Below, one piece after another: positions 1 through 64,000 of a stretch of DNA of 64,000 bases (position 1 is the first letter of the stretch; every line of letters begins with the position of its first letter). Both the position numbers and the translations under genes were made by a program. Below the pieces are notes generated by a model that was not told where the DNA came from, did not search any database, and saw only the letters and a list, made by a program, of their open reading frames with translations. The DNA is from Sulfuritalea sp. (GTDB taxonomy: Bacteria; Pseudomonadota; Gammaproteobacteria; Burkholderiales; Rhodocyclaceae). The stretch lies in NCBI RefSeq assembly GCF_017302275.1, contig NZ_JAFLDR010000004.1, positions 1-64,000 on the forward strand, given 5' to 3'.

Positions 1-968
1 CGCCCGGCGCGATCTGCCACCGCCGGCACGGCGTGGCCACCGCCGACGCCGGGCGGCGCGACGGCGCCGGCTTGACCGGCCGTATCGCCGACCAGCAACC
101 TGCGCCATTCGGCGATGCTCTGCGGCCGCTTGGTTTCATCCACGTTCAAGGCCAGGTCGATCGCCCTGAGGAACTGCGGCTCGAAGCGGCCTTCGCCATA
201 GAAGGTCGCGGGAATGATGGCGTCGTGCTGTATCCGGTGCAGCGACATGGGCGGAACGGAGCCCGTGACGATCCGGTAGAGCACCCCGCCCAGCGCATAG
301 ATGTCGGTCCACGGGCCCTGGTTGCCCTGGCGGGAATACTGCTCGGGCGGACCGTAGCCGTGGCTGATGACGACCGTCATCGCGTCGCTGGAGGTCGGCG
401 CCCGGGCGGCCCCGAAGTCGATCAGGACCGGGCTGCCGTCGCTGGCGCGCAGCACGATGTTGGCCGGCTTGATGTCCCGGTGCAGGAATCCCGCCGCATG
501 CACCGACTCCAGGCCATCGAGCAGGGGCATCATCAGGGCCAGCACGGCCTGCGTGTCCCAGCGTGCAGGGTCGGCCTCCAGCGCATCCTCCAGGCTCTGA
601 CCCTCCTCGTAGGCCATGACCATGTAGCAGCTGGCGTTGCCTTCGAAGTACCGGAACACCTGGACGATATTCTTGTGACGGAAGCGCGCCAGGGTCTGCG
701 CCTCGCGCATGAAGCGGTCCTTGCCCCAGGAATACTCGGCCTGTGCCTGTTCCGACTTCAGCGCCACGGCGCCCGAGAACGGGTTGCGCACCACCGCGCT
801 GGACGGGAAGAACTCCTTGATCGCTACCTTGAGGTGCAGGTTGTTGTCCGCCGCCAGGTAGGTGATGCCGAAGCCCCCCATGCCGAGCACGGACAGCACG
901 CTGTACTCCTGCAACAGGGTGCCCGGCGGCAAGGCCGGGGAAAGGGTCTGCGGCAGCTCGGCAGCCAA
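1..968 (-). CDS. Serine/threonine protein kinase (3' end cut by window edge)
   Basis: The reverse strand reads an uninterrupted Hanks-type kinase domain that runs off the left edge. In order it shows the glycine loop (LGMGGFGITYLA), the ATP lysine in VAIKEFFP, the catalytic loop HRDIKPANIVL, the DFGAA metal-binding motif and the activation/P+1 segment GYGPPEQYS. The domain is followed by a Pro/Gly/Ala-rich linker, so a C-terminal domain probably lies outside the window. The protein would phosphorylate Ser/Thr on unknown targets. The start is uncertain: there is no ATG or GTG near the domain, so I chose a TTG at 968, and another in-frame TTG lies at 1019. Long open frames overlapping here on both strands are high-GC shadows. 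Confidence 0.85.
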   Translation of the reverse strand, partial: MAAELPQTLSPALPPGTLLQEYSVLSVLGMGGFGITYLAADNNLHLKVAIKEFFPSSAVVRNPFSGAVALKSEQAQAEYSWGKDRFMREAQTLARFRHKNIVQVFRYFEGNASCYMVMAYEEGQSLEDALEADPARWDTQAVLALMMPLLDGLESVHAAGFLHRDIKPANIVLRASDGSPVLIDFGAARAPTSSDAMTVVISHGYGPPEQYSRQGNQGPWTDIYALGGVLYRIVTGSVPPMSLHRIQHDAIIPATFYGEGRFEPQFLRAIDLALNVDETKRPQSIAEWRRLLVGDTAGQAGAVAPPGVGGGHAVPAVADRAG

Positions 969-1109
969 GGCTAGGATCCGGTGGGTGTCCTGATGAGAGG
1001 CCTGGCAATGGTAACGCAAAGAACCGGGCGCGCCCCCAAGCGGCGGGTACCTGCTCCTGCGGCGATGCCATGTGTGGTGGCAGAATCAGGGTTTTGCCGG
1101 AGACCCGCC

Positions 1110-1616
1110 ATGAGCCTTTCCATGTACGACGCCAGCGCCCCGCGTTTTGCCCACATGTTGCGCAACCTCGATGTCATCCTCGCCAAGGCGCAGGCCCATG
1201 TCGTGGCGAAGAAGATCGATCCCGCTGTTCTGCTGGGGGCGAGGCTGTTCCCCGACATGCTGCCCATGATCAAGCAGGTGCAGATCGCCACCGACCACGC
1301 CAAGGGTGCCGTTGCGCGACTGGCCGGCGCCGAGGTGCCGCGCTACGAGGACAGCGAGCAAACCTTCGACGAACTGCGCGCCCGCATCGCCAGAACGATT
1401 GCCTTCGTCGGGACCTTCGCCGCCGCACAGGTCGCTGGCTCGGAGCAACGCCCGATCGCGCTGCGCGTCGGCGGCAGGGATTGGTCCTTCACGGGACAGG
1501 ACTATCTGCTCGGCTTTGCCATGCCGAACTTTTACTTCCACCTCGTCACCGCCTACAACATCCTGCGCCACAACGGCGTGGAGATAGGCAAGGGCGATTA
1601 CCTGGGCGAGCCCTGA
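1110..1616 (+). CDS. DUF1993 family protein
   Basis: This 168-aa protein begins MSLSMYDASAPRFAHMLRNL, the usual N-terminus of the DUF1993 family: small helical cytosolic proteins of unknown function that resemble DinB-like four-helix bundles. The C-terminal half has the family's conserved FYFHLVTAYNILRHNGV segment. The start at 1110 is preceded by a GGAG at 1099-1102. A longer in-frame extension to 981 is possible but lacks family similarity. It is divergent from the kinase gene, with about 140 bp between them. No catalytic role can be assigned. Confidence 0.8.
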   Translation: MSLSMYDASAPRFAHMLRNLDVILAKAQAHVVAKKIDPAVLLGARLFPDMLPMIKQVQIATDHAKGAVARLAGAEVPRYEDSEQTFDELRARIARTIAFVGTFAAAQVAGSEQRPIALRVGGRDWSFTGQDYLLGFAMPNFYFHLVTAYNILRHNGVEIGKGDYLGEP

Positions 1617-1767
1617 GCGCCTATGAATAAATCCGCTGCGCGTGTCGGATCGGGGCTTGGGCGGTCCTCTCTATCCTCACATATAACGACATATGTTCCG
1701 GTAGGCCGCACCCCGCTGCCGACCACTTGCTACGATTTCTTCACAGGCTCTGAGCGGCCGGGCAGCC

Positions 1768-2022
1768 ATGGCGAATGACGAAAACTACGACAGCTTCCGC
1801 AGCCTGGAATTCCAGTTGTCGCGGCGCGGCCTGGAGTCCGAGGCGATCAGCCTCGAAGTGGCCATCATCCGGGGCGGCAACCATGCGGAGCGTCTGGCGC
1901 TGGCCGGTGCGGCGCTGAAGGCCATACGGGCAGGGCACCCCGACATCTGCCGCAAGGCGCTGGAGGGCTTCATCGAAGCCTGCGTGCGGGAGATCCAGAA
2001 GGAGTGGCCGCAGTACGGCTGA
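1768..2022 (+). CDS. Small hypothetical protein
   Basis: This 84-aa frame starts MANDENYDSFRSLEFQLSRR and has high-GC third positions like its neighbours. It is predicted helical and mildly acidic, with no signal peptide or membrane segment. I recognise no family. The ribosome binding site is weak, but the reading frame, composition and the lack of a better gene on either strand make it plausible. Confidence 0.45.
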   Translation: MANDENYDSFRSLEFQLSRRGLESEAISLEVAIIRGGNHAERLALAGAALKAIRAGHPDICRKALEGFIEACVREIQKEWPQYG

Positions 2023-2317
2023 TGGGGCGGTTGCTCGGTGCGGGTAGCGGCGCAGGCGGCGCTGAGTCGGCCGCGTCAGATTGAAAGTCGTCGTCCCACG
2101 GGGATTTCCCTCGGGCACCTTCGGGACGCGGGTACCGGGGCGGGCTGTTCCGCGAGTACCGACGCAAGTCGGTTCAAAGCCGGTCCGGGATCGGCGATTG
2201 ACAGTTTCACCCGGCGTCAGCCACACTCCCTGGCGGCTCCTCGGATTTTCTCCGCTTTGTTCGGGCTCGATTATGGTCTGGCGATGAGCCGCAATCCAAT
2301 TACCCTGAGGTGAAGTC
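2023..2317. other. Intergenic stretch with a diverged dispersed-repeat copy
   Basis: No convincing gene lies here. Positions 2084-2112 (AAAGTCGTCGTCCCACGGGG and following bases) resemble the long form of the dispersed repeat described elsewhere in this window, with about six mismatches over the first 30 bases. The stretch ends with a strong ribosome binding site (GAGGTGA, 2307-2313) for the next gene. Confidence 0.4.
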
Positions 2318-2785
2318 ATGTACGGCGATCTTCCGTTGCTGCTGAGAAAGACGCAATTCTTCGAAAAATTTACCGATGAAGAGAAGAAGGTATTGCTGGG
2401 CATGCCGCATTTCTTTTCCAGGTTCAGAACCGGCGAATTCCTCATTCGCGAAAACGAAAAAGACGACAATGCCTTGTTCGTCATGCTCCAGGGTTCCGCA
2501 AGCGTAAGCAAGAACAGCAATCCGAAGCAGTTTCTCGATACGATGGTCGCCGGAAACGTCTTTGGTGAAATATCCTTTCTGATTCAGATCCCCAGAACTT
2601 CGAATGTCGTTGCGCTTGAAGACTCATTTTGTTTTGTCCTCAAAGGCAACAAACTGGACAAACTGCCTTTGCCGCTGCAAATCAAGTTTCGGGATTGCTT
2701 GATTGCCATCCTGGTGAAGCGCCTGATCCATCTCGATCACCTGCAAACGAATCCGGCCGTGTTCGAGGACGACATCAAGGACTAG
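2318..2785 (+). CDS. Cyclic nucleotide-binding domain protein
   Basis: This 155-aa protein is a single cNMP-binding (CRP/FNR effector) beta-roll. Residues about 10-125 contain the pattern FRTGEFLIRENEKDD, then MLQGSASVSK and AGNVFGEISFL, the last corresponding to the phosphate-binding cassette of the family. No helix-turn-helix follows, so it is not a complete CRP-type regulator; it may act as a stand-alone sensor or scaffold. The arginine that normally contacts the cyclic phosphate (GE-x6-R) is not clearly retained, so ligand binding is doubtful. Its base composition is visibly more AT-rich than its neighbours, suggesting a separate origin. A strong GAGGTGA ribosome binding site precedes the start. 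Confidence 0.8.
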   Translation: MYGDLPLLLRKTQFFEKFTDEEKKVLLGMPHFFSRFRTGEFLIRENEKDDNALFVMLQGSASVSKNSNPKQFLDTMVAGNVFGEISFLIQIPRTSNVVALEDSFCFVLKGNKLDKLPLPLQIKFRDCLIAILVKRLIHLDHLQTNPAVFEDDIKD

Positions 2786-3027
2786 AACAGGCTGGCCACT
2801 GTTTGCAACGATCAAGTACTCCGGTTCCCGAAAGCTGCCTCGGCAACGTCGCCGCAGGTTTGCCACGCTGTTTCGGCCTGGCAGGCGAGGCAGGGGTTAT
2901 CGTGAGCTGAAGTGCCGGGATTTCCGCCTTTACCGATTCGACTAGCGTGCCGCCTGTGCCTAAACCGATACGTCATTACCTGCGGCGCATGACGGGGTAA
3001 TGGTCTGTGTACTCCCGCAAGCGCCCG

Positions 3028-3729
3028 TCAGTTGTCATGCGAATTCAGCGCGGGCGGATGAAAGCAGCACGTCGTCCAGATCAAGGCGATCGATTCACCG
3101 ACCACTGCCTTGGCTCCGGCACTTGTTTGCCACCACTGTTCCGGGTCGTATTCCGTCGGCCGGGCAGCAAGAACACCTATGTCGATGGTCGGCCCGAAGG
3201 CCATGCGGTATAGCGCCCGTGACCGCCGGGCATGGGTTCCGCTCGAAAATACATCCAGCGACACGATGCCCGACCCTGGCTTGTCTGCCCAGTCACGCAG
3301 CGCGGCCGCGCTCTGATAGGTCCGGTCCAGCGCCGATGCCGGTGTGGGAACGGGGATGACTTCACTACCCGAAAGCCCTTGGCTTTTGAGATAACGGGCG
3401 GCGAAATCCGCATAGTTCGATGCCCCAAGCAATTCGGGGAATCGATCGATAGGCCCGCCCGTCGTGACGACACGGTCGTAGCGACCCTTCCGATACGCTT
3501 CCACTGCCTGATCGAATTCGCCGGATGCCAGCCAACCCTCGACGACGAGCAACCGTGCTCCGGGTACCGGGTCATTCGGCGCGAGGAACGGGTAAGCGCG
3601 AAAGCCGGCCAACAAGGCGGCCGCGCCTGCGAACGCGATCAGAACCAGCCAACCGAACGCGCTTGGCAGCCAAATCTGCCGCCGTTGGAAAAGGGAAATG
3701 CGAAACATGCTTTGCTCGAGTCGGGTCAT
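3028..3729 (-). CDS. DUF218 / YdcF-like membrane-anchored protein
   Basis: This 233-aa protein has one N-terminal transmembrane segment (about residues 22-45, LVLIAFAGAAALLAGF), then a DUF218 (SanA/ElyC/YdcF) fold with LLVVEGWLASGEFDQAVEAY and VVTTGGPIDRFPE. The domain usually binds nucleotide-like ligands or acts in envelope homeostasis; the exact reaction is unknown. It lies just upstream, on the same strand, of the PLP decarboxylase gene, about 60 bp away. An alternative start is the Met at residue 8. Confidence 0.75.
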   Translation of the reverse strand: MTRLEQSMFRISLFQRRQIWLPSAFGWLVLIAFAGAAALLAGFRAYPFLAPNDPVPGARLLVVEGWLASGEFDQAVEAYRKGRYDRVVTTGGPIDRFPELLGASNYADFAARYLKSQGLSGSEVIPVPTPASALDRTYQSAAALRDWADKPGSGIVSLDVFSSGTHARRSRALYRMAFGPTIDIGVLAARPTEYDPEQWWQTSAGAKAVVGESIALIWTTCCFHPPALNSHDN

Positions 3730-3792
3730 GGCGTCCGACCAATCAACGGAACAGCGCGATCGAGCGCCCCGCCAGGCTGCAGTCGGACTGTA

Positions 3793-5439
3793 TCAATCGG
3801 CCTGCGCGCAAAGCGCCACGATCTGTTCGAGCAGCACCTGAACCTCTTCCTGTTCCGCCATTTCGCACTGCTCTTCAAGGACCGAGGACAGGATCTCGTC
3901 GGTGGTCAGCGGGTTGGCCATGACCACGCGGAAGACGGTGATCCTGGTGCCTTGGTAGCGGCCCGGGGCGAGGCGCGTGCGGGAAACGAAACTGCGGCCG
4001 GTTTCGCGCTGGCGCTTTTGCATGGTTTCGGTGACTTTGTCGATGACTTCGTTGATGCGCGCGGCTTTTTCGGCGGGCGCCCGGGCCAGTTCCTGTTGTA
4101 TCCAGGCCGGATTGTGGCGGTAGGTGAGGATGTTGAGCTCGGGTTCGGTGACCAGTTCGAAGTCGGGATGGGCGTCGATGCTGCGCGCGAAGCGGTGGGC
4201 GCGTTCGATGCCCCGGTCGATGAGGATTTCATAGCCCTTGCGGCCAATGATCGAGAGGCCGGCGTGTACCAGCATGGCCATGCCCGGCCTGGAGCCTTCG
4301 AGGGTGTGGCTGCCGAGGTCGCGCGAGCCTTGGCGCAGGATGTAGGCGGCGTGATGCTCGATGGCGGCCAGCGCGGTGGGGTCCTTGAACAGCACCATGC
4401 CGGCGCCCATGGGCACATACATTTGCTTGTGCGCGTCGATCGTGACGGAGTCCGCCCGCTCGATGCCCTTGAGCCGTACCTTGTAGGTGCCGGAGAACAA
4501 GGTCGGGCCGCCCCAGGCGGCATCCACGTGGAAATGGCAGCCGAGTTCCTGCGCCAGGTCGGCGAGGTCGTCGAGCGGGTCGATGTTGCCGGTTTCCGTG
4601 GTGCCCGCGATCCCGACCAGGCTCAGCGGGCGGATGCCGTCGGCCTTGAGCCTGGCGCATTGCTGGCGCAGGCATTTCATGTCGATGCGGTTGTTGTTGT
4701 CGGTGTCCACCGCGATGAGGTTGTCGCGCCCGATGCCCAGCACGTCGACGGCCTTGCCCAGGGAGTAATGGCCGCGCCGCGATACCAGGACGGCGAGCCC
4801 TTTGCAGCCAAGGTGCTCCATGGCTTTGCACATGCCTTCCTGGGCGATGCCCCTGAAATTTCCGGAGGGACTGAACAGCCGGTTGCGCGCCGCCCAGAGG
4901 GCCGTGATGTTGGCGATGGTCCCGCCGGAACAGAAGGCGCCCAGGGCGTGGCGGCTGTCCTGCATCCACTGGCCGTAGAAGTCGTCGTCGCCGCTGTACA
5001 CCAGCCGGTGCAGCATGCCCAGCACCTGCCGCTCCATGGGCGTGAAGGCGCGCGAGGTTTCGACCTTGACCAGGTTCTGGTTCAGCGCGATGAGGATGCG
5101 GGAGAGCGGCAACATGAAATTCGGCAAGGCGGATGTCATGTGGCCGATAAATCCGGGCGCGGCGGTGTGGACGGATTGGGAGACGACCTTTTCCTTGAGG
5201 AATTCCGTATAGGTCGAAACGTAGGAAGGATCTTCGGGAATCCGCGACTGGGAGAAATCCCGCTCGATCTCGGCCAGGTCGCGCTCGACCGCGACGATGT
5301 GGTCCTGCAGAAAGCCCATCAGGTTGTCGGAGATGGCCTGGTCGATGCGCCCCAGGGTGGACTCGGGCGATTCCGGAACAGTGAAGATCCGGTAGAGGTT
5401 TTCCAGGCTGGCCTGGGCGGGTTCTCTGGAGTTAAGCAT
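3793..5439 (-). CDS. panP: PLP-dependent decarboxylase, putative aspartate 1-decarboxylase (PanP type)
   Basis: This 548-aa group II PLP decarboxylase has the cofactor lysine at about residue 338 in TIDAHKQMYVPMGAG, the PLP-stacking aspartate in HVDAAWGG, and SGGTIANITALWAARN near residue 171. Length and overall pattern fit the PanP family, which replaces pyruvoyl PanD by making beta-alanine from aspartate for pantothenate and CoA synthesis. A glutamate or aromatic amino acid decarboxylase function cannot be excluded from motifs alone. It lies 3' of the indoleacetate-type gene train, separated by about 290 bp, so it is probably an independent unit. Start is ATG at 5439. Confidence 0.75.
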   Translation of the reverse strand: MLNSREPAQASLENLYRIFTVPESPESTLGRIDQAISDNLMGFLQDHIVAVERDLAEIERDFSQSRIPEDPSYVSTYTEFLKEKVVSQSVHTAAPGFIGHMTSALPNFMLPLSRILIALNQNLVKVETSRAFTPMERQVLGMLHRLVYSGDDDFYGQWMQDSRHALGAFCSGGTIANITALWAARNRLFSPSGNFRGIAQEGMCKAMEHLGCKGLAVLVSRRGHYSLGKAVDVLGIGRDNLIAVDTDNNNRIDMKCLRQQCARLKADGIRPLSLVGIAGTTETGNIDPLDDLADLAQELGCHFHVDAAWGGPTLFSGTYKVRLKGIERADSVTIDAHKQMYVPMGAGMVLFKDPTALAAIEHHAAYILRQGSRDLGSHTLEGSRPGMAMLVHAGLSIIGRKGYEILIDRGIERAHRFARSIDAHPDFELVTEPELNILTYRHNPAWIQQELARAPAEKAARINEVIDKVTETMQKRQRETGRSFVSRTRLAPGRYQGTRITVFRVVMANPLTTDEILSSVLEEQCEMAEQEEVQVLLEQIVALCAQAD

Positions 5440-5645
5440 GAAGGAAAAGGATGGCGACTATTGAGGGAGGGATGATAAGGCCACTGGTCGCGGGAAACGT
5501 CATCAGTTTGCGGGAAACGGGAAATTGCCCGAACTGCTGCCGGGATGCTTGGTTCGCGATGCGTACCGTCCCCGGCGAGCTCAGTCGCGCGCAAGCCGGC
5601 GGAGCGTGCATCCGGGGCGCCTCAACGGCAGGTCAGGGCGATCGC

Positions 5646-5693
5646 CGCCGTATCGCCAGCGACCAAAGGAAGTCCCTGTGGGGCGCCGACTTT
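5646..5693 (-). repeat. Dispersed repeat, long form
   Basis: Read on the minus strand this is the core AAAGTCGGCGC, then a 24-bp block beginning CCCACAGGGACTTCC, then TGGCGATACGGCG. The same arrangement recurs at 6252-6300 and 32667-32714 and, in altered form, at 36241-36291. The short form, lacking the 24-bp block, occurs at six other places. It sits in the gap of about 290 bp (5440-5729) between the PanP-type and ior genes, which holds nothing else I recognise. Confidence 0.8.
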
Positions 5694-5729
5694 CTTCTGC
5701 TGTCCGGCGCTGACCGCACTATTTCACCC

Positions 5730-8700
5730 TCATGCAGCCAACTTCGCCGGCCGCGCCGCCAGATCGAAGGCCGCCCGCAACTCCTCCTGCCTGGCCCTTG
5801 CCTGAACCACCGATCTTTCCTTGACCGGCCCATAGCCGCGTATGCCGTCGGGTACGCTGGCCAGGGCGACGGCGGCCGCAAGATTGTCGGCGTCGAGGCG
5901 GTCGAGGATGTGGGCCACAGTGCGCTCGTAGTCGGCGATCAGTTCGCGTTCCTGCACGCGCTCGGGGATGCGGCCGAAGGGATTGAAGGCGGTGCCGCGC
6001 AGGAATTTGAGGCGGGCCATGAACTTCATCGCGGACAGCAGCCAGGGGCCGAAGCGGATTTTCTTCGGCTCGGCGCCGGGCTTCTCTGCGCGGCTCCAGG
6101 GCAGGGTGATGTGGAAGTCGAGCCGGTAGTCGCCTTCGAAGCGCGCCGCCAGTTCCTTCTCGAACTGCGGGTCGGCGAACAGGCGCGCGACTTCGTATTC
6201 GTCCTTGTAGGCGAGCAGCTTGAAGTAGTTGCGAGCCACTGCGTCGGTGAGTGCCGTAGCGCCAGCGACCGCAGGAAGTCCCTGTGGGGCGCCGACTCTT
6301 GTTGCGCGCTCCCGGACTTGTTCCACCAGTGCCATGTAGCGCTGCGCGTAGGCCTCGTCCTGATAGCCCACGAGGAATTCGCGCCGACGTTCGATGATCT
6401 GTTCGAGGCTGGTCGAGAGCGTGTGCGTCGGGCTGCGCACCTCGCCGGCGGCGACCAGCACCTCGACGCGGGCCGGGTCGAGGGCATGGCGGCGGCCCCA
6501 GGAGAAGGCACGGCGGTTTTCTTCGGCGGCGGCGCCGTTGAGTTCGATGGCGCGCAGCAGCGCCTCGGACGAAAGCGGTACGAAGCCGCGCTGGAAGGCG
6601 TAGCCGAGCATGAAGATGTTGGTCGAAATGCTGTTGCCCATCAGGCGCGCGGCGATGCGGCTGGCGTCGAGCAGGGTGGTGGCGGCGGCGCCGACGGCAT
6701 CGACCACCGATTGCGTCATGGCATCGGCGGGAAAGGTGCGATCGGGGTTGCGCAGGAATTCGCCGGTGATCGCCTGGCTGGTGTTGATGATGGCGTGGGT
6801 CGAGCCGGCGGCGGTCTTCGACAGCGCGTCGTCGCTGACCGCGACCACCATGTCGCAGCCGAGCAGCAGCGAGGCCTCGCCGGTGGCGATGCGCGAGGCA
6901 TGGAGCTGCTGCTGGCTTTCGGCGATGCGCACGTGGGACATCACGGCGCCGCCCTTTTGCGCCAGCCCGGTCATGTCGAGCACGGTGACGCCCTTGCCTT
7001 CGAGGTGGGCGGCCATGCCGATCAGGGCGCCGATGGTGACCACGCCCGTGCCGCCGACGCCGGTGACGAGGATGCCGTAGGGTTCGCCCAGGCCGCCGTG
7101 GCGGGGCTCCGGCAGGTCGGTGAATTCCTCGGGCGCGGCGGCCATGGCGCGCCCGCGGCGCAGGCTGCCGCCGTGCACCGTGACGATGCTGGGGCAGAAG
7201 CCGCCGACACAGGAGTAGTCCTTGTTGCAGGAGTGCTGGTCGACGGCGCGCTTGCGGCCGAACTCGGTGTCGACCGGCAGCACGGCGAGGCAGTTGGACT
7301 TGACGCTGCAATCGCCGCAGCCTTCGCACACCGCCTCGTTGATGAAGACGCGCACGGCGGGGTCGGGGAAGCGGCCGCGCTTGCGGCGGCGGCGCTTTTC
7401 GGCGGCGCAGGTCTGATCATAGATCAGCACGGTGACGCCGGGAGTGTCGCGCAGTTCGACCTGCGTCGCATCGAGTTCGTCGCGGTGGCGGATCTCGACG
7501 CCGGGCGCGAAATCGGCGACGCCCTTGTACTTCTCCGGTTCGTCCGACATCACGATGATGCGCTTGACATCCTCGGCGGCGAGCTGGCGCGTCAGTTGCG
7601 GCACGGTCAGCGTGCCGTCCACCGGCTGGCCGCCGGTCATGGCGACGGCGTCGTTGAACAGCAGCTTGTAGGTGATGTTGATCTTGCCTGCCACTGCCGC
7701 GCGTATGGCGAGTATTCCGGAATGGAAGTAGGTTCCGTCGCCCATGTTGGCGAAGATGTGCGTGGTTCCGCTGTGGCCGGAGACGCCCAGCCAGGCGGCG
7801 CCTTCGCCGCCCATGTGGGAAATGGTGACGGTGTTGCGGCCCATCATCACCGCCATCAGGTGGCAGCCGACGCCGCCCAGCGCGCAGCTGCCGGCGGGCA
7901 CCTTGGTGGACTGGTTGTGCGGGCAGCCGGGGCAGAAGTAGGGCGTGCGCAGCAGCGTGGTGCGCGGCCGCGACAGGGCGCTGGCCTTGGCGTCGAGGAA
8001 GGCGATGTAGGCCTCGATGCGCTCCGATTTGTGGAAGCGCCCGACGCGGGACGCGACGGCGCGCGCGACCAGCGCCGGCGTCAGCTCGGCGGTGGGCGGC
8101 AGCAGCCAGCGATGCTCGGGCTGCGGCCATTCGCCGGATTCGTCGTATTTGCCGACGATGCGCGGGCGCACTTCGCGGCCTTTGCCGTCGGTCCAGTTGT
8201 AGAGCATTTCCTTCAACTGGTATTCGATCACCTGGCGCTTTTCCTCGACCACCAGGATCTCTTCCAGGCCTTCGGCGAAGTGGCGCACCGATTCGGCTTC
8301 CAGCGGCCAGGGCATACCGACCTTGCACAGGCGCAGGCCGATCTCGGCGGCATAGTCCTCGTCGATGCCGAGGTCGTCGAGCGCCTGGCGCAGGTCGAGC
8401 CAGGCCTTGCCGCAGGCGATGATGCCCAGCCGCGGGCGCGGGCTGTCGAACACGATGCGGTTGAGCCGGTTGGCGCGGGCGTAGGCGAGTGCCGCATAGA
8501 CCTTGAATTCCTGCAGGCGGAGTTCCTGCGCCAGCGGCGAATCGGGCCAGCGCAGGTGCAGGCCGTCGGGTGGCAGGCGAAAATCGTCGGGCATGACGAT
8601 CTTCAGGCGCGCCGGGTCGACTTCGACGGTGGCCGAGCTTTCGGCCGTGTCGGAGGTCAGCTTGAGCGCCACCCAGCAGCCGGAATAGCGCGACATGGCC

Positions 8701-9266
8701 CAGCCGTGCAGGCCGAAGTCGAGGTATTCCTGCAAGTCGGCGGGCGCCAGCACCGGGATGCCGCAGGCCGCGAAAATGTGCTCGCTCTGGTGCGCCACCG
8801 CGGATGAGCGCGCTCCCGGATCGTCGCCGGCGACCAGCAGCACGCCGCCGTGCTTCGCGGTGCCGGCGTGGTTGGCGTGCTTGAACACATCGCCGCTGCG
8901 GTCGACGCCGGGGCCCTTGCCATACCACATCGAGAATATGCCGTCGAACCTGGGCTCGGGGAACAGGTGCAGCTGCTGGGTGCCCCAGATCGCGGTTGCG
9001 GCGATGTCCTCGTTGACGCCCGGCTGGAAGGTGATGTCGTGCTGCTTGAGGAAGGGGCGCGCGGCGTGCAACGCCGTGTCCAGCCCGCCCAGCGGCGAGC
9101 CGCGATAGCCGGACACATAGCCGGCGGTATGCAGGCCGGCGGCGCGGTCCATGGCATGCTGCAGCATCGGCAGGCGGGCCAGCGCCTGCATCCCGGTGAG
9201 GAAGACGCGGCCGTGTTCGAGCCGGTATTTGTCGTCGAGCGATACATTGGCAAGCGTCATCTGCAT
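5730..9266 (-). CDS. iorAB: Indolepyruvate (arylpyruvate) ferredoxin oxidoreductase, fused single chain
   Basis: This 1178-aa protein is of the single-polypeptide IOR type found in proteobacteria. It oxidatively decarboxylates aryl-pyruvates to aryl-acetyl-CoA with ferredoxin as acceptor. The first half holds the TPP-dependent alpha-type domains (GYRGSPLGGLD near residue 53; GDGTYFHSG for TPP/Mg). Around residues 640-690 is a ferredoxin-like region with CEGCGDCSVKSNC and CVGGFCPS. The last third is the gamma/beta domain with GVGGTGVVTIGALIG. It ends the indoleacetate-type train, which suggests a link from tryptophan-derived indolepyruvate to indoleacetate. The linker near residues 990-1005 is encoded by a dispersed repeat (6252-6300) read in frame. 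Confidence 0.9.
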   Translation of the reverse strand: MQMTLANVSLDDKYRLEHGRVFLTGMQALARLPMLQHAMDRAAGLHTAGYVSGYRGSPLGGLDTALHAARPFLKQHDITFQPGVNEDIAATAIWGTQQLHLFPEPRFDGIFSMWYGKGPGVDRSGDVFKHANHAGTAKHGGVLLVAGDDPGARSSAVAHQSEHIFAACGIPVLAPADLQEYLDFGLHGWAMSRYSGCWVALKLTSDTAESSATVEVDPARLKIVMPDDFRLPPDGLHLRWPDSPLAQELRLQEFKVYAALAYARANRLNRIVFDSPRPRLGIIACGKAWLDLRQALDDLGIDEDYAAEIGLRLCKVGMPWPLEAESVRHFAEGLEEILVVEEKRQVIEYQLKEMLYNWTDGKGREVRPRIVGKYDESGEWPQPEHRWLLPPTAELTPALVARAVASRVGRFHKSERIEAYIAFLDAKASALSRPRTTLLRTPYFCPGCPHNQSTKVPAGSCALGGVGCHLMAVMMGRNTVTISHMGGEGAAWLGVSGHSGTTHIFANMGDGTYFHSGILAIRAAVAGKINITYKLLFNDAVAMTGGQPVDGTLTVPQLTRQLAAEDVKRIIVMSDEPEKYKGVADFAPGVEIRHRDELDATQVELRDTPGVTVLIYDQTCAAEKRRRRKRGRFPDPAVRVFINEAVCEGCGDCSVKSNCLAVLPVDTEFGRKRAVDQHSCNKDYSCVGGFCPSIVTVHGGSLRRGRAMAAAPEEFTDLPEPRHGGLGEPYGILVTGVGGTGVVTIGALIGMAAHLEGKGVTVLDMTGLAQKGGAVMSHVRIAESQQQLHASRIATGEASLLLGCDMVVAVSDDALSKTAAGSTHAIINTSQAITGEFLRNPDRTFPADAMTQSVVDAVGAAATTLLDASRIAARLMGNSISTNIFMLGYAFQRGFVPLSSEALLRAIELNGAAAEENRRAFSWGRRHALDPARVEVLVAAGEVRSPTHTLSTSLEQIIERRREFLVGYQDEAYAQRYMALVEQVRERATRVGAPQGLPAVAGATALTDAVARNYFKLLAYKDEYEVARLFADPQFEKELAARFEGDYRLDFHITLPWSRAEKPGAEPKKIRFGPWLLSAMKFMARLKFLRGTAFNPFGRIPERVQERELIADYERTVAHILDRLDADNLAAAVALASVPDGIRGYGPVKERSVVQARARQEELRAAFDLAARPAKLAA
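6252..6300 (-). repeat. Dispersed repeat, long form, inside the ior coding frame
   Basis: This is a near-exact copy of the 5646-5693 element lying 600 bp away in the same orientation. It is translated as RVGAPQGLPAVAGATA in the ior protein without breaking the frame. It falls in a linker just before the conserved VARNYFKLLAYKDEYE segment, a place where an insertion would be tolerated. Confidence 0.8.
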
Positions 9267-9277
9267 TCCCTTTCCTG

Positions 9278-9306
9278 CTGCTGCGCGCCGCTGCGGTGCG
9301 CAGCAG
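9278..9306. repeat. Inverted repeat in the gap before ior
   Basis: CTGCTGCGC (9278-9286) pairs with GCGCAGCAG (9298-9306) across an 11-base loop, 12 bases upstream of the ior start codon. It could form an mRNA hairpin that affects ior translation or stability. No T-run follows, so it is not a convincing intrinsic terminator. Confidence 0.5.
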
Positions 9307-9436
9307 CGGTGTCCGCCACACGTGCGATCCGTGGCGGATCGCGGCTGTCAACGCACGGAGGGCGGGGCCGTTCGGGAACTGTGGGTGGTGGTGCACCACC
9401 AGGTGCGGTAGCGGGTGGAGATGCGGTGCGAGGCGG

Positions 9437-10486
9437 TCATGCGGCAACCTCACTGCGCGTGGCGTCGCGCTCGGCGGCGCGGCGGCTGAAGCGCTGGGCC
9501 AGCTTCGGCGCACGGCCCGGCGTGCTCCACGGGCAAACGGCGATGCAGATGCCGCAGCCGTAGGTCTCGTTGAAGTAAGGGATGCAGCGGTCGAAATCCA
9601 CGGCCCATTTCACCGTGCCGCGCACCAGGCGCTTTTCGCGGCTGATGGCATCGGGCGGGCATTCGTTGGCGCAAACCTGGCAGCCGGCGCAGAAGTCGTC
9701 GGCGCCGAAGGCATCGGGTGCATCGGGCAGCAGCGGCAGGTCGGTTTCGACCGCGGCGAGGCGGAAGCTGGAGCCGAACTCGCGGTTGATCAGCGAGCCG
9801 TGCTTGCCCAGTTCGCCGAAGCCGCAGGCGATGGCGGCCGGCAGAAGGTTGAGCGAGCCGACCCAGGGGCCGGCGTGGGGCACGGCCTGGTAGCCCTGGC
9901 CTCGAATCCAGTGTGCCAGCCAGTTCACCACGCGCGCGCCGCGGTTGTACTGGTCGCAGACTTCGAGCTGCCCTTCAGGGTCCTCGGCGCTCGACGGCAC
10001 CCTGGACAGGCGCGCGTGATCCATCGCGTTGCCGACAATGACCAGATTGGGCAGCGTGCTTTCGAAGCCCTCGTACACCCATTCCGGGCGAATCGCGGCG
10101 ATGCCTACCAGTTCCGCTTCGCTGCCGGCACCGGGGTAGCCGGCCGGACGCGCGCCGGGGCGGTCGAGGACGAAGTCCTTGACCTGCGCGGTCCAGGAGT
10201 CGGCGCTGGCGCCACGGCGTTCGGGTGCCGGATCGGGCAGTTTGTGCGGGCCGCGATCGGCCTTTGCATAGACGTCGTTGTAGGCCTGGACCTGGGTGAA
10301 GCGCTGCTTGACGGCATCGAGCAGGCGTGCGAAGGGGTGGTTGCCGGGCTTGCGCAACCAGAAAATCTGGCGTGGGCGGCGGGCTTCGGTTTCGCCCCAG
10401 CCGTTGAAGTCGCAGCCGGATATTTCAGGCAAGAGCGCCGCATGCTCCGGCGACGGAGTCCACGGTGGCTGGTTTTTCTTGCTCAT
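9437..10486 (-). CDS. Reductive dehalogenase-like 4Fe-4S / corrinoid-type protein
   Basis: This 349-aa protein has the RdhA/QueG architecture. A corrinoid-domain-like region ends with WLAHWIRGQGYQAV, GFGELGKHGSLI and ETDLPLLPDAP, all close to reductive dehalogenase signatures. Two ferredoxin motifs follow: CAGCQVCANECP, and a second cluster ending CGICIAVCPW preceded by a distant Cys. Unlike respiratory RdhA it has no Tat signal or membrane anchor, so it should be cytosolic. It is shorter than most dehalogenases and lacks the RNR-like tail of QueG. It sits inside a train that also encodes a B12-dependent mutase. Activity is unknown; it could be a dehalogenase, an epoxyqueuosine-reductase relative or an electron-transfer protein. 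Confidence 0.75.
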   Translation of the reverse strand: MSKKNQPPWTPSPEHAALLPEISGCDFNGWGETEARRPRQIFWLRKPGNHPFARLLDAVKQRFTQVQAYNDVYAKADRGPHKLPDPAPERRGASADSWTAQVKDFVLDRPGARPAGYPGAGSEAELVGIAAIRPEWVYEGFESTLPNLVIVGNAMDHARLSRVPSSAEDPEGQLEVCDQYNRGARVVNWLAHWIRGQGYQAVPHAGPWVGSLNLLPAAIACGFGELGKHGSLINREFGSSFRLAAVETDLPLLPDAPDAFGADDFCAGCQVCANECPPDAISREKRLVRGTVKWAVDFDRCIPYFNETYGCGICIAVCPWSTPGRAPKLAQRFSRRAAERDATRSEVAA

Positions 10487-10537
10487 GCTTCAGTTGGCGG
10501 TTGTCGGGGCGGCGGCAGGTGCGCCGCCCCGCACGGC

Positions 10538-11689
10538 TCAGTCCTTGACCCGCGCGAACTTGCCATCCTTCACGGTGATCAGGACCTGGCCGCGAAGGTC
10601 GTAGCCCGAGTGGTTGGCGGCCGACATGTTGATCGGACCCTGCGAGGCCTTCAGCTCCTTGGTGCCCTCCAGCGCATCGCGCAATGCGGTACGGAACTCC
10701 TGCGTGCCGGGCTTGCCTTTCTTGATGGCGATGGGAATGGCATTGGACAGCAGCAGGCCAGCGTCATAGGTGCCGGCGGCGAACACCGGCGGCTTGGCGC
10801 CGAAGGCCTTTTCGTAGCCATTGATCAGATCGAGGGTCACGGCTTTCGTCGGAGCACTGTCCGGGATCTCGTCGGGCACCACCACCATCGGACCCAGGAT
10901 CAGCGCACCTTCGACTTTCTTGCCGCCGATCTGCAGGAAGGCTCCGGACGCGGCGCCGTGGGTCTGGAAGATCGGACCCTTGAAGCCGGAGTCGACCAGC
11001 TGCGAGTGCGGCATCGCGGCATCGGCGCCGACGCCGGCGACCATCATCGCGTCGGGCTTGGCGGCGACCATCTTCAGCGCCTGCGCCAGTGCGGTGGTGT
11101 CCTTGGCGCCGTAGCGTTCGTTGGCGACGACCTTGATGCCCGCCTTTTCGGCCATCGGTGAGAAGGTCTTGTACCAGTTTTCGCCGTAAGGATCGTTGCG
11201 GCCGATGAAGGCGACGGTCTTCACGCCGCGCTTGGTCATGGCGGCGACCAGGCCCTCGCTGATCACATCGTCATTGGGATGGGTCTTGAACACCCAGCGC
11301 TTCTTGTCATCCATCGGCAGCACCACGGCGGAGGTGCCGACCGGCGCCAGCATCGGCGTCTGCGCCTCGGCCATGAACTGCAGCACGCCCATGGCGTTGC
11401 CCGAGCCTGAGGGGCCGATCAGCGCGTCGATCTTGCTCTCGCCGAGCAGCTTCTTGGTCAGCGTCACGCTTTGCGTCGGATCGCTGGCATCGTCGAATAC
11501 CAGGTACTCGACGTCGAGGCCGTCGATCTTCTTCGGCAGCAGGGCTACGGCGTTCTTCTGCGGGATGCCGACGAAGGGAATCGCGCCGGTCGACGAGGCG
11601 ATGACGCCGATCTTGACCTGTGCGTGAACGGGCAGGCTCATCGCCATCGCGATGCCGGCGGCGGCGAGCAGGGCGTGCATTTTTTTCAT
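10538..11689 (-). CDS. ABC-type substrate-binding protein (LivK-like)
   Basis: This 383-aa protein carries a Sec signal peptide (MKKMHALLAAAGIAMAMSLP, cleavage expected after PVHA) and then a type I periplasmic-binding fold typical of the branched-chain amino acid/aromatic-acid binding family: KIGVIASSTGAIPFVG, ALIGPSGSGNAMGVLQ, VAFIGRNDPYGENWYKTF. GGAGGAG lies just upstream of the chosen ATG at 11689; a longer upstream frame is spurious. It probably captures the pathway substrate in the periplasm. No permease or ATPase genes accompany it here, so it must share a transporter encoded elsewhere. Confidence 0.88.
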   Translation of the reverse strand: MKKMHALLAAAGIAMAMSLPVHAQVKIGVIASSTGAIPFVGIPQKNAVALLPKKIDGLDVEYLVFDDASDPTQSVTLTKKLLGESKIDALIGPSGSGNAMGVLQFMAEAQTPMLAPVGTSAVVLPMDDKKRWVFKTHPNDDVISEGLVAAMTKRGVKTVAFIGRNDPYGENWYKTFSPMAEKAGIKVVANERYGAKDTTALAQALKMVAAKPDAMMVAGVGADAAMPHSQLVDSGFKGPIFQTHGAASGAFLQIGGKKVEGALILGPMVVVPDEIPDSAPTKAVTLDLINGYEKAFGAKPPVFAAGTYDAGLLLSNAIPIAIKKGKPGTQEFRTALRDALEGTKELKASQGPINMSAANHSGYDLRGQVLITVKDGKFARVKD

Positions 11690-11733
11690 TGTGTCTCCTC
11701 CTTGGTGAATGTGTGAAGTTGCGGTTGTGAGTG

Positions 11734-12927
11734 TCATCCGGCAATGATGCCCTGTTCCCGGAGGCTTGAGCATTCCGCCGCCGAAAATCCGGCTTCGGCG
11801 AGGACTGCGACCGTGTGTTCGCCGTACTTCGGCGGGAAGCGCAGTTCGCACTTTGCGCCGGGCCTGTCGACCGCCAGCGGCTGCATGCGCAGGGCGCGGC
11901 CGTCGGGCGCCTGCGTGCGGGTCAGCGCGCGGGCGATGGCTTCCATCTCGCGCACGGCGGGAATGTCGTTGATGGCGGCATGCGGGATGGTCGCCTGGCG
12001 GAAGGCGGCGGCAATGTCGGCGGTGGCCACGCGGCGGGTCACGGCGGCCATGTCGCGGTGGATGGCTTCGCGTTCCTTGACCCGGCCCTCGTTGGTGGCG
12101 CGCACGGCATTGGCCACCGGCGCGAACCAGGGAATCTCGGTCAGGCGCCGCCATTGCACGTCGCTGCCGATGGCCATGTAGATGAAGCCGTCGGCGGTGG
12201 GATAGACGTTGGTCGGGATGAACTTGCGATGCTCGTTGCCGCAGCGCGTTATTTCGGACGGGTCGCAGTCGAAGTCGAGCAGGGGCAGGGTGGTGATCAG
12301 CCAGGAGGCCGCCGCCTGCAGCATCGAGACGTCGATGCGGCTGCCACGGCCGGATTCAGCGCGCTCCAGCAGCGCCATCATCACGCCGGCATAGACCTCG
12401 TCGCCGGCCTTGAGGTCGATCAGCGGCACCCCGGACAGCGTCGGCGGGCCGTCGGCCGGGCCGGTGAGCTCCATGTAGCCGGCCATGGCCTGGATCACCG
12501 GGTCATAGCCGGGCGCCTCGGGATAGTCCGGGCCCATGGCCGAGATGCCGGCCCAGATCAGGTCCGCCTTTACCGCCGCGAGGCTCTCGTAGTCTATGCC
12601 GAGCTGCTTGTAGCGCTTGGGCACGGTGTTGCAGCAGAAGACGTCGGCGTCGAGTTCCTTGATCAGCCGGCGCAGTACCTCCTGGCCCTGCGGGTCCTTG
12701 AGGTTGAGCGCGATGGCTTCCTTGCCGACATTGGGCGCGATGAAATAGCTGCGCCGGTCGTCGTCGGCGACGCGACCGCCGATGTAGCGGTTGGGGTCGC
12801 CGGGCAGGCCTTCGCCGTTGGGCGTGGATTCGATGCGGATCACGCGCCAGCCTAGCTGGGCAAATCGCAGCGTCGCATAGGGCAGGCTCAATGCCTGCTC
12901 CATCGAGAGGATGGTTCTGCGCCTCAC
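11734..12927 (-). CDS. Class III (CaiB/BaiF) CoA-transferase, candidate aminophenylsuccinyl-CoA transferase
   Basis: This 397-aa family III CoA-transferase has the catalytic aspartate at about residue 171 in [16 protein letters not shown], at the family's usual position. The GTG start at 12927 gives the expected N-terminus ([20 protein letters not shown]); an upstream ATG adds unrelated residues, and the internal ATG at 12903 would trim the first strand. In the anaerobic indoleacetate pathway such an enzyme moves CoA from succinyl-CoA onto aryl-succinates. Its place between the molybdenum hydroxylase and the transport gene supports that role here, but the substrate is inferred. Confidence 0.82.
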
Positions 12928-13009
12928 GCTGCTGCTTCCGCAGGGCCGCCCCAAGGAGGCAGCAAGCCATCAACCGGAAGCCGCGCATTTTGCGGCTGAA
13001 CCGTCGTCA

Positions 13010-13030
13010 CCCCTTCCCGTGGGGAAGGGG
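13010..13030. repeat. GC-rich hairpin between CoA-transferase and hydroxylase genes
   Basis: CCCCTTCCC pairs with GGGAAGGGG across a three-base loop, in the 121-bp gap of the operon. Hairpins of this form are common scattered elements in betaproteobacteria. No T-run follows on the minus strand, so it may tune mRNA stability rather than terminate. Confidence 0.55.
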
Positions 13031-13048
13031 CTGGGGGATAGGCTCTCA

Positions 13049-15463
13049 TCATTCCGCCTTCCACGGCTTCCAGTACAGCTTCGGCGTCTGGCCGTGCAGC
13101 GCGCGGTAGACCTTTTCCGGGGTGAAGGGTAGTTCGAACAGGCGGATGCCAGTGGCATTAGCGATGGCGTTGGCGGCGGCTGCGGCCATGCAGATGGCTG
13201 GCGCTTCGCCCACGCCCTTGGCGCCCTGCGGGCCTTCGCCGTCCATGGATTCAATGAAGGCGACGTCCATCTCGGGAATCTCGGGCGCGGTAACCAGCTT
13301 GTAGTCGCGGAAGTTGGGATTCTTCATGTGGCCGTTTTCGATCATCAGGTCCTCGGTGAATGCATAGCCCTGGCCCATTACGATGCCTCCTTCTATCTGG
13401 CCCTCGATGCCGAGGCGGTTGAGCACGCGGCCGACGTCGTGGGCCCCGGTGACCTTGACCAGCTTGACGTTTCCGGTTTCGGTGTCGACCTCGACCTCGA
13501 CCACCTGGGTGCCCCAGGCATAGGCGGCGGACACGTCGCCCTTGAAGCCCTTGTCCTGGTGCACGCTGGGAGGCTCGTAGTAAAAGGTGGTCATCACCAG
13601 TTCGGCCTTGTCCTGGAAGTGCAGGTTGCGCAGCAGCTTGGACAGCTCGATGACGGCCTCGCCGCTGTCGGCCTTGATCACGAAGCCGCCGCGCAGGTCG
13701 AGGTAGTCCTCGGCAATCTCGAATTTCTTGCCCGCCACGGCAAGGATCTTGGCCTTGGCTTTCTTAGCCGCGCCGATCGCCGAGTTGCCGGCGATGAAGG
13801 TGGTGCGGCTGGCATGGACGCCGACGTCCCACGGGGTGATCGCGGTGTCGTTATTGACCACGGTTACGGCCGAGATGGGCAGCCCGAGTTCCTCGCAGAC
13901 GAGTTGCGAGAGCACGGTTTCCGAGCCCTGGCCGATTTCCGAGGCGCCGGTGATCAGCGTAACGTTGGCGAAGTCGTCCATCTTGAGGATGGTGCCGCAA
14001 CCGTCCGAAGGATAGATCTTGGCGCCGCCGCCAACGTGAAGCATCGACGCCATGCCGATGCCGCGCTTGATGGTGCCGGGCGCCTTCTGGTTGGCCTGGT
14101 TCTCGCCGAACTTGTGAGAGAAGTCGCTGCGCTGCGCGGCGGTGCGGATGCACTCCTTGAATCCGCAGCTCTTGAAGCTCATGCCCTGGCCGGTGACTTC
14201 GCCCGCATCCTGGGCGTTCTTCATGCGGAATTCGAGCGGGTCCATGCCGATCGACTGGGCCAGCATGTCCATGTGCTGTTCGATGGCGAAGGTGGCCTGC
14301 AGGTTGCCGTAGCCGCGGAAGGACCCGGCGTAGGGGTTGTTGGTATAGACCGCGGCGGTGTGGTAATCGCAATGCGGCACGCGGTAGAGCGATGAAAAGG
14401 TCTGCATCATGACGAAAGGCGTGGTCGCGCCCCAAGAGGTATAGGCGCCGTTGTCATGCAGGGTATGCACCTGGCGGAAAGTCAGCGTGCCGTCCTTCCT
14501 GCAGCCGCTGCGCAGGGTCAGCAGCACCGGCTGGCGCGTCGGCGAGGCGAGGAACTCCTCCTCGCGGGTGAACAGCATCTTCACCGGGCGCTTGGCGGCG
14601 CGGGCGAGGTAGAGGCAGATCACTTCGAAGGGGTAGATGTCGAGCTTGGAACCGAAACCGCCGCCGATCGGCGGCTGGATGATGCGGATTCGCGCCGGGT
14701 CGATGTTGAGATACTCGGCGAACTCGCGCTTGTGCAGGAAGGGCACCTGGGTGTTCGAGTACATCAACACGTTGCCCGAGGCGTCGAACTCGGCGATCAT
14801 GCCCGAGACGCCCATGCAGCAGTGGGTCACGTAGTGCAGCTTGAAGGTGTCCTCGAGCACCACGTCGGATTCGGCCTCGCCCTGCGCGACGTCGCCGTGG
14901 GCATAGTCGAAGCGCATGGCGATGTTGTCGGGCTTGCCCTTGTGGGCGATCGAGGTTCCCTGTTTCAGGTGCAGGTGGGTGCCGTCGGCGCCGTGCGGCT
15001 CGGGGTGGATCAGGATGGCATCCGGCTCGATGGCGTCTTCGGGCTTGCCGATCACCGGCAGGTCTTCGTATTCGACCTTGATCAGCTTCAGCGCGGCCTC
15101 GGCGATCTCTTCCGATTCGGCGGCGACGGCGGCGATCTCGTCGCGCTCGCTGCGCACGCGGCCGACCTTGAGCGGGAAGTGGTCCTTGGCGACGCCGATC
15201 GGGCGCTGGTCGGGAATGTCGGCGCCGGTGATGACAATGTGCACGCCAGGCAGGGCTTTCGCCGCCGAAGTGTCGATCGACTTGATCAGGGCATGAATGC
15301 GGGCCGAGCGCAGGATCTTGCCGTGCAACTGGCCGGACAGGTTGATGTCGTGGATATAGCGCGTGCGGCCGCTGGCTTTTTCCGGCGCATCCATTTTCGC
15401 GATGCGCTTGCCGATCAGGGAGTCGGGCTCGATGATGCGATGTTTCTTTTCAGCGACTGTCAT
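13049..15463 (-). CDS. Molybdenum hydroxylase large (Mo-binding) subunit
   Basis: This 804-aa protein belongs to the xanthine oxidase family and holds the molybdopterin-cytosine-dinucleotide site: GGGFGSKLD near residue 270, a FRGYGNLQ loop, ASEIGQGSET, and the catalytic glutamate in GAKGVGEAPA near residue 760. It hydroxylates a carbon next to a ring heteroatom using water, passing electrons to the Fe-S and FAD subunits encoded just upstream. In the anaerobic indoleacetate route this step makes 2-oxoindole-3-acetate. The arginine-bearing Mo loop and active-site Glu are intact, so it should be active. It lacks the features of 4-hydroxybenzoyl-CoA reductase found at 39-42 kb. Confidence 0.88.
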   Translation of the reverse strand: MTVAEKKHRIIEPDSLIGKRIAKMDAPEKASGRTRYIHDINLSGQLHGKILRSARIHALIKSIDTSAAKALPGVHIVITGADIPDQRPIGVAKDHFPLKVGRVRSERDEIAAVAAESEEIAEAALKLIKVEYEDLPVIGKPEDAIEPDAILIHPEPHGADGTHLHLKQGTSIAHKGKPDNIAMRFDYAHGDVAQGEAESDVVLEDTFKLHYVTHCCMGVSGMIAEFDASGNVLMYSNTQVPFLHKREFAEYLNIDPARIRIIQPPIGGGFGSKLDIYPFEVICLYLARAAKRPVKMLFTREEEFLASPTRQPVLLTLRSGCRKDGTLTFRQVHTLHDNGAYTSWGATTPFVMMQTFSSLYRVPHCDYHTAAVYTNNPYAGSFRGYGNLQATFAIEQHMDMLAQSIGMDPLEFRMKNAQDAGEVTGQGMSFKSCGFKECIRTAAQRSDFSHKFGENQANQKAPGTIKRGIGMASMLHVGGGAKIYPSDGCGTILKMDDFANVTLITGASEIGQGSETVLSQLVCEELGLPISAVTVVNNDTAITPWDVGVHASRTTFIAGNSAIGAAKKAKAKILAVAGKKFEIAEDYLDLRGGFVIKADSGEAVIELSKLLRNLHFQDKAELVMTTFYYEPPSVHQDKGFKGDVSAAYAWGTQVVEVEVDTETGNVKLVKVTGAHDVGRVLNRLGIEGQIEGGIVMGQGYAFTEDLMIENGHMKNPNFRDYKLVTAPEIPEMDVAFIESMDGEGPQGAKGVGEAPAICMAAAAANAIANATGIRLFELPFTPEKVYRALHGQTPKLYWKPWKAE

Positions 15464-15474
15464 GGGGTGCTCCT

Positions 15475-15948
15475 CTATTCCGTGGCGCCGCAGGCGACCA
15501 CGGCGTCAACTATTTTCTTGTAGCCAGTGCAGCGGCACAGGTTGCCTTCGAGGCCGCGCTTGACGCAGGCTTCGTCCGGATGGCCATGCTTGTGCAGGAG
15601 GTGGTCGGCCTGCATCACCATGCCCGGTGTGCAAAAGCCGCACTGCACGGCGCCATGTTCGACGAAGGCGTCGCGCAGGGCATCGGCGCGCGGATCGTTG
15701 GCCAGGCCTTCGATGGTGGTGACGTCGCGGCCGTTGCAATCGACGGCGAACATCAGGCAGGAGTTGAGCGAGACGCCGTCGACCTGGATGGTGCAGGCGC
15801 CGCATTCGCCCTCGCCGCAGCCATACTTGGTGCCGGTGAGCCCGATCGCATCGCGCAGCATGTCTAGCGCGTTCATCGTGACGTCGACCGTCAGCTTGCG
15901 TTTCACTCCGTTCAGGGTGAATTCAATATCGTGCTTAAGCGCTGACAT
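15475..15948 (-). CDS. Molybdenum hydroxylase small 2Fe-2S subunit
   Basis: This 157-aa protein has two [2Fe-2S] domains: a plant-ferredoxin-type motif (CGEGECGACTIQVDG plus a downstream Cys) in the first half, and the helical domain with [10 protein letters not shown] and [10 protein letters not shown] in the second. It relays electrons from the molybdenum centre to FAD. The start overlaps the FAD-subunit gene end by 14 bases and its stop lies 11 bases before the large-subunit gene, so the three are translationally coupled. Confidence 0.9.
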   Translation of the reverse strand: MSALKHDIEFTLNGVKRKLTVDVTMNALDMLRDAIGLTGTKYGCGEGECGACTIQVDGVSLNSCLMFAVDCNGRDVTTIEGLANDPRADALRDAFVEHGAVQCGFCTPGMVMQADHLLHKHGHPDEACVKRGLEGNLCRCTGYKKIVDAVVACGATE

Positions 15949-16798
15949 TTTCGAGAACCCTCTTGGTCATGTTGTGGATCATTTCCTTGCGATACCAGGC
16001 GCTGGCGCGCACGTCGTCGATCGGGTTGACTTCGTCGCGGGCGATCGCCGCCGCGTTTTCGATCGCGGCGGCATCCAGTCGTCGGCCCTCCAGGGCCTGC
16101 TCGGTCAGTTCGGCGCGTAGCGGAGTCGGTGCGACGGCGCCGAAGGCGACACGCACCTGCGACAGGACGCCATCCCGGTAATTGCCGGCGACGCCGATGG
16201 ATATGGTCGAAATGTCCAGCGCGGGACGGGTTCCGTGTTTGTAGAAGCGCGAAACATGGCCGGCGCCGGGGACGGGTATGCGCACGCAGGTGACCAGTTC
16301 GCACAGCGATTTTCGGGTCTTGCCGGGGCCGACGAAGAAGGTCGATAGCGGCATGCTGTGCCGGTAGAGCTTGTCTTCCGGCATCGAGGCCAGCTCGACA
16401 CGGGCATCGAGCACCAGCAGCGGGATCAGCGTGTCACCGGCCGGCGAGGCGTTGCAGATGTTGCCGCCGATGGTGCCGGCATTGCGGATCTGGTCGCTGG
16501 CGAAATGGTCGCATGCCTCCACCAGCGCCGGCAGGTGTTGCTTGACCAGGGGGTGCTCCATGATCTCGGTGATGGTCGTCAGTGCCCCGATGCGGATCTC
16601 GTCGCCTTCCAGCGTGATGCCGGAGAGTTGCGGAATGTGGCGGATGTTCATCAGCGTGTGCTTGAACTTGATCCGCCCGGCCTGGGATTGCGGCGTCAGG
16701 TCGGTGCCCCCGGCGAGTATCGTCACGTCGCCATCCTTGAGGCACTCGACGGCCTGGTCGAGGCTGGTGGGTGCGAAGTAGTGTTTCAGTTCGGTCAT
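15935..16798 (-). CDS. Molybdenum hydroxylase FAD-binding subunit
   Basis: This 287-aa protein of the CO dehydrogenase medium-subunit (CoxM-like) family has the FAD pyrophosphate loop ILAGGTDLTP near residue 30 and the second FAD motif GTIGGNICNASPAGD near residue 110. It lacks the cysteine-rich loop that marks HcrB, which separates this enzyme from 4-hydroxybenzoyl-CoA reductase. It would pass electrons to a physiological acceptor not identified here. Confidence 0.9.
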   Translation of the reverse strand: MTELKHYFAPTSLDQAVECLKDGDVTILAGGTDLTPQSQAGRIKFKHTLMNIRHIPQLSGITLEGDEIRIGALTTITEIMEHPLVKQHLPALVEACDHFASDQIRNAGTIGGNICNASPAGDTLIPLLVLDARVELASMPEDKLYRHSMPLSTFFVGPGKTRKSLCELVTCVRIPVPGAGHVSRFYKHGTRPALDISTISIGVAGNYRDGVLSQVRVAFGAVAPTPLRAELTEQALEGRRLDAAAIENAAAIARDEVNPIDDVRASAWYRKEMIHNMTKRVLENVSA

Positions 16799-16808
16799 TT
16801 CATTTTCC

Positions 16809-18422
16809 TCAGAACTTAATCGGTTCCTGGTAGCGCCCGAAAACGCTGACCAGTTCCTTGGTCATTTCGCCGACGCTGGCATAGGCCTTGACGGCCGCCA
16901 TCAGGGCCGGCATGACGTTGGTTCCGGCTGCCGCGTCCGCGCGCAGCCTGGCCAAGGCGGCATCCACCGCCGTGTTGTCGCGCTCGGCGCGGATGCGCGT
17001 GAGACTCTCGATCTGCACCCGGGCATCGTCTTCGTTGTAGGGATGGAATTCGACCGGATGGTCTTCTTCCTGCTCGTTCTTGTAGCAGTTGACGCCGACC
17101 TTGGGAAACTCGCCGGAATCGATCTTGCGCTGCATGCCGTAGGCCTGGGCCGAGACCTTGGCCTGGATGGTACCCTCGGCCACCATCTTGACGATGCCGC
17201 CCTGGGCGTCGACTTCGGCCATGATTTCCTCCATCTTGGCGCGCATCTCGTTGGTCATGGTCTCGACGTAGAAGGAGCCGGCCAGGGGATCGACGGTCTC
17301 GGTGAGTCCCATCTCCGCGATCAGCAACTGCATGGTGCGCAGCGACAGTCGCGCCGAGTATTCGGTGGGTATGGTGTAGGCCTCGTCGTAGGAACACAGC
17401 GCCATGGTCTGCGTGCCCGACAGGGCCGAGATCAGGGCGTAGTAGGCGCCGCGCACGATGTTGACCTCGGGCTGCTCGAAGGTCAGGCCGCCGCCGCCGC
17501 CCGCCGCGATCATGCGCAGCCACATCGAGCCGGGCTTTTCCGCGCCGTACTGCTCCTTCATGATCTTGGCCCACAGGCTGCGCCCCGCGCGGAACTTGCA
17601 GACCTGCTCGAAGATGTTGCCGAAGATGTTGAAGTTGTAGGAGAGCCTGCCGGCGAATTCGTCCACCGGCAGGCCGCGCTTGATGGCGTCGTCGGCATAG
17701 GCCTTGGCGATGCAGAAGGCGTAGGCCATTTCCTGCGCCGGGGTCGCCCCGGATTCGCGGATGTGGTAGCCGCAGACCGAGACCGGGGTGTATTTCGGCG
17801 CTTCTTTCGCGCAGTACTCGATGGTGTCGCCGACCAGGCGGATCGAGGGTTCGACCGGGAAGATCCAGGTGCCGCGGCCGATGAATTCCTTGAGGATGTC
17901 GTTCTGCGCCGTGCCGCGCAACTCCTTGATGTCGTAGCCGCGCTTTTCGGCCATGGCGAGGTACATGGCGATCAGGATCGCCGCCGCGCCGTTGATGGTC
18001 AGCGAGACGGTGATCTTCTTCAGGTCGATGCCGTCGAAGGCGATCTCGAAATCGCGCAGCGTGTCGATCGACATGCCGACGCGGCCGATCTCGCCTTCGG
18101 CCAGCGGGTCGTCGGAATCGAGGCCGATCTGGGTCGGCAGGTCGAAGGCGACGTTGAGGCCGGTCTGGCCGTTGGCGATCAGGTATTTGAAGCGCTGGTT
18201 GGTGTCCGCCGGATTGCCGAAGCCGGCGTACTGGCGCATGGTCCAGGGCTGCTTGCGGTACATCTCGCGGTGGATGCCGCGCGTGAAAGGGTAAGCCCCG
18301 GGCTCGCCGACCATCGCCATGCCGCCGCTGGCCTCGACGTCTGCCGAGGTGTACAGCGGCTTGACCTCAATGCCGGATTCGTTGATGACTTTCTTCAGTT
18401 CGGGTTTCTGCGGAGCATTCAT
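16809..18422 (-). CDS. Adenosylcobalamin-dependent acyl-CoA mutase, large subunit
   Basis: This 537-aa protein has the methylmalonyl-CoA mutase catalytic barrel without the B12 domain, as in two-subunit mutases. It keeps the RQYAGFG tyrosine (Y65, Tyr89 of the Propionibacterium enzyme), an arginine in EPSIRLVGD corresponding to Arg207, and the catalytic histidine in CGYHIRESGA. Other substrate contacts differ: Tyr75, Thr77 and Arg82 of the reference correspond to His51, Glu53 and Gln58. It also lacks the Ile/Asp pair of 2-hydroxyisobutyryl-CoA mutase. It is therefore probably not a classical methylmalonyl-CoA mutase; context favours isomerising (2-aminophenyl)succinyl-CoA to (2-aminobenzyl)malonyl-CoA. 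It overlaps the small-subunit gene by 4 bases. Confidence 0.85.
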   Translation of the reverse strand: MNAPQKPELKKVINESGIEVKPLYTSADVEASGGMAMVGEPGAYPFTRGIHREMYRKQPWTMRQYAGFGNPADTNQRFKYLIANGQTGLNVAFDLPTQIGLDSDDPLAEGEIGRVGMSIDTLRDFEIAFDGIDLKKITVSLTINGAAAILIAMYLAMAEKRGYDIKELRGTAQNDILKEFIGRGTWIFPVEPSIRLVGDTIEYCAKEAPKYTPVSVCGYHIRESGATPAQEMAYAFCIAKAYADDAIKRGLPVDEFAGRLSYNFNIFGNIFEQVCKFRAGRSLWAKIMKEQYGAEKPGSMWLRMIAAGGGGGLTFEQPEVNIVRGAYYALISALSGTQTMALCSYDEAYTIPTEYSARLSLRTMQLLIAEMGLTETVDPLAGSFYVETMTNEMRAKMEEIMAEVDAQGGIVKMVAEGTIQAKVSAQAYGMQRKIDSGEFPKVGVNCYKNEQEEDHPVEFHPYNEDDARVQIESLTRIRAERDNTAVDAALARLRADAAAGTNVMPALMAAVKAYASVGEMTKELVSVFGRYQEPIKF

Positions 18423-18814
18423 TTCACTTCACTCCGGATGTAGTCAGTGATGGCATCGAGCTTGGAGCCGGAGGGGAAGATGCCCTTGAAGCCGAGTTCG
18501 CGCAGGGCGTCGTGGTCCTGCGCAGGCAGGTTGCCGCCGATCACCCAGAGCTTGTCGGTCAGCCCGGCTTCTTCGAGCAGCGGCTTCAGTTTGCGGCAGA
18601 AGGGAATGTGTGAGCCGGCCATGCTGGAAAGGGAAATCACGTCGACGTCCTCTTCGAGGGCGATGCGCGCGATTTGTTCCGGCGTCTGGCGCAGTCCGGT
18701 GTAGATGACCTCGAAGCCGGCGTCCATCATGGCGCGGGCGACGACCTTGGCGCCCTGGTCGTGGCCATCGAGGCCCGGTTTGCCCAGCAAAACCTTGATG
18801 GGTCTGTTGCTCAT
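18419..18814 (-). CDS. B12-binding small subunit of acyl-CoA mutase
   Basis: This 131-aa cobalamin-binding domain carries the lower-ligand motif DGHDQGAKVVARAMMDAG (DxHxxG; His lies near residue 18) and later SSMAGSHIPF and VIGGNLPAQD, which line the nucleotide-loop pocket. It pairs with the barrel subunit encoded immediately downstream (4-base overlap) and overlaps the acyl-CoA dehydrogenase stop by 4 bases, so the three genes are coupled. Confidence 0.92.
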   Translation of the reverse strand: MSNRPIKVLLGKPGLDGHDQGAKVVARAMMDAGFEVIYTGLRQTPEQIARIALEEDVDVISLSSMAGSHIPFCRKLKPLLEEAGLTDKLWVIGGNLPAQDHDALRELGFKGIFPSGSKLDAITDYIRSEVK

Positions 18815-19944
18815 GCGGAAACTTCCTTGGCAATGATGAGTTTGAGGATTTCGCTGGTGCCGCCGCCGATCAGCGTGAAGCGCACGTCACGCAGATACCT
18901 TTGCACCGGGTATTCCATGGCGTAGCCGTAGGAGGCGAAGACGCGCGCGGCCTGGTCGCAGACCTTGGCCGCCGTTTCGGTGGCGAACAGCTTGGCCATT
19001 GCCGCCTCCTTGTGATACGGCTTGCCGGCGTCACGCCGCCAGGCGGCGTAATACACCAGGTGTTCGGCGGCTTCGAGTTCGGTGGCCATTTCGGCCAGCT
19101 TCATCTGGATCGCCTGGTAGCGGTTGATAGGCTTGCCGAACTGCTTGCGCTCGCCGGCGTAGCGCACCGCCTCGGCCAGCGCCGCGTGGGCCACGCCGAG
19201 GCCCATGGCGCCGGTGATGATGCGGATTTCGCCCAGGGTCTTGCGCAGGTGGCTTTCGCCGTCGCCTTCGGCCTGCGAGAGGCGGTGGCTGTCAGGGACG
19301 AAGCATTCGTCGAAGGCGACCTCGGACGTCGGCAGGGCCCAGACGCCCATCTTGTGGATCTCGCGGCCGATGATGAGACCCTTGAAGTGCTTTTCGACGA
19401 GGAAGATGGTGAGTTTCTTTTCCTCGCCGGCACGGGCGAAGACGGTGAAGAAGTCGGCCACCGGCGCCGAGGTGATCCAGGTCTTCTGGCCGTTGATGAC
19501 GTAGCCGCCCTCGATCTTCTTCGCCGTGGTGGCGATCGAATCGAGGTCGGAGCCGGCATTCGGCTCGGTCATGCAGATCGCGCCGATCTTCTCGCCGCGC
19601 AGCGCCGGCTTGAACAGGCGCTCGATGATGTCGGCGTTGCCCAGCAGATGCAGGAACTTGGTGCCCATCAGCGACTGCATGGCCACGGCGCCGGCCAGCG
19701 ACATCGAGCCGCGCGAGATTTCCTGCAGCGCCATGGCGAACTCGGTCAACGCCATCCCCGTACCGCCGGCATTCTCGGGATAGCGCATGCCGAAGAAGCC
19801 GAGGTCGGCGAGTTCCTGGAACAGGGCGCGCGGGTATTGCTTCGCCTCGTCCAGCGCCTCGGCCTGCGGCGCGATGCGCTCGTCGCAGAAACGCGCGAAG
19901 GTGTCGCGGATCTGTTGCTGGTCTTCAGTGAGTGCGAAGTTCAT
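18811..19944 (-). CDS. Acyl-CoA dehydrogenase, candidate oxidative decarboxylase of benzylmalonyl-type CoA esters
   Basis: This 377-aa acyl-CoA dehydrogenase has FAD/substrate motifs CMTEPNAGSDLDS and KTWITSA and the C-terminal YAMEYPVQRYLRD signature. The usual catalytic Glu (medium-chain Glu376, in the E-G-T motif) is a glycine here (G361 in LIGGGTSEI). A glutamate at about residue 239 (TLGEIRIITG) aligns with the alternative base used by isovaleryl- and long-chain acyl-CoA dehydrogenases. In the indoleacetate scheme the enzyme would turn (2-aminobenzyl)malonyl-CoA into 2-aminocinnamoyl-CoA plus CO2. Substrate assignment is by context only. Confidence 0.85.
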   Translation of the reverse strand: MNFALTEDQQQIRDTFARFCDERIAPQAEALDEAKQYPRALFQELADLGFFGMRYPENAGGTGMALTEFAMALQEISRGSMSLAGAVAMQSLMGTKFLHLLGNADIIERLFKPALRGEKIGAICMTEPNAGSDLDSIATTAKKIEGGYVINGQKTWITSAPVADFFTVFARAGEEKKLTIFLVEKHFKGLIIGREIHKMGVWALPTSEVAFDECFVPDSHRLSQAEGDGESHLRKTLGEIRIITGAMGLGVAHAALAEAVRYAGERKQFGKPINRYQAIQMKLAEMATELEAAEHLVYYAAWRRDAGKPYHKEAAMAKLFATETAAKVCDQAARVFASYGYAMEYPVQRYLRDVRFTLIGGGTSEILKLIIAKEVSA

Positions 19945-19948
19945 TGGT

Positions 19949-21631
19949 CTAGGCGGCCTCGTAGCCGTAATCGCGCTTCGCCGCCTCGGGCGTGACCACG
20001 CCGTTCCTGATTTCCTCGGCCAGCAGTTTGCGGTCGCGCTTCTTCGGGTCGCCGTAGCCGCCGCCGCCGCTGGCGACCTGGTGGTATCGGGTGCCCTTGG
20101 GCACGCCGGTGATCAGGTCCTTGTTCTTCGGCACCACGGTCTGGCCGTCGGGGTAGTACAGGCGGATGAAGTTGAGGCCGCCTTCGCCGCCGCCGAAGAG
20201 GCCGAAGGCCGGTTCGAAGTCACCGTCGCCGAAAGTCACCAGTTGCGTGTCGTCGGAGCCGATGGTGAAGATGGTTTCGACGCCGAGGCCGCCGCGCCAT
20301 TCGCCGGCGCCGGCCGAGTCGGTCAGCAGTTCGTGGCGGATCAGGGTGTGCGGCGTTTGCTGCTCGAACATCTCGTAGTCCTGGTCGAGCACGCCGCCGG
20401 AGGCGTCGATCATGCCGATGTGGTCGTAGCCGTCGGTGCCCTGCATCGCGCCGGAGCCACCCTTCAAGCCCATGAAGCCGATGTCCACGTACTTCTCGTT
20501 GTTCTTCGGATCGAGGCCGGTGGTCAGCGATGCCAGCAGGTTGTTCCAGCCGGCGGTAACGCGGTCGGGCATCACCGGGGCCAGCGCGCGCTGGATGGCG
20601 TCGGCATTGGGCGGGCAGAGGTGGTTGCCGAAGGTGGTGGCCTTCGGGTAGGCCGCATTCAGTATCGTGCCGCTCGGGATCACGATCTCGATCGGTTGCA
20701 CCATGCCTTCGTTGTGCGGGATGTCCGGGTTCACCATCTGCAGCAGGGTGAGGATGGTGGCGGAGGCGCTGGAAGTGAAGGTGCCGTTCACGAAGCCGTT
20801 GGTCTGCGGGTCGGTCTTCGAGTAGTCGAACTTGATGTGCTTGTCCTTGACTTCGATATCGACGCGGATGGTGTACTTCGAGCCGACGAAGCGGCCATCG
20901 AAGTACACGTAGCCTTCGCCCGAGTACTTGCCGTTGGGGATCTTGGCGATCTCGGCTTCCATCATCTTGCGCGTGGCCTCGAACAGGGCCTGCTTGTGGC
21001 TTTCGTAGCTTTCGATGCCGTACTTCTTCAGCAACTCCAGCAGGCGGCGCTCACCGACGGTGCAGGCGCCCATCTCCGCCTTCATGTCGTGCTGCACGAT
21101 GTCGAGGCGCACGTTGGCGAAGATCAGGTTCCACACGTCCTTGCGCAGCTTGCCGCGCTCGACCACCTTGACCGGCGGGATGCGCAGGGCTTCCTGCCAG
21201 ACTTCGACCGCGTTCGGGTTGTAGCCGCCGGCGACGTTGCCGCCGATGTCGGCCTGATGGCCCTTGACCGCCGTCCAGGCCACCAGCTTGTCCTCGAAGA
21301 ACACCGGTTTGAAGGCGGCGACGTCGTTGTTCTGGTTGCCCAGGCTGAAGACGTCGTTGTGGAAGATCACGTCGCCCGGATAGATCTCGTCGCCGAAGTA
21401 TTCCTTGATGTACTTGCACACCGGCGCCAGCGAGAAGGCCAGGATGGGCAGGTTCTCGGTCTGCTCCAGCATGTTGCCATCGGCATCGTAGAGTCCGGTG
21501 ACGTAGTCCTTGGCCTCGCACAGGATGGGCGAGCGCGTGGTCTGCTCCATTGAAATACTCATCTCGTCGGTGATCGACTTGAAGGTCCGCGCATAGACGG
21601 AAAGCAGGATGGGATCGATCTTGGTGCTCAT
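19949..21631 (-). CDS. Hydantoinase B / oxoprolinase-type subunit
   Basis: This 560-aa protein of the HyuB family has the family landmarks SPILCEAKDYVTGLYDADG, HNDVFSLGNQNNDVAAFKPV, GHQADIGG and, near the C-terminus, ASGGGGYGDPKKRD. With HyuA it forms ATP-dependent cyclic-amide hydrolases or carboxylases (hydantoinase, 5-oxoprolinase, acetone and acetophenone carboxylases). In the indoleacetate pathway a HyuAB-like enzyme opens the lactam ring of 2-oxoindole-3-acetate. The ATG at 21631 overlaps the HyuA stop by 4 bases; the much longer upstream frame is a shadow of hyuA. Confidence 0.88.
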   Translation of the reverse strand: MSTKIDPILLSVYARTFKSITDEMSISMEQTTRSPILCEAKDYVTGLYDADGNMLEQTENLPILAFSLAPVCKYIKEYFGDEIYPGDVIFHNDVFSLGNQNNDVAAFKPVFFEDKLVAWTAVKGHQADIGGNVAGGYNPNAVEVWQEALRIPPVKVVERGKLRKDVWNLIFANVRLDIVQHDMKAEMGACTVGERRLLELLKKYGIESYESHKQALFEATRKMMEAEIAKIPNGKYSGEGYVYFDGRFVGSKYTIRVDIEVKDKHIKFDYSKTDPQTNGFVNGTFTSSASATILTLLQMVNPDIPHNEGMVQPIEIVIPSGTILNAAYPKATTFGNHLCPPNADAIQRALAPVMPDRVTAGWNNLLASLTTGLDPKNNEKYVDIGFMGLKGGSGAMQGTDGYDHIGMIDASGGVLDQDYEMFEQQTPHTLIRHELLTDSAGAGEWRGGLGVETIFTIGSDDTQLVTFGDGDFEPAFGLFGGGEGGLNFIRLYYPDGQTVVPKNKDLITGVPKGTRYHQVASGGGGYGDPKKRDRKLLAEEIRNGVVTPEAAKRDYGYEAA

Positions 21632-23754
21632 GCTGTTACCTCCTGTTTGTCCTTGAAGCAGGCCGTGGCGAGATCCTCGCGGCCCTTCTGCCAGATGACG
21701 AAGGAACCCAGGGCATCCACCGCGCAGTCGTAGGCGTCGCTGACGAAGATGGCCGTGGTGACCTGCTCGATCATCGCCGGGCCGGTGATGCGGTTGCCGA
21801 AATGCATCTTGTGCCCGTCGTAGACCGGGGTGTCGCGGAAGGTCTTGGTTTCCGGGATGTACATGCTGCGCTTGCCCTTCAGTGCCTTTGAGGCATCGGC
21901 GCCGTCCCAGGCCTCCCGGCGATAGGTCGGCTTGTCGGTGATGCCGATCGCCTGGACGCGGACATTGATGATTTCCATCGGCGTCTTCTCGGCTTCCAGC
22001 GAATAGCCGTACAAGCGGTTGTGCTCGGCGTTGAAGGCGGCGGCGATGGCGACGGTATCGCGGGCGTCGATCAGTTCGCGCGGCACCTTGAAGGACACCT
22101 CGTGGTACTGCTTGATGTAGCGGCAGTCGAACTTGACTTCGTAGCGGCGGCGTTCTTCGGCGATGCGCTCCTCGACCAGTTGCCGTGTGCCCTCGGCCGA
22201 CATCTCGTCGATCATCGAGGTCAGTTTCGCCCAGTCGATGGCTTCGAGGCGGGCGACGAAGGTGCGCACGAAGTCGTGCTTGAGTTCGCTCATCAGCATG
22301 CCGAAGGCGCACAGCACCGAGGATTCGCGCGGCACGATCTGCAGCGGGATTTCGAGCTCGCTGCAGATCAGGCAGGAATGGATCGGGCCGGCGCCGCCGG
22401 CGGGAATGAAGGGGAATTCGCGCGGATCGAAGCCGCGCTTGATGGTCACCTCGCGCACGCCCTGGGCCATGTTGTTGCAGGCGACGCGGTACATTCCGGC
22501 CGCGGCTTCCTCGATCGACAGGCCCATGGGTTTGGCGATGTGCTCCTCGATCGCGGCGCGTGCGGCGGCGGCGTCGAGCTTCATCCGGCCGCCGGCGAAG
22601 AAGCCAGGGTCGAGGTAGCCGAGCACCACGTTGGCGTCGGTGGTGGCCGGCAGCCGGCCGCCCTTGCTGTAGCAGGCCGGGCCGGGGTCGGCGCCGGCGC
22701 TTTGCGGGCCCATGCGCAGCATGCCGCCTTCGTCGAGCCAGCCGATCGAGCCGCCGCCGGCGCCGATGGTGTGGATGTCGAGCATGGGCAGGGCGATCTT
22801 GTGGCGGGCGATTTCGCCGTCGTTCTTGATCATCGGCGCATCGACCGCGACTGATGCCTCGAAGCTGGTGCCGCCCATGTCGGTGGTGATGCACTTGTTC
22901 TGGCCGTGCAGGCGCACGTAGAACAGCCCGGCGCCGGGGCCGCCGGCGGGACCGGAGAGCAGCGTAAGCGCAGCCTTCTCGCGCGCCAGCTGCGGCGAGA
23001 TGACGCCGCCATTGGACTGCATGATCAGCAGCAGATTCTTGAAGCCGATACCCTTGAGGCGGCCGACCAGTTGGTCGAGGTAATGGTTCAGCTTGGGGCC
23101 GACGTAGGAATTCAGCGCCGTGGTGCTGACGCGCTCGTAGAAGCGGATCGAGGGCAGAAGGTCGGTCGACACCGATAGATAGGCGCCGGGCATTTCCTTG
23201 CGCACGAGTTCCGCCGCCGCCTGCTCGTGGGCAGGATTGGCGAAAGAGTTCATGAAGCAGATCGACACCGCCTGCACGCCTTCCTGCTTGTACAGGGCAA
23301 TCGCCTGCTTGATCTGCGCCAGGTCGAGCGCGGTCGTCTCCTTGCCATCACGGTCGAGGCGGCCCGTGATACCGGCACGCAGATAGCGCGGCACCAGCGG
23401 CTTGACGTTGGTGTAGCGGTTGTTGTACTGCTCCTCGCGGATGCCGCGGCGCATTTCCAGCGCGTCGCGCACCCCTTCGGTGGTCAGCAGGCCGCATTTC
23501 GCGCCGGTGCCGGTCAGGGTCGCGTTGGTCGTTACCGTGGTGCCATGCACGATGGTGTCGATGGTCGGCGCGAAGGCTTCCAGCGACAGCGGCGGAATCA
23601 TGCTGGCGGCAATGTCGGTGAGGCCGTTGACCACCGCGATCGAAGGATCGGATGGCGTGGACAAGGTCTTGAAAATCGCCGGCTCGGCGTCGTCGCGGGT
23701 GACGACGAAGTCCGTGAAAGTGCCGCCGACGTCGATTCCGATCTTAAGCGCCAT
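21628..23754 (-). CDS. Hydantoinase A / oxoprolinase-type ATPase subunit
   Basis: This 708-aa HyuA-family protein belongs to the actin-like ATPase fold. Phosphate-binding motifs are visible at the N-terminus (KIGIDVGGTFTDFVVT) and near residue 295 (TDMGGTSFEASVA), with GAGGGSIGWLDEGG between them and the C-terminal domain. It would supply the ATP-driven activation for ring opening by the partner encoded immediately downstream. The related acetophenone carboxylase uses similar subunits, so a carboxylase reaction is the main alternative; the neighbouring Mo-hydroxylase, CoA-transferase and mutase favour lactam hydrolysis. Confidence 0.88.
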   Translation of the reverse strand: MALKIGIDVGGTFTDFVVTRDDAEPAIFKTLSTPSDPSIAVVNGLTDIAASMIPPLSLEAFAPTIDTIVHGTTVTTNATLTGTGAKCGLLTTEGVRDALEMRRGIREEQYNNRYTNVKPLVPRYLRAGITGRLDRDGKETTALDLAQIKQAIALYKQEGVQAVSICFMNSFANPAHEQAAAELVRKEMPGAYLSVSTDLLPSIRFYERVSTTALNSYVGPKLNHYLDQLVGRLKGIGFKNLLLIMQSNGGVISPQLAREKAALTLLSGPAGGPGAGLFYVRLHGQNKCITTDMGGTSFEASVAVDAPMIKNDGEIARHKIALPMLDIHTIGAGGGSIGWLDEGGMLRMGPQSAGADPGPACYSKGGRLPATTDANVVLGYLDPGFFAGGRMKLDAAAARAAIEEHIAKPMGLSIEEAAAGMYRVACNNMAQGVREVTIKRGFDPREFPFIPAGGAGPIHSCLICSELEIPLQIVPRESSVLCAFGMLMSELKHDFVRTFVARLEAIDWAKLTSMIDEMSAEGTRQLVEERIAEERRRYEVKFDCRYIKQYHEVSFKVPRELIDARDTVAIAAAFNAEHNRLYGYSLEAEKTPMEIINVRVQAIGITDKPTYRREAWDGADASKALKGKRSMYIPETKTFRDTPVYDGHKMHFGNRITGPAMIEQVTTAIFVSDAYDCAVDALGSFVIWQKGREDLATACFKDKQEVTA

Positions 23755-23791
23755 GAGTTCTGCTCCGTGTATTCATCAGGTTGTTCCGGTT

Positions 23792-25309
23792 TCAGGCGGT
23801 TTGCGCGACCATCTGCCGCACGTCTTCCTTGCGTATCTTGCCCAGCGCGGTCTTGGGCAAGGCCTTGACCAGCACCACTTCCTTGGGATGTTTGAATCTT
23901 GCGATGCGGCCTTCCAGAAGCTTCATTACCTGCTCGCTGCTGAGCGTGCTGTTTTCCCTGGGTACCACCACGGCGACCACGATCTCGCCCCAGCGTACGT
24001 CGGGCTTGCCGATCACCGTGGCTTCGGCGATGTCCGGCGACTCGATCAGCAGGTTTTCGATCTCCGCCGGGTAAATGTTCTCGCCGCCCGAGATGATCAT
24101 TTCCTTGCTGCGGCCATCGACATAGAGGAATCCGTCCTCGTCGAGGTGGCCCATGTCGCCGCTGCGGAACCAGCCATTCTCGAGCACGGCGGTGGTGGCT
24201 TGTGGCGCCTGCCAGTAGCCGCTCATGACGTTGTCGCCCTTGATCAGTATCTCGCCGGTTTCGCCGGGCTTGACGTCGAGGCCGTTACTGTCCACCAGGC
24301 GCAACTGGCAATGCAGGCCAACCCGGCCGGTGGAGCCGACCTTGCGCATCGCGTCGTCGGCCTTGAGGTAGACAGCGATCGGGCAGGTCTCGGTCGAGCC
24401 ATAGACCTGTACCAGCGGCACGCCCTTGGCATGGACGGCGAGGATCACGTGACGCGGTACGATGCTCGAGCCGGTGGTGATCATGCGCAGGTGTGAAAAG
24501 TCGGCGCTGGCCCAACGGCGATGCGCCATCATCATGTCGAGTTGCGCCGGGACCAGCACGGTCAGCGTGATGTTTTCGCGTTCGAGGGCATCGAAGGTCA
24601 GGTCGGGATCGAACTTCGCATGCAGCACCACCGTGCAGCCGGCTTGCAGGGCCGGCGTGGTGAGGTTGTTGAGGCCGCCGACATGGAATAGCGGGAGGGT
24701 GTTGAGGATCACGTCGCCGGCCGTCAAACCGTGCATGTCCACGCTGTTGGCGGCATTGCAGGCGATCGCGCGCTGCGCCAGCAAAACGCCTTTGGGTTTG
24801 CCGGTCGAGCCCGACGTATAGCAGATCAAGAGCGGCGTTTCTTCGTCGATGGCGGGATCGCGTGGTGCCGGCAGCGTGCCTTGCGCGCAGAAGTCGTCCC
24901 AGTTCGTCCAGCCAGCGGACGGCGCGCCGATGGCGACCAGGACCATGCCGGCCAGCGCCTCGCCGATGCCTTGGGTCTGGGCGAGGAATTCCGCTTCGAC
25001 GATCAGCACCCTGGGCGGGCAGTCCTGCAACATCTGCCTGTGCTCGGGCGCCGCCAGCCGCCAGTTGAGCGGCATGAAGAGGGCGCCCAGCCGGGCGCAG
25101 GAAAACAACAATGCCAGCATTTCCGGGCGGTTGAAGCCGAGGAAGGATACGCAGTCGCCGCGCTTCACGCCGGAAGCCGCCAGAGCCGCGGCAATGCGCT
25201 CGACCATGGCCGAAAACCCGGCATAGGAAATATGCCGGCCGGAAAAGCGGATGGCGGTCTTGTCCGGGATGCGCCCGGCGTTGTCCGAAATCCAGTTCGC
25301 CACACTCAT
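23792..25309 (-). CDS. AMP-forming acyl-CoA ligase (fatty-acyl/aryl type)
   Basis: This 505-aa adenylate-forming enzyme has the P-loop YTSGSTGKPKGV near residue 170, the A5 motif QVYGSTETCP, the A7 motif FRSGDMGHLDEDGFLYVDGR and the A10 lysine in PKTALGKIRK near the C-terminus. All catalytic motifs are intact. In characterised auxin degraders an indoleacetate-CoA ligase is co-encoded, and this gene occupies that place, but whether it activates indoleacetate, indole derivatives or aminobenzoate cannot be told. The start at 25309 gives the family N-terminus; the longer frame adds 19 unrelated residues. A short-form dispersed repeat lies within the coding region (24496-24520). Confidence 0.88.
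   Translation of the reverse strand: MSVANWISDNAGRIPDKTAIRFSGRHISYAGFSAMVERIAAALAASGVKRGDCVSFLGFNRPEMLALLFSCARLGALFMPLNWRLAAPEHRQMLQDCPPRVLIVEAEFLAQTQGIGEALAGMVLVAIGAPSAGWTNWDDFCAQGTLPAPRDPAIDEETPLLICYTSGSTGKPKGVLLAQRAIACNAANSVDMHGLTAGDVILNTLPLFHVGGLNNLTTPALQAGCTVVLHAKFDPDLTFDALERENITLTVLVPAQLDMMMAHRRWASADFSHLRMITTGSSIVPRHVILAVHAKGVPLVQVYGSTETCPIAVYLKADDAMRKVGSTGRVGLHCQLRLVDSNGLDVKPGETGEILIKGDNVMSGYWQAPQATTAVLENGWFRSGDMGHLDEDGFLYVDGRSKEMIISGGENIYPAEIENLLIESPDIAEATVIGKPDVRWGEIVVAVVVPRENSTLSSEQVMKLLEGRIARFKHPKEVVLVKALPKTALGKIRKEDVRQMVAQTA
24496..24520 (+). repeat. Dispersed repeat, short form, within ligase coding sequence
   Basis: AAAAGTCGGCGCTGGCCCAA followed by CGGCG matches the short-form consensus at all but one defined position. 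It codes on the minus strand for RRWASADFS, a segment that is also recognisable in related ligases, so either the repeat inserted there and was kept, or the match is convergent. Confidence 0.55.
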
Positions 25310-25421
25310 TGGACCATCCCCCCGGCCCCCTTCGCAGTGAAGGAGATGCCCCCGGTTCGCGGGCAAAGCCCGCTCAAGGTCGCTGGCTGTGCCACCTTTG
25401 GGACGGTCCGGCGGGTGGCGC

Positions 25422-26627
25422 TCACGCGTCGCCGACTTCCAGGACGACGGACATGGCGGTATCGCCCGCCGCGCAGCCGGTGAACAGGCCGAAGCCGCCG
25501 CCCTTCATGGCCAGTTCCTCGATCAGTTCGATGATGGCGCGGGTGCCCATGGGTGCCTGCGGATGGCCCCAGACCAGCGAACAGCCGTAGTTGTTCATGG
25601 TGTTGAGGTCGCAGCCGGTCTGTTTGGCGAAGTAGAGGTCGTTGACCGCAAACGGGTTGTGCGTCTTGATCACCTTCATGTCGGCGATCGTCTTGCCGGC
25701 CTGCTCCAGGGCGCGTTTGGCCGCCGGCACCGTGGCTTCCGGCATGAAGGCCACCGGCACGCGGGCGAGGCCGAAGCCGTGCAGGCGCACCGCGATGTTC
25801 TTGTCGGTGGCAAGCTCGCGCGCCATTTCGCCGCTGGTGACGATGATCGCCGCATTGCCGTCGGCCGGGTGGGTCTGGCCGCCGAAGGTGACGCAGCCGC
25901 CGGCCATCACCGGCTTCAGCTTGGCGAGGCCTTCGGGCGTGGAATGCGAAATGCCTTCGTCGCCGGCCATGCTGCCCGCCGACTTCTTGAAGTTGGGCGC
26001 CGGCACGTCGAACGGCAGGGTCATGAAACGCCTGAGGAAGGCCGAGTCGTTCTCGAGCGACATGCGGTACTGTTCCTCGCGGCGCAGCACCAGCGCGTGC
26101 TGCTCGGCCGTGCCGATGCCGTGTTTGGTGGCGACGTTCTCCGCCGTTTGCAGCATGGCATGCGGCCCCAGCGGGTCGCAGTTGAAGTTATCCATCACCC
26201 AGTCTTCGGCGGCACCGGTGCCGCCCGGGCCTTTCGGGTTCGGGTAGTAGAGGTGAGGGCCGTTGGAGGTGCGGTCGCAATTGATGGCTAGCGCCACCGA
26301 GGACATGCCGACTTCGATTTCCTGGGCGGCAGCAAGCAGGCTGCGCACGCCGGTGGCGCAGGCTTGCATCAGCGTCGGGCCGCCGGCCTGGCCGGCGCCG
26401 ATCAGGCCGGTGAGCCAGGGCAGGCCGTAGAAGGAATGCTTCTGCGGCACCGAGAATCCCAGTACGCCATAGTCGAAGACCTTGGGGTCGAGCTTGCGCT
26501 TCGCCAGTTCGGCTTTGGCGACATGGGCGGCGAATTCCACGCTGTGCAGGTTGGCGAAGCTGCCCTGCCAGCGGGCGAAGGGAGTGCTCCAATAAGCGCC
26601 GTAGGGGATTTCTGCTTTGTAGGTCAT
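25422..26627 (-). CDS. Thiolase-family protein
   Basis: This 401-aa thiolase has the nucleophile cysteine at about residue 90 (TLMQACATGVRS), the conserved histidine region KTHNPFAVND and, near the C-terminus, GCSLVWGHPQAPMGTR followed by FTGCAAGDTA with the second active-site Cys. It resembles thiolases of anaerobic aromatic pathways rather than acetyl-CoA acetyltransferases. The expected role is cleavage of a 3-oxo-3-(2-aminophenyl)propionyl-CoA into 2-aminobenzoyl-CoA and acetyl-CoA. It is the first enzyme gene after the regulator; no hydratase or hydroxyacyl-CoA dehydrogenase accompanies it. Confidence 0.85.
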   Translation of the reverse strand: MTYKAEIPYGAYWSTPFARWQGSFANLHSVEFAAHVAKAELAKRKLDPKVFDYGVLGFSVPQKHSFYGLPWLTGLIGAGQAGGPTLMQACATGVRSLLAAAQEIEVGMSSVALAINCDRTSNGPHLYYPNPKGPGGTGAAEDWVMDNFNCDPLGPHAMLQTAENVATKHGIGTAEQHALVLRREEQYRMSLENDSAFLRRFMTLPFDVPAPNFKKSAGSMAGDEGISHSTPEGLAKLKPVMAGGCVTFGGQTHPADGNAAIIVTSGEMARELATDKNIAVRLHGFGLARVPVAFMPEATVPAAKRALEQAGKTIADMKVIKTHNPFAVNDLYFAKQTGCDLNTMNNYGCSLVWGHPQAPMGTRAIIELIEELAMKGGGFGLFTGCAAGDTAMSVVLEVGDA

Positions 26628-26697
26628 GGCTCGGTTCGGGATGGGTGGCAGTTCTGAAATGTCGCGGGTTGCGCCGCGGCTCGTGTCGACATTCGTT

Positions 26698-27405
26698 TTA
26701 TGGCCCTGAGGCGTGTTGTTCCGCGGCCTTTTCCTTGTCGATCTGTTCGATCGCCTTGACCAGAAAGAGCCTGGCCGCCTCCAGGTGCTTGTGCATCGCC
26801 GTCGCAGCGGCGTCGGCGTCGCGTTTCTTGAACGCGGCGTGGATGTATTTCATGCCGGTCAGGGCGGCCTTGCGGGCGGCCGGGTCGCCCAGGGTCAGTA
26901 CGCGCAGGAAACGCACATGGCCGACATACTGGTCGAGCAGCTTGGACATGCGCCGGTTGGGCACCAGCGCCCGCCAGGCATAGTGGAAGCGGCTGTTGGC
27001 CTCGAGGAAGGCACGAAAGTCGCCGCTTTTTTCGGCGGCGACCGCATCGTCTATTGCCGAGGACATGCTGGCCAGGTCGCTGGTTCCGGTCACTTCGGCG
27101 ACGGCGCTGCGGGCAGCCGCCGGTTCCAGCAGGAAGCGCAGTTCGTAGATTTCAGCGATGTCGGCATCGGTCAGTTCGGGAACCACGAAGCCGCGCCCTT
27201 CGACCACGATCATGCCTTCGCTTTCGAGCCGGGCGAGGGCTTCGCGCACCGGGGTTCGCGATACGCCTAGCTGCGCCGCGAGGCTGACTTCCTGAAGGCG
27301 CTCACCGGGGCGGATATGATGGCTGCCGATGTTGTCGCGCAACTGGTTGTAGACCCGGTCGGCCAGGCCTGCCGGTCGTTCCAGGGGCTTGATTGACGTG
27401 TTCAT
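26698..27405 (-). CDS. GntR-family (FCD domain) transcriptional regulator
   Basis: This 235-aa regulator has an N-terminal winged helix-turn-helix (residues about 17-80; LAAQLGVSRTPVREALARLE is the recognition region) and a C-terminal FCD ligand domain with helical ELRFLLEPAAARSAV and a metal-binding-type His pattern (FRAFLEANSRFHYA, MHKHLEA). FCD regulators usually repress by binding short palindromes and release them on binding an organic acid. It heads the leftward train and is divergent from the MeaB gene; the 94-bp gap holds a TACTG-N6-CAGTA palindrome overlapping its own predicted -10 box. Confidence 0.9.
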   Translation of the reverse strand: MNTSIKPLERPAGLADRVYNQLRDNIGSHHIRPGERLQEVSLAAQLGVSRTPVREALARLESEGMIVVEGRGFVVPELTDADIAEIYELRFLLEPAAARSAVAEVTGTSDLASMSSAIDDAVAAEKSGDFRAFLEANSRFHYAWRALVPNRRMSKLLDQYVGHVRFLRVLTLGDPAARKAALTGMKYIHAAFKKRDADAAATAMHKHLEAARLFLVKAIEQIDKEKAAEQHASGP

Positions 27406-27442
27406 GGCAGAATCGATCGCACTGTTGCGCTCGCGTCATGGA

Positions 27443-27481
27443 ATACTGGATACTGTATACGCAGTACACAGAGGGTGTCAA
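27443..27481. promoter_or_regulatory. Divergent promoters with GntR-type operator
   Basis: On the minus strand TTGACA (27481-27476) is followed after 16 bases by TATACA (27459-27454), a good sigma-70 promoter for the regulator and catabolic train. A plus-strand candidate is TTGCGC (27425-27430), 18 bases, GATACT (27449-27454). The palindrome TACTGTATACGCAGTA (27451-27466) overlaps both, and an extra ATACTG half site occurs at 27443. This fits repression of both directions by the adjacent FCD-GntR protein. Confidence 0.7.
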
Positions 27482-27499
27482 TAGCAACGGGTGCAACGC

Positions 27500-28552
27500 A
27501 TGGATTTTTCCCTGGAACAACTGGCATGCAACATCGCGGCCGGACAACGTCCCGCCCTGGCGCGCGCGCTGTCGCTGGCGGAGCGCGATCCGGCGTCCGC
27601 CGCCGCGCTGCTTGCCGCGCTCGCGGACCGGCTCGGGCGCGCCCATGTGATCGGCATTACCGGCCCGCCGGGCGCCGGCAAGTCCACCCTGGTCGGCGTC
27701 CTGGCGCGGCAGTTGCTGGCGGCCGGGCATCGCGTCGCAGTGCTGGCGGTCGATCCGTCGAGCCCGGTCACTGGCGGTGCGCTGCTCGGCGACCGCTTCC
27801 GCATCGGCGAAACCGCCGGTGACGACCGATGCTTCGTGCGCTCCACCGCCACGCGCGGCAGCCTCGGCGGCCTCACCGGCGCCGCAGGGCAGATGGTGCG
27901 CCTGATGGATGCGGCCGGTTTCGACCTGGTGCTGGTGGAAACCGTCGGCACTGGACAGTCCGAAATCGATGTCGCGCAACTCGCCGATTCCCTGCTGGTG
28001 GTTTTTCCGCCCGGGCTGGGCGACGAGCTGCAGGCGATCAAGGCCGGCATCCTCGAACTGGCGGACCTGCTGGTGGTGAGCAAGAGCGATGCACCCGGGG
28101 CAAAGCAGGCCTGCCAGGCTTTGCAGGGCGTCGCGCCGCTGTGGCGCAAGGCGCCGACCATCCATCCGGTCAGCGCGTTGTCGGGGGAGGGCATCGCCGA
28201 ACTTGTCGCGGCGGTGCTCGACCGCGCACGCGACGGGCGCTCCTCTGCGCGGCCGCCTGCAGCGGCGCCTGCCCTGCGCGAGGCGTTGGCAATAATGCGC
28301 TGCGAAATGGATCGCCACCTGCCATTTCTCCCCGCAGCAGGATTGACCATCCGACTGCCGGATATGGAGCCCAACGGCGGATCCTTGACGCTCGAGGTCG
28401 AACTTGACGCCGCGGCCGCCGGCGACCGATACGCGCTTGGCACGGCCGTCGGTGCGCTGGTGGTCCTGGCCGCGGACGCCGGATTGGACTGTGGCGTCGT
28501 ACCGGCAACTGCGGCCAATGGCACGGTCCGCATGGTCCTGACGCGCCGCTAG
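27500..28552 (+). CDS. meaB: MeaB/ArgK-type GTPase, mutase chaperone
   Basis: This P-loop GTPase of about 350 aa has the Walker A motif GITGPPGAGKSTLVGVL, Walker B-type VETVGTGQSEIDVAQLAD and the guanine-specificity motif SKSDAPGAK (NKxD variant). MeaB proteins guard cobalamin loading of B12-dependent acyl-CoA mutases. Its divergent position from the operon containing the two-subunit mutase indicates that mutase is its client. I place the start at ATG 27500, 8 bases after a GGG; a GTG at 27491 would add three residues. Confidence 0.9.
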   Translation: MDFSLEQLACNIAAGQRPALARALSLAERDPASAAALLAALADRLGRAHVIGITGPPGAGKSTLVGVLARQLLAAGHRVAVLAVDPSSPVTGGALLGDRFRIGETAGDDRCFVRSTATRGSLGGLTGAAGQMVRLMDAAGFDLVLVETVGTGQSEIDVAQLADSLLVVFPPGLGDELQAIKAGILELADLLVVSKSDAPGAKQACQALQGVAPLWRKAPTIHPVSALSGEGIAELVAAVLDRARDGRSSARPPAAAPALREALAIMRCEMDRHLPFLPAAGLTIRLPDMEPNGGSLTLEVELDAAAAGDRYALGTAVGALVVLAADAGLDCGVVPATAANGTVRMVLTRR

Positions 28553-28566
28553 CGGGCCCGCGCTTC

Positions 28567-28591
28567 AAAAGTCGGCGCTGGCAATACGGCG
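28567..28591 (+). repeat. Dispersed repeat, short form
   Basis: AAAAGTCGGCGCTGGCAATA followed by CGGCG lies 15 bases after the MeaB stop codon, in the 280-bp convergent gap up to 28832. The rest of that gap shows no gene I can support. Confidence 0.75.
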
Positions 28592-28832
28592 GGAGTCGTC
28601 CGCCGCCGATTCAAGCGGCGTGGTGGAACGTCGTCGAGACGCGGGCGCGATAGGCGACAAGCTTGCCCTTGTCGGTTTTCATGTCGCGCTTGTTTACTTC
28701 GGGACGGCAACGCGCAGTTCGCCCCGTGTTCTGGCCGCGGATTCGACGGTCGAACGCGCGGCGTTTTTCAGGGAAGTCAGGTGCGTACAGCTACGATCTT
28801 GAAGACCGGATTTGCGCGGCCTGATTTCCCGG

Positions 28833-29513
28833 TCATGCCGGCATCCCCGCGGCGACCCGTCCGTGCCCGATGTAGCCCATGCCCAACTGGGTAGGTGTCA
28901 TGGCCCAGTCGTCGAGCAGCGGCGCGATGCGATCCCACGGCGTCGTCAGTTCGCCTGGCGACCCGTTGTAGCCGTGGTTCTTCAGGTAGACCCAGGGATT
29001 CAGCGGCGCCAGCCAGCCGGAGAAGTACTTGATGCCGGCGATCGCGACCATCGCCCGGGGACGCGCGCAGGCCATCAGTCGCGCCAGCGCGACCGGCGAG
29101 CGCAGCACGTCGTGCGCATAATGGAACAGCAGCGCATCGACCGGTTCGGGCAGGCTCAGTTCCTGGGCCGCGCACTGGATCAGCATAACGTTGCCCCACC
29201 CGGATTCGATCCGGCGGCGTTCCGCGATCGCCAGCATCTCCGGGCTCTGGTCGCAGCCGTAGATCGCGCCGTCCGCGCCGACGGCGGCCTGCAGCAGGGG
29301 CAGGCTGAGCCCGGTGCCGCAGCCGACATCCAGCACCCGCTGCCCCGGCTGCAAACCCAGCGCGGCGACCGCGCGTTCGCGGATCCCTTGCGTCGGCCCG
29401 CAACTCGCGTCGTAGCCGGCGGCGCGCTTGCGGTATTTGGCGATCGAACGGGCGCGGATCGAGTCGTCGGACCGGGGTGGAGTCGGGACGGAGTTCACGG
29501 GCGTTGGCGTCAT
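28833..29513 (-). CDS. SAM-dependent methyltransferase (class I, UbiE-like)
   Basis: This 226-aa methyltransferase has motif I VLDVGCGTGLSLPLL near residue 60, an acidic motif after YGCDQSPEMLAIAE, and a post-motif region LLFHYAHDVLRSP. It resembles small-molecule methyltransferases of quinone or lipid type; the substrate is unknown. A conserved-looking C-terminal half mentions no membrane segment. ATG at 29513 is preferred over an upstream GTG at 29525. It is divergent from the LolA-like gene. Confidence 0.75.
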   Translation of the reverse strand: MTPTPVNSVPTPPRSDDSIRARSIAKYRKRAAGYDASCGPTQGIRERAVAALGLQPGQRVLDVGCGTGLSLPLLQAAVGADGAIYGCDQSPEMLAIAERRRIESGWGNVMLIQCAAQELSLPEPVDALLFHYAHDVLRSPVALARLMACARPRAMVAIAGIKYFSGWLAPLNPWVYLKNHGYNGSPGELTTPWDRIAPLLDDWAMTPTQLGMGYIGHGRVAAGMPA

Positions 29514-29595
29514 CAGCGGAACCACGCGAGTATCCCGTGCCGAAAGGAGGCCGTCAATCGGGGGCCAGGCTCGTGGAGCGTAGTGGTGCGGCGCC

Positions 29596-29601
29596 TATAA
29601 T
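29596..29601 (+). promoter_or_regulatory. Candidate -10 box for the LolA-like gene
   Basis: A perfect TATAAT hexamer lies 44 bases before the LolA-like start. Only a poor -35 (GTGGAG at 29573-29578, 17-base spacing) accompanies it, so the promoter is tentative. Confidence 0.35.
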
Positions 29602-29644
29602 CGCCCGATGAGCCGGACTACCTCGACATGAAGGCGACCACCTG

Positions 29645-30310
29645 ATGCCTCCGCCGACCGGGTCCGGCCTGTCCGGCGCCGGGCGTGCTGCCCGCGCGTG
29701 CGTGTGCGGCTTGGTGGCGACCATGTTGCTTTGGCTTTCGTGGCCCGCAAAAGCGCAATCCGCCGCGCCGGCCGTCGTGGATGACATGCTGGCACGGGTG
29801 CTTGCCGCCGTGGCGAGCCAACCGCTGAAGGCCGCGCCCTTCATCGAGCGGCGCTCTTCGGCGCTGGCCGCCACTCCGCTCGAATCGCGCGGCACGCTTA
29901 GCTACCAGCCGTCCGGCAGCTTCGAGAAGCAGACCGTGACGCCGATCAAGGAGCGCATGACGGTCGGCCTCGATGCAATCACGATCCAGGGTGCGCAGGG
30001 TGCGGCGCAGGCGATCCGGTTGGACGCGCAACCGGCACTGGCGGCCTACGCCCACGGCTTGCGGGCCGTTCTGGCGGGCGATGCCAGGCCGCTACGCCAG
30101 CATTTCGACACGCAATTGACCGGCGGCCTCGATCATTGGGAGATCCGCCTGCGGCCACGCGATGCGGCGGTCCGGCGCGGCATCGCGCAGATCGTCGTGC
30201 GCGGCGAACGCGGTCAGGTGCAGGTGGTGGAAACCACCGAGACCGGCGGCGACGTCAATGAATTGACCATCCTTTTGCGCTCTCCTGCCGCTGCGCGGCC
30301 GGGCAGGTAG
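29645..30310 (+). CDS. LolA-like periplasmic protein
   Basis: This 221-aa protein has an N-terminal signal sequence (LVATMLLWLSWPAKAQ, cleavage expected after AKA) followed by a LolA-type half-barrel: MLARVLAAVASQPLKAAPF, LESRGTLSYQPSGSFEKQT and a strand pair near DHWEIRLRPRD. It is followed after 8 bases by an MMPL exporter. LolA-like plus MMPL pairs are typical of aryl-polyene and other outer-membrane lipid clusters, but the acyl-carrier and ketosynthase genes of such clusters are absent here. Confidence 0.7.
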   Translation: MPPPTGSGLSGAGRAARACVCGLVATMLLWLSWPAKAQSAAPAVVDDMLARVLAAVASQPLKAAPFIERRSSALAATPLESRGTLSYQPSGSFEKQTVTPIKERMTVGLDAITIQGAQGAAQAIRLDAQPALAAYAHGLRAVLAGDARPLRQHFDTQLTGGLDHWEIRLRPRDAAVRRGIAQIVVRGERGQVQVVETTETGGDVNELTILLRSPAAARPGR

Positions 30311-30318
30311 TCCCCCGG

Positions 30319-32652
30319 ATGAGGCGCGGCTTCTGGCTGCTCTGGTTGCTGGTGGTCGTGCTGTCGGCGCTGCAGGTCACGCGCACCGGCGTCGTCACCG
30401 ACGCGACGTCCTTCCTGCCTGGGCCGGCCAATGCCGAGCAGCGCCTGATGGCCGGGCAACTGCGTGACGGCATCTCGACGCGCATCCTGATCGTCGGCCT
30501 GCGTCTTCCGGCAGCCGGAGCGTCGCCGCCGAAAACGGCCGAGCGCGAGGCGCTGGCCGCCGCGAGCCATGCCTTGCGCGACCTGCTGGCCGCGAACAGC
30601 GCCTTCGCCTGGGTCAGCAACGGCGACGTTTCGCGCCATGAGGCAGAGCGCGAGCGCCTGTTTTCCGCACGTTACCTGCTGAGCCCCGGCGTCACCCCGC
30701 AGGCGTTCTCGGCGGACGGGCTGGCCGAGGCAATGCGCCGGTTGGAGGGCGAACTGGTTTCTTTTCGCGGCGGCGCGATCAAATCGCTTGCCGCCGCCGA
30801 TCCGACGCTCGAATCACTGCAACTGCTGGAGCACGGTTCGGCGCAATTCAAGACGCGCGGCGACGCCGATGTCTGGTTTTCCGCCGACGGTCGTGCCGTG
30901 CTGCTTATGCTGGAGACCGCCGCGCGCGGGCACGACATCGACGGTGTGCGCGACGCCATCGGCGTCGTTCGCGGTTCGGCGCAGGCGGTACTGAAGGACT
31001 GGCCCGCCACGGTCCCCATCCCGGCCATCGAGTTCGCGGGCGCCGGCCACTTCAACGTGCTGTCGCACGACGCCATCGGCCGCGACGCCGGGATGCTGTC
31101 GATGATCGCGACCGTGCTGGTCTGTTCCCTGCTGCTGTGGGTTTTGCGCAGCCCACGCTTCCTGCTGCTGGCGATCATTCCGGTCGGCACCGGCACGCTC
31201 GCCGGGTTTGCAGCCGCCGGCCTGGTCAATGGCAGCATCCACGGCATTACGCTGGCCTTCGGCATCACGCTGCTGGGCGAAGCGGTGGACTACGCGATCT
31301 ACAGCTTCGTCCAGCGCGATGGCGACGGACGTCATGCGTCGACATTCTGGGCGACGCTCTGGCTAGCCGTCGCCACCTCCCTGATCGGCTTCGCGGCGAT
31401 GTTCTTCTCCGGCTTCCAGGGACTGCAGCAACTCGGCCTGTTCTCCATCGTCGGCCTGGTCGTGGCCGGAGCCTGTACGCGCTGGCTGCTGCCCGAGCTG
31501 TTGCCGGCGCCCCGGCGCGATGCTTCGCGCCGGGTGGAGGCAGGCCTGGCGCGCGTCACCCGGGTTCTGCGCGGCTTTCGCTGGCCCTTGCTGCTGCTGG
31601 CGGTCGCCATGGCGGCGCTGATCGCGGCGCGTGGGGAATCGATGTGGCGCGACAACCTCGATGCGCTGTCGGCCAGTTCGGCGCAGGACACGGCGCGCGA
31701 CCTGCAATGGCGCGACGATATCGGCGCCGCCGAGTTGCGTTCGATGCTGGCGGTGCGCGGTGCCGATGTCGATCAGGCATTGCTACGGGCCGAGGCCGCC
31801 GCGGCGACGCTGGATCGCCTGGTGCGCGAGGGTGAGATGCGCGGCTACGACAGTCCCGCCCAATTGTTGCCAAGCCGCGCCGTGCAGCGCGCGCGGCAAG
31901 CCGCGCTGCCCGAGCCCGAAGCGCTGCGCGCGCGGCTCGGCAAGGCACTCGAGGAGAGCCGGCTCCGGGCGACCGCCTTCGAAGCCTTCCTCGCGGACGT
32001 GGCCGCCGCGCGCAATCGACCGCCGATCGAACGCAGCCATTACGCGGGAACCCTGATTGGCAGTTGGCTCGCCGGCCAGGTGATCGAGTCGGAGGACGGT
32101 GCCACGGTGCTGATCCTGCTGCGCGGCCCCGTGCCGGGACACCGCATCGGCGCCAAGCTGCGCCAGGCGAACCTGCCCGGAGTCAGCCTGCTCGACTTGC
32201 AAGGCGACGTGGAAGCACTGGTCGCGGACTATCGCCGGCAAACCTTGCACACCGCGTTGCTTGGCGCCGTCGGCATATTCCTGGTGATTGCGCTGCAGCT
32301 TCGCGATCGGCGGGCGCTGGGCGCGATGCTGGCGACACTGGTGGCGACGGTGTCGATCACGGCCGGCGCGCTGCTGCTGCTCGCGGGCAGCCTCACCGTG
32401 TTCAACCTTGTTGCCTTGCTGCTGGTGGCGGGCGTCGCCTCGAACTACGCGCTGTTCTTCGCTACCCTGTCGCCGGATGCCGCCGAGCGCCAGCGGACCA
32501 GCCTTTCGGTGCTTCTCGCCGGCGCCTCGACCTTCATCGTGTTCGCGGTGCTGGTCGCGTCAACGACGCCGGTGCTGGCGATGATAGGCAGTACAGTCGC
32601 CATCGGCGCGGCGGTCGGCCTGATCTGCAGCATGGCCTTCTCTCCGCGCTGA
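30319..32652 (+). CDS. MMPL/RND-family lipid exporter
   Basis: This 777-aa membrane protein has the MMPL layout: one N-terminal helix, a large periplasmic loop (about residues 30-240), a helix block (LSMIATVLVCSLLLWVL onward, about 255-400), a second loop and a C-terminal helix block starting ALLGAVGIFLVIALQLRD. The GITLLGEAVDYAIY and LLLVAGVASNYALFF segments correspond to the proton-relay helices. It likely moves a lipid or lipid-linked molecule across the inner membrane with the LolA-like partner encoded upstream. Confidence 0.82.
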   Translation: MRRGFWLLWLLVVVLSALQVTRTGVVTDATSFLPGPANAEQRLMAGQLRDGISTRILIVGLRLPAAGASPPKTAEREALAAASHALRDLLAANSAFAWVSNGDVSRHEAERERLFSARYLLSPGVTPQAFSADGLAEAMRRLEGELVSFRGGAIKSLAAADPTLESLQLLEHGSAQFKTRGDADVWFSADGRAVLLMLETAARGHDIDGVRDAIGVVRGSAQAVLKDWPATVPIPAIEFAGAGHFNVLSHDAIGRDAGMLSMIATVLVCSLLLWVLRSPRFLLLAIIPVGTGTLAGFAAAGLVNGSIHGITLAFGITLLGEAVDYAIYSFVQRDGDGRHASTFWATLWLAVATSLIGFAAMFFSGFQGLQQLGLFSIVGLVVAGACTRWLLPELLPAPRRDASRRVEAGLARVTRVLRGFRWPLLLLAVAMAALIAARGESMWRDNLDALSASSAQDTARDLQWRDDIGAAELRSMLAVRGADVDQALLRAEAAAATLDRLVREGEMRGYDSPAQLLPSRAVQRARQAALPEPEALRARLGKALEESRLRATAFEAFLADVAAARNRPPIERSHYAGTLIGSWLAGQVIESEDGATVLILLRGPVPGHRIGAKLRQANLPGVSLLDLQGDVEALVADYRRQTLHTALLGAVGIFLVIALQLRDRRALGAMLATLVATVSITAGALLLLAGSLTVFNLVALLLVAGVASNYALFFATLSPDAAERQRTSLSVLLAGASTFIVFAVLVASTTPVLAMIGSTVAIGAAVGLICSMAFSPR

Positions 32653-32666
32653 GTCGGGGCATCGGG

Positions 32667-32714
32667 GGCGTGGCGCCAGCGACCGAAGGAAGTTCCTCTG
32701 GGGCGCCGACTCTT
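32667..32714 (-). repeat. Dispersed repeat, long form
   Basis: This is an intergenic long-form copy (minus-strand reading AAGAGTCGGCGCCCCAGAGG and onward to CACGCC) in the 72-bp gap between the MMPL exporter and the sulfotransferase, which converge. It differs from the 5646 copy at only a few bases. Confidence 0.75.
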
Positions 32715-32724
32715 GGACGGGGCT

Positions 32725-33612
32725 TCAGCCGGCCTGCGTGTCTTCCGTGACGCCGTAGCCGAGCAGTTGGGCCGTGCGCACCAGTTCCGGCGCTGCCAGC
32801 GCCTGACGGTCCGCACTGGACAGGGCGTCGGGCGGATTGGAACTGCCGCGATGACGGCGACCGAAGGCCGCCAGGTCGAAACGTTCGGGAGCGATTCCGA
32901 CATGGGTGGCCATGGCGTCCACCACGACCTGCGGATCGGCGACCATGTCTTCATACCTGACGATCAGCACCTGGCCCAGGCGTGGCGCGGACTGCAGCAG
33001 TGACTGGACGCTGGTGGTCCAGATCGACGCGAAGCGCACCGGGTCCGACCCGCAATGCAGGCCGTACCATCCGGTCGATTTCAGGGAGCGCAGGGCGTCC
33101 GCCGGGTGGCGCACGCTGTAAATGAAGCGCGCGTCTGGAAACAGGGTTTTCAGCAGCAGGGCGTCGTTGCCGTCGTGGCGGATTTCCTTGAAGCCCCAGC
33201 GCGGATAGCCCAGGCGGCGTGCCTCGGCCCCCATCGATTCGGTGAACAACGCGCGCAGGCCGTCGATGAAGGCCTCGATCGGCGGCGTCAGGTTGGGAAT
33301 CCAGGCATCGTGACCGTGGCGGGCGAAAGCTTCCTGCTGGTGAGGGCCGCCGGTCAGCTCACGCCAGGCCCGCAGGCGCCTGAGCAACTGGCTGGAAGCC
33401 GCGACCATGGCACCGTCGTGTTCGCCCCAGATCATGATTTCGTGGGTCGAAATCAGCAGGCGCTGCAGCAGGGTGCTGCCGGTCCTTCCGGCGGAACTGA
33501 AGATGAAGACCGGAGACAGCTCGCCGCTCATGGGCGGCAGGCTGCGGCAGGCCGGCCGGGAATTGCCTGTATCGCAAAAATCCGCCGGACGCACGCCGGA
33601 AATCGACGCCAT
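32725..33612 (-). CDS. Sulfotransferase-family protein
   Basis: This 295-aa protein has the PAPS 5'-phosphosulfate loop FSSAGRTGSTLLQRLLI near the N-terminus and the 3'-phosphate motif FIYSVRHPADALRS near the middle, followed by VRYEDMVADPQ. It would transfer sulfate to an unknown acceptor. The ATG at 33612 is chosen; the frame extends to a TTG at 33648. It is convergent with the exporter gene. Nothing else in the window indicates its substrate. Confidence 0.78.
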   Translation of the reverse strand: MASISGVRPADFCDTGNSRPACRSLPPMSGELSPVFIFSSAGRTGSTLLQRLLISTHEIMIWGEHDGAMVAASSQLLRRLRAWRELTGGPHQQEAFARHGHDAWIPNLTPPIEAFIDGLRALFTESMGAEARRLGYPRWGFKEIRHDGNDALLLKTLFPDARFIYSVRHPADALRSLKSTGWYGLHCGSDPVRFASIWTTSVQSLLQSAPRLGQVLIVRYEDMVADPQVVVDAMATHVGIAPERFDLAAFGRRHRGSSNPPDALSSADRQALAAPELVRTAQLLGYGVTEDTQAG

Positions 33613-33837
33613 GACATTTTCAGCACTCCACTGGATATCCGGATACAAAACCGCGATCGGGCGGTTCGGGCTTCAGCACCGCAAGCGCATGAGCCCGCTC
33701 GAACGCTTGCGCCAGGAACCGATTTCGTTCGCTGCCGCGGAGTATCGCAGATACGGGATGGCAAGCCGATGACGTGCGCCGGCTTCCATGTCGCAGGCCA
33801 AGGCAAGCCGACAGTTTTTGCGGGCTATCCGGACCTA

Positions 33838-36162
33838 TCAGCCGCCGGCGATGATCGGCACCAGTTGCACGCGATCGCCGCTCGACAGGGCCCTGGCGGC
33901 TTCACCGGAAAGCACCATTTCGCCATTCACCGTGATGTTCCACGACGGATCGTCGAGCGACTTGCGGGCTTCCGGCAGGTGGCGACGCAGGGCCATGCGC
34001 AGTTCGGCGACGTTGGCCACCGGCCGGTCGATGACGATGGACTTTTCCGGGGCGCCCGGCAGCGGGCGCGGCAGTTCGACGCGGACGGCGAAGCCGGTGG
34101 CGGCCAGCGCCAGCTTCTCATGCCAGTCGGCGTGCGGCACGCTTTCGGCATTGAGGCCGGTGAGTTGGTAGAAGCGCTGCTTCATGGCGTCGAATTCGGC
34201 ACGGTCGATCTTCTCGCCCTTGAACGGGCCGGTATCGATGGTCTCCTCGAACCAGCGCGCAGGCAGCGTGTCGTCCTTCGCACGCAGGCCGAGGCGGAAG
34301 TTCAGCAGGTGTTCGATACCGGTGACGTTGCGGCCGACCTCGTCAAGTTGCTCGGCACTGACCGGTTCGCCGGTCATGGTGCGCAGTTGCGTCGCGAAGT
34401 CACCGCAGTCGGGCAGGGTGGGGGAGTTGAACAGCTTCGTGTTGAAGCGGCACATGCCGACCGAGTCGCCGACGGCGAAGGTGTTCTCGCAGCGGCGCAC
34501 CGCGATTTCCTTGCCCTCGTAGCTGTTCGGCTGCGGCGCCACGGTGCCGCCGTAGAGCTGGGCCTTGAACGGCGCGTCGTCATTGACGCGGGCATTGATT
34601 TCCAGCGTGACGCGGTTGCGCAAATGGTCCATGCCGCGCGTGGCGACCGAAAGGCCGAGGGCGAAGGCCTTGAGGATGCGCGCATCGTGTGGATCGGACT
34701 GGAACAGGCCCTTGACCGCCATGCGGTATTCCAGCGCTTCGCGCGGGTACTTGCCGGTGTCGACGGCGCGCGCCGAATCGGCGATGGTGTCGCCGAAGCC
34801 TTCGCGCTTCGCGGTCATGAACAGCAGCTTCTCGATGCTGTCGTAGTTGCCCCACGACAGGTCGAGCCCGCCGGTGTGGCTGGCGTTGATGACGCCGCGC
34901 TGCCAGAGCTCCATGGCCCAGGAAATCGCGCTGCCGGTGGAGGCCGAGTCGAGGCCGAGGTCGTTGAGGATGTTATTGAGGCGCAGCACCTGTTCCGCCT
35001 CGCGCAGGCCGATCATCGGGCCGAACTTGCCGACCGTGACGTACTCGGGGCCGTCGCCCTTGTCGTATTTGTCGAACTTTCCGTCGCCCTTGATGCCGTT
35101 GTAGGTGCGCAGCTTGTGGTGGTCGATGTCGGCCTGGGCCTTGTCGTAGCTGGCGTTGCCCTTGAGCCCCATCAGCGCGGCCGAACCCCAGCCGCCCTTC
35201 CCCTCGGGCGTCATGTCGTTCTGATTGCGGCACTGCACCGGGCACTTGAAGCAGCCATCCATGGCCGGCCGGTAGGGGTCGAAATTGTCGGCATCGAGCG
35301 ATTCGTGCCAGGCGGTGGTCTGGTTGTTCAGGGTGCCCAGGGCGCCCAGCACCCGCGACGGCTTGTAGAGGAAGGGCGTGCCGACCTGCTTCAGCGCGTT
35401 CTTGATCACCGAGGTCGAGGTGATCTTTTTGCCGATGATCTTGTTGTGGGCCTTGAGTTCCTTCGCCAGCGGCGCCTCGGCCGGCTTGCCCTGGATCATG
35501 ATGGCCTTCAGGCGCAGCGCGCCCATTTTGGCACCGCCGCCGCCGCGCGCCCAGATCGACTTGATGCCGCCCATGATGCCGCTGCACAGCACCTGGTTCT
35601 CGCCGGCCGTGGTGATGCGCGCCAGCGCCATGTCCTTGCGCTCGGTGCATTGGAAGTCGCGCTCGATGGCGGCGGCGGTGTCGAGGTTGTCGAGGCCGAC
35701 ATAGGGTGTCGCGTCGAGGAACTCGATGGCATCGTGCGAGATTTTCAGCAGCGTCCATTGCGGCGCCAGGCCGTACAGCACGATATGGTCGTAGCCGAGG
35801 CGCTTGGTGAAAGCGGGAAAATAATCGCCCGCGCTGGCATCGAGGAAGGCGTAGCTGTCGGGCGAACGGCTGGTGAAGTTGCCGCGCGTGGCCGAGGGCA
35901 TGCTGCCGGTCAGCGTGCCGGCGCCGAAGATCAAGGGAACTTCGGGATCGAGTGCGTCCTTGTTTTCGTCGAGCAGGTTGTAGAGCAGCACCATGTTGGC
36001 GCCGCGGCCGCCGAGGAAGGTGCGCATGATCTCGGCCGGCAGGTACTTGCTGTGGGTCTCCCCGCGTTCGAGGTCGACGAACAGAACGGCGCCCTGTGTC
36101 GGGTACTGCGGCGTGTCGTGCATGCGCGCGCAAAGCTGGTCGATTCGGATCCTGATACTCAT
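33838..36162 (-). CDS. Aldehyde:ferredoxin oxidoreductase-family tungstoenzyme with fused MoaD/ThiS-like tail
   Basis: The first 690 or so of 774 residues are an AOR: pterin-binding N-domain (RGNFTSRSPDSYAFLD), [4Fe-4S] cysteines in DGCFKCPVQCRNQ and a distal Cys in DSVGMCRFN. The last 80 or so residues (from about SIVIDRPVANVAELRMAL) form a ubiquitin-like MoaD/ThiS domain ending in VPIIAGG, the di-glycine tail used for sulfur transfer in pterin cofactor synthesis. AORs interconvert aldehydes and carboxylic acids with ferredoxin. The ATG at 36162 has GGAGA 10 bases upstream; the longer frame runs into a repeat. A MarR gene lies upstream on the same strand, and a shared 25-bp element sits 53 bases before the start. 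Confidence 0.85.
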   Translation of the reverse strand: MSIRIRIDQLCARMHDTPQYPTQGAVLFVDLERGETHSKYLPAEIMRTFLGGRGANMVLLYNLLDENKDALDPEVPLIFGAGTLTGSMPSATRGNFTSRSPDSYAFLDASAGDYFPAFTKRLGYDHIVLYGLAPQWTLLKISHDAIEFLDATPYVGLDNLDTAAAIERDFQCTERKDMALARITTAGENQVLCSGIMGGIKSIWARGGGGAKMGALRLKAIMIQGKPAEAPLAKELKAHNKIIGKKITSTSVIKNALKQVGTPFLYKPSRVLGALGTLNNQTTAWHESLDADNFDPYRPAMDGCFKCPVQCRNQNDMTPEGKGGWGSAALMGLKGNASYDKAQADIDHHKLRTYNGIKGDGKFDKYDKGDGPEYVTVGKFGPMIGLREAEQVLRLNNILNDLGLDSASTGSAISWAMELWQRGVINASHTGGLDLSWGNYDSIEKLLFMTAKREGFGDTIADSARAVDTGKYPREALEYRMAVKGLFQSDPHDARILKAFALGLSVATRGMDHLRNRVTLEINARVNDDAPFKAQLYGGTVAPQPNSYEGKEIAVRRCENTFAVGDSVGMCRFNTKLFNSPTLPDCGDFATQLRTMTGEPVSAEQLDEVGRNVTGIEHLLNFRLGLRAKDDTLPARWFEETIDTGPFKGEKIDRAEFDAMKQRFYQLTGLNAESVPHADWHEKLALAATGFAVRVELPRPLPGAPEKSIVIDRPVANVAELRMALRRHLPEARKSLDDPSWNITVNGEMVLSGEAARALSSGDRVQLVPIIAGG

Positions 36163-36214
36163 TACCGGTTCTCCATGGCAAGGCCGTTGCGATGGCAGAT
36201 AGTCTACATCATCA

Positions 36215-36238
36215 ATGATTGGAAGTCCATCAAAAATG
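36215..36238. promoter_or_regulatory. Conserved element upstream of AOR, shared with the kor-hcr promoter
   Basis: ATGATTGGAAGTCCATCA followed by AAAATG matches 45923-45947 (ATGATTTGTAGTCCATCA, T, AAAATG) almost base for base. On the minus strand it reads as TGAT and ATCA arms around GGACTTCCA. It lies between the MarR gene and the AOR start, so it is a likely operator of that MarR protein. Confidence 0.65.
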
Positions 36239-36240
36239 GA

Positions 36241-36291
36241 CGACAGCCAGCGCCCCACAGGGACTTCCTTTGGTCTCCGGCGGAACGGCGC
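36241..36291 (+). repeat. Dispersed repeat, variant long form
   Basis: This copy has the 24-bp block (CCCCACAGGGACTTCCTTTG) and the terminal ACGGCG, but its left core reads CAGCCAGCG rather than AAAGTCGGCG. It lies immediately beside the putative operator and ends at the 3' end of the MarR gene. Confidence 0.65.
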
Positions 36292-36298
36292 TCCGCGC

Positions 36299-36763
36299 TC
36301 AGCGGTGTTCGGGAAAGACCTTTTGCAGCAGCGCGATGAAGGTTTCGCGCTCGGCCGCGCTGAAGTTCTGCAACAGGCGTTTTTCGTGCGCACTGACCTG
36401 GCGTTTCAGCTTGCGCAGCAGCGCGGTGCCGGCCTCGGTCAAGCGGATGGCGTTGGAGCGCCGGTCATGCACCGAGGCACGACGTTCGACCAGGCCGCGC
36501 CGTTCCAGGTTGTCGATCACGGTGACCACCGTCGAGCGGTCGAGCTGGGTGGCGCGGGCCAGTTCGCTCTGCTTGAGGTCGGGGTTGGCCTCGATGATGA
36601 CCAGCACGCCGAACAACCCGGGCGTGACGTCCTCGCCGCCGAGGCCCTGCGAAAAATCGCGGAACAGGGCGATCTGGGCCATGCGCAACTGGAAGCCGAC
36701 CAGTCCGGGCAGCATGCCCAGGTCGATGGTGGATTTTTTGCGGGAATCGGAGTTGGCAGGCAT
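36299..36763 (-). CDS. MarR-family transcriptional regulator
   Basis: This 154-aa winged-helix protein has the recognition region LKQSELARATQLDRSTVVTV and the wing motif ERRASVHDRRSNAIRLTEAG, both diagnostic of MarR. Such regulators often sense aromatic acids or their CoA esters. I place the start at ATG 36763; 44 more in-frame residues upstream look non-homologous. It is encoded just upstream of the AOR and probably controls it and, through the shared element, the kor-hcr operon. Confidence 0.88.
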   Translation of the reverse strand: MPANSDSRKKSTIDLGMLPGLVGFQLRMAQIALFRDFSQGLGGEDVTPGLFGVLVIIEANPDLKQSELARATQLDRSTVVTVIDNLERRGLVERRASVHDRRSNAIRLTEAGTALLRKLKRQVSAHEKRLLQNFSAAERETFIALLQKVFPEHR

Positions 36764-37155
36764 GGCTGGACCGGGCGGGTTGGTGGACAGGGCGAGCAAA
36801 GCACTCGCAGGCGGATTATCGCCGCGCCAAATACCCTGCGTCAAATAATGGGATTTCCACCAAAGCGGTGCGGGGGTGTCATGCACAGGGATCAAGCCAG
36901 CAGGGAGGCCTTGAACGCCGTGTCGCCGGCGCCGACTTTTGGTCTTGAAGCAATTCGGTCCGCCTCCGAAGTTTCAATAGCGCCATCACACCGACGACCG
37001 CTGGTGTTGAGGGAGCAAGCCGAGCTGGATTCCGGCCCCGGATCGAGGTCCGGGGTGACGTTCTTATCCCGGAACAGCCTCCTGCCCCGGACTTGATCCG
37101 GCGACGAGGTTGTACCGGGCGGGCCGAAGTCCGCCCTCCAAAGGGCGATGCCTGG
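36764..37155. other. Intergenic stretch with repeats between MarR and CoA ligase genes
   Basis: No gene is seen. Positions 36916-36940 hold a short-form dispersed repeat (minus strand AAAAGTCGGCGCCGGCGACA, CGGCG). Two palindromes of the common CCCCGGA...TCCGGGG class lie at 37036-37055 and 37087-37101. They may end transcription of the hcr-ligase operon, whose last gene stops at 37156. Confidence 0.6.
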
Positions 37156-38457
37156 CTAATCGAGCTTCACATGAAAGCGCTTGGCCTTCATCTCGAATCG
37201 CGGCAGCATGTTGCGCGCGACGTGGTGCACGCGCGGGCGGAAGGCCAGCATGGAGTCGAGCTTGACGGCGATTTCATGCACCACCTCCGGGTCGGCCCCT
37301 TCGCAGAGTTCGACCTCGATGTCCATCTCGTCCATCTGCTTGACCTTGTTCACCGTGATGCGGAATTCGTCGACTTCGGCAAACTTGCGGATGATGTTCT
37401 CCACGCCGGCCGGGAAGACATTGACGCCGCGCACCGTGACCATGTCGTCGGCGCGGCCGAGGATGCCCCCTTCGAAGCGCAGCGAGGTGCGGCCGCAGTC
37501 GCAGCGTTCGTAATTTGCCTTGACCAGGTCGCCGGTGCGGTAGCGGATCACCGGGAAGCCCCAACGCCCGAGGTTGGTGATCACCAGTTCGCCGCGCTCG
37601 CCCGGTGCCACGGCTTCGCCGGTCACGGGATTGATCACCTCGGCGATGTATTCGCTTTCGATCAGGTGCGTGCCGCCGGGCTGGACCTGGCATTCGAAGG
37701 AATGTGCGCCGACTTCCGAGGCGCCGGCGTGGTCGAAGCACTTGGCGGTCCAGGCGGTCTGGATGCGCTGCTTGGTCGCCGGTATGTTGGCGCCCGGTTC
37801 GCCGGCATGCACCGTGGCCTTCATCGGGATCGTGCTGATGTCGAAGCCGATTTCGTGGGCCACCTCGGCCAGGCGGAGGGCATAGGTCGGCGTGCAGCAC
37901 AGCACCGTGGCGCCCGTTTCGCGCATCAGTTCGAGACGCTGCTGCGAGTCGCGCCCGCCGCCGGGAATCATGGTTGCGCCGATCTTGCGCGCGCCTTCGA
38001 CGGCGGCCCAGAAGCCGATGAAGGGGCCGAAGGCGAAGGCCATGAACAGGCGGTCGGAGGCGGTGACGCCGGCGCCGGCCAGCACGTGGCCCCAGCAGCG
38101 GCCCCACCAGTCCCAGGATTCGTTGGTGTCCATCACCTTGAGTGGCACGCCGGTGGTGCCCGAGGTCTGGTGCAGGCGCACGTAGGCTTCCACCGGATAG
38201 GTCAGGTTGCTGCCGAAGGGGCCGTTCGCGGCCTGGTCGTCCATCAGCTCGCCCTTCTTGGTGAAGGGCAGTTTCGCCAGGTCGTCCATGCTGCGGATGT
38301 CCGCCGGCGACACGCCGGCCGCTTTCCATTTGGCGGTGTAGAAGCCGTTGCGGCCCCACAGTTCGGCCATCATCGCCTGCAGCTTGCCCAGTTGCAGCGC
38401 CGCCAGTTGCTGGCGCGGCAGGGTTTCGGTCGCTTCGTCGAAATAGCTCACGTGCAT
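37156..38457 (-). CDS. PaaK-type aryl-CoA ligase, candidate 4-hydroxybenzoate-CoA ligase
   Basis: This 433-aa phenylacetate-CoA ligase-family enzyme has the P-loop LHQTSGTTGVPLKVMD near residue 95, GASEVGAHSFECQ, the ribose-binding YRTGDLVKANYE and the Cys-containing CDCGRT segment typical of PaaK. It is the last gene of the kor-fdx-hcr operon, directly after hcrB, which makes 4-hydroxybenzoate the likely substrate: phenol is carboxylated to this acid by the neighbouring operon. Phenylacetate or another aryl acid remains possible. Known 4-hydroxybenzoate ligases of Thauera and Rhodopseudomonas belong to a different subfamily. Confidence 0.82.
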   Translation of the reverse strand: MHVSYFDEATETLPRQQLAALQLGKLQAMMAELWGRNGFYTAKWKAAGVSPADIRSMDDLAKLPFTKKGELMDDQAANGPFGSNLTYPVEAYVRLHQTSGTTGVPLKVMDTNESWDWWGRCWGHVLAGAGVTASDRLFMAFAFGPFIGFWAAVEGARKIGATMIPGGGRDSQQRLELMRETGATVLCCTPTYALRLAEVAHEIGFDISTIPMKATVHAGEPGANIPATKQRIQTAWTAKCFDHAGASEVGAHSFECQVQPGGTHLIESEYIAEVINPVTGEAVAPGERGELVITNLGRWGFPVIRYRTGDLVKANYERCDCGRTSLRFEGGILGRADDMVTVRGVNVFPAGVENIIRKFAEVDEFRITVNKVKQMDEMDIEVELCEGADPEVVHEIAVKLDSMLAFRPRVHHVARNMLPRFEMKAKRFHVKLD

Positions 38458-38506
38458 TTCTCCTCGTTCATTTCAAGCGCCCGGGCATCGAGGCCCAGGT
38501 CGGCCA

Positions 38507-39484
38507 TCAGGCAGCGGAATTCCACAGTCGTTCGGTCAGGCGGCGGGCCAGCACCGGCGCCACGCCGCGGCGATAGAGCATGTCCACCACGGTGGTGCGC
38601 ATGGCGCCGGCGGCGATCTCGGTCTGCCCGGTGATTACGGCCAGCGCCGCGGCATCGAGCGGTTTGCCTTTGAGTTCGGCCAGGCCGTCGACCGCCAGCG
38701 GCCGCGAGGCGACGCCGGTACAGGCGATGCGCAGGTCTTCGATGGCGTTGCCCTTGCGCTTCAGCGCCACGGCGACGCCGGCCAGCGGGAAGTCGATGGC
38801 GCCGCGCACGCGCACTTTCTCGTAGGCGCTGGCCCAGCCCTCGTGCAGCGGAACATGCACCCCGACCAGCAGCTCGTCGGGCGCCAGGGTGAGCCAGGCC
38901 ATGCCGTCGTCGCGATAAAAGTCGGCGATGGCGACACGGCGGCTGCCCTTCGGCCCGAGGATTTCGAGCTCGGCGGCGAGCACGATCAGGGCCGGCGCCA
39001 CGTCGCCGCTGAAGGCGGCGTAGCAGCGCTTGGATTTCTTGGCAACGCGGCAGCCTTCGCCCTTCAGTTTCATGCAGTAGTCGTTGCTCTCGCGCCAGAA
39101 TTCGCTCTGGTTGTAATAGACGCAGCGCGTGTCGAGGCAGAGGTTGCCGCCCAGCGTCGCCGCCGCGCGGTGCGTCGGGCCGGCCACCGCTTCGGCGGCC
39201 TCGGCCAGCGCGGTGTAGCGGGCGCGGATCGTCGCGTCGCCGGCGATGGCCGCCAGCGTGGTGCCGGCGCCGATGCGCAGGGCATCGCCGCCGGATTCTA
39301 TGTGCGCCAGTTCGGCGATGCCGCCGAGGTCGATGACGACGCCTGGTTCCGCCAGGCCGCGGCGGATGTTGGGCAGCAGGTCGGTGCCGCCGGCGATGTA
39401 GCGGCTGGCGGCGTTGGCCGCGCGCATGGCGACGGCATCGGCGGCGGTGGTCGGCCGCAGCAACTGGAAATCGGGCATGCTCAT
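38507..39484 (-). CDS. hcrB: 4-hydroxybenzoyl-CoA reductase beta subunit (FAD, [4Fe-4S])
   Basis: This 325-aa FAD subunit of the xanthine oxidase family has [10 protein letters not shown] near residue 30 and [12 protein letters not shown] near residue 115. Between the FAD motifs it carries the cysteine loop unique to HcrB: Cys121, 137, 145 and 154, one residue off the cluster ligands described for the Thauera enzyme. The extra [4Fe-4S] cluster lets ferredoxin electrons be driven inward, so the enzyme reductively removes the phenolic hydroxyl to give benzoyl-CoA. It overlaps the hcrA stop by 4 bases. Confidence 0.95.
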
Positions 39485-41844
39485 AGTGCTTGCTCCTCGT
39501 TGGCGGCGGCGTTGCGGGCCTCCTGCATGGCGGCGAACACGCGCGGCGGTGATATCGGCAGTGCCCTCACGCGCAGGCCGGTGGCATCTTCGACCGCGGC
39601 GGCGACCGCCGACATGATCCCGGACAGCGGGCCTTCGCTGGCTTCCTTGGCGCCGAAGGGGCCGTTGGGGTCCATGCTTTCGACAATATGCACCTCGATG
39701 TCGGGCGATTCGACGATGGTCGGCACGCGGTAGTCGAGCATGTTGGGCACCATGTGGCGCCCGTTTTCGTAGATGGTTTCCTCGCACAGGGTCTGCCCCA
39801 GGCCCATCCAGACGGCGCCTTGCACCTGGCCTTCGACCGCCATCGGGTTGATCGCGCGACCGCAGTCGATGGCGGCCCAGATCTTGTCCACGGTGACGAT
39901 GCCGAGGTCCATGTCGACGCTGACCTCGGCCGCCTGGGCGACGTAGGAGAATCCCATCGAGGAGCCGACGGCGCCGCCGCGCTGCTTGCCGCCCTGGAAT
40001 TCAGGCGGGCAGGTGAAGGTGCCCTTGACGTTGAGCGTGCCGGTGCCGACCAGGGCTTCTTCGGCGATGTCGGCGAAGGGGATGTGCCGGTCGGGATCGC
40101 TGGCGACGGCAGCGGCTTCGCCGTACCAGACCACTTCGGATTCCTCGACCTTGAGCCGGCGGGCAGCGGCGGTGACCAGCAGGCGCTTGAGGTTCTCGGC
40201 GGCATCCAGTGCGGCATTGCCGACCATGTAGGTGACGCGCGAGGAATAGGATCCGTTGTCCTTCGGCGTTACGGCCGAATCATTGGCGACGACGCGGATG
40301 CGGTGGTAGTCGATGCCGAGCACTTCGGCCACGATCTGGGTGACGACGGTGGACGAACCCTGGCCGATGTCCGAGGCGCCGGTGAGGATGGTCACCGCGG
40401 CGTCGAAGTCGAGCTTGAGCACGATCACCGCGTGGGGTTCGCCCGACCAGTGCACCGGCTTGGCCGAGCCGCTGACGAAATGCGAGCAGGCCATGCCCAG
40501 TCCCTTGCGGATGTTGCCGCTGCCGCCCAGCTTGCCCTTGCGCGCGGCCCAGCCGCTGACATCCTCGACCCAGTCGATGCATTCGCCGAGGCCGTAGGAG
40601 GTGACGCGCAGGCCGTTGATGGTCTCGGTCGGCGCCTTGAGCAGGTTGCGGCGGCGCGCGGCGATCTGGTCGAGGCCGAGTTCGGTGGCCATCGAATCGA
40701 GCAGGGATTCGAAGGCGAAGCGGATGTTCACCGTGCCGTGGCCGCGCATGGCGCCGCAGGCCGGCGTGTTGGTGTAGACCCGGTAGCCGTCGTACTTGAC
40801 CGCCGGAATGTCGTAGAGCCCGTTGATCAGCGCACCGGCGTAGAGGATGGTGACCAGGCCGTAGCCGCCGTAGGCGCCGCCGCGCTGTACGACCTCGGCC
40901 TGGCAGGCGGTGATGCTGCCGTCGCGCTTGAGGCCGAGCTTGATCCGCATCTGGCTTTCGGGGCGGCCGCGATGGGCGAGGAAGCTTTCCTCGCGCGTCT
41001 GCGCCAGGCGCACCGTGCCGCGCGCGGCGCGGGCCAGCATGCCGCAGATAACCTCGAAGTTGAGGCATTCGGTGCGATGGCCGAAGCCGCCGCCGCTGAA
41101 AGGCTTGATGACGCGGATATGGGCCGCTTCCATTTTCATGCAGCGCGCCAGCGTCAGATGAACGTAGTAGGGCACCTGGGTCACCGACCACAGCGTCAGG
41201 TGGCCGCGCTCGGTATCCCAGGCGGCGAGCGCCGCATTGGGCTCCATCATGGCGTGGTGCACTTCGGCGCATTCGTAGGTTTCCTCGCGCACGAGGTCGG
41301 CGGCGGCAAAACCGGCGGCGACGTCGCCGAACTCGTTATGCACTTCGCGTTCGATGTTGCCCTGCTTCTTTTCGTGCAGCAGCACGGCGTCGGCCTGGCG
41401 CGCGTCGGCCGCCTTGAAGTAGGCCGGCAGCTCGCGCACCTTCAGGCGGATGCGGGAAATCGCCAGGCGCGCCGTGGCTTCATCGACCGCGGCGACGGCG
41501 GCGATCGGATCGCCGATGTAACGCACCTTGTCGCGCGCCAGCGGAAATTCGTTCTGCGCGATGGGGATCACGCCGTAGGGCATGTCGCACTCGTCGCCGG
41601 TGATTACGGCGCGCACGCCGGGCAGCGCCAGCGCCTCCGAGATGTCGACTTCCAGCAGTTCGGCGTGGGCATAGGGGCTGCGCAGCAGCAGGCCGACCAG
41701 GGCGTTGTCGGCCGGCAGGTCGGCGGTGTAGCGGGCGGTGCCGGTGACCTTCTCGACGCCATCGACCAGCGGCCGGCGGGCGCCGACGCCGTGCGGCGCG
41801 GAGGCGTTGGCGATCTCCTTGACCTGGGTTTCCGGCGCGTTCAT
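39481..41844 (-). CDS. hcrA: 4-hydroxybenzoyl-CoA reductase alpha subunit (molybdenum)
   Basis: This 787-aa molybdopterin subunit has [14 protein letters not shown] near residue 260, the Mo loop [26 protein letters not shown] and the C-terminal [12 protein letters not shown] segment. In Thauera HcrA this last segment replaces the GVGE motif of hydroxylating enzymes, matching a reductase. With HcrB and HcrC it dehydroxylates 4-hydroxybenzoyl-CoA. The ATG at 41844 is chosen; it overlaps the hcrC stop. Confidence 0.95.
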
Positions 41845-42308
41845 GCCGAGGCTCCGGCGGCGGCTTCGACCGATTCGATGATCTTGACATAGCCGGTGCA
41901 GCGGCAGAGGTTGCCGGCCAGGGCACCGCAGATCTCGTCGCGCCCGGGATGCGGATTCTTGCGCAGCAGGCCTTCGGCGGCCATGATCATGCCCGGCGTG
42001 CAGAAGCCGCACTGGGTGCCGAGCTTTTCGTGGAAGGCGCGCTGCAGGGGAGAAATGTTGCCCTCGGTGGCGAGGCCCTCGACGGTTTCGACGCGGCGTC
42101 CGGCGAGGCTGTGCGCCAGCGTGCTGCAGGCCAGGCGCGGCTCGTTGTCGACCAGCACGGTGCAGGCGCCGCACTCGCCGCCGTCGCAGCCCTGCTTGGT
42201 GCCGGTGAGGCCCAGCCCCTCGCGCAGGTAGTCGAGCAGCAGCGCGTTTTCGGCGACGGCTTCCTCGCGCCAGCGCCCGTTGATCCAGAGACCCAGTATC
42301 CGCTTCAT
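41841..42308 (-). CDS. hcrC: 4-hydroxybenzoyl-CoA reductase gamma subunit (2x[2Fe-2S])
   Basis: This 155-aa protein has the plant-type motif [14 protein letters not shown] and the second-domain motifs [10 protein letters not shown] and [10 protein letters not shown], eight cysteines for two [2Fe-2S] clusters. Gene order hcrC-hcrA-hcrB is the same as in Thauera aromatica. The start at 42308 is the family start; an upstream extension is unrelated sequence. Confidence 0.95.
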
Positions 42309-42361
42309 GCTTCCTCCTCCATTTTTTCTGACTGGTCCGCCTTGGCGGCGGTTGCCGCGGC

Positions 42362-43180
<819 letters not shown>

Positions 43181-43184
<4 letters not shown>

Positions 43185-44023
43185 AGCGCGAACCTCGCTT
43201 CGAGCTCGGCAATCGAGCCGTCGCTGTTTTCATGCTCGGGGCGGAAGGGGGGACGGCTGCCTTTGAAGAGCACTTTTCCGACGTTGAAGCCATCGTCGGT
43301 CATCAGGCGGCGCGCGGCGCGCGCGGCGTCATCCGTGTAATCCACCACCGCCATGCGCACGATGTCGCGCCATTCGGCCTGTTCTGGGCGGAATGTGACG
43401 CAGGGGCTGAGCACCTGCACCAGGGAAAAGCCCGGATGCTGGATCGCCTCGACAATGATCTTGGCCATGTTGATTGGGTCGCTGGCCGAGACGCGGGCGA
43501 TGAAGTTGGCGCCGGACGCCAGCCCTACCACCAGCGGCTGGAAGGGGTTGATGCCGGTGCCCTCGGGAGTCAGCTTGCTGCCTTCCCAGTCGGGCGAGGT
43601 GGTCGGCGAGGCCTGACCCTTGGTCATGCCATAGACCTGGTTGTCCATGACGATGTAGGTCAGGTCGACGTTGCGCCGGCAGGCGTGGAGGAAATGATTG
43701 CCGCCGATCGAGAAACCGTCGCCGTCGCCGCCGGTGACGAGTACCGTGAGGTCGGGGCGGGCGAGCTTCAAGCCGGTGGCGACCGGCAGGGCGCGGCCGT
43801 GCACGCCGTGGAAGCCATACACGCTTGTGTAGGCGGGAATCCGCGAGGAGCAGCCGATGCCGGAGACGACCGCGACTTCTTCCGGTGGCAGCGACAGTTC
43901 CGCCAGGGCGCGGGTGATCGAGTTGAGCACGGTATAGTCGCCGCAGCCCGGACACCAGATTGGCTTGAGCTCGGACTTGTAGTCCTTGGCTTTGTAGGTC
44001 TTCTTCTGCGCGCAGCTTTCCAT
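43181..44023 (-). CDS. korB: 2-oxoglutarate:ferredoxin oxidoreductase beta subunit
   Basis: This 280-aa TPP-binding subunit has the cluster/TPP motif WCPGCGDYTVLN near residue 20, GIGCSSRIP, and the TPP-Mg motif GGDGDGFSIGGNHF near residue 105. With KorA it oxidises 2-oxoglutarate (or another 2-oxoacid) to the CoA ester while reducing ferredoxin. The exact 2-oxoacid is inferred from similarity of layout to Thauera. Overlaps the korA stop by one base. Confidence 0.9.
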
Positions 44024-45795
44024 CAGGCGCTCCCGGAGGTGAGTTGGTTAAGTTGGTCGAGGATCTGCCGCGGGCCGAAGGGTAGCGGGCCGCCCTGGTG
44101 CAGCGACACCGTTTGCGCCGGCAGGTCATAGAAGGCGCGCAGCATGCGGTAGAACTGGCCGCTGTGCGACTGCTCGACCACCACCGCGCGTTTTATGCCG
44201 CGCAATGCTTCCGCCATTTTTTCCGGCTGCACCGGGGCGATCAGGCGCAGCGAGATCAGGCGCGCCTTGCCGCCGGCGTCCGCATGACGCTGCAGGGCCT
44301 CGCGCGCCGGCCCGGTGGCGGAACCCCAGGTGATGATCGCCGTGTCCCCCAAGGGGACTTCCTGCGGGGCGTCGCCAGCGACAGTTCCAAAATCTTCGAT
44401 GTCGGCCCAGTGGTCGCCGTAGTTGTACTGGCTGATCTTGCGGCTGCGCTTGTCCATCTGCGCCTGATGGTCCGAGGCCTGCGAGGAGGGCGTGCCGAAT
44501 TCGTTGTGTTCCAGGCCGTCGGCGGTATGGGTGAGGCCCGGCGTGCCGGGGATCGCCATTGGCGAGACGCCGGAGCCGGTCATTGCGTAGCGCTTGTAGC
44601 GTTCGCCTTCGACGGCGGCAGGCGCGGTCAGTCTCTGGCCGATGAAGGCCAGCTCGGCGGGCCTGGGCAGGATGGCGCGGGCCTGGCCCATGGCCTGGTC
44701 GGTGAGGACGATGGTCGGCACCTGCATGGCTTCCGCCAGATGCACCGCCCATTGCGTGGTGAACAGGCAGTCGGACACCGAGTTGGCGGCGACCACGACA
44801 TGCGGCGCATCGCCGTGCAGGCCATACACGGCGATGTTGAGGTCGCTCTGTTCCGATTTGGTGGCGATGCCGGTCGAGGGACCGACGCGCATCACGTCGA
44901 CCACCACCAGCGGCACCTCGGCGGCGACGGCGAGGCCCAGCGATTCGATCATCAGCGACAGGCCGGGGCCGGAGGTGGCGGTCATCGCCGGCACGCCGCC
45001 GTAGGAGGCGCCGATGATCTGGTTGATCGAGGCCAGTTCGTCCTCTGCCTGCACCAGCATGCCGCCGACCTTGGCCAGCGAGGGCGCCAGCCATTCGAGG
45101 ACTTCAGTGGCGGGCGTGATCGGGTAGGCGGCGACAAAGCGCACGCCGCCACGGATCACGCCGAGGCCGGTGGCTTCATTGCCGGTGATGCTCCACCGGG
45201 GTGTGCGTTCGGCGGTTACGGCCGGCAGGCGTGGTATGGCGGGCAGGGTGGTGGCGGCATCGATGCCGGCGAAGAAAGCGGCCATGCTGGCTTCGATCGC
45301 TGCCGCACCTTTCTTCTTCAGTGCGCGTTCGACCGCGATGCGCATGGCGGCGGGCGGCAGACCGATCAGCGCCGCTATGGCGCCTAGGGCGACCATGTTG
45401 GGGCGGCCATTCTCGATCTTTTCGGCCAGCGCGATCATCGGCAGCGCGGCCTGCCGCGGCTTGCCGGAGAGCAGGGCAGCGGGGGCGTCGCCGTGTGCCG
45501 GATCGCCGACGATCAGGCTGTCTGCGACCAGCGGAATTTCGGCGGAGAAGCGGCTGATGTTTTCCCAGTCGATCGCCATCAGCAGGTGGAAGCTGTCGTC
45601 GTGGGACATGACAGGCTCGGTGGCGAAGCGCAGCATGGAGGCCGCCTCGCCGCCACGGATCTGCGGCCCCGAGGAACGGCTCATCAATGCATACCAGCCG
45701 GCCTGGGCGGCGGCTTCCAGCAGCAGGGATCCTGCGGTCACCACTCCCGCGCCGCCGCTGCCGGCTATTACCAGCGAGACACTCTTGACTGTCAC
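44023..45795 (-). CDS. korA: 2-oxoglutarate:ferredoxin oxidoreductase alpha subunit (gamma-alpha fusion)
   Basis: This 590-aa protein has an N-terminal gamma-type domain (VIAGSGGAGVVTAGSLLLEA and SRSSGPQIRGGEAASM) fused to the alpha domain starting near residue 205, with AAYPITPATEVLEWL and SGPGLSLMIESLGLA. A GTG start at 45795 follows a strong GGGAGGA. Residues encoded at 44347-44381 (VAGDAPQEVPLGD) come from a rearranged copy of the dispersed repeat. It is the first gene of the operon and lies about 90 bases after a predicted sigma-70 transcription start. Confidence 0.9.
   Translation of the reverse strand: MTVKSVSLVIAGSGGAGVVTAGSLLLEAAAQAGWYALMSRSSGPQIRGGEAASMLRFATEPVMSHDDSFHLLMAIDWENISRFSAEIPLVADSLIVGDPAHGDAPAALLSGKPRQAALPMIALAEKIENGRPNMVALGAIAALIGLPPAAMRIAVERALKKKGAAAIEASMAAFFAGIDAATTLPAIPRLPAVTAERTPRWSITGNEATGLGVIRGGVRFVAAYPITPATEVLEWLAPSLAKVGGMLVQAEDELASINQIIGASYGGVPAMTATSGPGLSLMIESLGLAVAAEVPLVVVDVMRVGPSTGIATKSEQSDLNIAVYGLHGDAPHVVVAANSVSDCLFTTQWAVHLAEAMQVPTIVLTDQAMGQARAILPRPAELAFIGQRLTAPAAVEGERYKRYAMTGSGVSPMAIPGTPGLTHTADGLEHNEFGTPSSQASDHQAQMDKRSRKISQYNYGDHWADIEDFGTVAGDAPQEVPLGDTAIITWGSATGPAREALQRHADAGGKARLISLRLIAPVQPEKMAEALRGIKRAVVVEQSHSGQFYRMLRAFYDLPAQTVSLHQGGPLPFGPRQILDQLNQLTSGSA
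44347..44381 (+). repeat. Rearranged dispersed-repeat segment within korA
   Basis: CCCCAAGGGGACTTCCTGCG corresponds to the 24-bp block of the long form, but the neighbouring TCGCCAGCGAC is inverted relative to its usual orientation. The segment is read in frame in korA. The match is partial, so common origin is likely but not certain. Confidence 0.5.
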
Positions 45796-45893
45796 GAGCT
45801 TCCTCCCTCTACGTTGTTGCGCCGCGCTTGCGGGCGGCGACTGGATGATTCAACCCTGAAATATGCAGAGATAAATAACCTTGTTGATGGCGT

Positions 45894-45947
45894 AGGATAA
45901 ACGCGAAAACGGTGGAAGTCAAATGATTTGTAGTCCATCATAAAATG
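45894..45947 (-). promoter_or_regulatory. kor-hcr operon promoter with upstream operator
   Basis: On the minus strand -35 TTGACT (45922-45917) and -10 TATCCT (45899-45894) are separated by exactly 17 bases, predicting a start near 45887. The element ATGATTTGTAGTCCATCATA plus AAATG (45923-45947) abuts the -35 box. Its twin lies at 36215-36238 in front of the AOR gene. The position just upstream of -35 suits an activator such as BadR-like MarR proteins, though repression is possible. Confidence 0.7.
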
Positions 45948-45987
45948 CTGATGCAGATCGGTTTGGGGAACCATTGCCGGCGCTTCA

Positions 45988-46731
45988 TCAGGTCGTTACG
46001 GCAGTGCCGGTTTGCAGGAGTTCGCGATGCCCACCTTCGAGCACCAGGCAGGTCAGCACGCCGCTGCGATAGGCCCCGGTATCGATGCCGATGCGGTTGT
46101 GGCGCAACTCCGGCGCAGCGCTGATGCTGTGTCCATGCACTACCACGGCGCCATGGTCGACTTCGGAATCGAGGAAGGTCTTGCGGATCCACATGCAGTC
46201 GCGGGCGCTCTGCGCTTCCAGCGGCACGCCTGGACGCACGCCGCCATGGACGAAGAAATAGTCACCGGCGCGATGGCTGATCCGCAGTCCGCGAAGGAAA
46301 TCCAGGTGTTCCGCCGGCAGCGCTGCCTCCAGTCCGGCGCGAAGTTCGAGCAACGTGGCATCGTCGCGTGCCAGGCTGTCGGCGATCATCACGCCGTAGG
46401 CAGCCATGGCTTCGATACCGCCGTAGTCGAGCCAGTGGCGCCCGGTGTCGACTTCACCGCCGAGGAAGCGCAGCAGCAGGTCTTCGTGGTTGCCCTTGAG
46501 CGTGATCCGTTCGAAGCCCGGCGGCAGCCACTCGCACACGCGTTCGACCACGCCGCGCGAGTCCGCGCCGCGGCTGATGTAGTCGCCGAGGTACACCACA
46601 ATACGGCGGCTCGCCGCGCGGCGATCGGCATCGTCGGCAATCAACCGCTGCATTTCCTGCAGCAGGTCGAGGCAGCCGTGGAGATCGCCGATGGCATAGA
46701 GCGCCGTGTCCGGCGGCGCCATCGGCTTCAT
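45988..46731 (-). CDS. Calcineurin-like metallophosphatase
   Basis: This 247-aa protein has all PP2A/ApaH-type metal motifs: GDLHGCLDLLQ near residue 12, VYLGDYISRGADS, LKGNHEDLL, and FFVHGG and VVHGHS toward the C-terminus. It should be an active dimetal phosphatase acting on phosphoprotein or a small phosphate ester. It is the last gene of the phenol train, 39 bases after the flavin-protein gene; it may be passive in the pathway or clear phosphorylated side products. Confidence 0.85.
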   Translation of the reverse strand: MKPMAPPDTALYAIGDLHGCLDLLQEMQRLIADDADRRAASRRIVVYLGDYISRGADSRGVVERVCEWLPPGFERITLKGNHEDLLLRFLGGEVDTGRHWLDYGGIEAMAAYGVMIADSLARDDATLLELRAGLEAALPAEHLDFLRGLRISHRAGDYFFVHGGVRPGVPLEAQSARDCMWIRKTFLDSEVDHGAVVVHGHSISAAPELRHNRIGIDTGAYRSGVLTCLVLEGGHRELLQTGTAVTT

Positions 46732-46770
46732 GTCGGGCGTATTGCGCGGAACCGGCGTCGCGGTCGGTTC

Positions 46771-47232
46771 TCAGCCGGCGAAGTCGCGCATTTCGGCATA
46801 GACCGCCAGCTCCATCTTCAGCATTGCCTCACGCTGCTCGGCCGGCCATTCGTACATCAGGGCCGTGGTGCTGACGCCGGTCCAGGACTGGTCCTTGGCG
46901 CCCATCACGTCCATCTCGAAGACGATGATCGCATAGGGGGCCGCGCTGTCGAGGCGCTCCTTGATCTGGCGTGCCTTGCCCTTTACCAGGAAGCTCACGT
47001 CGCCCGGACCGATGACCTGGATCGACGCCTGGCCGCCGCGCTGCAGGTTGGTCAGGGACGAGCCGCCGACATCGACGGCGAAACGCAGCCGCCGGTCGTC
47101 GAGTGCAACCACCCAGGTGTAGGCCGAGGTGGCGTAGCCGTCGGCGCCGCAACTGAGCAGCAGCGCCGGGGCGCCGGGGCGAAGGTAGCCGACGAGTTTC
47201 TGCGGCAGGGTGGGGGTGATGTTGCCTATCAT
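46771..47232 (-). CDS. Pyridoxamine 5'-phosphate oxidase-like flavin-binding protein
   Basis: This 153-aa split-barrel protein starts MIGNITPTLPQKLVGYLRPG and has the FMN-cradle pattern LSCGADGYATSAYTWVVALD and RGGQASIQVIGPGDVSFLVKG. It resembles small FMN or heme-binding split-barrel proteins of unknown role. It is encoded next to a riboflavin kinase homologue, UbiX and UbiD proteins, all concerned with flavin cofactors. Confidence 0.75.
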   Translation of the reverse strand: MIGNITPTLPQKLVGYLRPGAPALLLSCGADGYATSAYTWVVALDDRRLRFAVDVGGSSLTNLQRGGQASIQVIGPGDVSFLVKGKARQIKERLDSAAPYAIIVFEMDVMGAKDQSWTGVSTTALMYEWPAEQREAMLKMELAVYAEMRDFAG

Positions 47233-47248
47233 TTCACTTCTCCTAGAA

Positions 47249-47776
47249 TCAGACAGGGGCGGGCGCCGGGCGCCATCGCGTGATCGTGTCCTCGATCACG
47301 CCAAAAAACCATTGGTCGGTAAGGGTGCCGCCGTCGGGCGGCGCCTGCATCGGAAGCCGGTCGGCCGCGAACAATCGCACCTCGCTCGCATCGTCGCCGG
47401 CGCACAGGCACCCGCCGACCGAACGGGCACGGTAGGCGAGGATCAGCACCTCGACGTCGGCTTGCGAATACACGCCGAGCAGGCCATCGAGTTCGATCTC
47501 CAGCCCGCATTCCTCCAGCGCTTCGCGGCACACGGCGGCGGGAACGGATTCGCCGCACTCGACATAGCCGGCGGGTGGGGCCCAATAGCCGGCCAGCGGG
47601 GCCTCGCTGCGCCGGATCAACACCAGTTTGCCCTCATGGGCGATCAAGGCCATGCCGACCGGTGCCGGATTGCGCCAGAGCACGAAGCCGCAAGCCGGGC
47701 ACCGGTCGCGCTGCTTGCCGCCGATCATCGCTGTGGCCAGCGGTGTCGCGCACTGCTGGCAGAAGGCCGTGCTCAT
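47249..47776 (-). CDS. Nudix hydrolase with N-terminal zinc ribbon
   Basis: This 175-aa protein has a zinc ribbon (CQQCATPL and CPACGFVLW) and a complete Nudix box GYVECGESVPAAVCREAL followed by EECG. It hydrolyses nucleoside-diphosphate-X substrates, for example NADH, FAD or ADP-sugars. A MutT-like gene is also part of the phenol cluster described in Thauera aromatica. Its start overlaps the riboflavin kinase-like stop by 4 bases. Confidence 0.88.
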   Translation of the reverse strand: MSTAFCQQCATPLATAMIGGKQRDRCPACGFVLWRNPAPVGMALIAHEGKLVLIRRSEAPLAGYWAPPAGYVECGESVPAAVCREALEECGLEIELDGLLGVYSQADVEVLILAYRARSVGGCLCAGDDASEVRLFAADRLPMQAPPDGGTLTDQWFFGVIEDTITRWRPAPAPV

Positions 47777-48174
47777 GCGATCAGGAGCTGCAGGGTAATG
47801 CGATCGCCGTCCGAGAGGTGCAGGACATCGCGTACCGAGACGGGGGCGACGATCTCCAGCTTGTCGGCGGGATAGTCTGGCACCTCGGGTATCACGGCCG
47901 CGCCCTGGATGCGGCCATCGATGACGAGGGTGAAGCATTTCGCGGCGCAAAAGCCGGACGGAGGATCGATGGCGATACCCGGCACCTGGTCCATTTCGGT
48001 CCGCGCCGCATCCCAATCGGCGCCGGCAAGGCTGAGGTTGAGCGTGCCCGGGTGCGGGGTAAAGCCCAGCTTGCTCTGGAACTGCCGCGCCACCCAGTCC
48101 AGGCTTGTGAAGCCCGCGCCCTCACCCAGCCCGCTGCGCAGGCAGCCTTCGAGGATGACGGCGCCGCAGTTCAC
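47773..48174 (-). CDS. CTP-dependent riboflavin kinase homologue (DUF120, archaeal type)
   Basis: This 133-aa protein matches the archaeal RibK fold. The N-terminal part reads GLGEGAGFTSLDWVARQF, then LGFTPHPGTLNLSLAG, and the C-terminus KLEIVAPVSVRDVLHLSDGD. These are the nucleotide- and riboflavin-binding signatures of CTP-dependent riboflavin kinases. It would make FMN from riboflavin using CTP. The gene uses a GTG start overlapping the UbiX stop (GTGA), so it is translationally coupled to the flavin prenyltransferase. Bacteria normally use RibF, so a dedicated archaeal-type kinase here may supply FMN for prenyl-FMN synthesis. Confidence 0.8.
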   Translation of the reverse strand: MNCGAVILEGCLRSGLGEGAGFTSLDWVARQFQSKLGFTPHPGTLNLSLAGADWDAARTEMDQVPGIAIDPPSGFCAAKCFTLVIDGRIQGAAVIPEVPDYPADKLEIVAPVSVRDVLHLSDGDRITLQLLIA

Positions 48175-48764
48175 GACGGGGACTTGGCCTTTTCGCGCTC
48201 TTCGTTGCCCGTCCAGCGCTTGAAGAGGTTGAGTTCGACGCCGAGGTCGAACTGGTCGAGCGCCTTGTTCACCGACTGGTCGATGATGTCTTCCAGCGTC
48301 TTCGGCCGATGGTAGAACGCCGGCAACGGCGGCACCAGCACCGCGCCGGCTTCGGTGACCTGGCTCATCAGGCGCAGGTGGCCGAGGTGCAGCGGCGTCT
48401 CGCGCAGCATCAGCACCGTCTTGCGACGCTCCTTCAGGCAGACGTCGGCGGCGCGGATCAGCAGGTTGGTGTTGAAGGAATTGGCCAGCGCGGAGAGCGT
48501 CTTGATCGAGCAGGGCGCGATGACCATGCCGGCGGTCTTGAACGAGCCGGAGGAAATGCAGGCGCCGACATCGTTGATGTCGTGTACATAGCTTGCCAGC
48601 CTCTTGACCTGATCCACGGTGTAGTCGGTTTCATAGACTATCGTGCGCTTCGCCGAGTCCGACATCACCAGGTGGGTCTCGACGCCCGCATCCTTCAGCA
48701 CTTCCAGGATGCGCAGGCCGTAGATCGCGCCGCTTGCTCCGGAAATTCCAACGACCAGCTTCAT
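48171..48764 (-). CDS. ubiX: UbiX-type flavin prenyltransferase
   Basis: This 197-aa protein starts MKLVVGISGASGAIYGLRIL and carries MVIAPCSIKTLSALANSF and LMLRETPLHLGHLRLM, the FMN and dimethylallyl-phosphate sites of UbiX. It makes the prenylated FMN cofactor used by UbiD decarboxylases. Three UbiD-family proteins are encoded directly upstream, so it is likely their cofactor supplier. GAGGA precedes the ATG at 48764. Confidence 0.94.
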   Translation of the reverse strand: MKLVVGISGASGAIYGLRILEVLKDAGVETHLVMSDSAKRTIVYETDYTVDQVKRLASYVHDINDVGACISSGSFKTAGMVIAPCSIKTLSALANSFNTNLLIRAADVCLKERRKTVLMLRETPLHLGHLRLMSQVTEAGAVLVPPLPAFYHRPKTLEDIIDQSVNKALDQFDLGVELNLFKRWTGNEEREKAKSPS

Positions 48765-48812
48765 CTTCTTGTCCTCGTCTGAGGGCCTGTTGGGTGTCGG
48801 CGCACGCATCGC

Positions 48813-50168
48813 CTAGGCCGCAACAAACCCGAGTTCGGCCAGCACGGCCTTTGCCCTGGCCGCTGCGGCGGCCGGAATCGTGATCTTATCGAACTCCGGA
48901 CCACCTCCGCGCGTCGCGTCCATGCCCATGCGCGAACCCAGGCCGCCGCCGCCGCAGGACGGATCGATCACATAGCCCTCCATGGCGGACAGGATCACCG
49001 TGTCGCGGTCGGGCTGGAAGCGCGTCGCCAGCGCCCAGGCGACTTCGCGCGGGTTGCGGATATCGACGTCGTCGTCCACTACGGTCACCAGCTTGACGCG
49101 TTTGTCCATGCCGAACACGAGGTGGATCAGGCGCCGCACGTCGGTCGGCTTCGCCTTCGACAGCGCAATGACGGCGGTGAAACCGCAGGTGCCGGTGGTC
49201 AGGTCAAGGTCGGCGATGCCAGCCAGCTGGGTGCGCAATTGCCCCAGCAGTTCGGTGCCGGCGGCCAGCGAGAGCAGCGAATCGACGTCGGCGGTCCAGG
49301 GGCACAGGGCCGGATAGATGAAGTCGCGGCGGTGGGTGACGGCGGTGACTTCGACCACCGGACTGATGTTGGAAAAGTAATAGCCGGTGTTCTCGCCGAA
49401 CGGACCTTCGGCTTCGCGAACGCCGGGCAGCACGCGGCCCTCGATGATGATTTCGGCGCGCGCGGGGACATCGACGGCGACGGTCTCGGCGCGGACCATC
49501 TCCACCGGGGCCTGACGCAAGGCGCCAGCGATGTCCATCTTGTCCGGTCCCTGTGGCCCGGCCTTGACCACCGCGGCGATCAGCAGCGCCGGCTCGACGC
49601 CGAGTGCCACCGCGATGTCCAACGGCCTTCCTGTCGCTTCGGCATTGGCGAGGAAAGTGGATAAGGGCGGATTGGCGAGCAGGATGCCCATTCGATTGCC
49701 GCCCTTGACCATCATGCGATGGATGCCCATGCCGCGCCGGCCCGTCTCCGGATCGCTGCACAGCACCACGCCGGTGGTGACGAAGGGTCCGCCGTCGCCG
49801 GCGTAGTGGGTCAGCACCGGCAACAGGCTGCCGATATCCAGCGGCCCGGTGTGGCGCACGTCCTTCACCGGCGCGTTGTCGCTTTGGCGTGGGGCGATGC
49901 CCTGGCGGGTGCGTTGCAGGTAGGTCGCGTTGAGTTCCGCTTCGGTGGTGTCGAGCGCCTTCGCCACACGGCGGCGGCTGGCGACCAGGTTGCCGATCAC
50001 CCGTGCGCCGGGATGGCCGGCGACGTTCTCGAACAGCACCGCCGGGCCGTTGGCTGGCATTTCGCGCAACAGCGCCGCCATCTCGTGTTTGGGCGCGAAG
50101 GGCTGGCCGACCTTCAGCAGGTCGTTGCCGAGGTCGGCGAGGAAGCTTCGCAGGTCGGGGTAGGCCAT
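48813..50168 (-). CDS. UbiD-family (de)carboxylase, third paralogue
   Basis: This 451-aa UbiD-family protein has the conserved RRGMGIHRMMVKGGNRMGI segment near residue 145 and EAEGPFGENTGYYFSN with the catalytic Glu-Arg-Glu network nearby (IIIEGRVLPGVREAEGPFGE region, about 245-265). It retains more canonical UbiD features than PpcA or PpcB, so it may be a prenyl-FMN-dependent aromatic acid decarboxylase in its own right or an accessory carboxylase. It is encoded after ppcC and before ubiX; the Thauera phenol cluster also has an additional UbiD-like gene. Confidence 0.85.
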   Translation of the reverse strand: MAYPDLRSFLADLGNDLLKVGQPFAPKHEMAALLREMPANGPAVLFENVAGHPGARVIGNLVASRRRVAKALDTTEAELNATYLQRTRQGIAPRQSDNAPVKDVRHTGPLDIGSLLPVLTHYAGDGGPFVTTGVVLCSDPETGRRGMGIHRMMVKGGNRMGILLANPPLSTFLANAEATGRPLDIAVALGVEPALLIAAVVKAGPQGPDKMDIAGALRQAPVEMVRAETVAVDVPARAEIIIEGRVLPGVREAEGPFGENTGYYFSNISPVVEVTAVTHRRDFIYPALCPWTADVDSLLSLAAGTELLGQLRTQLAGIADLDLTTGTCGFTAVIALSKAKPTDVRRLIHLVFGMDKRVKLVTVVDDDVDIRNPREVAWALATRFQPDRDTVILSAMEGYVIDPSCGGGGLGSRMGMDATRGGGPEFDKITIPAAAAARAKAVLAELGFVAA

Positions 50169-50226
50169 GTTTCGGAAAAGTCGGTGGTGGCGCCACGGCG
50201 CCACCACCGCTTTCCTTCCTCCCTGA

Positions 50227-50481
50227 TTATGAGTATTGGGGTGGCAGGCGCCGGATTTCCTCGATCACCTTGATCGAGAACTTCGCCGGGCTGAGCTGGC
50301 CGCGTCCCATGCGCACCTGGAGCTGGTCCGGAAACTTGTCGAGGGTGCTCGAAACCTGCGCGCGCACGTGCTTGTAGGTGTACTTGTGCATGCCGGGGTT
50401 GAGGGTGCGGATGCTGATCTGGATATCCTTGCCTTCGGCGAGCTCGCTCATGTCCATCACGAAAACTTCCCATTGGTTCAT
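50227..50481 (-). CDS. ppcC: Phenylphosphate carboxylase gamma subunit
   Basis: This 84-aa protein (about 10 kDa) starts MNQWEVFVMDMSELAEGKDI and includes MHKYTYKHVRAQVSS. Size and place between the two UbiD-type genes match the 10-kDa PpcC subunit, which has no relatives outside phenol-type carboxylases. In Thauera the PpcABC core catalyses the CO2 exchange with 4-hydroxybenzoate. Role of the subunit itself is unknown. Confidence 0.85.
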   Translation of the reverse strand: MNQWEVFVMDMSELAEGKDIQISIRTLNPGMHKYTYKHVRAQVSSTLDKFPDQLQVRMGRGQLSPAKFSIKVIEEIRRLPPQYS

Positions 50482-50493
50482 TGCATCGTCTCC

Positions 50494-51951
50494 TTATTTG
50501 ACCGCCGGATAGCCGTAGGCCGTCCAGTTGGACAGCACCCGTTCCTGGATATCCTTCGGGTACACGTTCTTGAAGCTGACCAGGGTCGGCACATCGTTGG
50601 TCTTGTCCCAGTCCACCGGCCACAGGCAGTCGAACAGCACCTTGGAGCCGATCGAATATTTGCGCTCGTGCGGCGTGGCGAAAGGGTAGAGCGGGGTGCC
50701 CGTGGTGTTGCGATAGATGTGGATGCCGTTCTCGGGATGGCAGCGCGTGCAGAAGGCGTGATAGACCTCGTCCCAGTTGTAGATGTCGGTCTGGTCGTCC
50801 ACCACCATGACCATGTGGAACCAGGGGCCGAGCTTGGAGCCGAAGGCCAGTTGCGCGATCTGCTGGGCGATGCCGGTGTAGGCCGGCTTGACGCCGACGA
50901 TCATCATGTGGTGCGTCGAGCGCGGATGCATGTACACGCCGGTGACCGGGATGCCCTGGCTGCGCAGCAGCTTTTCCAGTTCCAGGCCGAGCGAGAAAGA
51001 GCGCAGCAACTGGCCCTCGTCCTGCGGCACGCCCATGTTGGAAATGGTCATGGTCGCGTTGTTGCGATAGGTGATGCAGTTGACGCGGAAGGTGACGCGG
51101 AAGTCGCGCGGGCTGGTACGGTAGCCCGTGTATTCGCCGAAGGGGCCTTCCTCGACCTTGTAGTCGGGGCAGATTTCCCCTTCGATGATGATCTCGGCAT
51201 CGGCCGGCACTTCGAGGTCGTTGGTTTCGCACTTGACCAGGCGCGCCGGCTCGCCCGAAAGCATGCCGACCAGTTCCGGTTCCGGGATCGGCGAAGGCGC
51301 GCAGGCCGCCATGGCGGCCAGCGGCGAGAGGCCGATGGCGGTGGCGAAGGGGCAGGAGATGCCGCGCGGCAGGTAGTACTCGGAGAGCTGCTTGCCGAGA
51401 TCGGAGAAGGGAAAGACCGCGCCCGACATGGTGCGCGAATCGAACATCATCTGCCGGTACATGCCCCAGTTCACGTCGCCGCGCACCGGGTGCTTGGTCA
51501 CCACCGCGTGCCAGGTGCCGACGTAGCGGCCGCCGTCGCCGTCATGCACCAGCGGCACCGGCAGTTTGCACAGGTCGACGTCGGCGCCCATCAGGATGTT
51601 TTCCTTGCAGGGCGCGTCCTTGCGGTCGATCACCACCGGCGCGATCGGCTCGCTGTTGGTGCGTGCGAGGTATTCCTTGCCGATCTCGGGCAGGCTCGAC
51701 GCCGGGTCCATGCCCAGCGAAATGGCCATGCGGCGATAGGTGGACAGCGGCGCGCCGAAATAGGAAAAACCCGGATAGTCCTTGATCTTTTCCATGAAGG
51801 GCGCGGCGGCACCCAGTTCGCAGGCGCGGCGCACGATGGCGCCTGCCTCGTTTTCCCAATCGACTTCCTGCTTGATTCGCACTGCATCGCCGGCTTTGAC
51901 GCAGGCCTCGATGAACTCGCGGTTGCTTCTCGGTGCTGATATCTTCGACAC
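50494..51951 (-). CDS. ppcA: Phenylphosphate carboxylase alpha subunit (UbiD type)
   Basis: This 485-aa, 54-kDa UbiD-family protein has VHDGDGGRYVGTWHAVVTKH, EEGPFGEYTGYRTS and RSTHHMMIVGVKPAYTG. Its length matches the 54-kDa alpha subunit described in Thauera. With PpcB, PpcC and PpcD it para-carboxylates phenylphosphate to 4-hydroxybenzoate. I chose the GTG start at 51951 because GGAG lies 8 bases upstream and the N-terminus (MSKISAPRSNREFIEA) fits; a further upstream ATG adds 23 unlikely residues. Alpha and beta assignment rests on size and similarity in order and could be swapped. Confidence 0.85.
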   Translation of the reverse strand: MSKISAPRSNREFIEACVKAGDAVRIKQEVDWENEAGAIVRRACELGAAAPFMEKIKDYPGFSYFGAPLSTYRRMAISLGMDPASSLPEIGKEYLARTNSEPIAPVVIDRKDAPCKENILMGADVDLCKLPVPLVHDGDGGRYVGTWHAVVTKHPVRGDVNWGMYRQMMFDSRTMSGAVFPFSDLGKQLSEYYLPRGISCPFATAIGLSPLAAMAACAPSPIPEPELVGMLSGEPARLVKCETNDLEVPADAEIIIEGEICPDYKVEEGPFGEYTGYRTSPRDFRVTFRVNCITYRNNATMTISNMGVPQDEGQLLRSFSLGLELEKLLRSQGIPVTGVYMHPRSTHHMMIVGVKPAYTGIAQQIAQLAFGSKLGPWFHMVMVVDDQTDIYNWDEVYHAFCTRCHPENGIHIYRNTTGTPLYPFATPHERKYSIGSKVLFDCLWPVDWDKTNDVPTLVSFKNVYPKDIQERVLSNWTAYGYPAVK

Positions 51952-51989
51952 AATAAACTCCTGTTTGTTGGACGGTTGCAACGTTCGAA

Positions 51990-52499
51990 TCAGGCGATCT
52001 TGGACAGAATCTTGTCCCACTTGTCCTGGGCCTTGAGGATCATCTCGGCCACTTCACGCACGGCGCCGTAGCCGCCGCGCGCCTTGGTGACGTAGGCCGC
52101 GTGCTTCTTGACGTCCTCGACTGCGTCGCCGACCGCGATGGGCAGCCCGACGCGCTTCATCATCGACAGGTCGACCAGGTCGTCGCCGACATAGGCCACT
52201 TGTGCGTCGGTGATGCCCATCTCCTTGAGCATTTCCTCGTAGGGTTCGGTCTTTTTCTTGATGCCTTCGTGGAAGCGCTTGATCTTCAGTTCCTCGGCGC
52301 GGTGGCGCACGGCGCCGGATTTCTTCGAGGTGATGATCGCCACCTCGACACCGGACATCATCATGACCACGACGCCCATGCCGTCCTTGATGTCGAAGTT
52401 GCGCGATTCCACGCCGTTGTCGTCGATCACGATGCGCCCGTCGGTCATCACGCCATCGACGTCGAGGATGACCAGCTTGATGTCTTTTGCCTTGTCCAT
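51990..52499 (-). CDS. ppcD: Phenylphosphate carboxylase delta subunit (HAD phosphatase)
   Basis: This 169-aa HAD-superfamily protein is KdsC-like: motif I VILDVDGVMTDGRI near residue 10, the Thr/Ser motif IITSKKSG and motif III VAYVGDDLVDLSMM. Thauera PpcD is an 18-kDa HAD phosphatase needed to couple phenylphosphate hydrolysis to the carboxylation; the size agrees. It lies between ppcB and ppcA, and the 105-bp gap upstream holds a palindromic repeat. Confidence 0.9.
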   Translation of the reverse strand: MDKAKDIKLVILDVDGVMTDGRIVIDDNGVESRNFDIKDGMGVVVMMMSGVEVAIITSKKSGAVRHRAEELKIKRFHEGIKKKTEPYEEMLKEMGITDAQVAYVGDDLVDLSMMKRVGLPIAVGDAVEDVKKHAAYVTKARGGYGAVREVAEMILKAQDKWDKILSKIA

Positions 52500-52525
52500 A
52501 ATCTTGTCCTTGAGGTTCGCTGGTC

Positions 52526-52591
52526 ATTCCCGCGAAGGCGGGAATCCAGAAGTCGCCTGGATTCCGGGTTCCACTGCGTGGCCCCGGAATG
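52526..52591. repeat. CATTCCCGC-type palindromic repeat in the ppc operon
   Basis: ATTCCCGC-GAAG-GCGGGAAT (52526-52545) and a following CCGGAATGAC (52582-52591) belong to the GTCATTCCCGC palindrome class common in beta- and gammaproteobacteria. The hairpin lies between ppcB and ppcD. It is not followed by a T-run and is more likely an mRNA-stability element than a terminator. Confidence 0.7.
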
Positions 52592-52603
52592 ACGGCGTTG
52601 CAA

Positions 52604-54022
52604 TCAGTCGATGCCGTACTCGGCCCAGCGGCCCTTGATCTTGGCCAGCATTTCCTCGTCCATGCGCGCCTCGACCGGCTTCTGCTTCCATTCATAGGGA
52701 ATGCAGGCGTCCATGATGATGCGCGAGGTGGTCAGCTTGTTCGAGTCGGGGTCGAGCGCCGGGTCGAGCGGCGTCGAGCGGCCGCGCTTCTGGATGTCGG
52801 TGCCGCGCGCCGCATCGTAGCGGCAGGATAGCGCCCAGAACACCCGCTGCAGGTCGTCGGCCATGATGTCCTCGTCGACCGTGATGATGCCCTTGATGCC
52901 GTAGGACCCCGTGTTGCTGCCGATCACGGCGTTGGCTACCTGGTTGGAATGTCCCGGATACATCTGCTTGACCGAAACCACGGCCCAGAAGCGGCCGGCC
53001 GATTCGGGCATGACACACACGGAACTGATGCCGGGAATCTTCATCTGCTCCAGTTCGGTCCACAGCGTGGCGGTGCGGGTGAAGGCCAGCAGCATATGCA
53101 CGTCGGTCACCGGGCGGCCCTGGCCGGTGGCCCACAGCACGGGATTGTTGCGGTGGAGGATCTGCTTTACCTCCAGTGCCGGCTTGTTGATGACCTTGTG
53201 CAATTCATCGGTGTAGTAGCCGGTGTATTCGGCGAAGGGACCTTCGGGGCGGAAATTGTTCGGGTCGATCTCGCCTTCGAGAACGATCTCGGCGCCTGCC
53301 GGCACCGGCAGGCCGGTCAGCGGCGCCATGAGGAACTCCGCGGGCTGGCCGCGCACCGTGCCGGTGATGTCGAAGTCGTTGGCACCCTTGTGCATCAGCG
53401 TGCCGGCCATGAAGATCAGCGGGTCGCAGCCGATCACGGCGGCGGCCGGCATTTTCTTGCCCAGCTTGGCGTATTTCTTCATGATGCGCTCGCCGCGCTT
53501 GCCCGGCAGGATCTGCACGCCGCAGGTCTTGTCGTCGAGCATCTGCATGCGGTAGGTGCCCAGGTTCGTTTCGCCGGTCTCCGGGTCGCGCAGCACCAGG
53601 AACACCATGGTGCCGATGTAGCGGCCGCCGTCGAGCGGGAAGAACTTCGGCACCGGGAACATGTTGAGGTCGACCTTGTCGCCGCTGATGATGTTCTCCA
53701 GCACCGGGCCGTCCTTGACCTCTTTCGCCTTGATCAGGCCTTCCGAGGTGATGGTCTTCTTCATCCAGGCCCGTGCCGATTCGCACATCGTCAGGTTGTG
53801 CGGCAGGCCGAGCATGATCGCGAGGCGCTTGGTGGTGGCGAAGGCGCCGGTGAACACGGGCGAGGAATAGCCCTTGATGTTCTCGAACAGCAGGGCCGGG
53901 CCCTTCTTTTCCTCGGTCAGCTTAGACACGTGGGAGATTTCGAGATTCCAGTCGACTTCCGCGGCGACCCGCTTCAGTTCGTTGGCCGCTTCGCATTGGT
54001 TGATAAAGTACCTCAGGTCCAT
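52604..54022 (-). CDS. ppcB: Phenylphosphate carboxylase beta subunit (UbiD type)
   Basis: This 472-aa, 53-kDa UbiD-family protein has LDGGRYIGTMVFLVLRDPET, RPEGPFAEYTGYYTDE and VDEDIMADDLQRVFWAL. The size agrees with the 53-kDa beta subunit of Thauera phenylphosphate carboxylase. It is the first carboxylase gene after ppsC, 44 bases downstream. Start is ATG 54022; a longer frame is a shadow. Confidence 0.85.
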   Translation of the reverse strand: MDLRYFINQCEAANELKRVAAEVDWNLEISHVSKLTEEKKGPALLFENIKGYSSPVFTGAFATTKRLAIMLGLPHNLTMCESARAWMKKTITSEGLIKAKEVKDGPVLENIISGDKVDLNMFPVPKFFPLDGGRYIGTMVFLVLRDPETGETNLGTYRMQMLDDKTCGVQILPGKRGERIMKKYAKLGKKMPAAAVIGCDPLIFMAGTLMHKGANDFDITGTVRGQPAEFLMAPLTGLPVPAGAEIVLEGEIDPNNFRPEGPFAEYTGYYTDELHKVINKPALEVKQILHRNNPVLWATGQGRPVTDVHMLLAFTRTATLWTELEQMKIPGISSVCVMPESAGRFWAVVSVKQMYPGHSNQVANAVIGSNTGSYGIKGIITVDEDIMADDLQRVFWALSCRYDAARGTDIQKRGRSTPLDPALDPDSNKLTTSRIIMDACIPYEWKQKPVEARMDEEMLAKIKGRWAEYGID

Positions 54023-54066
54023 CGGGGAGACTCCTTTGTTGGAAAGTGCGTGGTGACGATGCCGGA

Positions 54067-54735
54067 TCAGTGCTTGGCCTGGACGGATTCGATGACGGGA
54101 AAGCCGGCGTCCTCGAGCGCCTTGACCACGATCGCGGTGTTCGGGCAATGGAAGCGGACGATGACGCGCTTGTGGTGGTGTTCCTGCGGATTGATGTCCT
54201 CGGGCTTGCCGATCGGGTAGATGGCCTGCACTTCGGCGCCGGCCGCTTCGACGATGTCGGTGATGCGGCCGATCATTCCGGGCTTGAGTTCGAGCGGCGC
54301 CAGGGTCACGCCGCTGCGCTTTTCCCAGGCGCCAAGGAAATGGGCGGCGAGCGAGAAGACCTCGTTGGCTGAAATGATGCCCACTACCTGGTCCTGATCC
54401 ATTACCGGCAACTGCGCCACGCCGTTTTCCTGGCCGACCTGCAGGCAGTGTTCCATGGTGTCGTTGGCGTCGATGGTGGTCGGATTGCGCACCATGAGGT
54501 CCTTGACCTTGAGCCTGGTGGAAAAGAAGTTGAGCTCGTCCGTGTTCTGCGTACGTAGTGCGAAGTGGGCGGCGCGCAGGCAGTTGGCGCGGGTGATGAG
54601 TCCGCGCAGGCGGCCGCCATCAACCACCGGCAGGCCGTGCAAATTGTGTTCGGTGAGGATGCGCTTGGCTTCGGACAGCAGCGTGTCGCCGCTGACCACC
54701 ATCGGATTGGCTTGCATCCAGTTTCTGACGATCAT
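54067..54735 (-). CDS. ppsC: Phenylphosphate synthase subunit 3 (CBS-domain protein)
   Basis: This 222-aa, 24-kDa protein has two CBS domains (residues about 5-60, MIVRNWMQANPMVVSGDTLL and HGLPVVDGGRLRGLITRA; and about 75-140, DLMVRNPTTIDANDTMEH and QLPVMDQDQVVGIISANE), followed by an ACT-like tail. In Thauera the 24-kDa CBS protein stimulates phenylphosphate synthase, perhaps sensing adenylates. Start is ATG 54735, 11 bases after ppsB. Confidence 0.9.
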   Translation of the reverse strand: MIVRNWMQANPMVVSGDTLLSEAKRILTEHNLHGLPVVDGGRLRGLITRANCLRAAHFALRTQNTDELNFFSTRLKVKDLMVRNPTTIDANDTMEHCLQVGQENGVAQLPVMDQDQVVGIISANEVFSLAAHFLGAWEKRSGVTLAPLELKPGMIGRITDIVEAAGAEVQAIYPIGKPEDINPQEHHHKRVIVRFHCPNTAIVVKALEDAGFPVIESVQAKH

Positions 54736-54746
54736 GCTGGCTACTC

Positions 54747-55880
<1,134 letters not shown>

Positions 55881-55910
55881 TTGTCCTTACGTCAGAACGA
55901 CACTTCGCAA

Positions 55911-55940
55911 CCGTCATTCCCGCCAATGCGGGAATGACGG
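55911..55940. repeat. Perfect CCGTCATTCCCGC palindrome between ppsA and ppsB
   Basis: CCGTCATTCCCGC (55911-55923) and GCGGGAATGACGG (55928-55940) form a 13-bp perfect stem with a CAAT loop in the 72-bp gap. It is the same repeat class as 52526-52591. It may stabilise the 3' end of ppsA mRNA and change the PpsA:PpsB ratio. Confidence 0.8.
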
Positions 55941-55952
55941 AACGACAATGAC

Positions 55953-57788
55953 TTAACGCGTGATGGTGATGGCGCCGGACGAACCGTCGACGCGCAGCAT
56001 CATTCCGGTCTTGATCACCTTGGTCGAATGCCCGGTACCCACCACCGCCGGCATGCCGTATTCGCGGCAGACGATGGCGGCGTGGCTCATGACCCCGCCG
56101 ACGTCGGTGACACAGGCCTTGATCTTGGCGAAGGCCGGTGCCCAGGACGGTGAGGTGGTCGGCGCGACCAGGATCTCGCCTTCCAGCAGATCGCGGATGT
56201 CCTGCGCGCTGCGGCAGACGCGCGCCCGGCCCTCGACGATGCCGGGGCTGCCGGCAAAGCCCTTGAGCTCGGTGATGCTGTCGGGATCGCCGGCATCCTG
56301 CACCGAGGCCCAGTCGGCCAGGGACTTGTTGGTCACGCCCCAGAGCACGATGGTGAAGGGTTCCTGGATCACCTCGGGCGCGATGCCGATGGCCGGCGGC
56401 GCGCTCCACTGGCGAAACTTCTCCATCACGCCCTTGCGCCACTCGATTTCCGTCGGCCAGGTGAAGGTGCCGCGCGGCTTGACGCCGGTGGCCCAGGCGG
56501 TAACGACGTCCCACAAGGCCTGCTTGATCTCGTCGCGGCGCATGTACCAGATGTCCTCGATGTCGTTGATCATGCCGTGGTCCTTCATGATCGCCGCGAC
56601 TTCGCGCATCTTGTTCCAGAACACCGAGTGGAACCAGTGCTCGACGTAGAACAGGTGGTTCTCGACGTAGGGGAACACGGTCTTGGCGCAGCCCAGCAGC
56701 TCGTCGAACTGCTTGAGGTCGGCTTCGTTGGTGATCAGCGCGCGGTACTCGGCAGTGATGCGGTCGCGTTCGGCGCGCACGGCTTCGACCGGTCGGTCGA
56801 TGCTGACGCCGGCCTTGATCTTGCCGATGTAGGTCTGGATGCCGGACAGCGGAATGTCGAGCGTGTCGTTCCAGCTGCGATCAGTATGGAACCAGCCGGT
56901 GCCGGTGGAGATGTTGAACCACGGATAGCGGGCCTTTTCGAACGCGGCCAGCCATTCGGCGCCCTTGGGCAGCTTTTCGACGGCGAGCTTGACGGCGACC
57001 CAGTCACGGTTGCCGACCACGGCCGCGTCGACGCCCAGCGCGACAGCCTTCTTCGCCAGCTCCTTCAATTCGTCGTCCGGCTTGTACATGATCACGTCGA
57101 TGCCCGAGATCATCTGCGTGATGCGCTGCAGCGGGATCGAGGGAAACAGCTTCTGCGTGAAGTCCATGAAGAAGACATAGGCCGCATAGCCGAGGTTGAG
57201 GAACTCGAAGTGATACTGCCAGCACTTGATGCCGAGGTTGATCAGATCGTCGTAGTTCTTGATCAGGTGGTAGCCCTTGGATTCGCCGATGGCGTCATTA
57301 ACCACCGAGATGTCCTCGAGGTCGGGCAGGGGCGATATCTTCAGGTCTTCCAGCTCCTTGATGGTGGCCTCCATCTTGACCTTCCACTTGGCCTCCAGTG
57401 CATCCCAGTTCTTGTAGTAGTAACCCGCGCGCTCCATGAAGTTCGGCACCCGGCTGCCGATCTCGGCGCCGTCCTTGACCGGCACCGGCGAGATGTAGAC
57501 ATAGCCGTTGATCATCCGATGGTCGACGCCGCGTACCGGCGGCACCTGGAAGATGCGGTTGTTGAACTGCGACAGGGCGAGGAACCAGGCTTCGTCCCAG
57601 ATCGTGTCGAAGGGATACAGCGGCTCCGGGTAATGCAGGCCGTCGTAGAACCAGAACGTTTCCTTTTCGTACTTGTTGCGCTCGGGGTCGTCGGTGACGA
57701 ACTGGTACTGGTACGGATACATCCGCTCCCAGCCTTCGGTACCGGGAATCGTGGCGGCTTTTACATCGTGCGGCACTGGAAACTTCAT
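55953..57788 (-). CDS. ppsA: Phenylphosphate synthase subunit 1 (phosphohistidine subunit)
   Basis: This 611-aa, 70-kDa protein ends with a PEP-utilising mobile domain; the phosphorylated His is in GGVMSHAAIVCREYG at residue 569, the same number as the catalytic His known in Thauera PpsA. The first 500 or so residues are a phenol-specific domain (WERMYPYQYQFVTDD, YEKETFWFYDGLHYPEP). With PpsB it converts phenol plus ATP to phenylphosphate, AMP and phosphate. GGAGAC precedes the ATG at 57788. It is the first gene of the sigma-54-controlled phenol operon. Confidence 0.95.
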   Translation of the reverse strand: MKFPVPHDVKAATIPGTEGWERMYPYQYQFVTDDPERNKYEKETFWFYDGLHYPEPLYPFDTIWDEAWFLALSQFNNRIFQVPPVRGVDHRMINGYVYISPVPVKDGAEIGSRVPNFMERAGYYYKNWDALEAKWKVKMEATIKELEDLKISPLPDLEDISVVNDAIGESKGYHLIKNYDDLINLGIKCWQYHFEFLNLGYAAYVFFMDFTQKLFPSIPLQRITQMISGIDVIMYKPDDELKELAKKAVALGVDAAVVGNRDWVAVKLAVEKLPKGAEWLAAFEKARYPWFNISTGTGWFHTDRSWNDTLDIPLSGIQTYIGKIKAGVSIDRPVEAVRAERDRITAEYRALITNEADLKQFDELLGCAKTVFPYVENHLFYVEHWFHSVFWNKMREVAAIMKDHGMINDIEDIWYMRRDEIKQALWDVVTAWATGVKPRGTFTWPTEIEWRKGVMEKFRQWSAPPAIGIAPEVIQEPFTIVLWGVTNKSLADWASVQDAGDPDSITELKGFAGSPGIVEGRARVCRSAQDIRDLLEGEILVAPTTSPSWAPAFAKIKACVTDVGGVMSHAAIVCREYGMPAVVGTGHSTKVIKTGMMLRVDGSSGAITITR

Positions 57789-57862
57789 TGAATGTCTCCT
57801 TCTGTAGTTGTTTTGAACGTCGGATTGTTTGGTCCCGGAAATGTCCGGAGCGATAGTTCTAT

Positions 57863-57878
57863 AGCAAGCGACGGGCCA
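57863..57878 (-). promoter_or_regulatory. Sigma-54 promoter of the phenol operon
   Basis: The minus strand reads TGGCCCGTCGCTTGCT, differing from the TGGCACG-N4-TTGCT consensus at one base, with the correct 10-base GG-GC spacing. The predicted transcript starts near 57852, about 64 bases before the ppsA ATG. The adjacent gene encodes a sigma-54 activator. Confidence 0.8.
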
Positions 57879-57990
57879 CCCGGCTTGTGGCGGTGCAATA
57901 AATTCCGCCCGGTGAAAGCGGGCGACCGCGGCGCAATGAAGGTGACAGGATGCGATCCGGCATTTTGCGCGCGCAGCAAAAATGACATGC

Positions 57991-58015
57991 AAAAGTCGGC
58001 GCTGGCGCCACGGCG
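57991..58015 (+). repeat. Dispersed repeat, short form
   Basis: AAAAGTCGGCGCTGGCGCCA followed by CGGCG is an intact short form lying between the sigma-54 promoter and the putative activator sites, within the 458-bp divergent region upstream of ppsA. Confidence 0.8.
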
Positions 58016-58037
58016 AGGCTCGGACGAAAATCGACCC

Positions 58038-58093
58038 TTGATCATTTGGTAAACATTTCGGCCGCCGATATCGCCAATTGATGTTTCCATCAG
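58038..58093. promoter_or_regulatory. Putative upstream activator sites for the phenol regulator
   Basis: TTGATCATTTGGTAAA (58038-58053) and TTGATGTTTCCATCAG (58078-58093) are imperfect inverted repeats with a TTGAT start, about 165 to 230 bases upstream of the sigma-54 promoter. DmpR/XylR proteins bind pairs of TTGATCAATTGATCAA-like sites at this distance. The match is partial. Confidence 0.5.
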
Positions 58094-58246
58094 TTGCCGC
58101 GATGGCTCCCGTACTCCGGTTCCGGATTCCGGATTCCGCTATCGCGGCCCCGGAATGACGGGCCTTTGACTGGACTGTTTGACATCCATCAAGGCAGGGT
58201 TCACGATCCACGGGTAAAAGGGCCGGCCGAGGAGGAGAGCGAGGCT

Positions 58247-59988
<1,742 letters not shown>

Positions 59989-59989
<1 letters not shown>

Positions 59990-60456
59990 TGGCCGCGCCT
60001 CGGCTGCCGGCCGACGCGGCAGCCTATCTCGCCGAGCACCATGTCATGACGCTGGCCACCCAGGGCGCCGCCGGCCCCTGGGCCGCCGCCGTGTTCTATG
60101 CCTGGGACGGCGCCTCGCTAATCTTCCTTTCCTCGGCCAAGTCGCGCCATGCCGGCGACCTCGCCGCCGACCCGCGCTGCGCCGCCACCATCCAGGAAGA
60201 CTACAGCGACTGGCCGCGCATCAAGGGCATCCAGCTCGAAGGGCGGGTCGCCCGCCTTGGCGGCGCCGACGAAGCCGAGGCGCGCCGTCAGTACGGCGAA
60301 AAGTTCCCCATCGCCCGCCCGCTGGCCAAACTGCCGCCCGCCATCGTCGAAGCCTTCGCCCGCGTGAACTGGTACCGCCTCACGCCCAGCCGCATGTACT
60401 TCATCGACAACAGCAAGGGCTTCGGGCACCGGGACGAAATCGGGCTGGGCGGCTGA
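59989..60456 (+). CDS. Pyridoxamine 5'-phosphate oxidase-family FMN-binding protein
   Basis: This 155-aa split-barrel protein has the YhbP-like pattern VMTLATQGAAGPWAAAVFYA and SAKSRHAGDLAADPRCAATI. Its ATG overlaps the regulator stop (TGATG), so it is coupled to the sensor. It could buffer or reduce a flavin or heme-type cofactor; no specific role can be proved. A different, paralogous split-barrel protein lies in the phenol operon at 46771-47232. Confidence 0.8.
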
Positions 60457-60512
60457 GGGGGTAGGGCGTTTCTCCCGGTGGGGAGTCGCGCCATCAACGC
60501 GTCAGCGGTTTA

Positions 60513-60599
60513 GTTCAACGTGAAGGTGACCGGCGCTGCGCGGCATTATTGCGCAGCGTACAGAGAGCGAAGCGAACGGGGTCGACCTCAAGGTTAGGC
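60513..60599 (-). mobile_element. attC-like integron recombination site
   Basis: On the minus strand the site starts GCCTAAC (60599-60593) and ends GTTGAAC (60519-60513), both fitting the RYYYAAC and GTTRRRY core boxes. The inner boxes GGTCGACC-TCAA and TGAAGGTGACC pair with one unpaired base, as attC sites do, and a terminal hairpin CGCTGCGC/GCGCAGCG (60534-60558) fills the centre. The HNH gene's stop codon (TAA) lies in the first box, as in cassettes. No integrase gene or second attC was found. Confidence 0.5.
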
Positions 60600-61157
60600 C
60601 CCACTTTCTGGCCCTTGAACTATATTGCCGGCAACTGCGCTGCCCGCCTGCCAAGCGGCAACAAGTGTGCGGCCCTTCTCGGTGAGTTCTACCTCGAACG
60701 AAGGCATGGAACTTCCCCAGGAGTTGACACCCGAGTAGTGCTTAGATATTTGAATGATGCCCGACGTAATTAGGCCGGCAAGTGCCGGTAGTCCGTCCCC
60801 AGTGAAGCGAAACGGCAGACTTAGCTTTCCTGGTTTTGACTCCCGTGTGCGCATCTCGTCGCTAGCAAGGACGAGGAGTAAATCGGCCGTTCCGTGATTC
60901 GCGGTGTTGAGGGCGACCAACAGGCTCTTCCAGGTCTGGATCGCCTCTTCAGGGATATGGCCGTAGGTGTGCAGCGAGTGACAGTTGGGGCATAGAGCTA
61001 GAAGATTGCTTTGATCGTTCTGGCCACCGTCCTTGACCCACACGATGTGGTGCAACTCCAGCGTGAGGATATGTCGACAAGTTGGATTTGCGCACTTATA
61101 CCCTGCTTCGAGTAGCACGAGGGCCCGAACCGTGTCAGAAATACGTGTGCGTGGCAT
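60594..61157 (-). CDS. HNH endonuclease-domain protein (possible integron cassette gene)
   Basis: This 187-aa protein has an HNH domain: CANPTCRHILTLELHHIVWV near residue 22 and LLALCPNCHSLHTYGHI near residue 48, with two zinc-binding Cys pairs and HH and N-x-L-x-L-C-P-x-C-H residues intact. The second half (about 90-187) is unassigned. Base composition is more AT-rich than its neighbours. Its stop overlaps the attC-like site, suggesting a gene-cassette origin. Confidence 0.75.
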   Translation of the reverse strand: MPRTRISDTVRALVLLEAGYKCANPTCRHILTLELHHIVWVKDGGQNDQSNLLALCPNCHSLHTYGHIPEEAIQTWKSLLVALNTANHGTADLLLVLASDEMRTRESKPGKLSLPFRFTGDGLPALAGLITSGIIQISKHYSGVNSWGSSMPSFEVELTEKGRTLVAAWQAGSAVAGNIVQGPESGA

Positions 61158-61557
61158 AGGGTTTGTCGTGGGGTCTACGTTAAATGTGGAAGCCTATCGA
61201 CGGAATGCTTTCCATCATGACGGGAAGCTTTTCATCAATAGTGACGAATAAAAATCCGGCACCTGCAGGCGTGCTGATTGGGATCAGTCGCTTAGATCAG
61301 AATAGTGGGGCTTGAATCGGGCAAGGAAAGTTGGCGACCGGGACAGATTGCGAAACAGGCAATCAGAGTACGCCAACGGCAAGTTCTCGTCCAGCATAGG
61401 CACCGGCTAGGTGAATGGGCAGGTCTAGAAGTCGCCCCTGTGCCCGCCGCCGCCGCGGCGCCGTCCCGCCAGCGCCGACTTTCCCCCGGACAGGTCTGAC
61501 CAAAGGGGTCATTCGATATTGTAAGCATATGACATGCCACTCCGCCCGGCCCGGCGG
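61158..61557. other. Intergenic stretch between HNH gene and PIN toxin
   Basis: About 400 bases with no supported gene. Positions 61458-61482 hold a short-form dispersed repeat (minus strand AAAGTCGGCGCTGGCGGGAC, GGCGC). The rest is AT-rich near 61160-61260 and unremarkable. Confidence 0.6.
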
Positions 61558-61980
61558 TCAACGCGAAAGCCAGGGATTCAGCGTAGCGGCGCCGGTGGGT
61601 TCGAAGTCGGCGGTGTTGCGGGTCACCACGGTCATGCCGTGGACGAGGGCGGTAGCGGCAATCATCCCGTCGCGCACGGGACGCGGATCGGGAATATGCA
61701 GTTGGGCACTGCGCAGAGCCACTGCGACATCGACGGCAAGAATCCGGTTGTCGAAGGCGGGCAGCACGTGACGGTGGACCCAGGTGCGCAGCAGAGATCC
61801 CTGTTTCGGGTCGCGACGCTCAACGAGGAGGAGGCCAATTTCGAGTTCCTGAACCGTGATGACTGAAATGAAGAGTTCATTCGCATCCACGCTGTCTGCC
61901 CACTTGGCGACATTGCGGGCGGCCTTGCCGGAACGGACCTTGCGCAGTTCGGAAACGACATTCGTGTCGAGCAGGTACAT
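61558..61980 (-). CDS. vapC: PIN-domain toxin (VapC/FitB type)
   Basis: This 140-aa PIN-domain protein begins MYLLDTNVVSELRKV with the first catalytic Asp. It carries ISVITVQELEIG with the conserved Glu and PDPRPVRDGMIAATALVHGM with the later Asp residues, then VVTRNTADF. It is expected to be a Mg-dependent tRNA/RNA-cleaving toxin. Its ATG overlaps the antitoxin stop by one base (TGATG). Confidence 0.9.
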   Translation of the reverse strand: MYLLDTNVVSELRKVRSGKAARNVAKWADSVDANELFISVITVQELEIGLLLVERRDPKQGSLLRTWVHRHVLPAFDNRILAVDVAVALRSAQLHIPDPRPVRDGMIAATALVHGMTVVTRNTADFEPTGAATLNPWLSR

Positions 61981-62234
61981 CAGGCGAGGTCGGCGGCTTG
62001 TGCGAGGTCGGGCGCCTTCGGGGCATCGAAATCGATGTCTTCGACGCCAGTCATCGACAGCAGGTCGGCGATACGGGTGCGCCCACGGGTGAGGCGCTTG
62101 TAGTCTTCGAAGCTCAAAAGAACGTGAGCGGGTCGTCCGCGATCGGTGATCACGACCGGGCCGGACTTCGCAGCCTTTTTGGCTTTGCTTGCATCCTGGT
62201 TGAATTCACGGCTGGAAAGGGTTGTGAGGGTCAT
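61980..62234 (-). CDS. Phd/YefM-type antitoxin
   Basis: This 84-aa antitoxin starts MTLTTLSSREFNQDASKAKK and has AKSGPVVITDRGRPAHVLLS, the Phd/YefM fold, with an unstructured acidic C-terminus that would wrap the toxin. It should repress its own promoter together with the PIN protein. Confidence 0.9.
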   Translation of the reverse strand: MTLTTLSSREFNQDASKAKKAAKSGPVVITDRGRPAHVLLSFEDYKRLTRGRTRIADLLSMTGVEDIDFDAPKAPDLAQAADLA

Positions 62235-62261
62235 GGCCTTACCTCTTGTCCAATGAATGTA

Positions 62262-62272
62262 GGTACGTTACC
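62262..62272. promoter_or_regulatory. Candidate operator of the toxin-antitoxin pair
   Basis: The palindrome GGTA-CGT-TACC lies 28 bases upstream of the antitoxin start, where Phd-type autorepression sites usually occur. It is short, so it is tentative. Confidence 0.4.
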
Positions 62273-62283
62273 ACAAACTAAGG

Positions 62284-62368
62284 CCGTTCGCGTTGAGCTT
62301 GTCGAAACGCAAGCCAGTCAATTCAAGGGCTTCGACCGTTCGACAAGCTCACGGCTCAGCCCGAACGG
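62284..62368. repeat. Inverted repeat of the TTCGACAAGCTC class
   Basis: CCGTTCG...GAGCTTGTCGAA (62284-62306) faces TTCGACAAGCTC...CCGAACGG (62339-62368). Together they form a long imperfect stem of a repeat class very common in high-GC proteobacterial intergenic regions. It lies between the antitoxin and the PEP-CTERM gene. Confidence 0.7.
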
Positions 62369-62405
62369 TTTGACTTGCTCAGCGTTTTCCTGGGCAAGTT
62401 TGGCG

Positions 62406-62430
62406 AAAAGTCGGCGCTGGCGGTACGGCG
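62406..62430 (+). repeat. Dispersed repeat, short form
   Basis: AAAAGTCGGCGCTGGCGGTA followed by CGGCG is an exact short-form copy just upstream of the PEP-CTERM terminator. Confidence 0.8.
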
Positions 62431-62448
62431 ATCGTTGCTGGTAGCAGG

Positions 62449-62478
62449 AAAGAAAAGGCCCGTTCATTCGAACGGACC
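62449..62478 (-). terminator. Intrinsic terminator of the PEP-CTERM gene
   Basis: On the minus strand GGTCCGTTC pairs with GAACGGGCC (one G-T pair) across a GAAT loop, followed by TTTTCTTT. It lies 34 bases after the PEP-CTERM stop codon, as expected for a factor-independent terminator. Confidence 0.8.
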
Positions 62479-62511
62479 TAGATCTCTCTCGCGTTAGTGG
62501 AGCGGGGCGAA

Positions 62512-63333
62512 CTATCGCGCGCAACTCCGGCGCCGTCGCGCCAGCCCGACCAAGCCGAGGCCGGCGAGGAGCATGGCGTAGGTTTCTGGTTCGGGCACGG
62601 CGGTGACCGCAACGCCGATGTCACCCTCATGGACGGCGATCGCCAGCCGCTGGCCGCTCAGGTCGACCTTGCTGAACATGAACTGGCCGCCATCGGCGGG
62701 AACGAAGGCCCAGGCATAGACGGTGTTCGGCGCGTACTCCTGGCCGAACCAGTAGTAGGTCGCCAGGGTCGGGGTGATCAGGTCTTCGAAGTTGCTGAAG
62801 TTGCCGGTGTTGGTAAGGCCGTAGTCGATGCCCATGATGCCGGGTCGCACGGCGCCGGCGGTGGTGTATTTGCCGACATTGCCGAGCGTTTCGTGGAACA
62901 GGTGGGCCAGTTCGCTATACACCGTGGCGCCGGACTTGGTCAGGGAATTGTGGCCACAGTCGGTGCCGCCGGCGAAGCTGAAGTTGCAGCCGGCCGTTCC
63001 GGTGTCGAGCATCTTCGGCAGGCGCCATTCGGTGTAGCCGCCGAGGGCGAGGTTTCCCGCCCAGGACATCGCCGCGCCCCAGGTCAGGTTGCCGCCGGCG
63101 TAGACGTAGGGCACCTGGTTGGCGTTGGCCAGGTTGGCATTGGCGTCGGCCAGCCAGGTGATGTTGAGCACGGTGTCGTAGAAGGCATCGGCGACGTTGT
63201 CGCCGGTGAGGTCGCGCGCCTGCAGGGTGGATTCCCAGGTGCCCTGGCCGGGGATCGGGCCGGCCAGCGCCGGCGCGGCGATCAGGATCGGGACAAGGGC
63301 GCAGCCGGTGCGCAGGATTCGGAATCGGGCCAT
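62512..63333 (-). CDS. PEP-CTERM sorted extracellular protein
   Basis: This 273-aa protein has a signal peptide (MARFRILRTGCALVPILIAA, cleavage near ALA-GPI). Its middle domain contains LNITWLADANANLANANQ and ALGGYTEWRLPKM, resembling DUF1566/Lcl-type domains of surface proteins. The C-terminal sorting tag is PEPETYAMLLAGLGLVGLAR followed by Arg residues. An exosortase encoded elsewhere would process the PEP motif. Such proteins accompany exopolysaccharide and floc formation in Rhodocyclales. Function otherwise unknown. Confidence 0.85.
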   Translation of the reverse strand: MARFRILRTGCALVPILIAAPALAGPIPGQGTWESTLQARDLTGDNVADAFYDTVLNITWLADANANLANANQVPYVYAGGNLTWGAAMSWAGNLALGGYTEWRLPKMLDTGTAGCNFSFAGGTDCGHNSLTKSGATVYSELAHLFHETLGNVGKYTTAGAVRPGIMGIDYGLTNTGNFSNFEDLITPTLATYYWFGQEYAPNTVYAWAFVPADGGQFMFSKVDLSGQRLAIAVHEGDIGVAVTAVPEPETYAMLLAGLGLVGLARRRRSCAR

Positions 63334-63458
63334 CGTGTGTCTCCTCGGGCAGGGGGCCGATGGCGCCGAGTCTAAGGGCGGCGCGGGTGCCGGCGCAATA
63401 GTTCGTTCGGGCTATCCAAAGGGGATTTTCGGCGGAATCACTTGAGGCTTCTATAAAA

Positions 63459-63476
63459 CCTGTCATTTCTGACAGG
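63459..63476. repeat. Hairpin upstream of the J-domain-like gene
   Basis: CCTGTCA-TTTC-TGACAGG is a perfect 7-bp stem, 95 bases before the last gene. It could be a regulator site or leader hairpin. It is not followed by a T-run on either strand. Confidence 0.45.
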
Positions 63477-63570
63477 TGCTTTCCTGCGCCGGACCTGATA
63501 AGTTCCGGCCATTCAAATTGCGTGCGCCGCCGGCGCGGCCTTCCATCAGGTTTCCACTGAATTCAATGTC

Positions 63571-64000
63571 ATGAACACAAGCAAGGTACTCAAGAAGATC
63601 GCGGACGAGATCGGCACCGGGCGGCAGGACCTGGAGGTTTGGACCTGGGCGCTGGCGGAAGCCGGCGGCGACGGCGAGAAGGCCGCGGCGCACTACGTGC
63701 AGCGGCGCATGGCGGCCCTCGCGGCAAAGGAGCCGGAGCCGGATTCCCCCGAGGCCAAGTTGGCCCGCCTGCGCGCGGAGATTCGCCGGCAACTGGCGCT
63801 GCAAAACCGCAAGTCGCTGTACTCGGTGCTGGGCGTGCCGGCCGATGCGGGCGACACGGAGATCGCGCGGACCATCGCGCTGCGGGTCGATGCGGGGGCG
63901 TCGCTCGATGCCGAAACGCGCTACGCGGTGGAAATCCTCGGCAATCCGCAAGCGCGCGAGCAGTTCGACAGGAACCTGCTGGGCCAGTTGAGCACCCGCT
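63571..64000 (+). CDS. J-domain-like protein (3' end cut by window edge)
   Basis: The first 143 residues of a cytosolic protein are visible. Residues about 1-60 are helical (MNTSKVLKKIADEIGTGRQD). Residues about 85-140 resemble a degenerate DnaJ domain: LYSVLGVPADAGDTEIARTI, then AVEILGNPQAREQFDRNL, which matches helices I and IV of a J-domain. The HPD motif is absent in the visible part, so Hsp70 stimulation is doubtful. It is divergent from the PEP-CTERM gene. Confidence 0.6.
   Translation, partial: MNTSKVLKKIADEIGTGRQDLEVWTWALAEAGGDGEKAAAHYVQRRMAALAAKEPEPDSPEAKLARLRAEIRRQLALQNRKSLYSVLGVPADAGDTEIARTIALRVDAGASLDAETRYAVEILGNPQAREQFDRNLLGQLSTR

Follow-up and report, generated by a model that had tools for sequence, protein, structure and literature searches.

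The iaa operon for anaerobic indoleacetate degradation was reportedly described in strains KB740 and EbN1 by Ebenau-Jehle et al. in 2012. Excerpts of published work name these two strains as those of the anaerobic pathway to 2-aminobenzoyl-CoA (PMC9613470), and report upregulation of the iaaCE-containing cluster during anaerobic growth on indoleacetate (PMC8453981). On the substrate of the ring-opening enzyme the excerpts differ, with the free acid given in PMC8453981 and a CoA ester in PMC5214803 and PMC8360864. The window analysed here, a whole stretch of 64,000 nucleotides, contains a gene train at positions 5730 to 28552 which, by its sequence, is a real iaa operon of this already known kind, because the enzyme families are present, 13 genes stand in the order found in A. 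evansii KB740, and the dehydrogenase carries a GGG motif. We consider it very probable that the locus is a complete operon for anaerobic indoleacetate breakdown, carried by a Sulfuritalea relative that is probably a denitrifier. Recognizing this known core operon amounts to annotating it correctly, not to a discovery; what is new is that the wider iaa cluster recurrently includes a fused indolepyruvate ferredoxin oxidoreductase (IOR), which is no stray neighbor.

Pfam confirmed, at their coordinates, all the enzyme families that a first-pass annotation had named from sequence alone. The single direction noted there also holds, as all genes lie on the minus strand except a MeaB-type GTPase chaperone for the B12 mutase (27500-28552, plus strand; PF03308, 256 bits; TIGR00750 above cut-off), which is divergent from a GntR/FCD regulator (26698-27405; PF00392, PF07729) that occupies the same place in A. 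evansii at 50% identity. Leftward from the regulator follow a putative 2-aminobenzoylacetyl-CoA thiolase (25422-26627; PF00108/PF02803; 77% identical to A. evansii), an AMP-forming acyl-CoA ligase that is the counterpart of IaaB (23792-25309; PF00501), and the two subunits of a predicted ATP-dependent lactam hydrolase, IaaCE, at 19949-23754 (HyuA type, 21628-23754, Pfam, 86%; HyuB type, 19949-21631, PF02538, 471 bits, 91%). Next are the decarboxylating acyl-CoA dehydrogenase IaaF (18811-19944; Pfam), the mutase IaaGH at 16809-18814 with its B12-binding small subunit (18419-18814; PF02310) and large subunit (16809-18422; PF01642, 632 bits), and a molybdenum hydroxylase at 13049-16798 made up of FAD (15935-16798; PF00941, PF03450), 2Fe-2S (15475-15948; PF01799, PF00111) and large (13049-15463; PF02738, PF20256) subunits. 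A family III CoA-transferase, the IaaL counterpart (11734-12903; PF02515, 229 bits), and a periplasmic substrate-binding protein, the IaaM counterpart (10538-11689; PF13458; 58%), precede a reductive-dehalogenase-like or QueG-like Fe-S protein (9437-10486; TIGR02486, 111 bits, below cut-off) and the fused IOR (5730-9266; NF009588, 1717 bits). The families and positions in the earlier gene list thus stood, while the starts of four ORFs (HyuB, ligase, CoA-transferase and binding protein) needed trimming, by our choice to the coordinates above, and the gene at 9437-10486 had gone unlisted. Every gap from HyuA to the hydroxylase large subunit is at most 11 bases or an overlap, so these genes likely form one transcript. 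The train holds no permease gene for the binding protein. The next cluster in the window, at 37-58 kb, resembles one for anaerobic phenol degradation.

Comparison with A. evansii KB740 supported the indoleacetate assignment of the first-pass annotation. All 13 genes from the GntR regulator to the binding protein (13/13) share order and strand with the window, a colinearity that is far beyond chance. Identities range from 50 to 91% overall, with 84% for the mutase and the acyl-CoA dehydrogenase and 82% for the hydroxylase; the CoA-transferase, HyuAB, mutase and dehydrogenase are 80-91% identical to those of the window, and the ligase 65%. The comparison of gene order that the annotation had suggested gave a match in Azoarcus/Aromatoleum evansii (locus L053), which is the reference here, as the A. 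aromaticum EbN1 cluster is not among the 80 loci.

The same enzyme families are common to pathways for nicotinate, acetophenone, acetone, hydantoin or 2-hydroxyisobutyrate, and the train could in principle degrade one of these instead, which we regard as highly implausible: the key enzymes all match iaa counterparts at 65-91% identity, in the exact gene order. The dehydrogenase has GGG (residues 360-362) in place of YEG, the motif given for IaaF (PMC8360864). GGG is found in 81 of 82 IaaF-type sequences, the window's included, the remaining one being cut short; an unrelated dehydrogenase in L007 carries YEG at this position. The large mutase subunit speaks for another substrate in its overall score, which among solved structures is highest with 2-hydroxyisobutyryl-CoA mutase (500 bits versus 393 bits for methylmalonyl-CoA mutase). 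However, at two positions that we take to be substrate positions it shares Tyr65 and Arg183 with methylmalonyl-CoA mutase, whereas the solved structure of 2-hydroxyisobutyryl-CoA mutase shows Ile and Gln there. This pair occurs in 77 of 79 mutases (the other two do not cover one or both positions) and would fit a substrate with a free carboxylate; it is the pocket residues only that appear to favor a dicarboxylic substrate. We rejected 2-hydroxyisobutyryl-CoA mutase as the identity of the window enzyme on the lack of Ile and Gln, despite the overall score. The small subunit has the His of DGHDQG in 80/80 sequences.

HyuA likewise points away from ketone carboxylation. The window subunit has 708 amino acids, and the published HyuA-type subunit of IaaCE has 707 according to an excerpt of PMC8453981. 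Against solved structures it scored 491 bits with an entry named 5-oxoprolinase and 471 bits with N-methylhydantoinase, nearer to these lactam hydrolases than to the acetophenone and acetone carboxylases (325 and 249 bits), so we rejected it as a ketone carboxylase subunit. The hydroxylase large subunit fell in a 32-row clade (support 99) with Aromatoleum iaa hydroxylases, in a tree whose sole outgroup, the 4-hydroxybenzoyl-CoA reductase of the window, sits on a very long branch and from which poorly covered rows (e.g. L029, L076) were dropped. This tree and that of the dehydrogenase and mutase, built from iaa rows without an outgroup, are quick trees with SH-aLRT support only. Glu753 of the large subunit is present in 61/61 sequences reaching the site (five do not reach it), Asp163 of the CoA-transferase in 60/60 and Cys90 of the thiolase in 64/64. 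The first-pass annotation had allowed that the hydroxylase, HyuAB or mutase might belong with enzymes of another pathway, and no such placement was seen: the hydroxylase grouped as above, HyuA is 85-86% identical to A. evansii, and the other mutases of the genome are at most 40% alike to that of the window. Together, gene order, GGG motif, mutase residues and HyuA scores led us to reject the nicotinate, acetophenone, acetone and 2-hydroxyisobutyrate pathways.

Families, key residues, gene order, phylogeny and downstream genes are established here, and by analogy with the published pathway we infer every reaction and substrate of the window operon as follows. Indoleacetate would be taken up via the binding protein and converted by the ligase to indoleacetyl-CoA, the molybdenum hydroxylase would hydroxylate C2 of the indole with oxygen from water, and HyuAB would use ATP to open the lactam so formed. 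The CoA-transferase would then shift the CoA of (2-aminophenyl)succinyl-CoA to its second carboxyl group, and the B12 mutase, kept functional by MeaB, would rearrange the product to (2-aminobenzyl)malonyl-CoA, which the GGG-type dehydrogenase would oxidize and decarboxylate to 2-aminocinnamoyl-CoA. From this, the thiolase and a fused hydratase/dehydrogenase, whose gene lies elsewhere in the genome, would release acetyl-CoA and leave 2-aminobenzoyl-CoA, which would enter the benzoyl-CoA pathway.

The first-pass annotation had reported no enoyl-CoA hydratase or 3-hydroxyacyl-CoA dehydrogenase, which is right for the train itself. A fused 3-hydroxyacyl-CoA dehydrogenase/enoyl-CoA hydratase is encoded on another contig (C47:18622-20613) and is 61-75% identical to 31 homologues near iaa genes (31/80 loci). 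We therefore rejected the gap as evidence against a complete pathway, given this homologue and the A. evansii clusters, which likewise have neither enzyme between these iaa genes. The genome encodes an Azoarcus-type BzdO of benzoyl-CoA reductase on contig C8 (928 bits); a search for Thauera-type BcrB gave 55 bits, below cut-off. In the C47 protein, the train thiolase and BzdO, the genome has enzymes with putative roles in the remaining beta-oxidation and in benzoyl-CoA reduction. Four matches to cytochrome cd1 in the genome exceed the cut-off, and two of these are strong, at 522 and 495 bits.

The annotation was correct that a fused IOR ends the train, but its reading of this gene as a flanking extra did not hold. 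Of the 80 loci, 33 have a same-strand IOR 3' of the iaa genes, among them L075 of Ramlibacter lithotrophicus RBP-1, a cultured strain; 16 have none linked, and 31 are undecided. The linked loci comprise 12 with the IOR inside the locus and 21 from genome searches of 44 loci; all 21 joins were checked and had identical overlaps (21/21). These searches also gave 15 unlinked loci, judged by coordinates and only partly by the extent of the contig, and eight undecidable ones whose contig ends soon 3' (L041, L043, L048, L052, L056, L058, L059, L062), which with 23 loci outside the searches make up the 31. The A. evansii locus L053 was counted as unlinked from the extent of its contigs, and the genome of L080 has no such IOR anywhere. 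Among the 21 joined loci, a fused hydratase/dehydrogenase precedes the IOR in 18, and in six (L035, L045, L055, L073, L085, L087) other genes intervene, placing the IOR 9-18 kb away from the CoA-transferase gene. In the tree, the IOR of the window groups with 30 linked IORs and one further sequence in a single clade (99%), to the exclusion of 54 unlinked copies; L010, L014 and L034 were too short for the trees, and L182 was left out of the later one for its long branch. The window IOR has the position and strand of the linked group, 3' of the CoA-transferase gene, and is separated from the rest of the train by the Fe-S gene and a 170-base gap. Elsewhere in the genome (C56) there is another fused IOR, which is of the unlinked type. 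The IOR is unlinked in six Aromatoleum clusters (five genomes) and ten further ones, and since these 16 clusters have none linked, it is not essential to iaa. Searches of an open-access library and a word search of PMC8360864 gave no paper tying a fused IOR to iaa, although the founding papers of 2012 and 2016 may hold one.

From sequence and linkage we infer that the IOR feeds tryptophan-derived indolepyruvate into the pathway as indoleacetyl-CoA. This second entry would spare the ATP of the ligase and yield reduced ferredoxin, the kind needed by benzoyl-CoA reductase. We tentatively propose, at somewhat short of an even chance, that the iaa clusters outside Aromatoleum serve mainly in anaerobic tryptophan and indolepyruvate catabolism, in which a dedicated, co-inherited IOR would circumvent the ligase and free auxin, and the ferredoxin that it reduces would support benzoyl-CoA reduction. 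A stricter version, with tryptophan-derived indolepyruvate as the physiological substrate in place of free auxin, the IOR as main entry and a ligase that only rescues free indoleacetate, is possible but rather unlikely; a distinct IOR clade travels with iaa, and the ligase is less conserved toward A. evansii than HyuAB, mutase, dehydrogenase and CoA-transferase, yet the ligase and binding protein are retained in the operon, clusters such as those of Aromatoleum manage without a linked IOR, and Pfam found no aminotransferase among the genes of the train. It is less probable still that the linkage serves a different function, for example a general route for aromatic amino acids in which the IOR would oxidize phenylpyruvate or an arylglyoxylate to an arylacetyl-CoA or aroyl-CoA. 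Excerpts report an IOR proposed for phenylpyruvate in Desulfococcus (PMC5109826) and, in a figure legend, IOR-like genes in aerobic auxin loci too (PMC9613470), but the C56 copy could serve that role and it is the linked clade that accompanies the iaa genes. If indolepyruvate entry is its true role, the recurrent IOR would link the auxin pathway with the anaerobic oxidation of tryptophan and could explain the retention of the auxin pathway in bacteria living away from plants.

The Fe-S gene at 9437-10486 is perhaps a local insertion; among the loci compared, L010, L013, L014 and the window are the only ones with such a gene next to iaa. That its product is a pathway enzyme, for instance one that removes the amino group reductively, is a weak suggestion. 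In the order draw the gene occurs in two of three iaa-bearing genomes, one of them the window's own, versus 3 of 297 others; in the other, G378, the copy is on another contig, which counts against a pathway role.

Set against Aromatoleum, the window differs in its divergent MeaB adjoining the regulator and in the IOR and reductive-dehalogenase-like genes at the 3' end. Another difference is the fused hydratase/dehydrogenase, which is unlinked in the window genome but lies upstream and divergent in five of six Aromatoleum clusters (L046, L047, L049, L050, L053). Divergent MeaB genes also adjoin iaa clusters in close relatives (e.g. L012, L014, L016, L017, L020-L024, L028, L030). The Sulfuritalea-like and other Rhodocyclales and Burkholderiales clusters (L010-L089) share the operon with the window, although at least 13 use a distant molybdenum hydroxylase, about 53% identical in the large subunit, and five, unlike the window, have no HyuAB. 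The anaerobic auxin pathway is found in many metagenome-assembled genomes of these orders, often from groundwater or lakes by their record titles. The iac and iad auxin loci act on the same substrate class but encode aerobic pathways, and iaa is considered too divergent for discussion alongside them in an excerpt of PMC9613470.

The window covers the opening 64 kb of contig C34 (156,544 bases), part of a 4.4-Mb assembly of 88 contigs with a stated completeness of 100% and contamination of 1.4%. We translated its ORFs and compared them with Pfam, ten of them also with NCBIfam, setting the start sites of four further inward, and found every enzyme family named in the first-pass annotation. The indoleacetate (iaa) train runs along the minus strand, with intergenic gaps of -14 to 170 bases, from a GntR regulator (27405-26698) through thiolase (26627-25422), acyl-CoA ligase (25309-23792), HyuA (23754-21628; 708 aa), HyuB (21631-19949; 560 aa), the acyl-CoA dehydrogenase counterpart of IaaF (19944-18811), mutase small (18814-18419) and large (18422-16809) subunits, hydroxylase FAD (16798-15935), Fe-S (15948-15475) and large (15463-13049) subunits, CoA-transferase (12903-11734), a binding protein (11689-10538) and a reductive-dehalogenase/QueG-like Fe-S protein (10486-9437) to a fused indolepyruvate ferredoxin oxidoreductase (IOR, 9266-5730). 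The mutase chaperone MeaB (27500-28552) is encoded divergently. The QueG-like protein, present in 5 of 300 order genomes, has no obvious signal sequence by eye, and its top solved-structure match is PceA (102 bits). On the same strand, 290 bases past the IOR, lies a PLP-dependent decarboxylase gene (3793-5439), at a guess a possible aromatic amino acid decarboxylase.

With the dehydrogenases of the window and of locus L005 as a query pair, a search of one genome per species (84,980 species) gave 283 candidate stretches encoding a relative. The best 80 of these 283, used as loci, are mostly from Rhodocyclales and Burkholderiales, the nearest being Rhodocyclales and Sulfuritalea MAGs (90-96%). 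In 12 of these best 80, the start of an IOR is no more than 2.5 kb from the CoA-transferase gene, 3' of it and on its strand. Among 44 other loci whose genomes were searched for IOR, 43 had a strong match somewhere and 21 had it on the iaa contig, same strand, 3.2-17.5 kb 3', positioned in 18 of the 21 after a fused dehydrogenase/hydratase; the join overlaps behind these placements were identical in all 21. The first-pass annotation had placed the IOR at the end of the train, which stands, but as a mere neighbour, which does not, as same-strand 3' linkage recurs in 33 of the best 80 of 283 loci (16 not linked, 31 undecided). Because IOR is common in itself, with a strong match in 48 of 120 order genomes, what counts as evidence is its linkage rather than its presence.

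A tree of 86 IORs, preceded by a 67-row version, unites the 32 linked sequences (30 of the 33 linked loci, the window and L159) in a single clade (SH-aLRT 99.6), apart from the 54 unlinked sequences; this was a quick search with no bootstrap and no known root, nine linked rows are under half filled, and the unlinked rows are a sample. These unlinked rows include second copies from the window's genome and from 14 genomes that have a linked IOR (G667, G668, G669, G672, G704, G684, G666, G697, G707, G705, G698, G682, G691 and G378). The plain reading of these sequences would be a single old recruitment of IOR into the iaa cluster and co-inheritance since.

Genomes bearing iaaF are scattered. The gene occurs in 2 of 369 genomes of a class draw and 3 of 300 of an order draw (the window's own, G378, taken as the L082 genome, and G449, that of L159), all three of the latter with a linked IOR, and in none of the 8 further genomes drawn from the same family, a pattern that could reflect loss or horizontal movement. 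We also placed 61 hydroxylase large subunits in a quick tree with a single outgroup, the window's 4-hydroxybenzoyl-CoA reductase, whose very long branch the tree program flagged. The window falls inside a 14-row Sulfuritalea-like group (starred support 100) adjoining an Aromatoleum group (joint support 86, unstarred). Both lie within a 32-row clade (starred support 99), so that, with this long-branch outgroup, the placement among enzymes of another pathway that the first-pass annotation had named as refuting was not seen. The closest other mutase in the window's genome is 40% identical. At least 13 clusters with an otherwise ordinary operon (L027, L035, L039, L041, L055, L056, L058, L064, L066, L067, L069, L071 and L075) have a hydroxylase trio of a distant lineage, its large subunit about 53% identical to the window's. 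A dehydrogenase-plus-mutase tree that includes 12 of them requires 9 changes of this trait, of which well-supported branches force 7 or more; shuffled data averaged 11.1 changes, and 26 of 500 shuffles needed no more than 9. The trio therefore seems to have been exchanged repeatedly.

According to an excerpt of PMC8360864, the IaaF subclass, which oxidises and decarboxylates benzylmalonyl-CoA, has GGG in place of the YEG, or near variant, of most acyl-CoA dehydrogenases. GGG stands at 360-362 in the window's enzyme and in 81 of 82 dehydrogenases (window, L006 and the best 80 of 283 loci), the remaining sequence being incomplete. Residues that we take to be catalytic are likewise kept: the cobalt-binding His of the mutase in 80/80 sequences compared, the CoA-transferase Asp in 60/60, the thiolase Cys in 64/64 and the hydroxylase Glu in 61/61 reaching the site, with 5 more ending before it. 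Mutase Tyr65 and Arg183, presumably substrate-binding, align with Tyr and Arg in methylmalonyl-CoA mutase but with Ile and Gln in 2-hydroxyisobutyryl-CoA mutase, a pattern that fits a substrate bearing a second, free carboxylate; the overall score counts against this dicarboxylate reading, being higher for 2-hydroxyisobutyryl-CoA mutase (500 bits) than for methylmalonyl-CoA mutase (393 bits).

Four variant clusters (L068, L070, L074 and L077) pair a GGG-type dehydrogenase with the mutase, and with a CoA-transferase where the contig extends that far, but lack HyuAB; at its position is a glyoxalase-family protein (5130-5558 in L068), possibly a malonyl-CoA-type epimerase, and these four may act on something other than a lactam. 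The same excerpt of PMC8360864 reports that IaaF accepts just one enantiomer. A reduced cluster, L080:2275-17661, has thiolase, dehydrogenase, mutase and CoA-transferase without ligase, hydroxylase trio or iaa HyuAB, and adjoins a distant HyuAB pair, encoded divergently, and TRAP transporter genes; our guess is that it may begin from arylsuccinate.

That hydratase and 3-hydroxyacyl-CoA dehydrogenase are missing, as first annotated, is true of the train but not of the genome, which has a single full-length fused copy on contig C47, 61-75% identical to iaa-adjoining ones (next match by E-value 29%, partial). Such a fused protein, its two domains established by Pfam on the L074 copy, is encoded close to the cluster in 31 of the best 80 of 283 loci, 3' of the CoA-transferase in many and upstream in Aromatoleum and others. 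Pfam found no electron transfer flavoprotein gene in the train; its substitute alongside IaaF in denitrifiers is described as unknown in the excerpt of PMC8360864. An Azoarcus-type benzoyl-CoA reductase BzdO (contig C8, 928 bits), the 4-hydroxybenzoyl-CoA reductase and phenylphosphate carboxylase of the window, and cytochrome cd1 encoded in the genome together indicate that the organism probably lives as an anaerobic denitrifier, as judged from gene content. Around BzdO (C8:1-15000, L120), where BzdO and BcrB were the families searched, the other genes, judged by eye, resemble the rest of bzd together with a neighbouring, divergent box-type aerobic benzoyl-CoA cluster. Within the window, a probable anaerobic phenol and 4-hydroxybenzoate cluster (37156-58211) encodes phenylphosphate carboxylase alpha/beta, 4-hydroxybenzoyl-CoA reductase alpha/beta, a 2-oxoacid:ferredoxin oxidoreductase and, as a possible phenylphosphate synthase, PEP-synthase-like proteins; at 33838-36895 lies an aldehyde ferredoxin oxidoreductase with a C-terminal ThiS fusion, adjoined by a MarR regulator.

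Aromatoleum evansii KB740, against which we ran the gene-order comparison proposed in the first-pass annotation, carries two iaa copies. All thirteen genes from GntR to binding protein are collinear between the window and the second copy, L053, with identities of 50% for GntR, 77% for thiolase, 65% for ligase, 86% and 91% for HyuA and HyuB, 84% for the dehydrogenase, 82% and 84% for the mutase, 67%, 80% and 82% for the hydroxylase, 80% for the CoA-transferase and 58% for the binding protein. An excerpt of PMC8453981 gives IaaCE as 707 and 564 aa, against 708 and 560 for HyuA and HyuB of the window, and reports that indoleacetate upregulates the cluster containing iaaCE. This collinearity, the residue signatures and the hydroxylase tree uphold anaerobic indoleacetate degradation as the interpretation. 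In both A. evansii clusters and in those of four other Aromatoleum species the IOR is not linked, whereas in the window it is. The pathway is already known, and the window's train is an additional member carrying an extra recurrent gene, the IOR; new beyond it is the iaa-linked IOR clade, a testable point.
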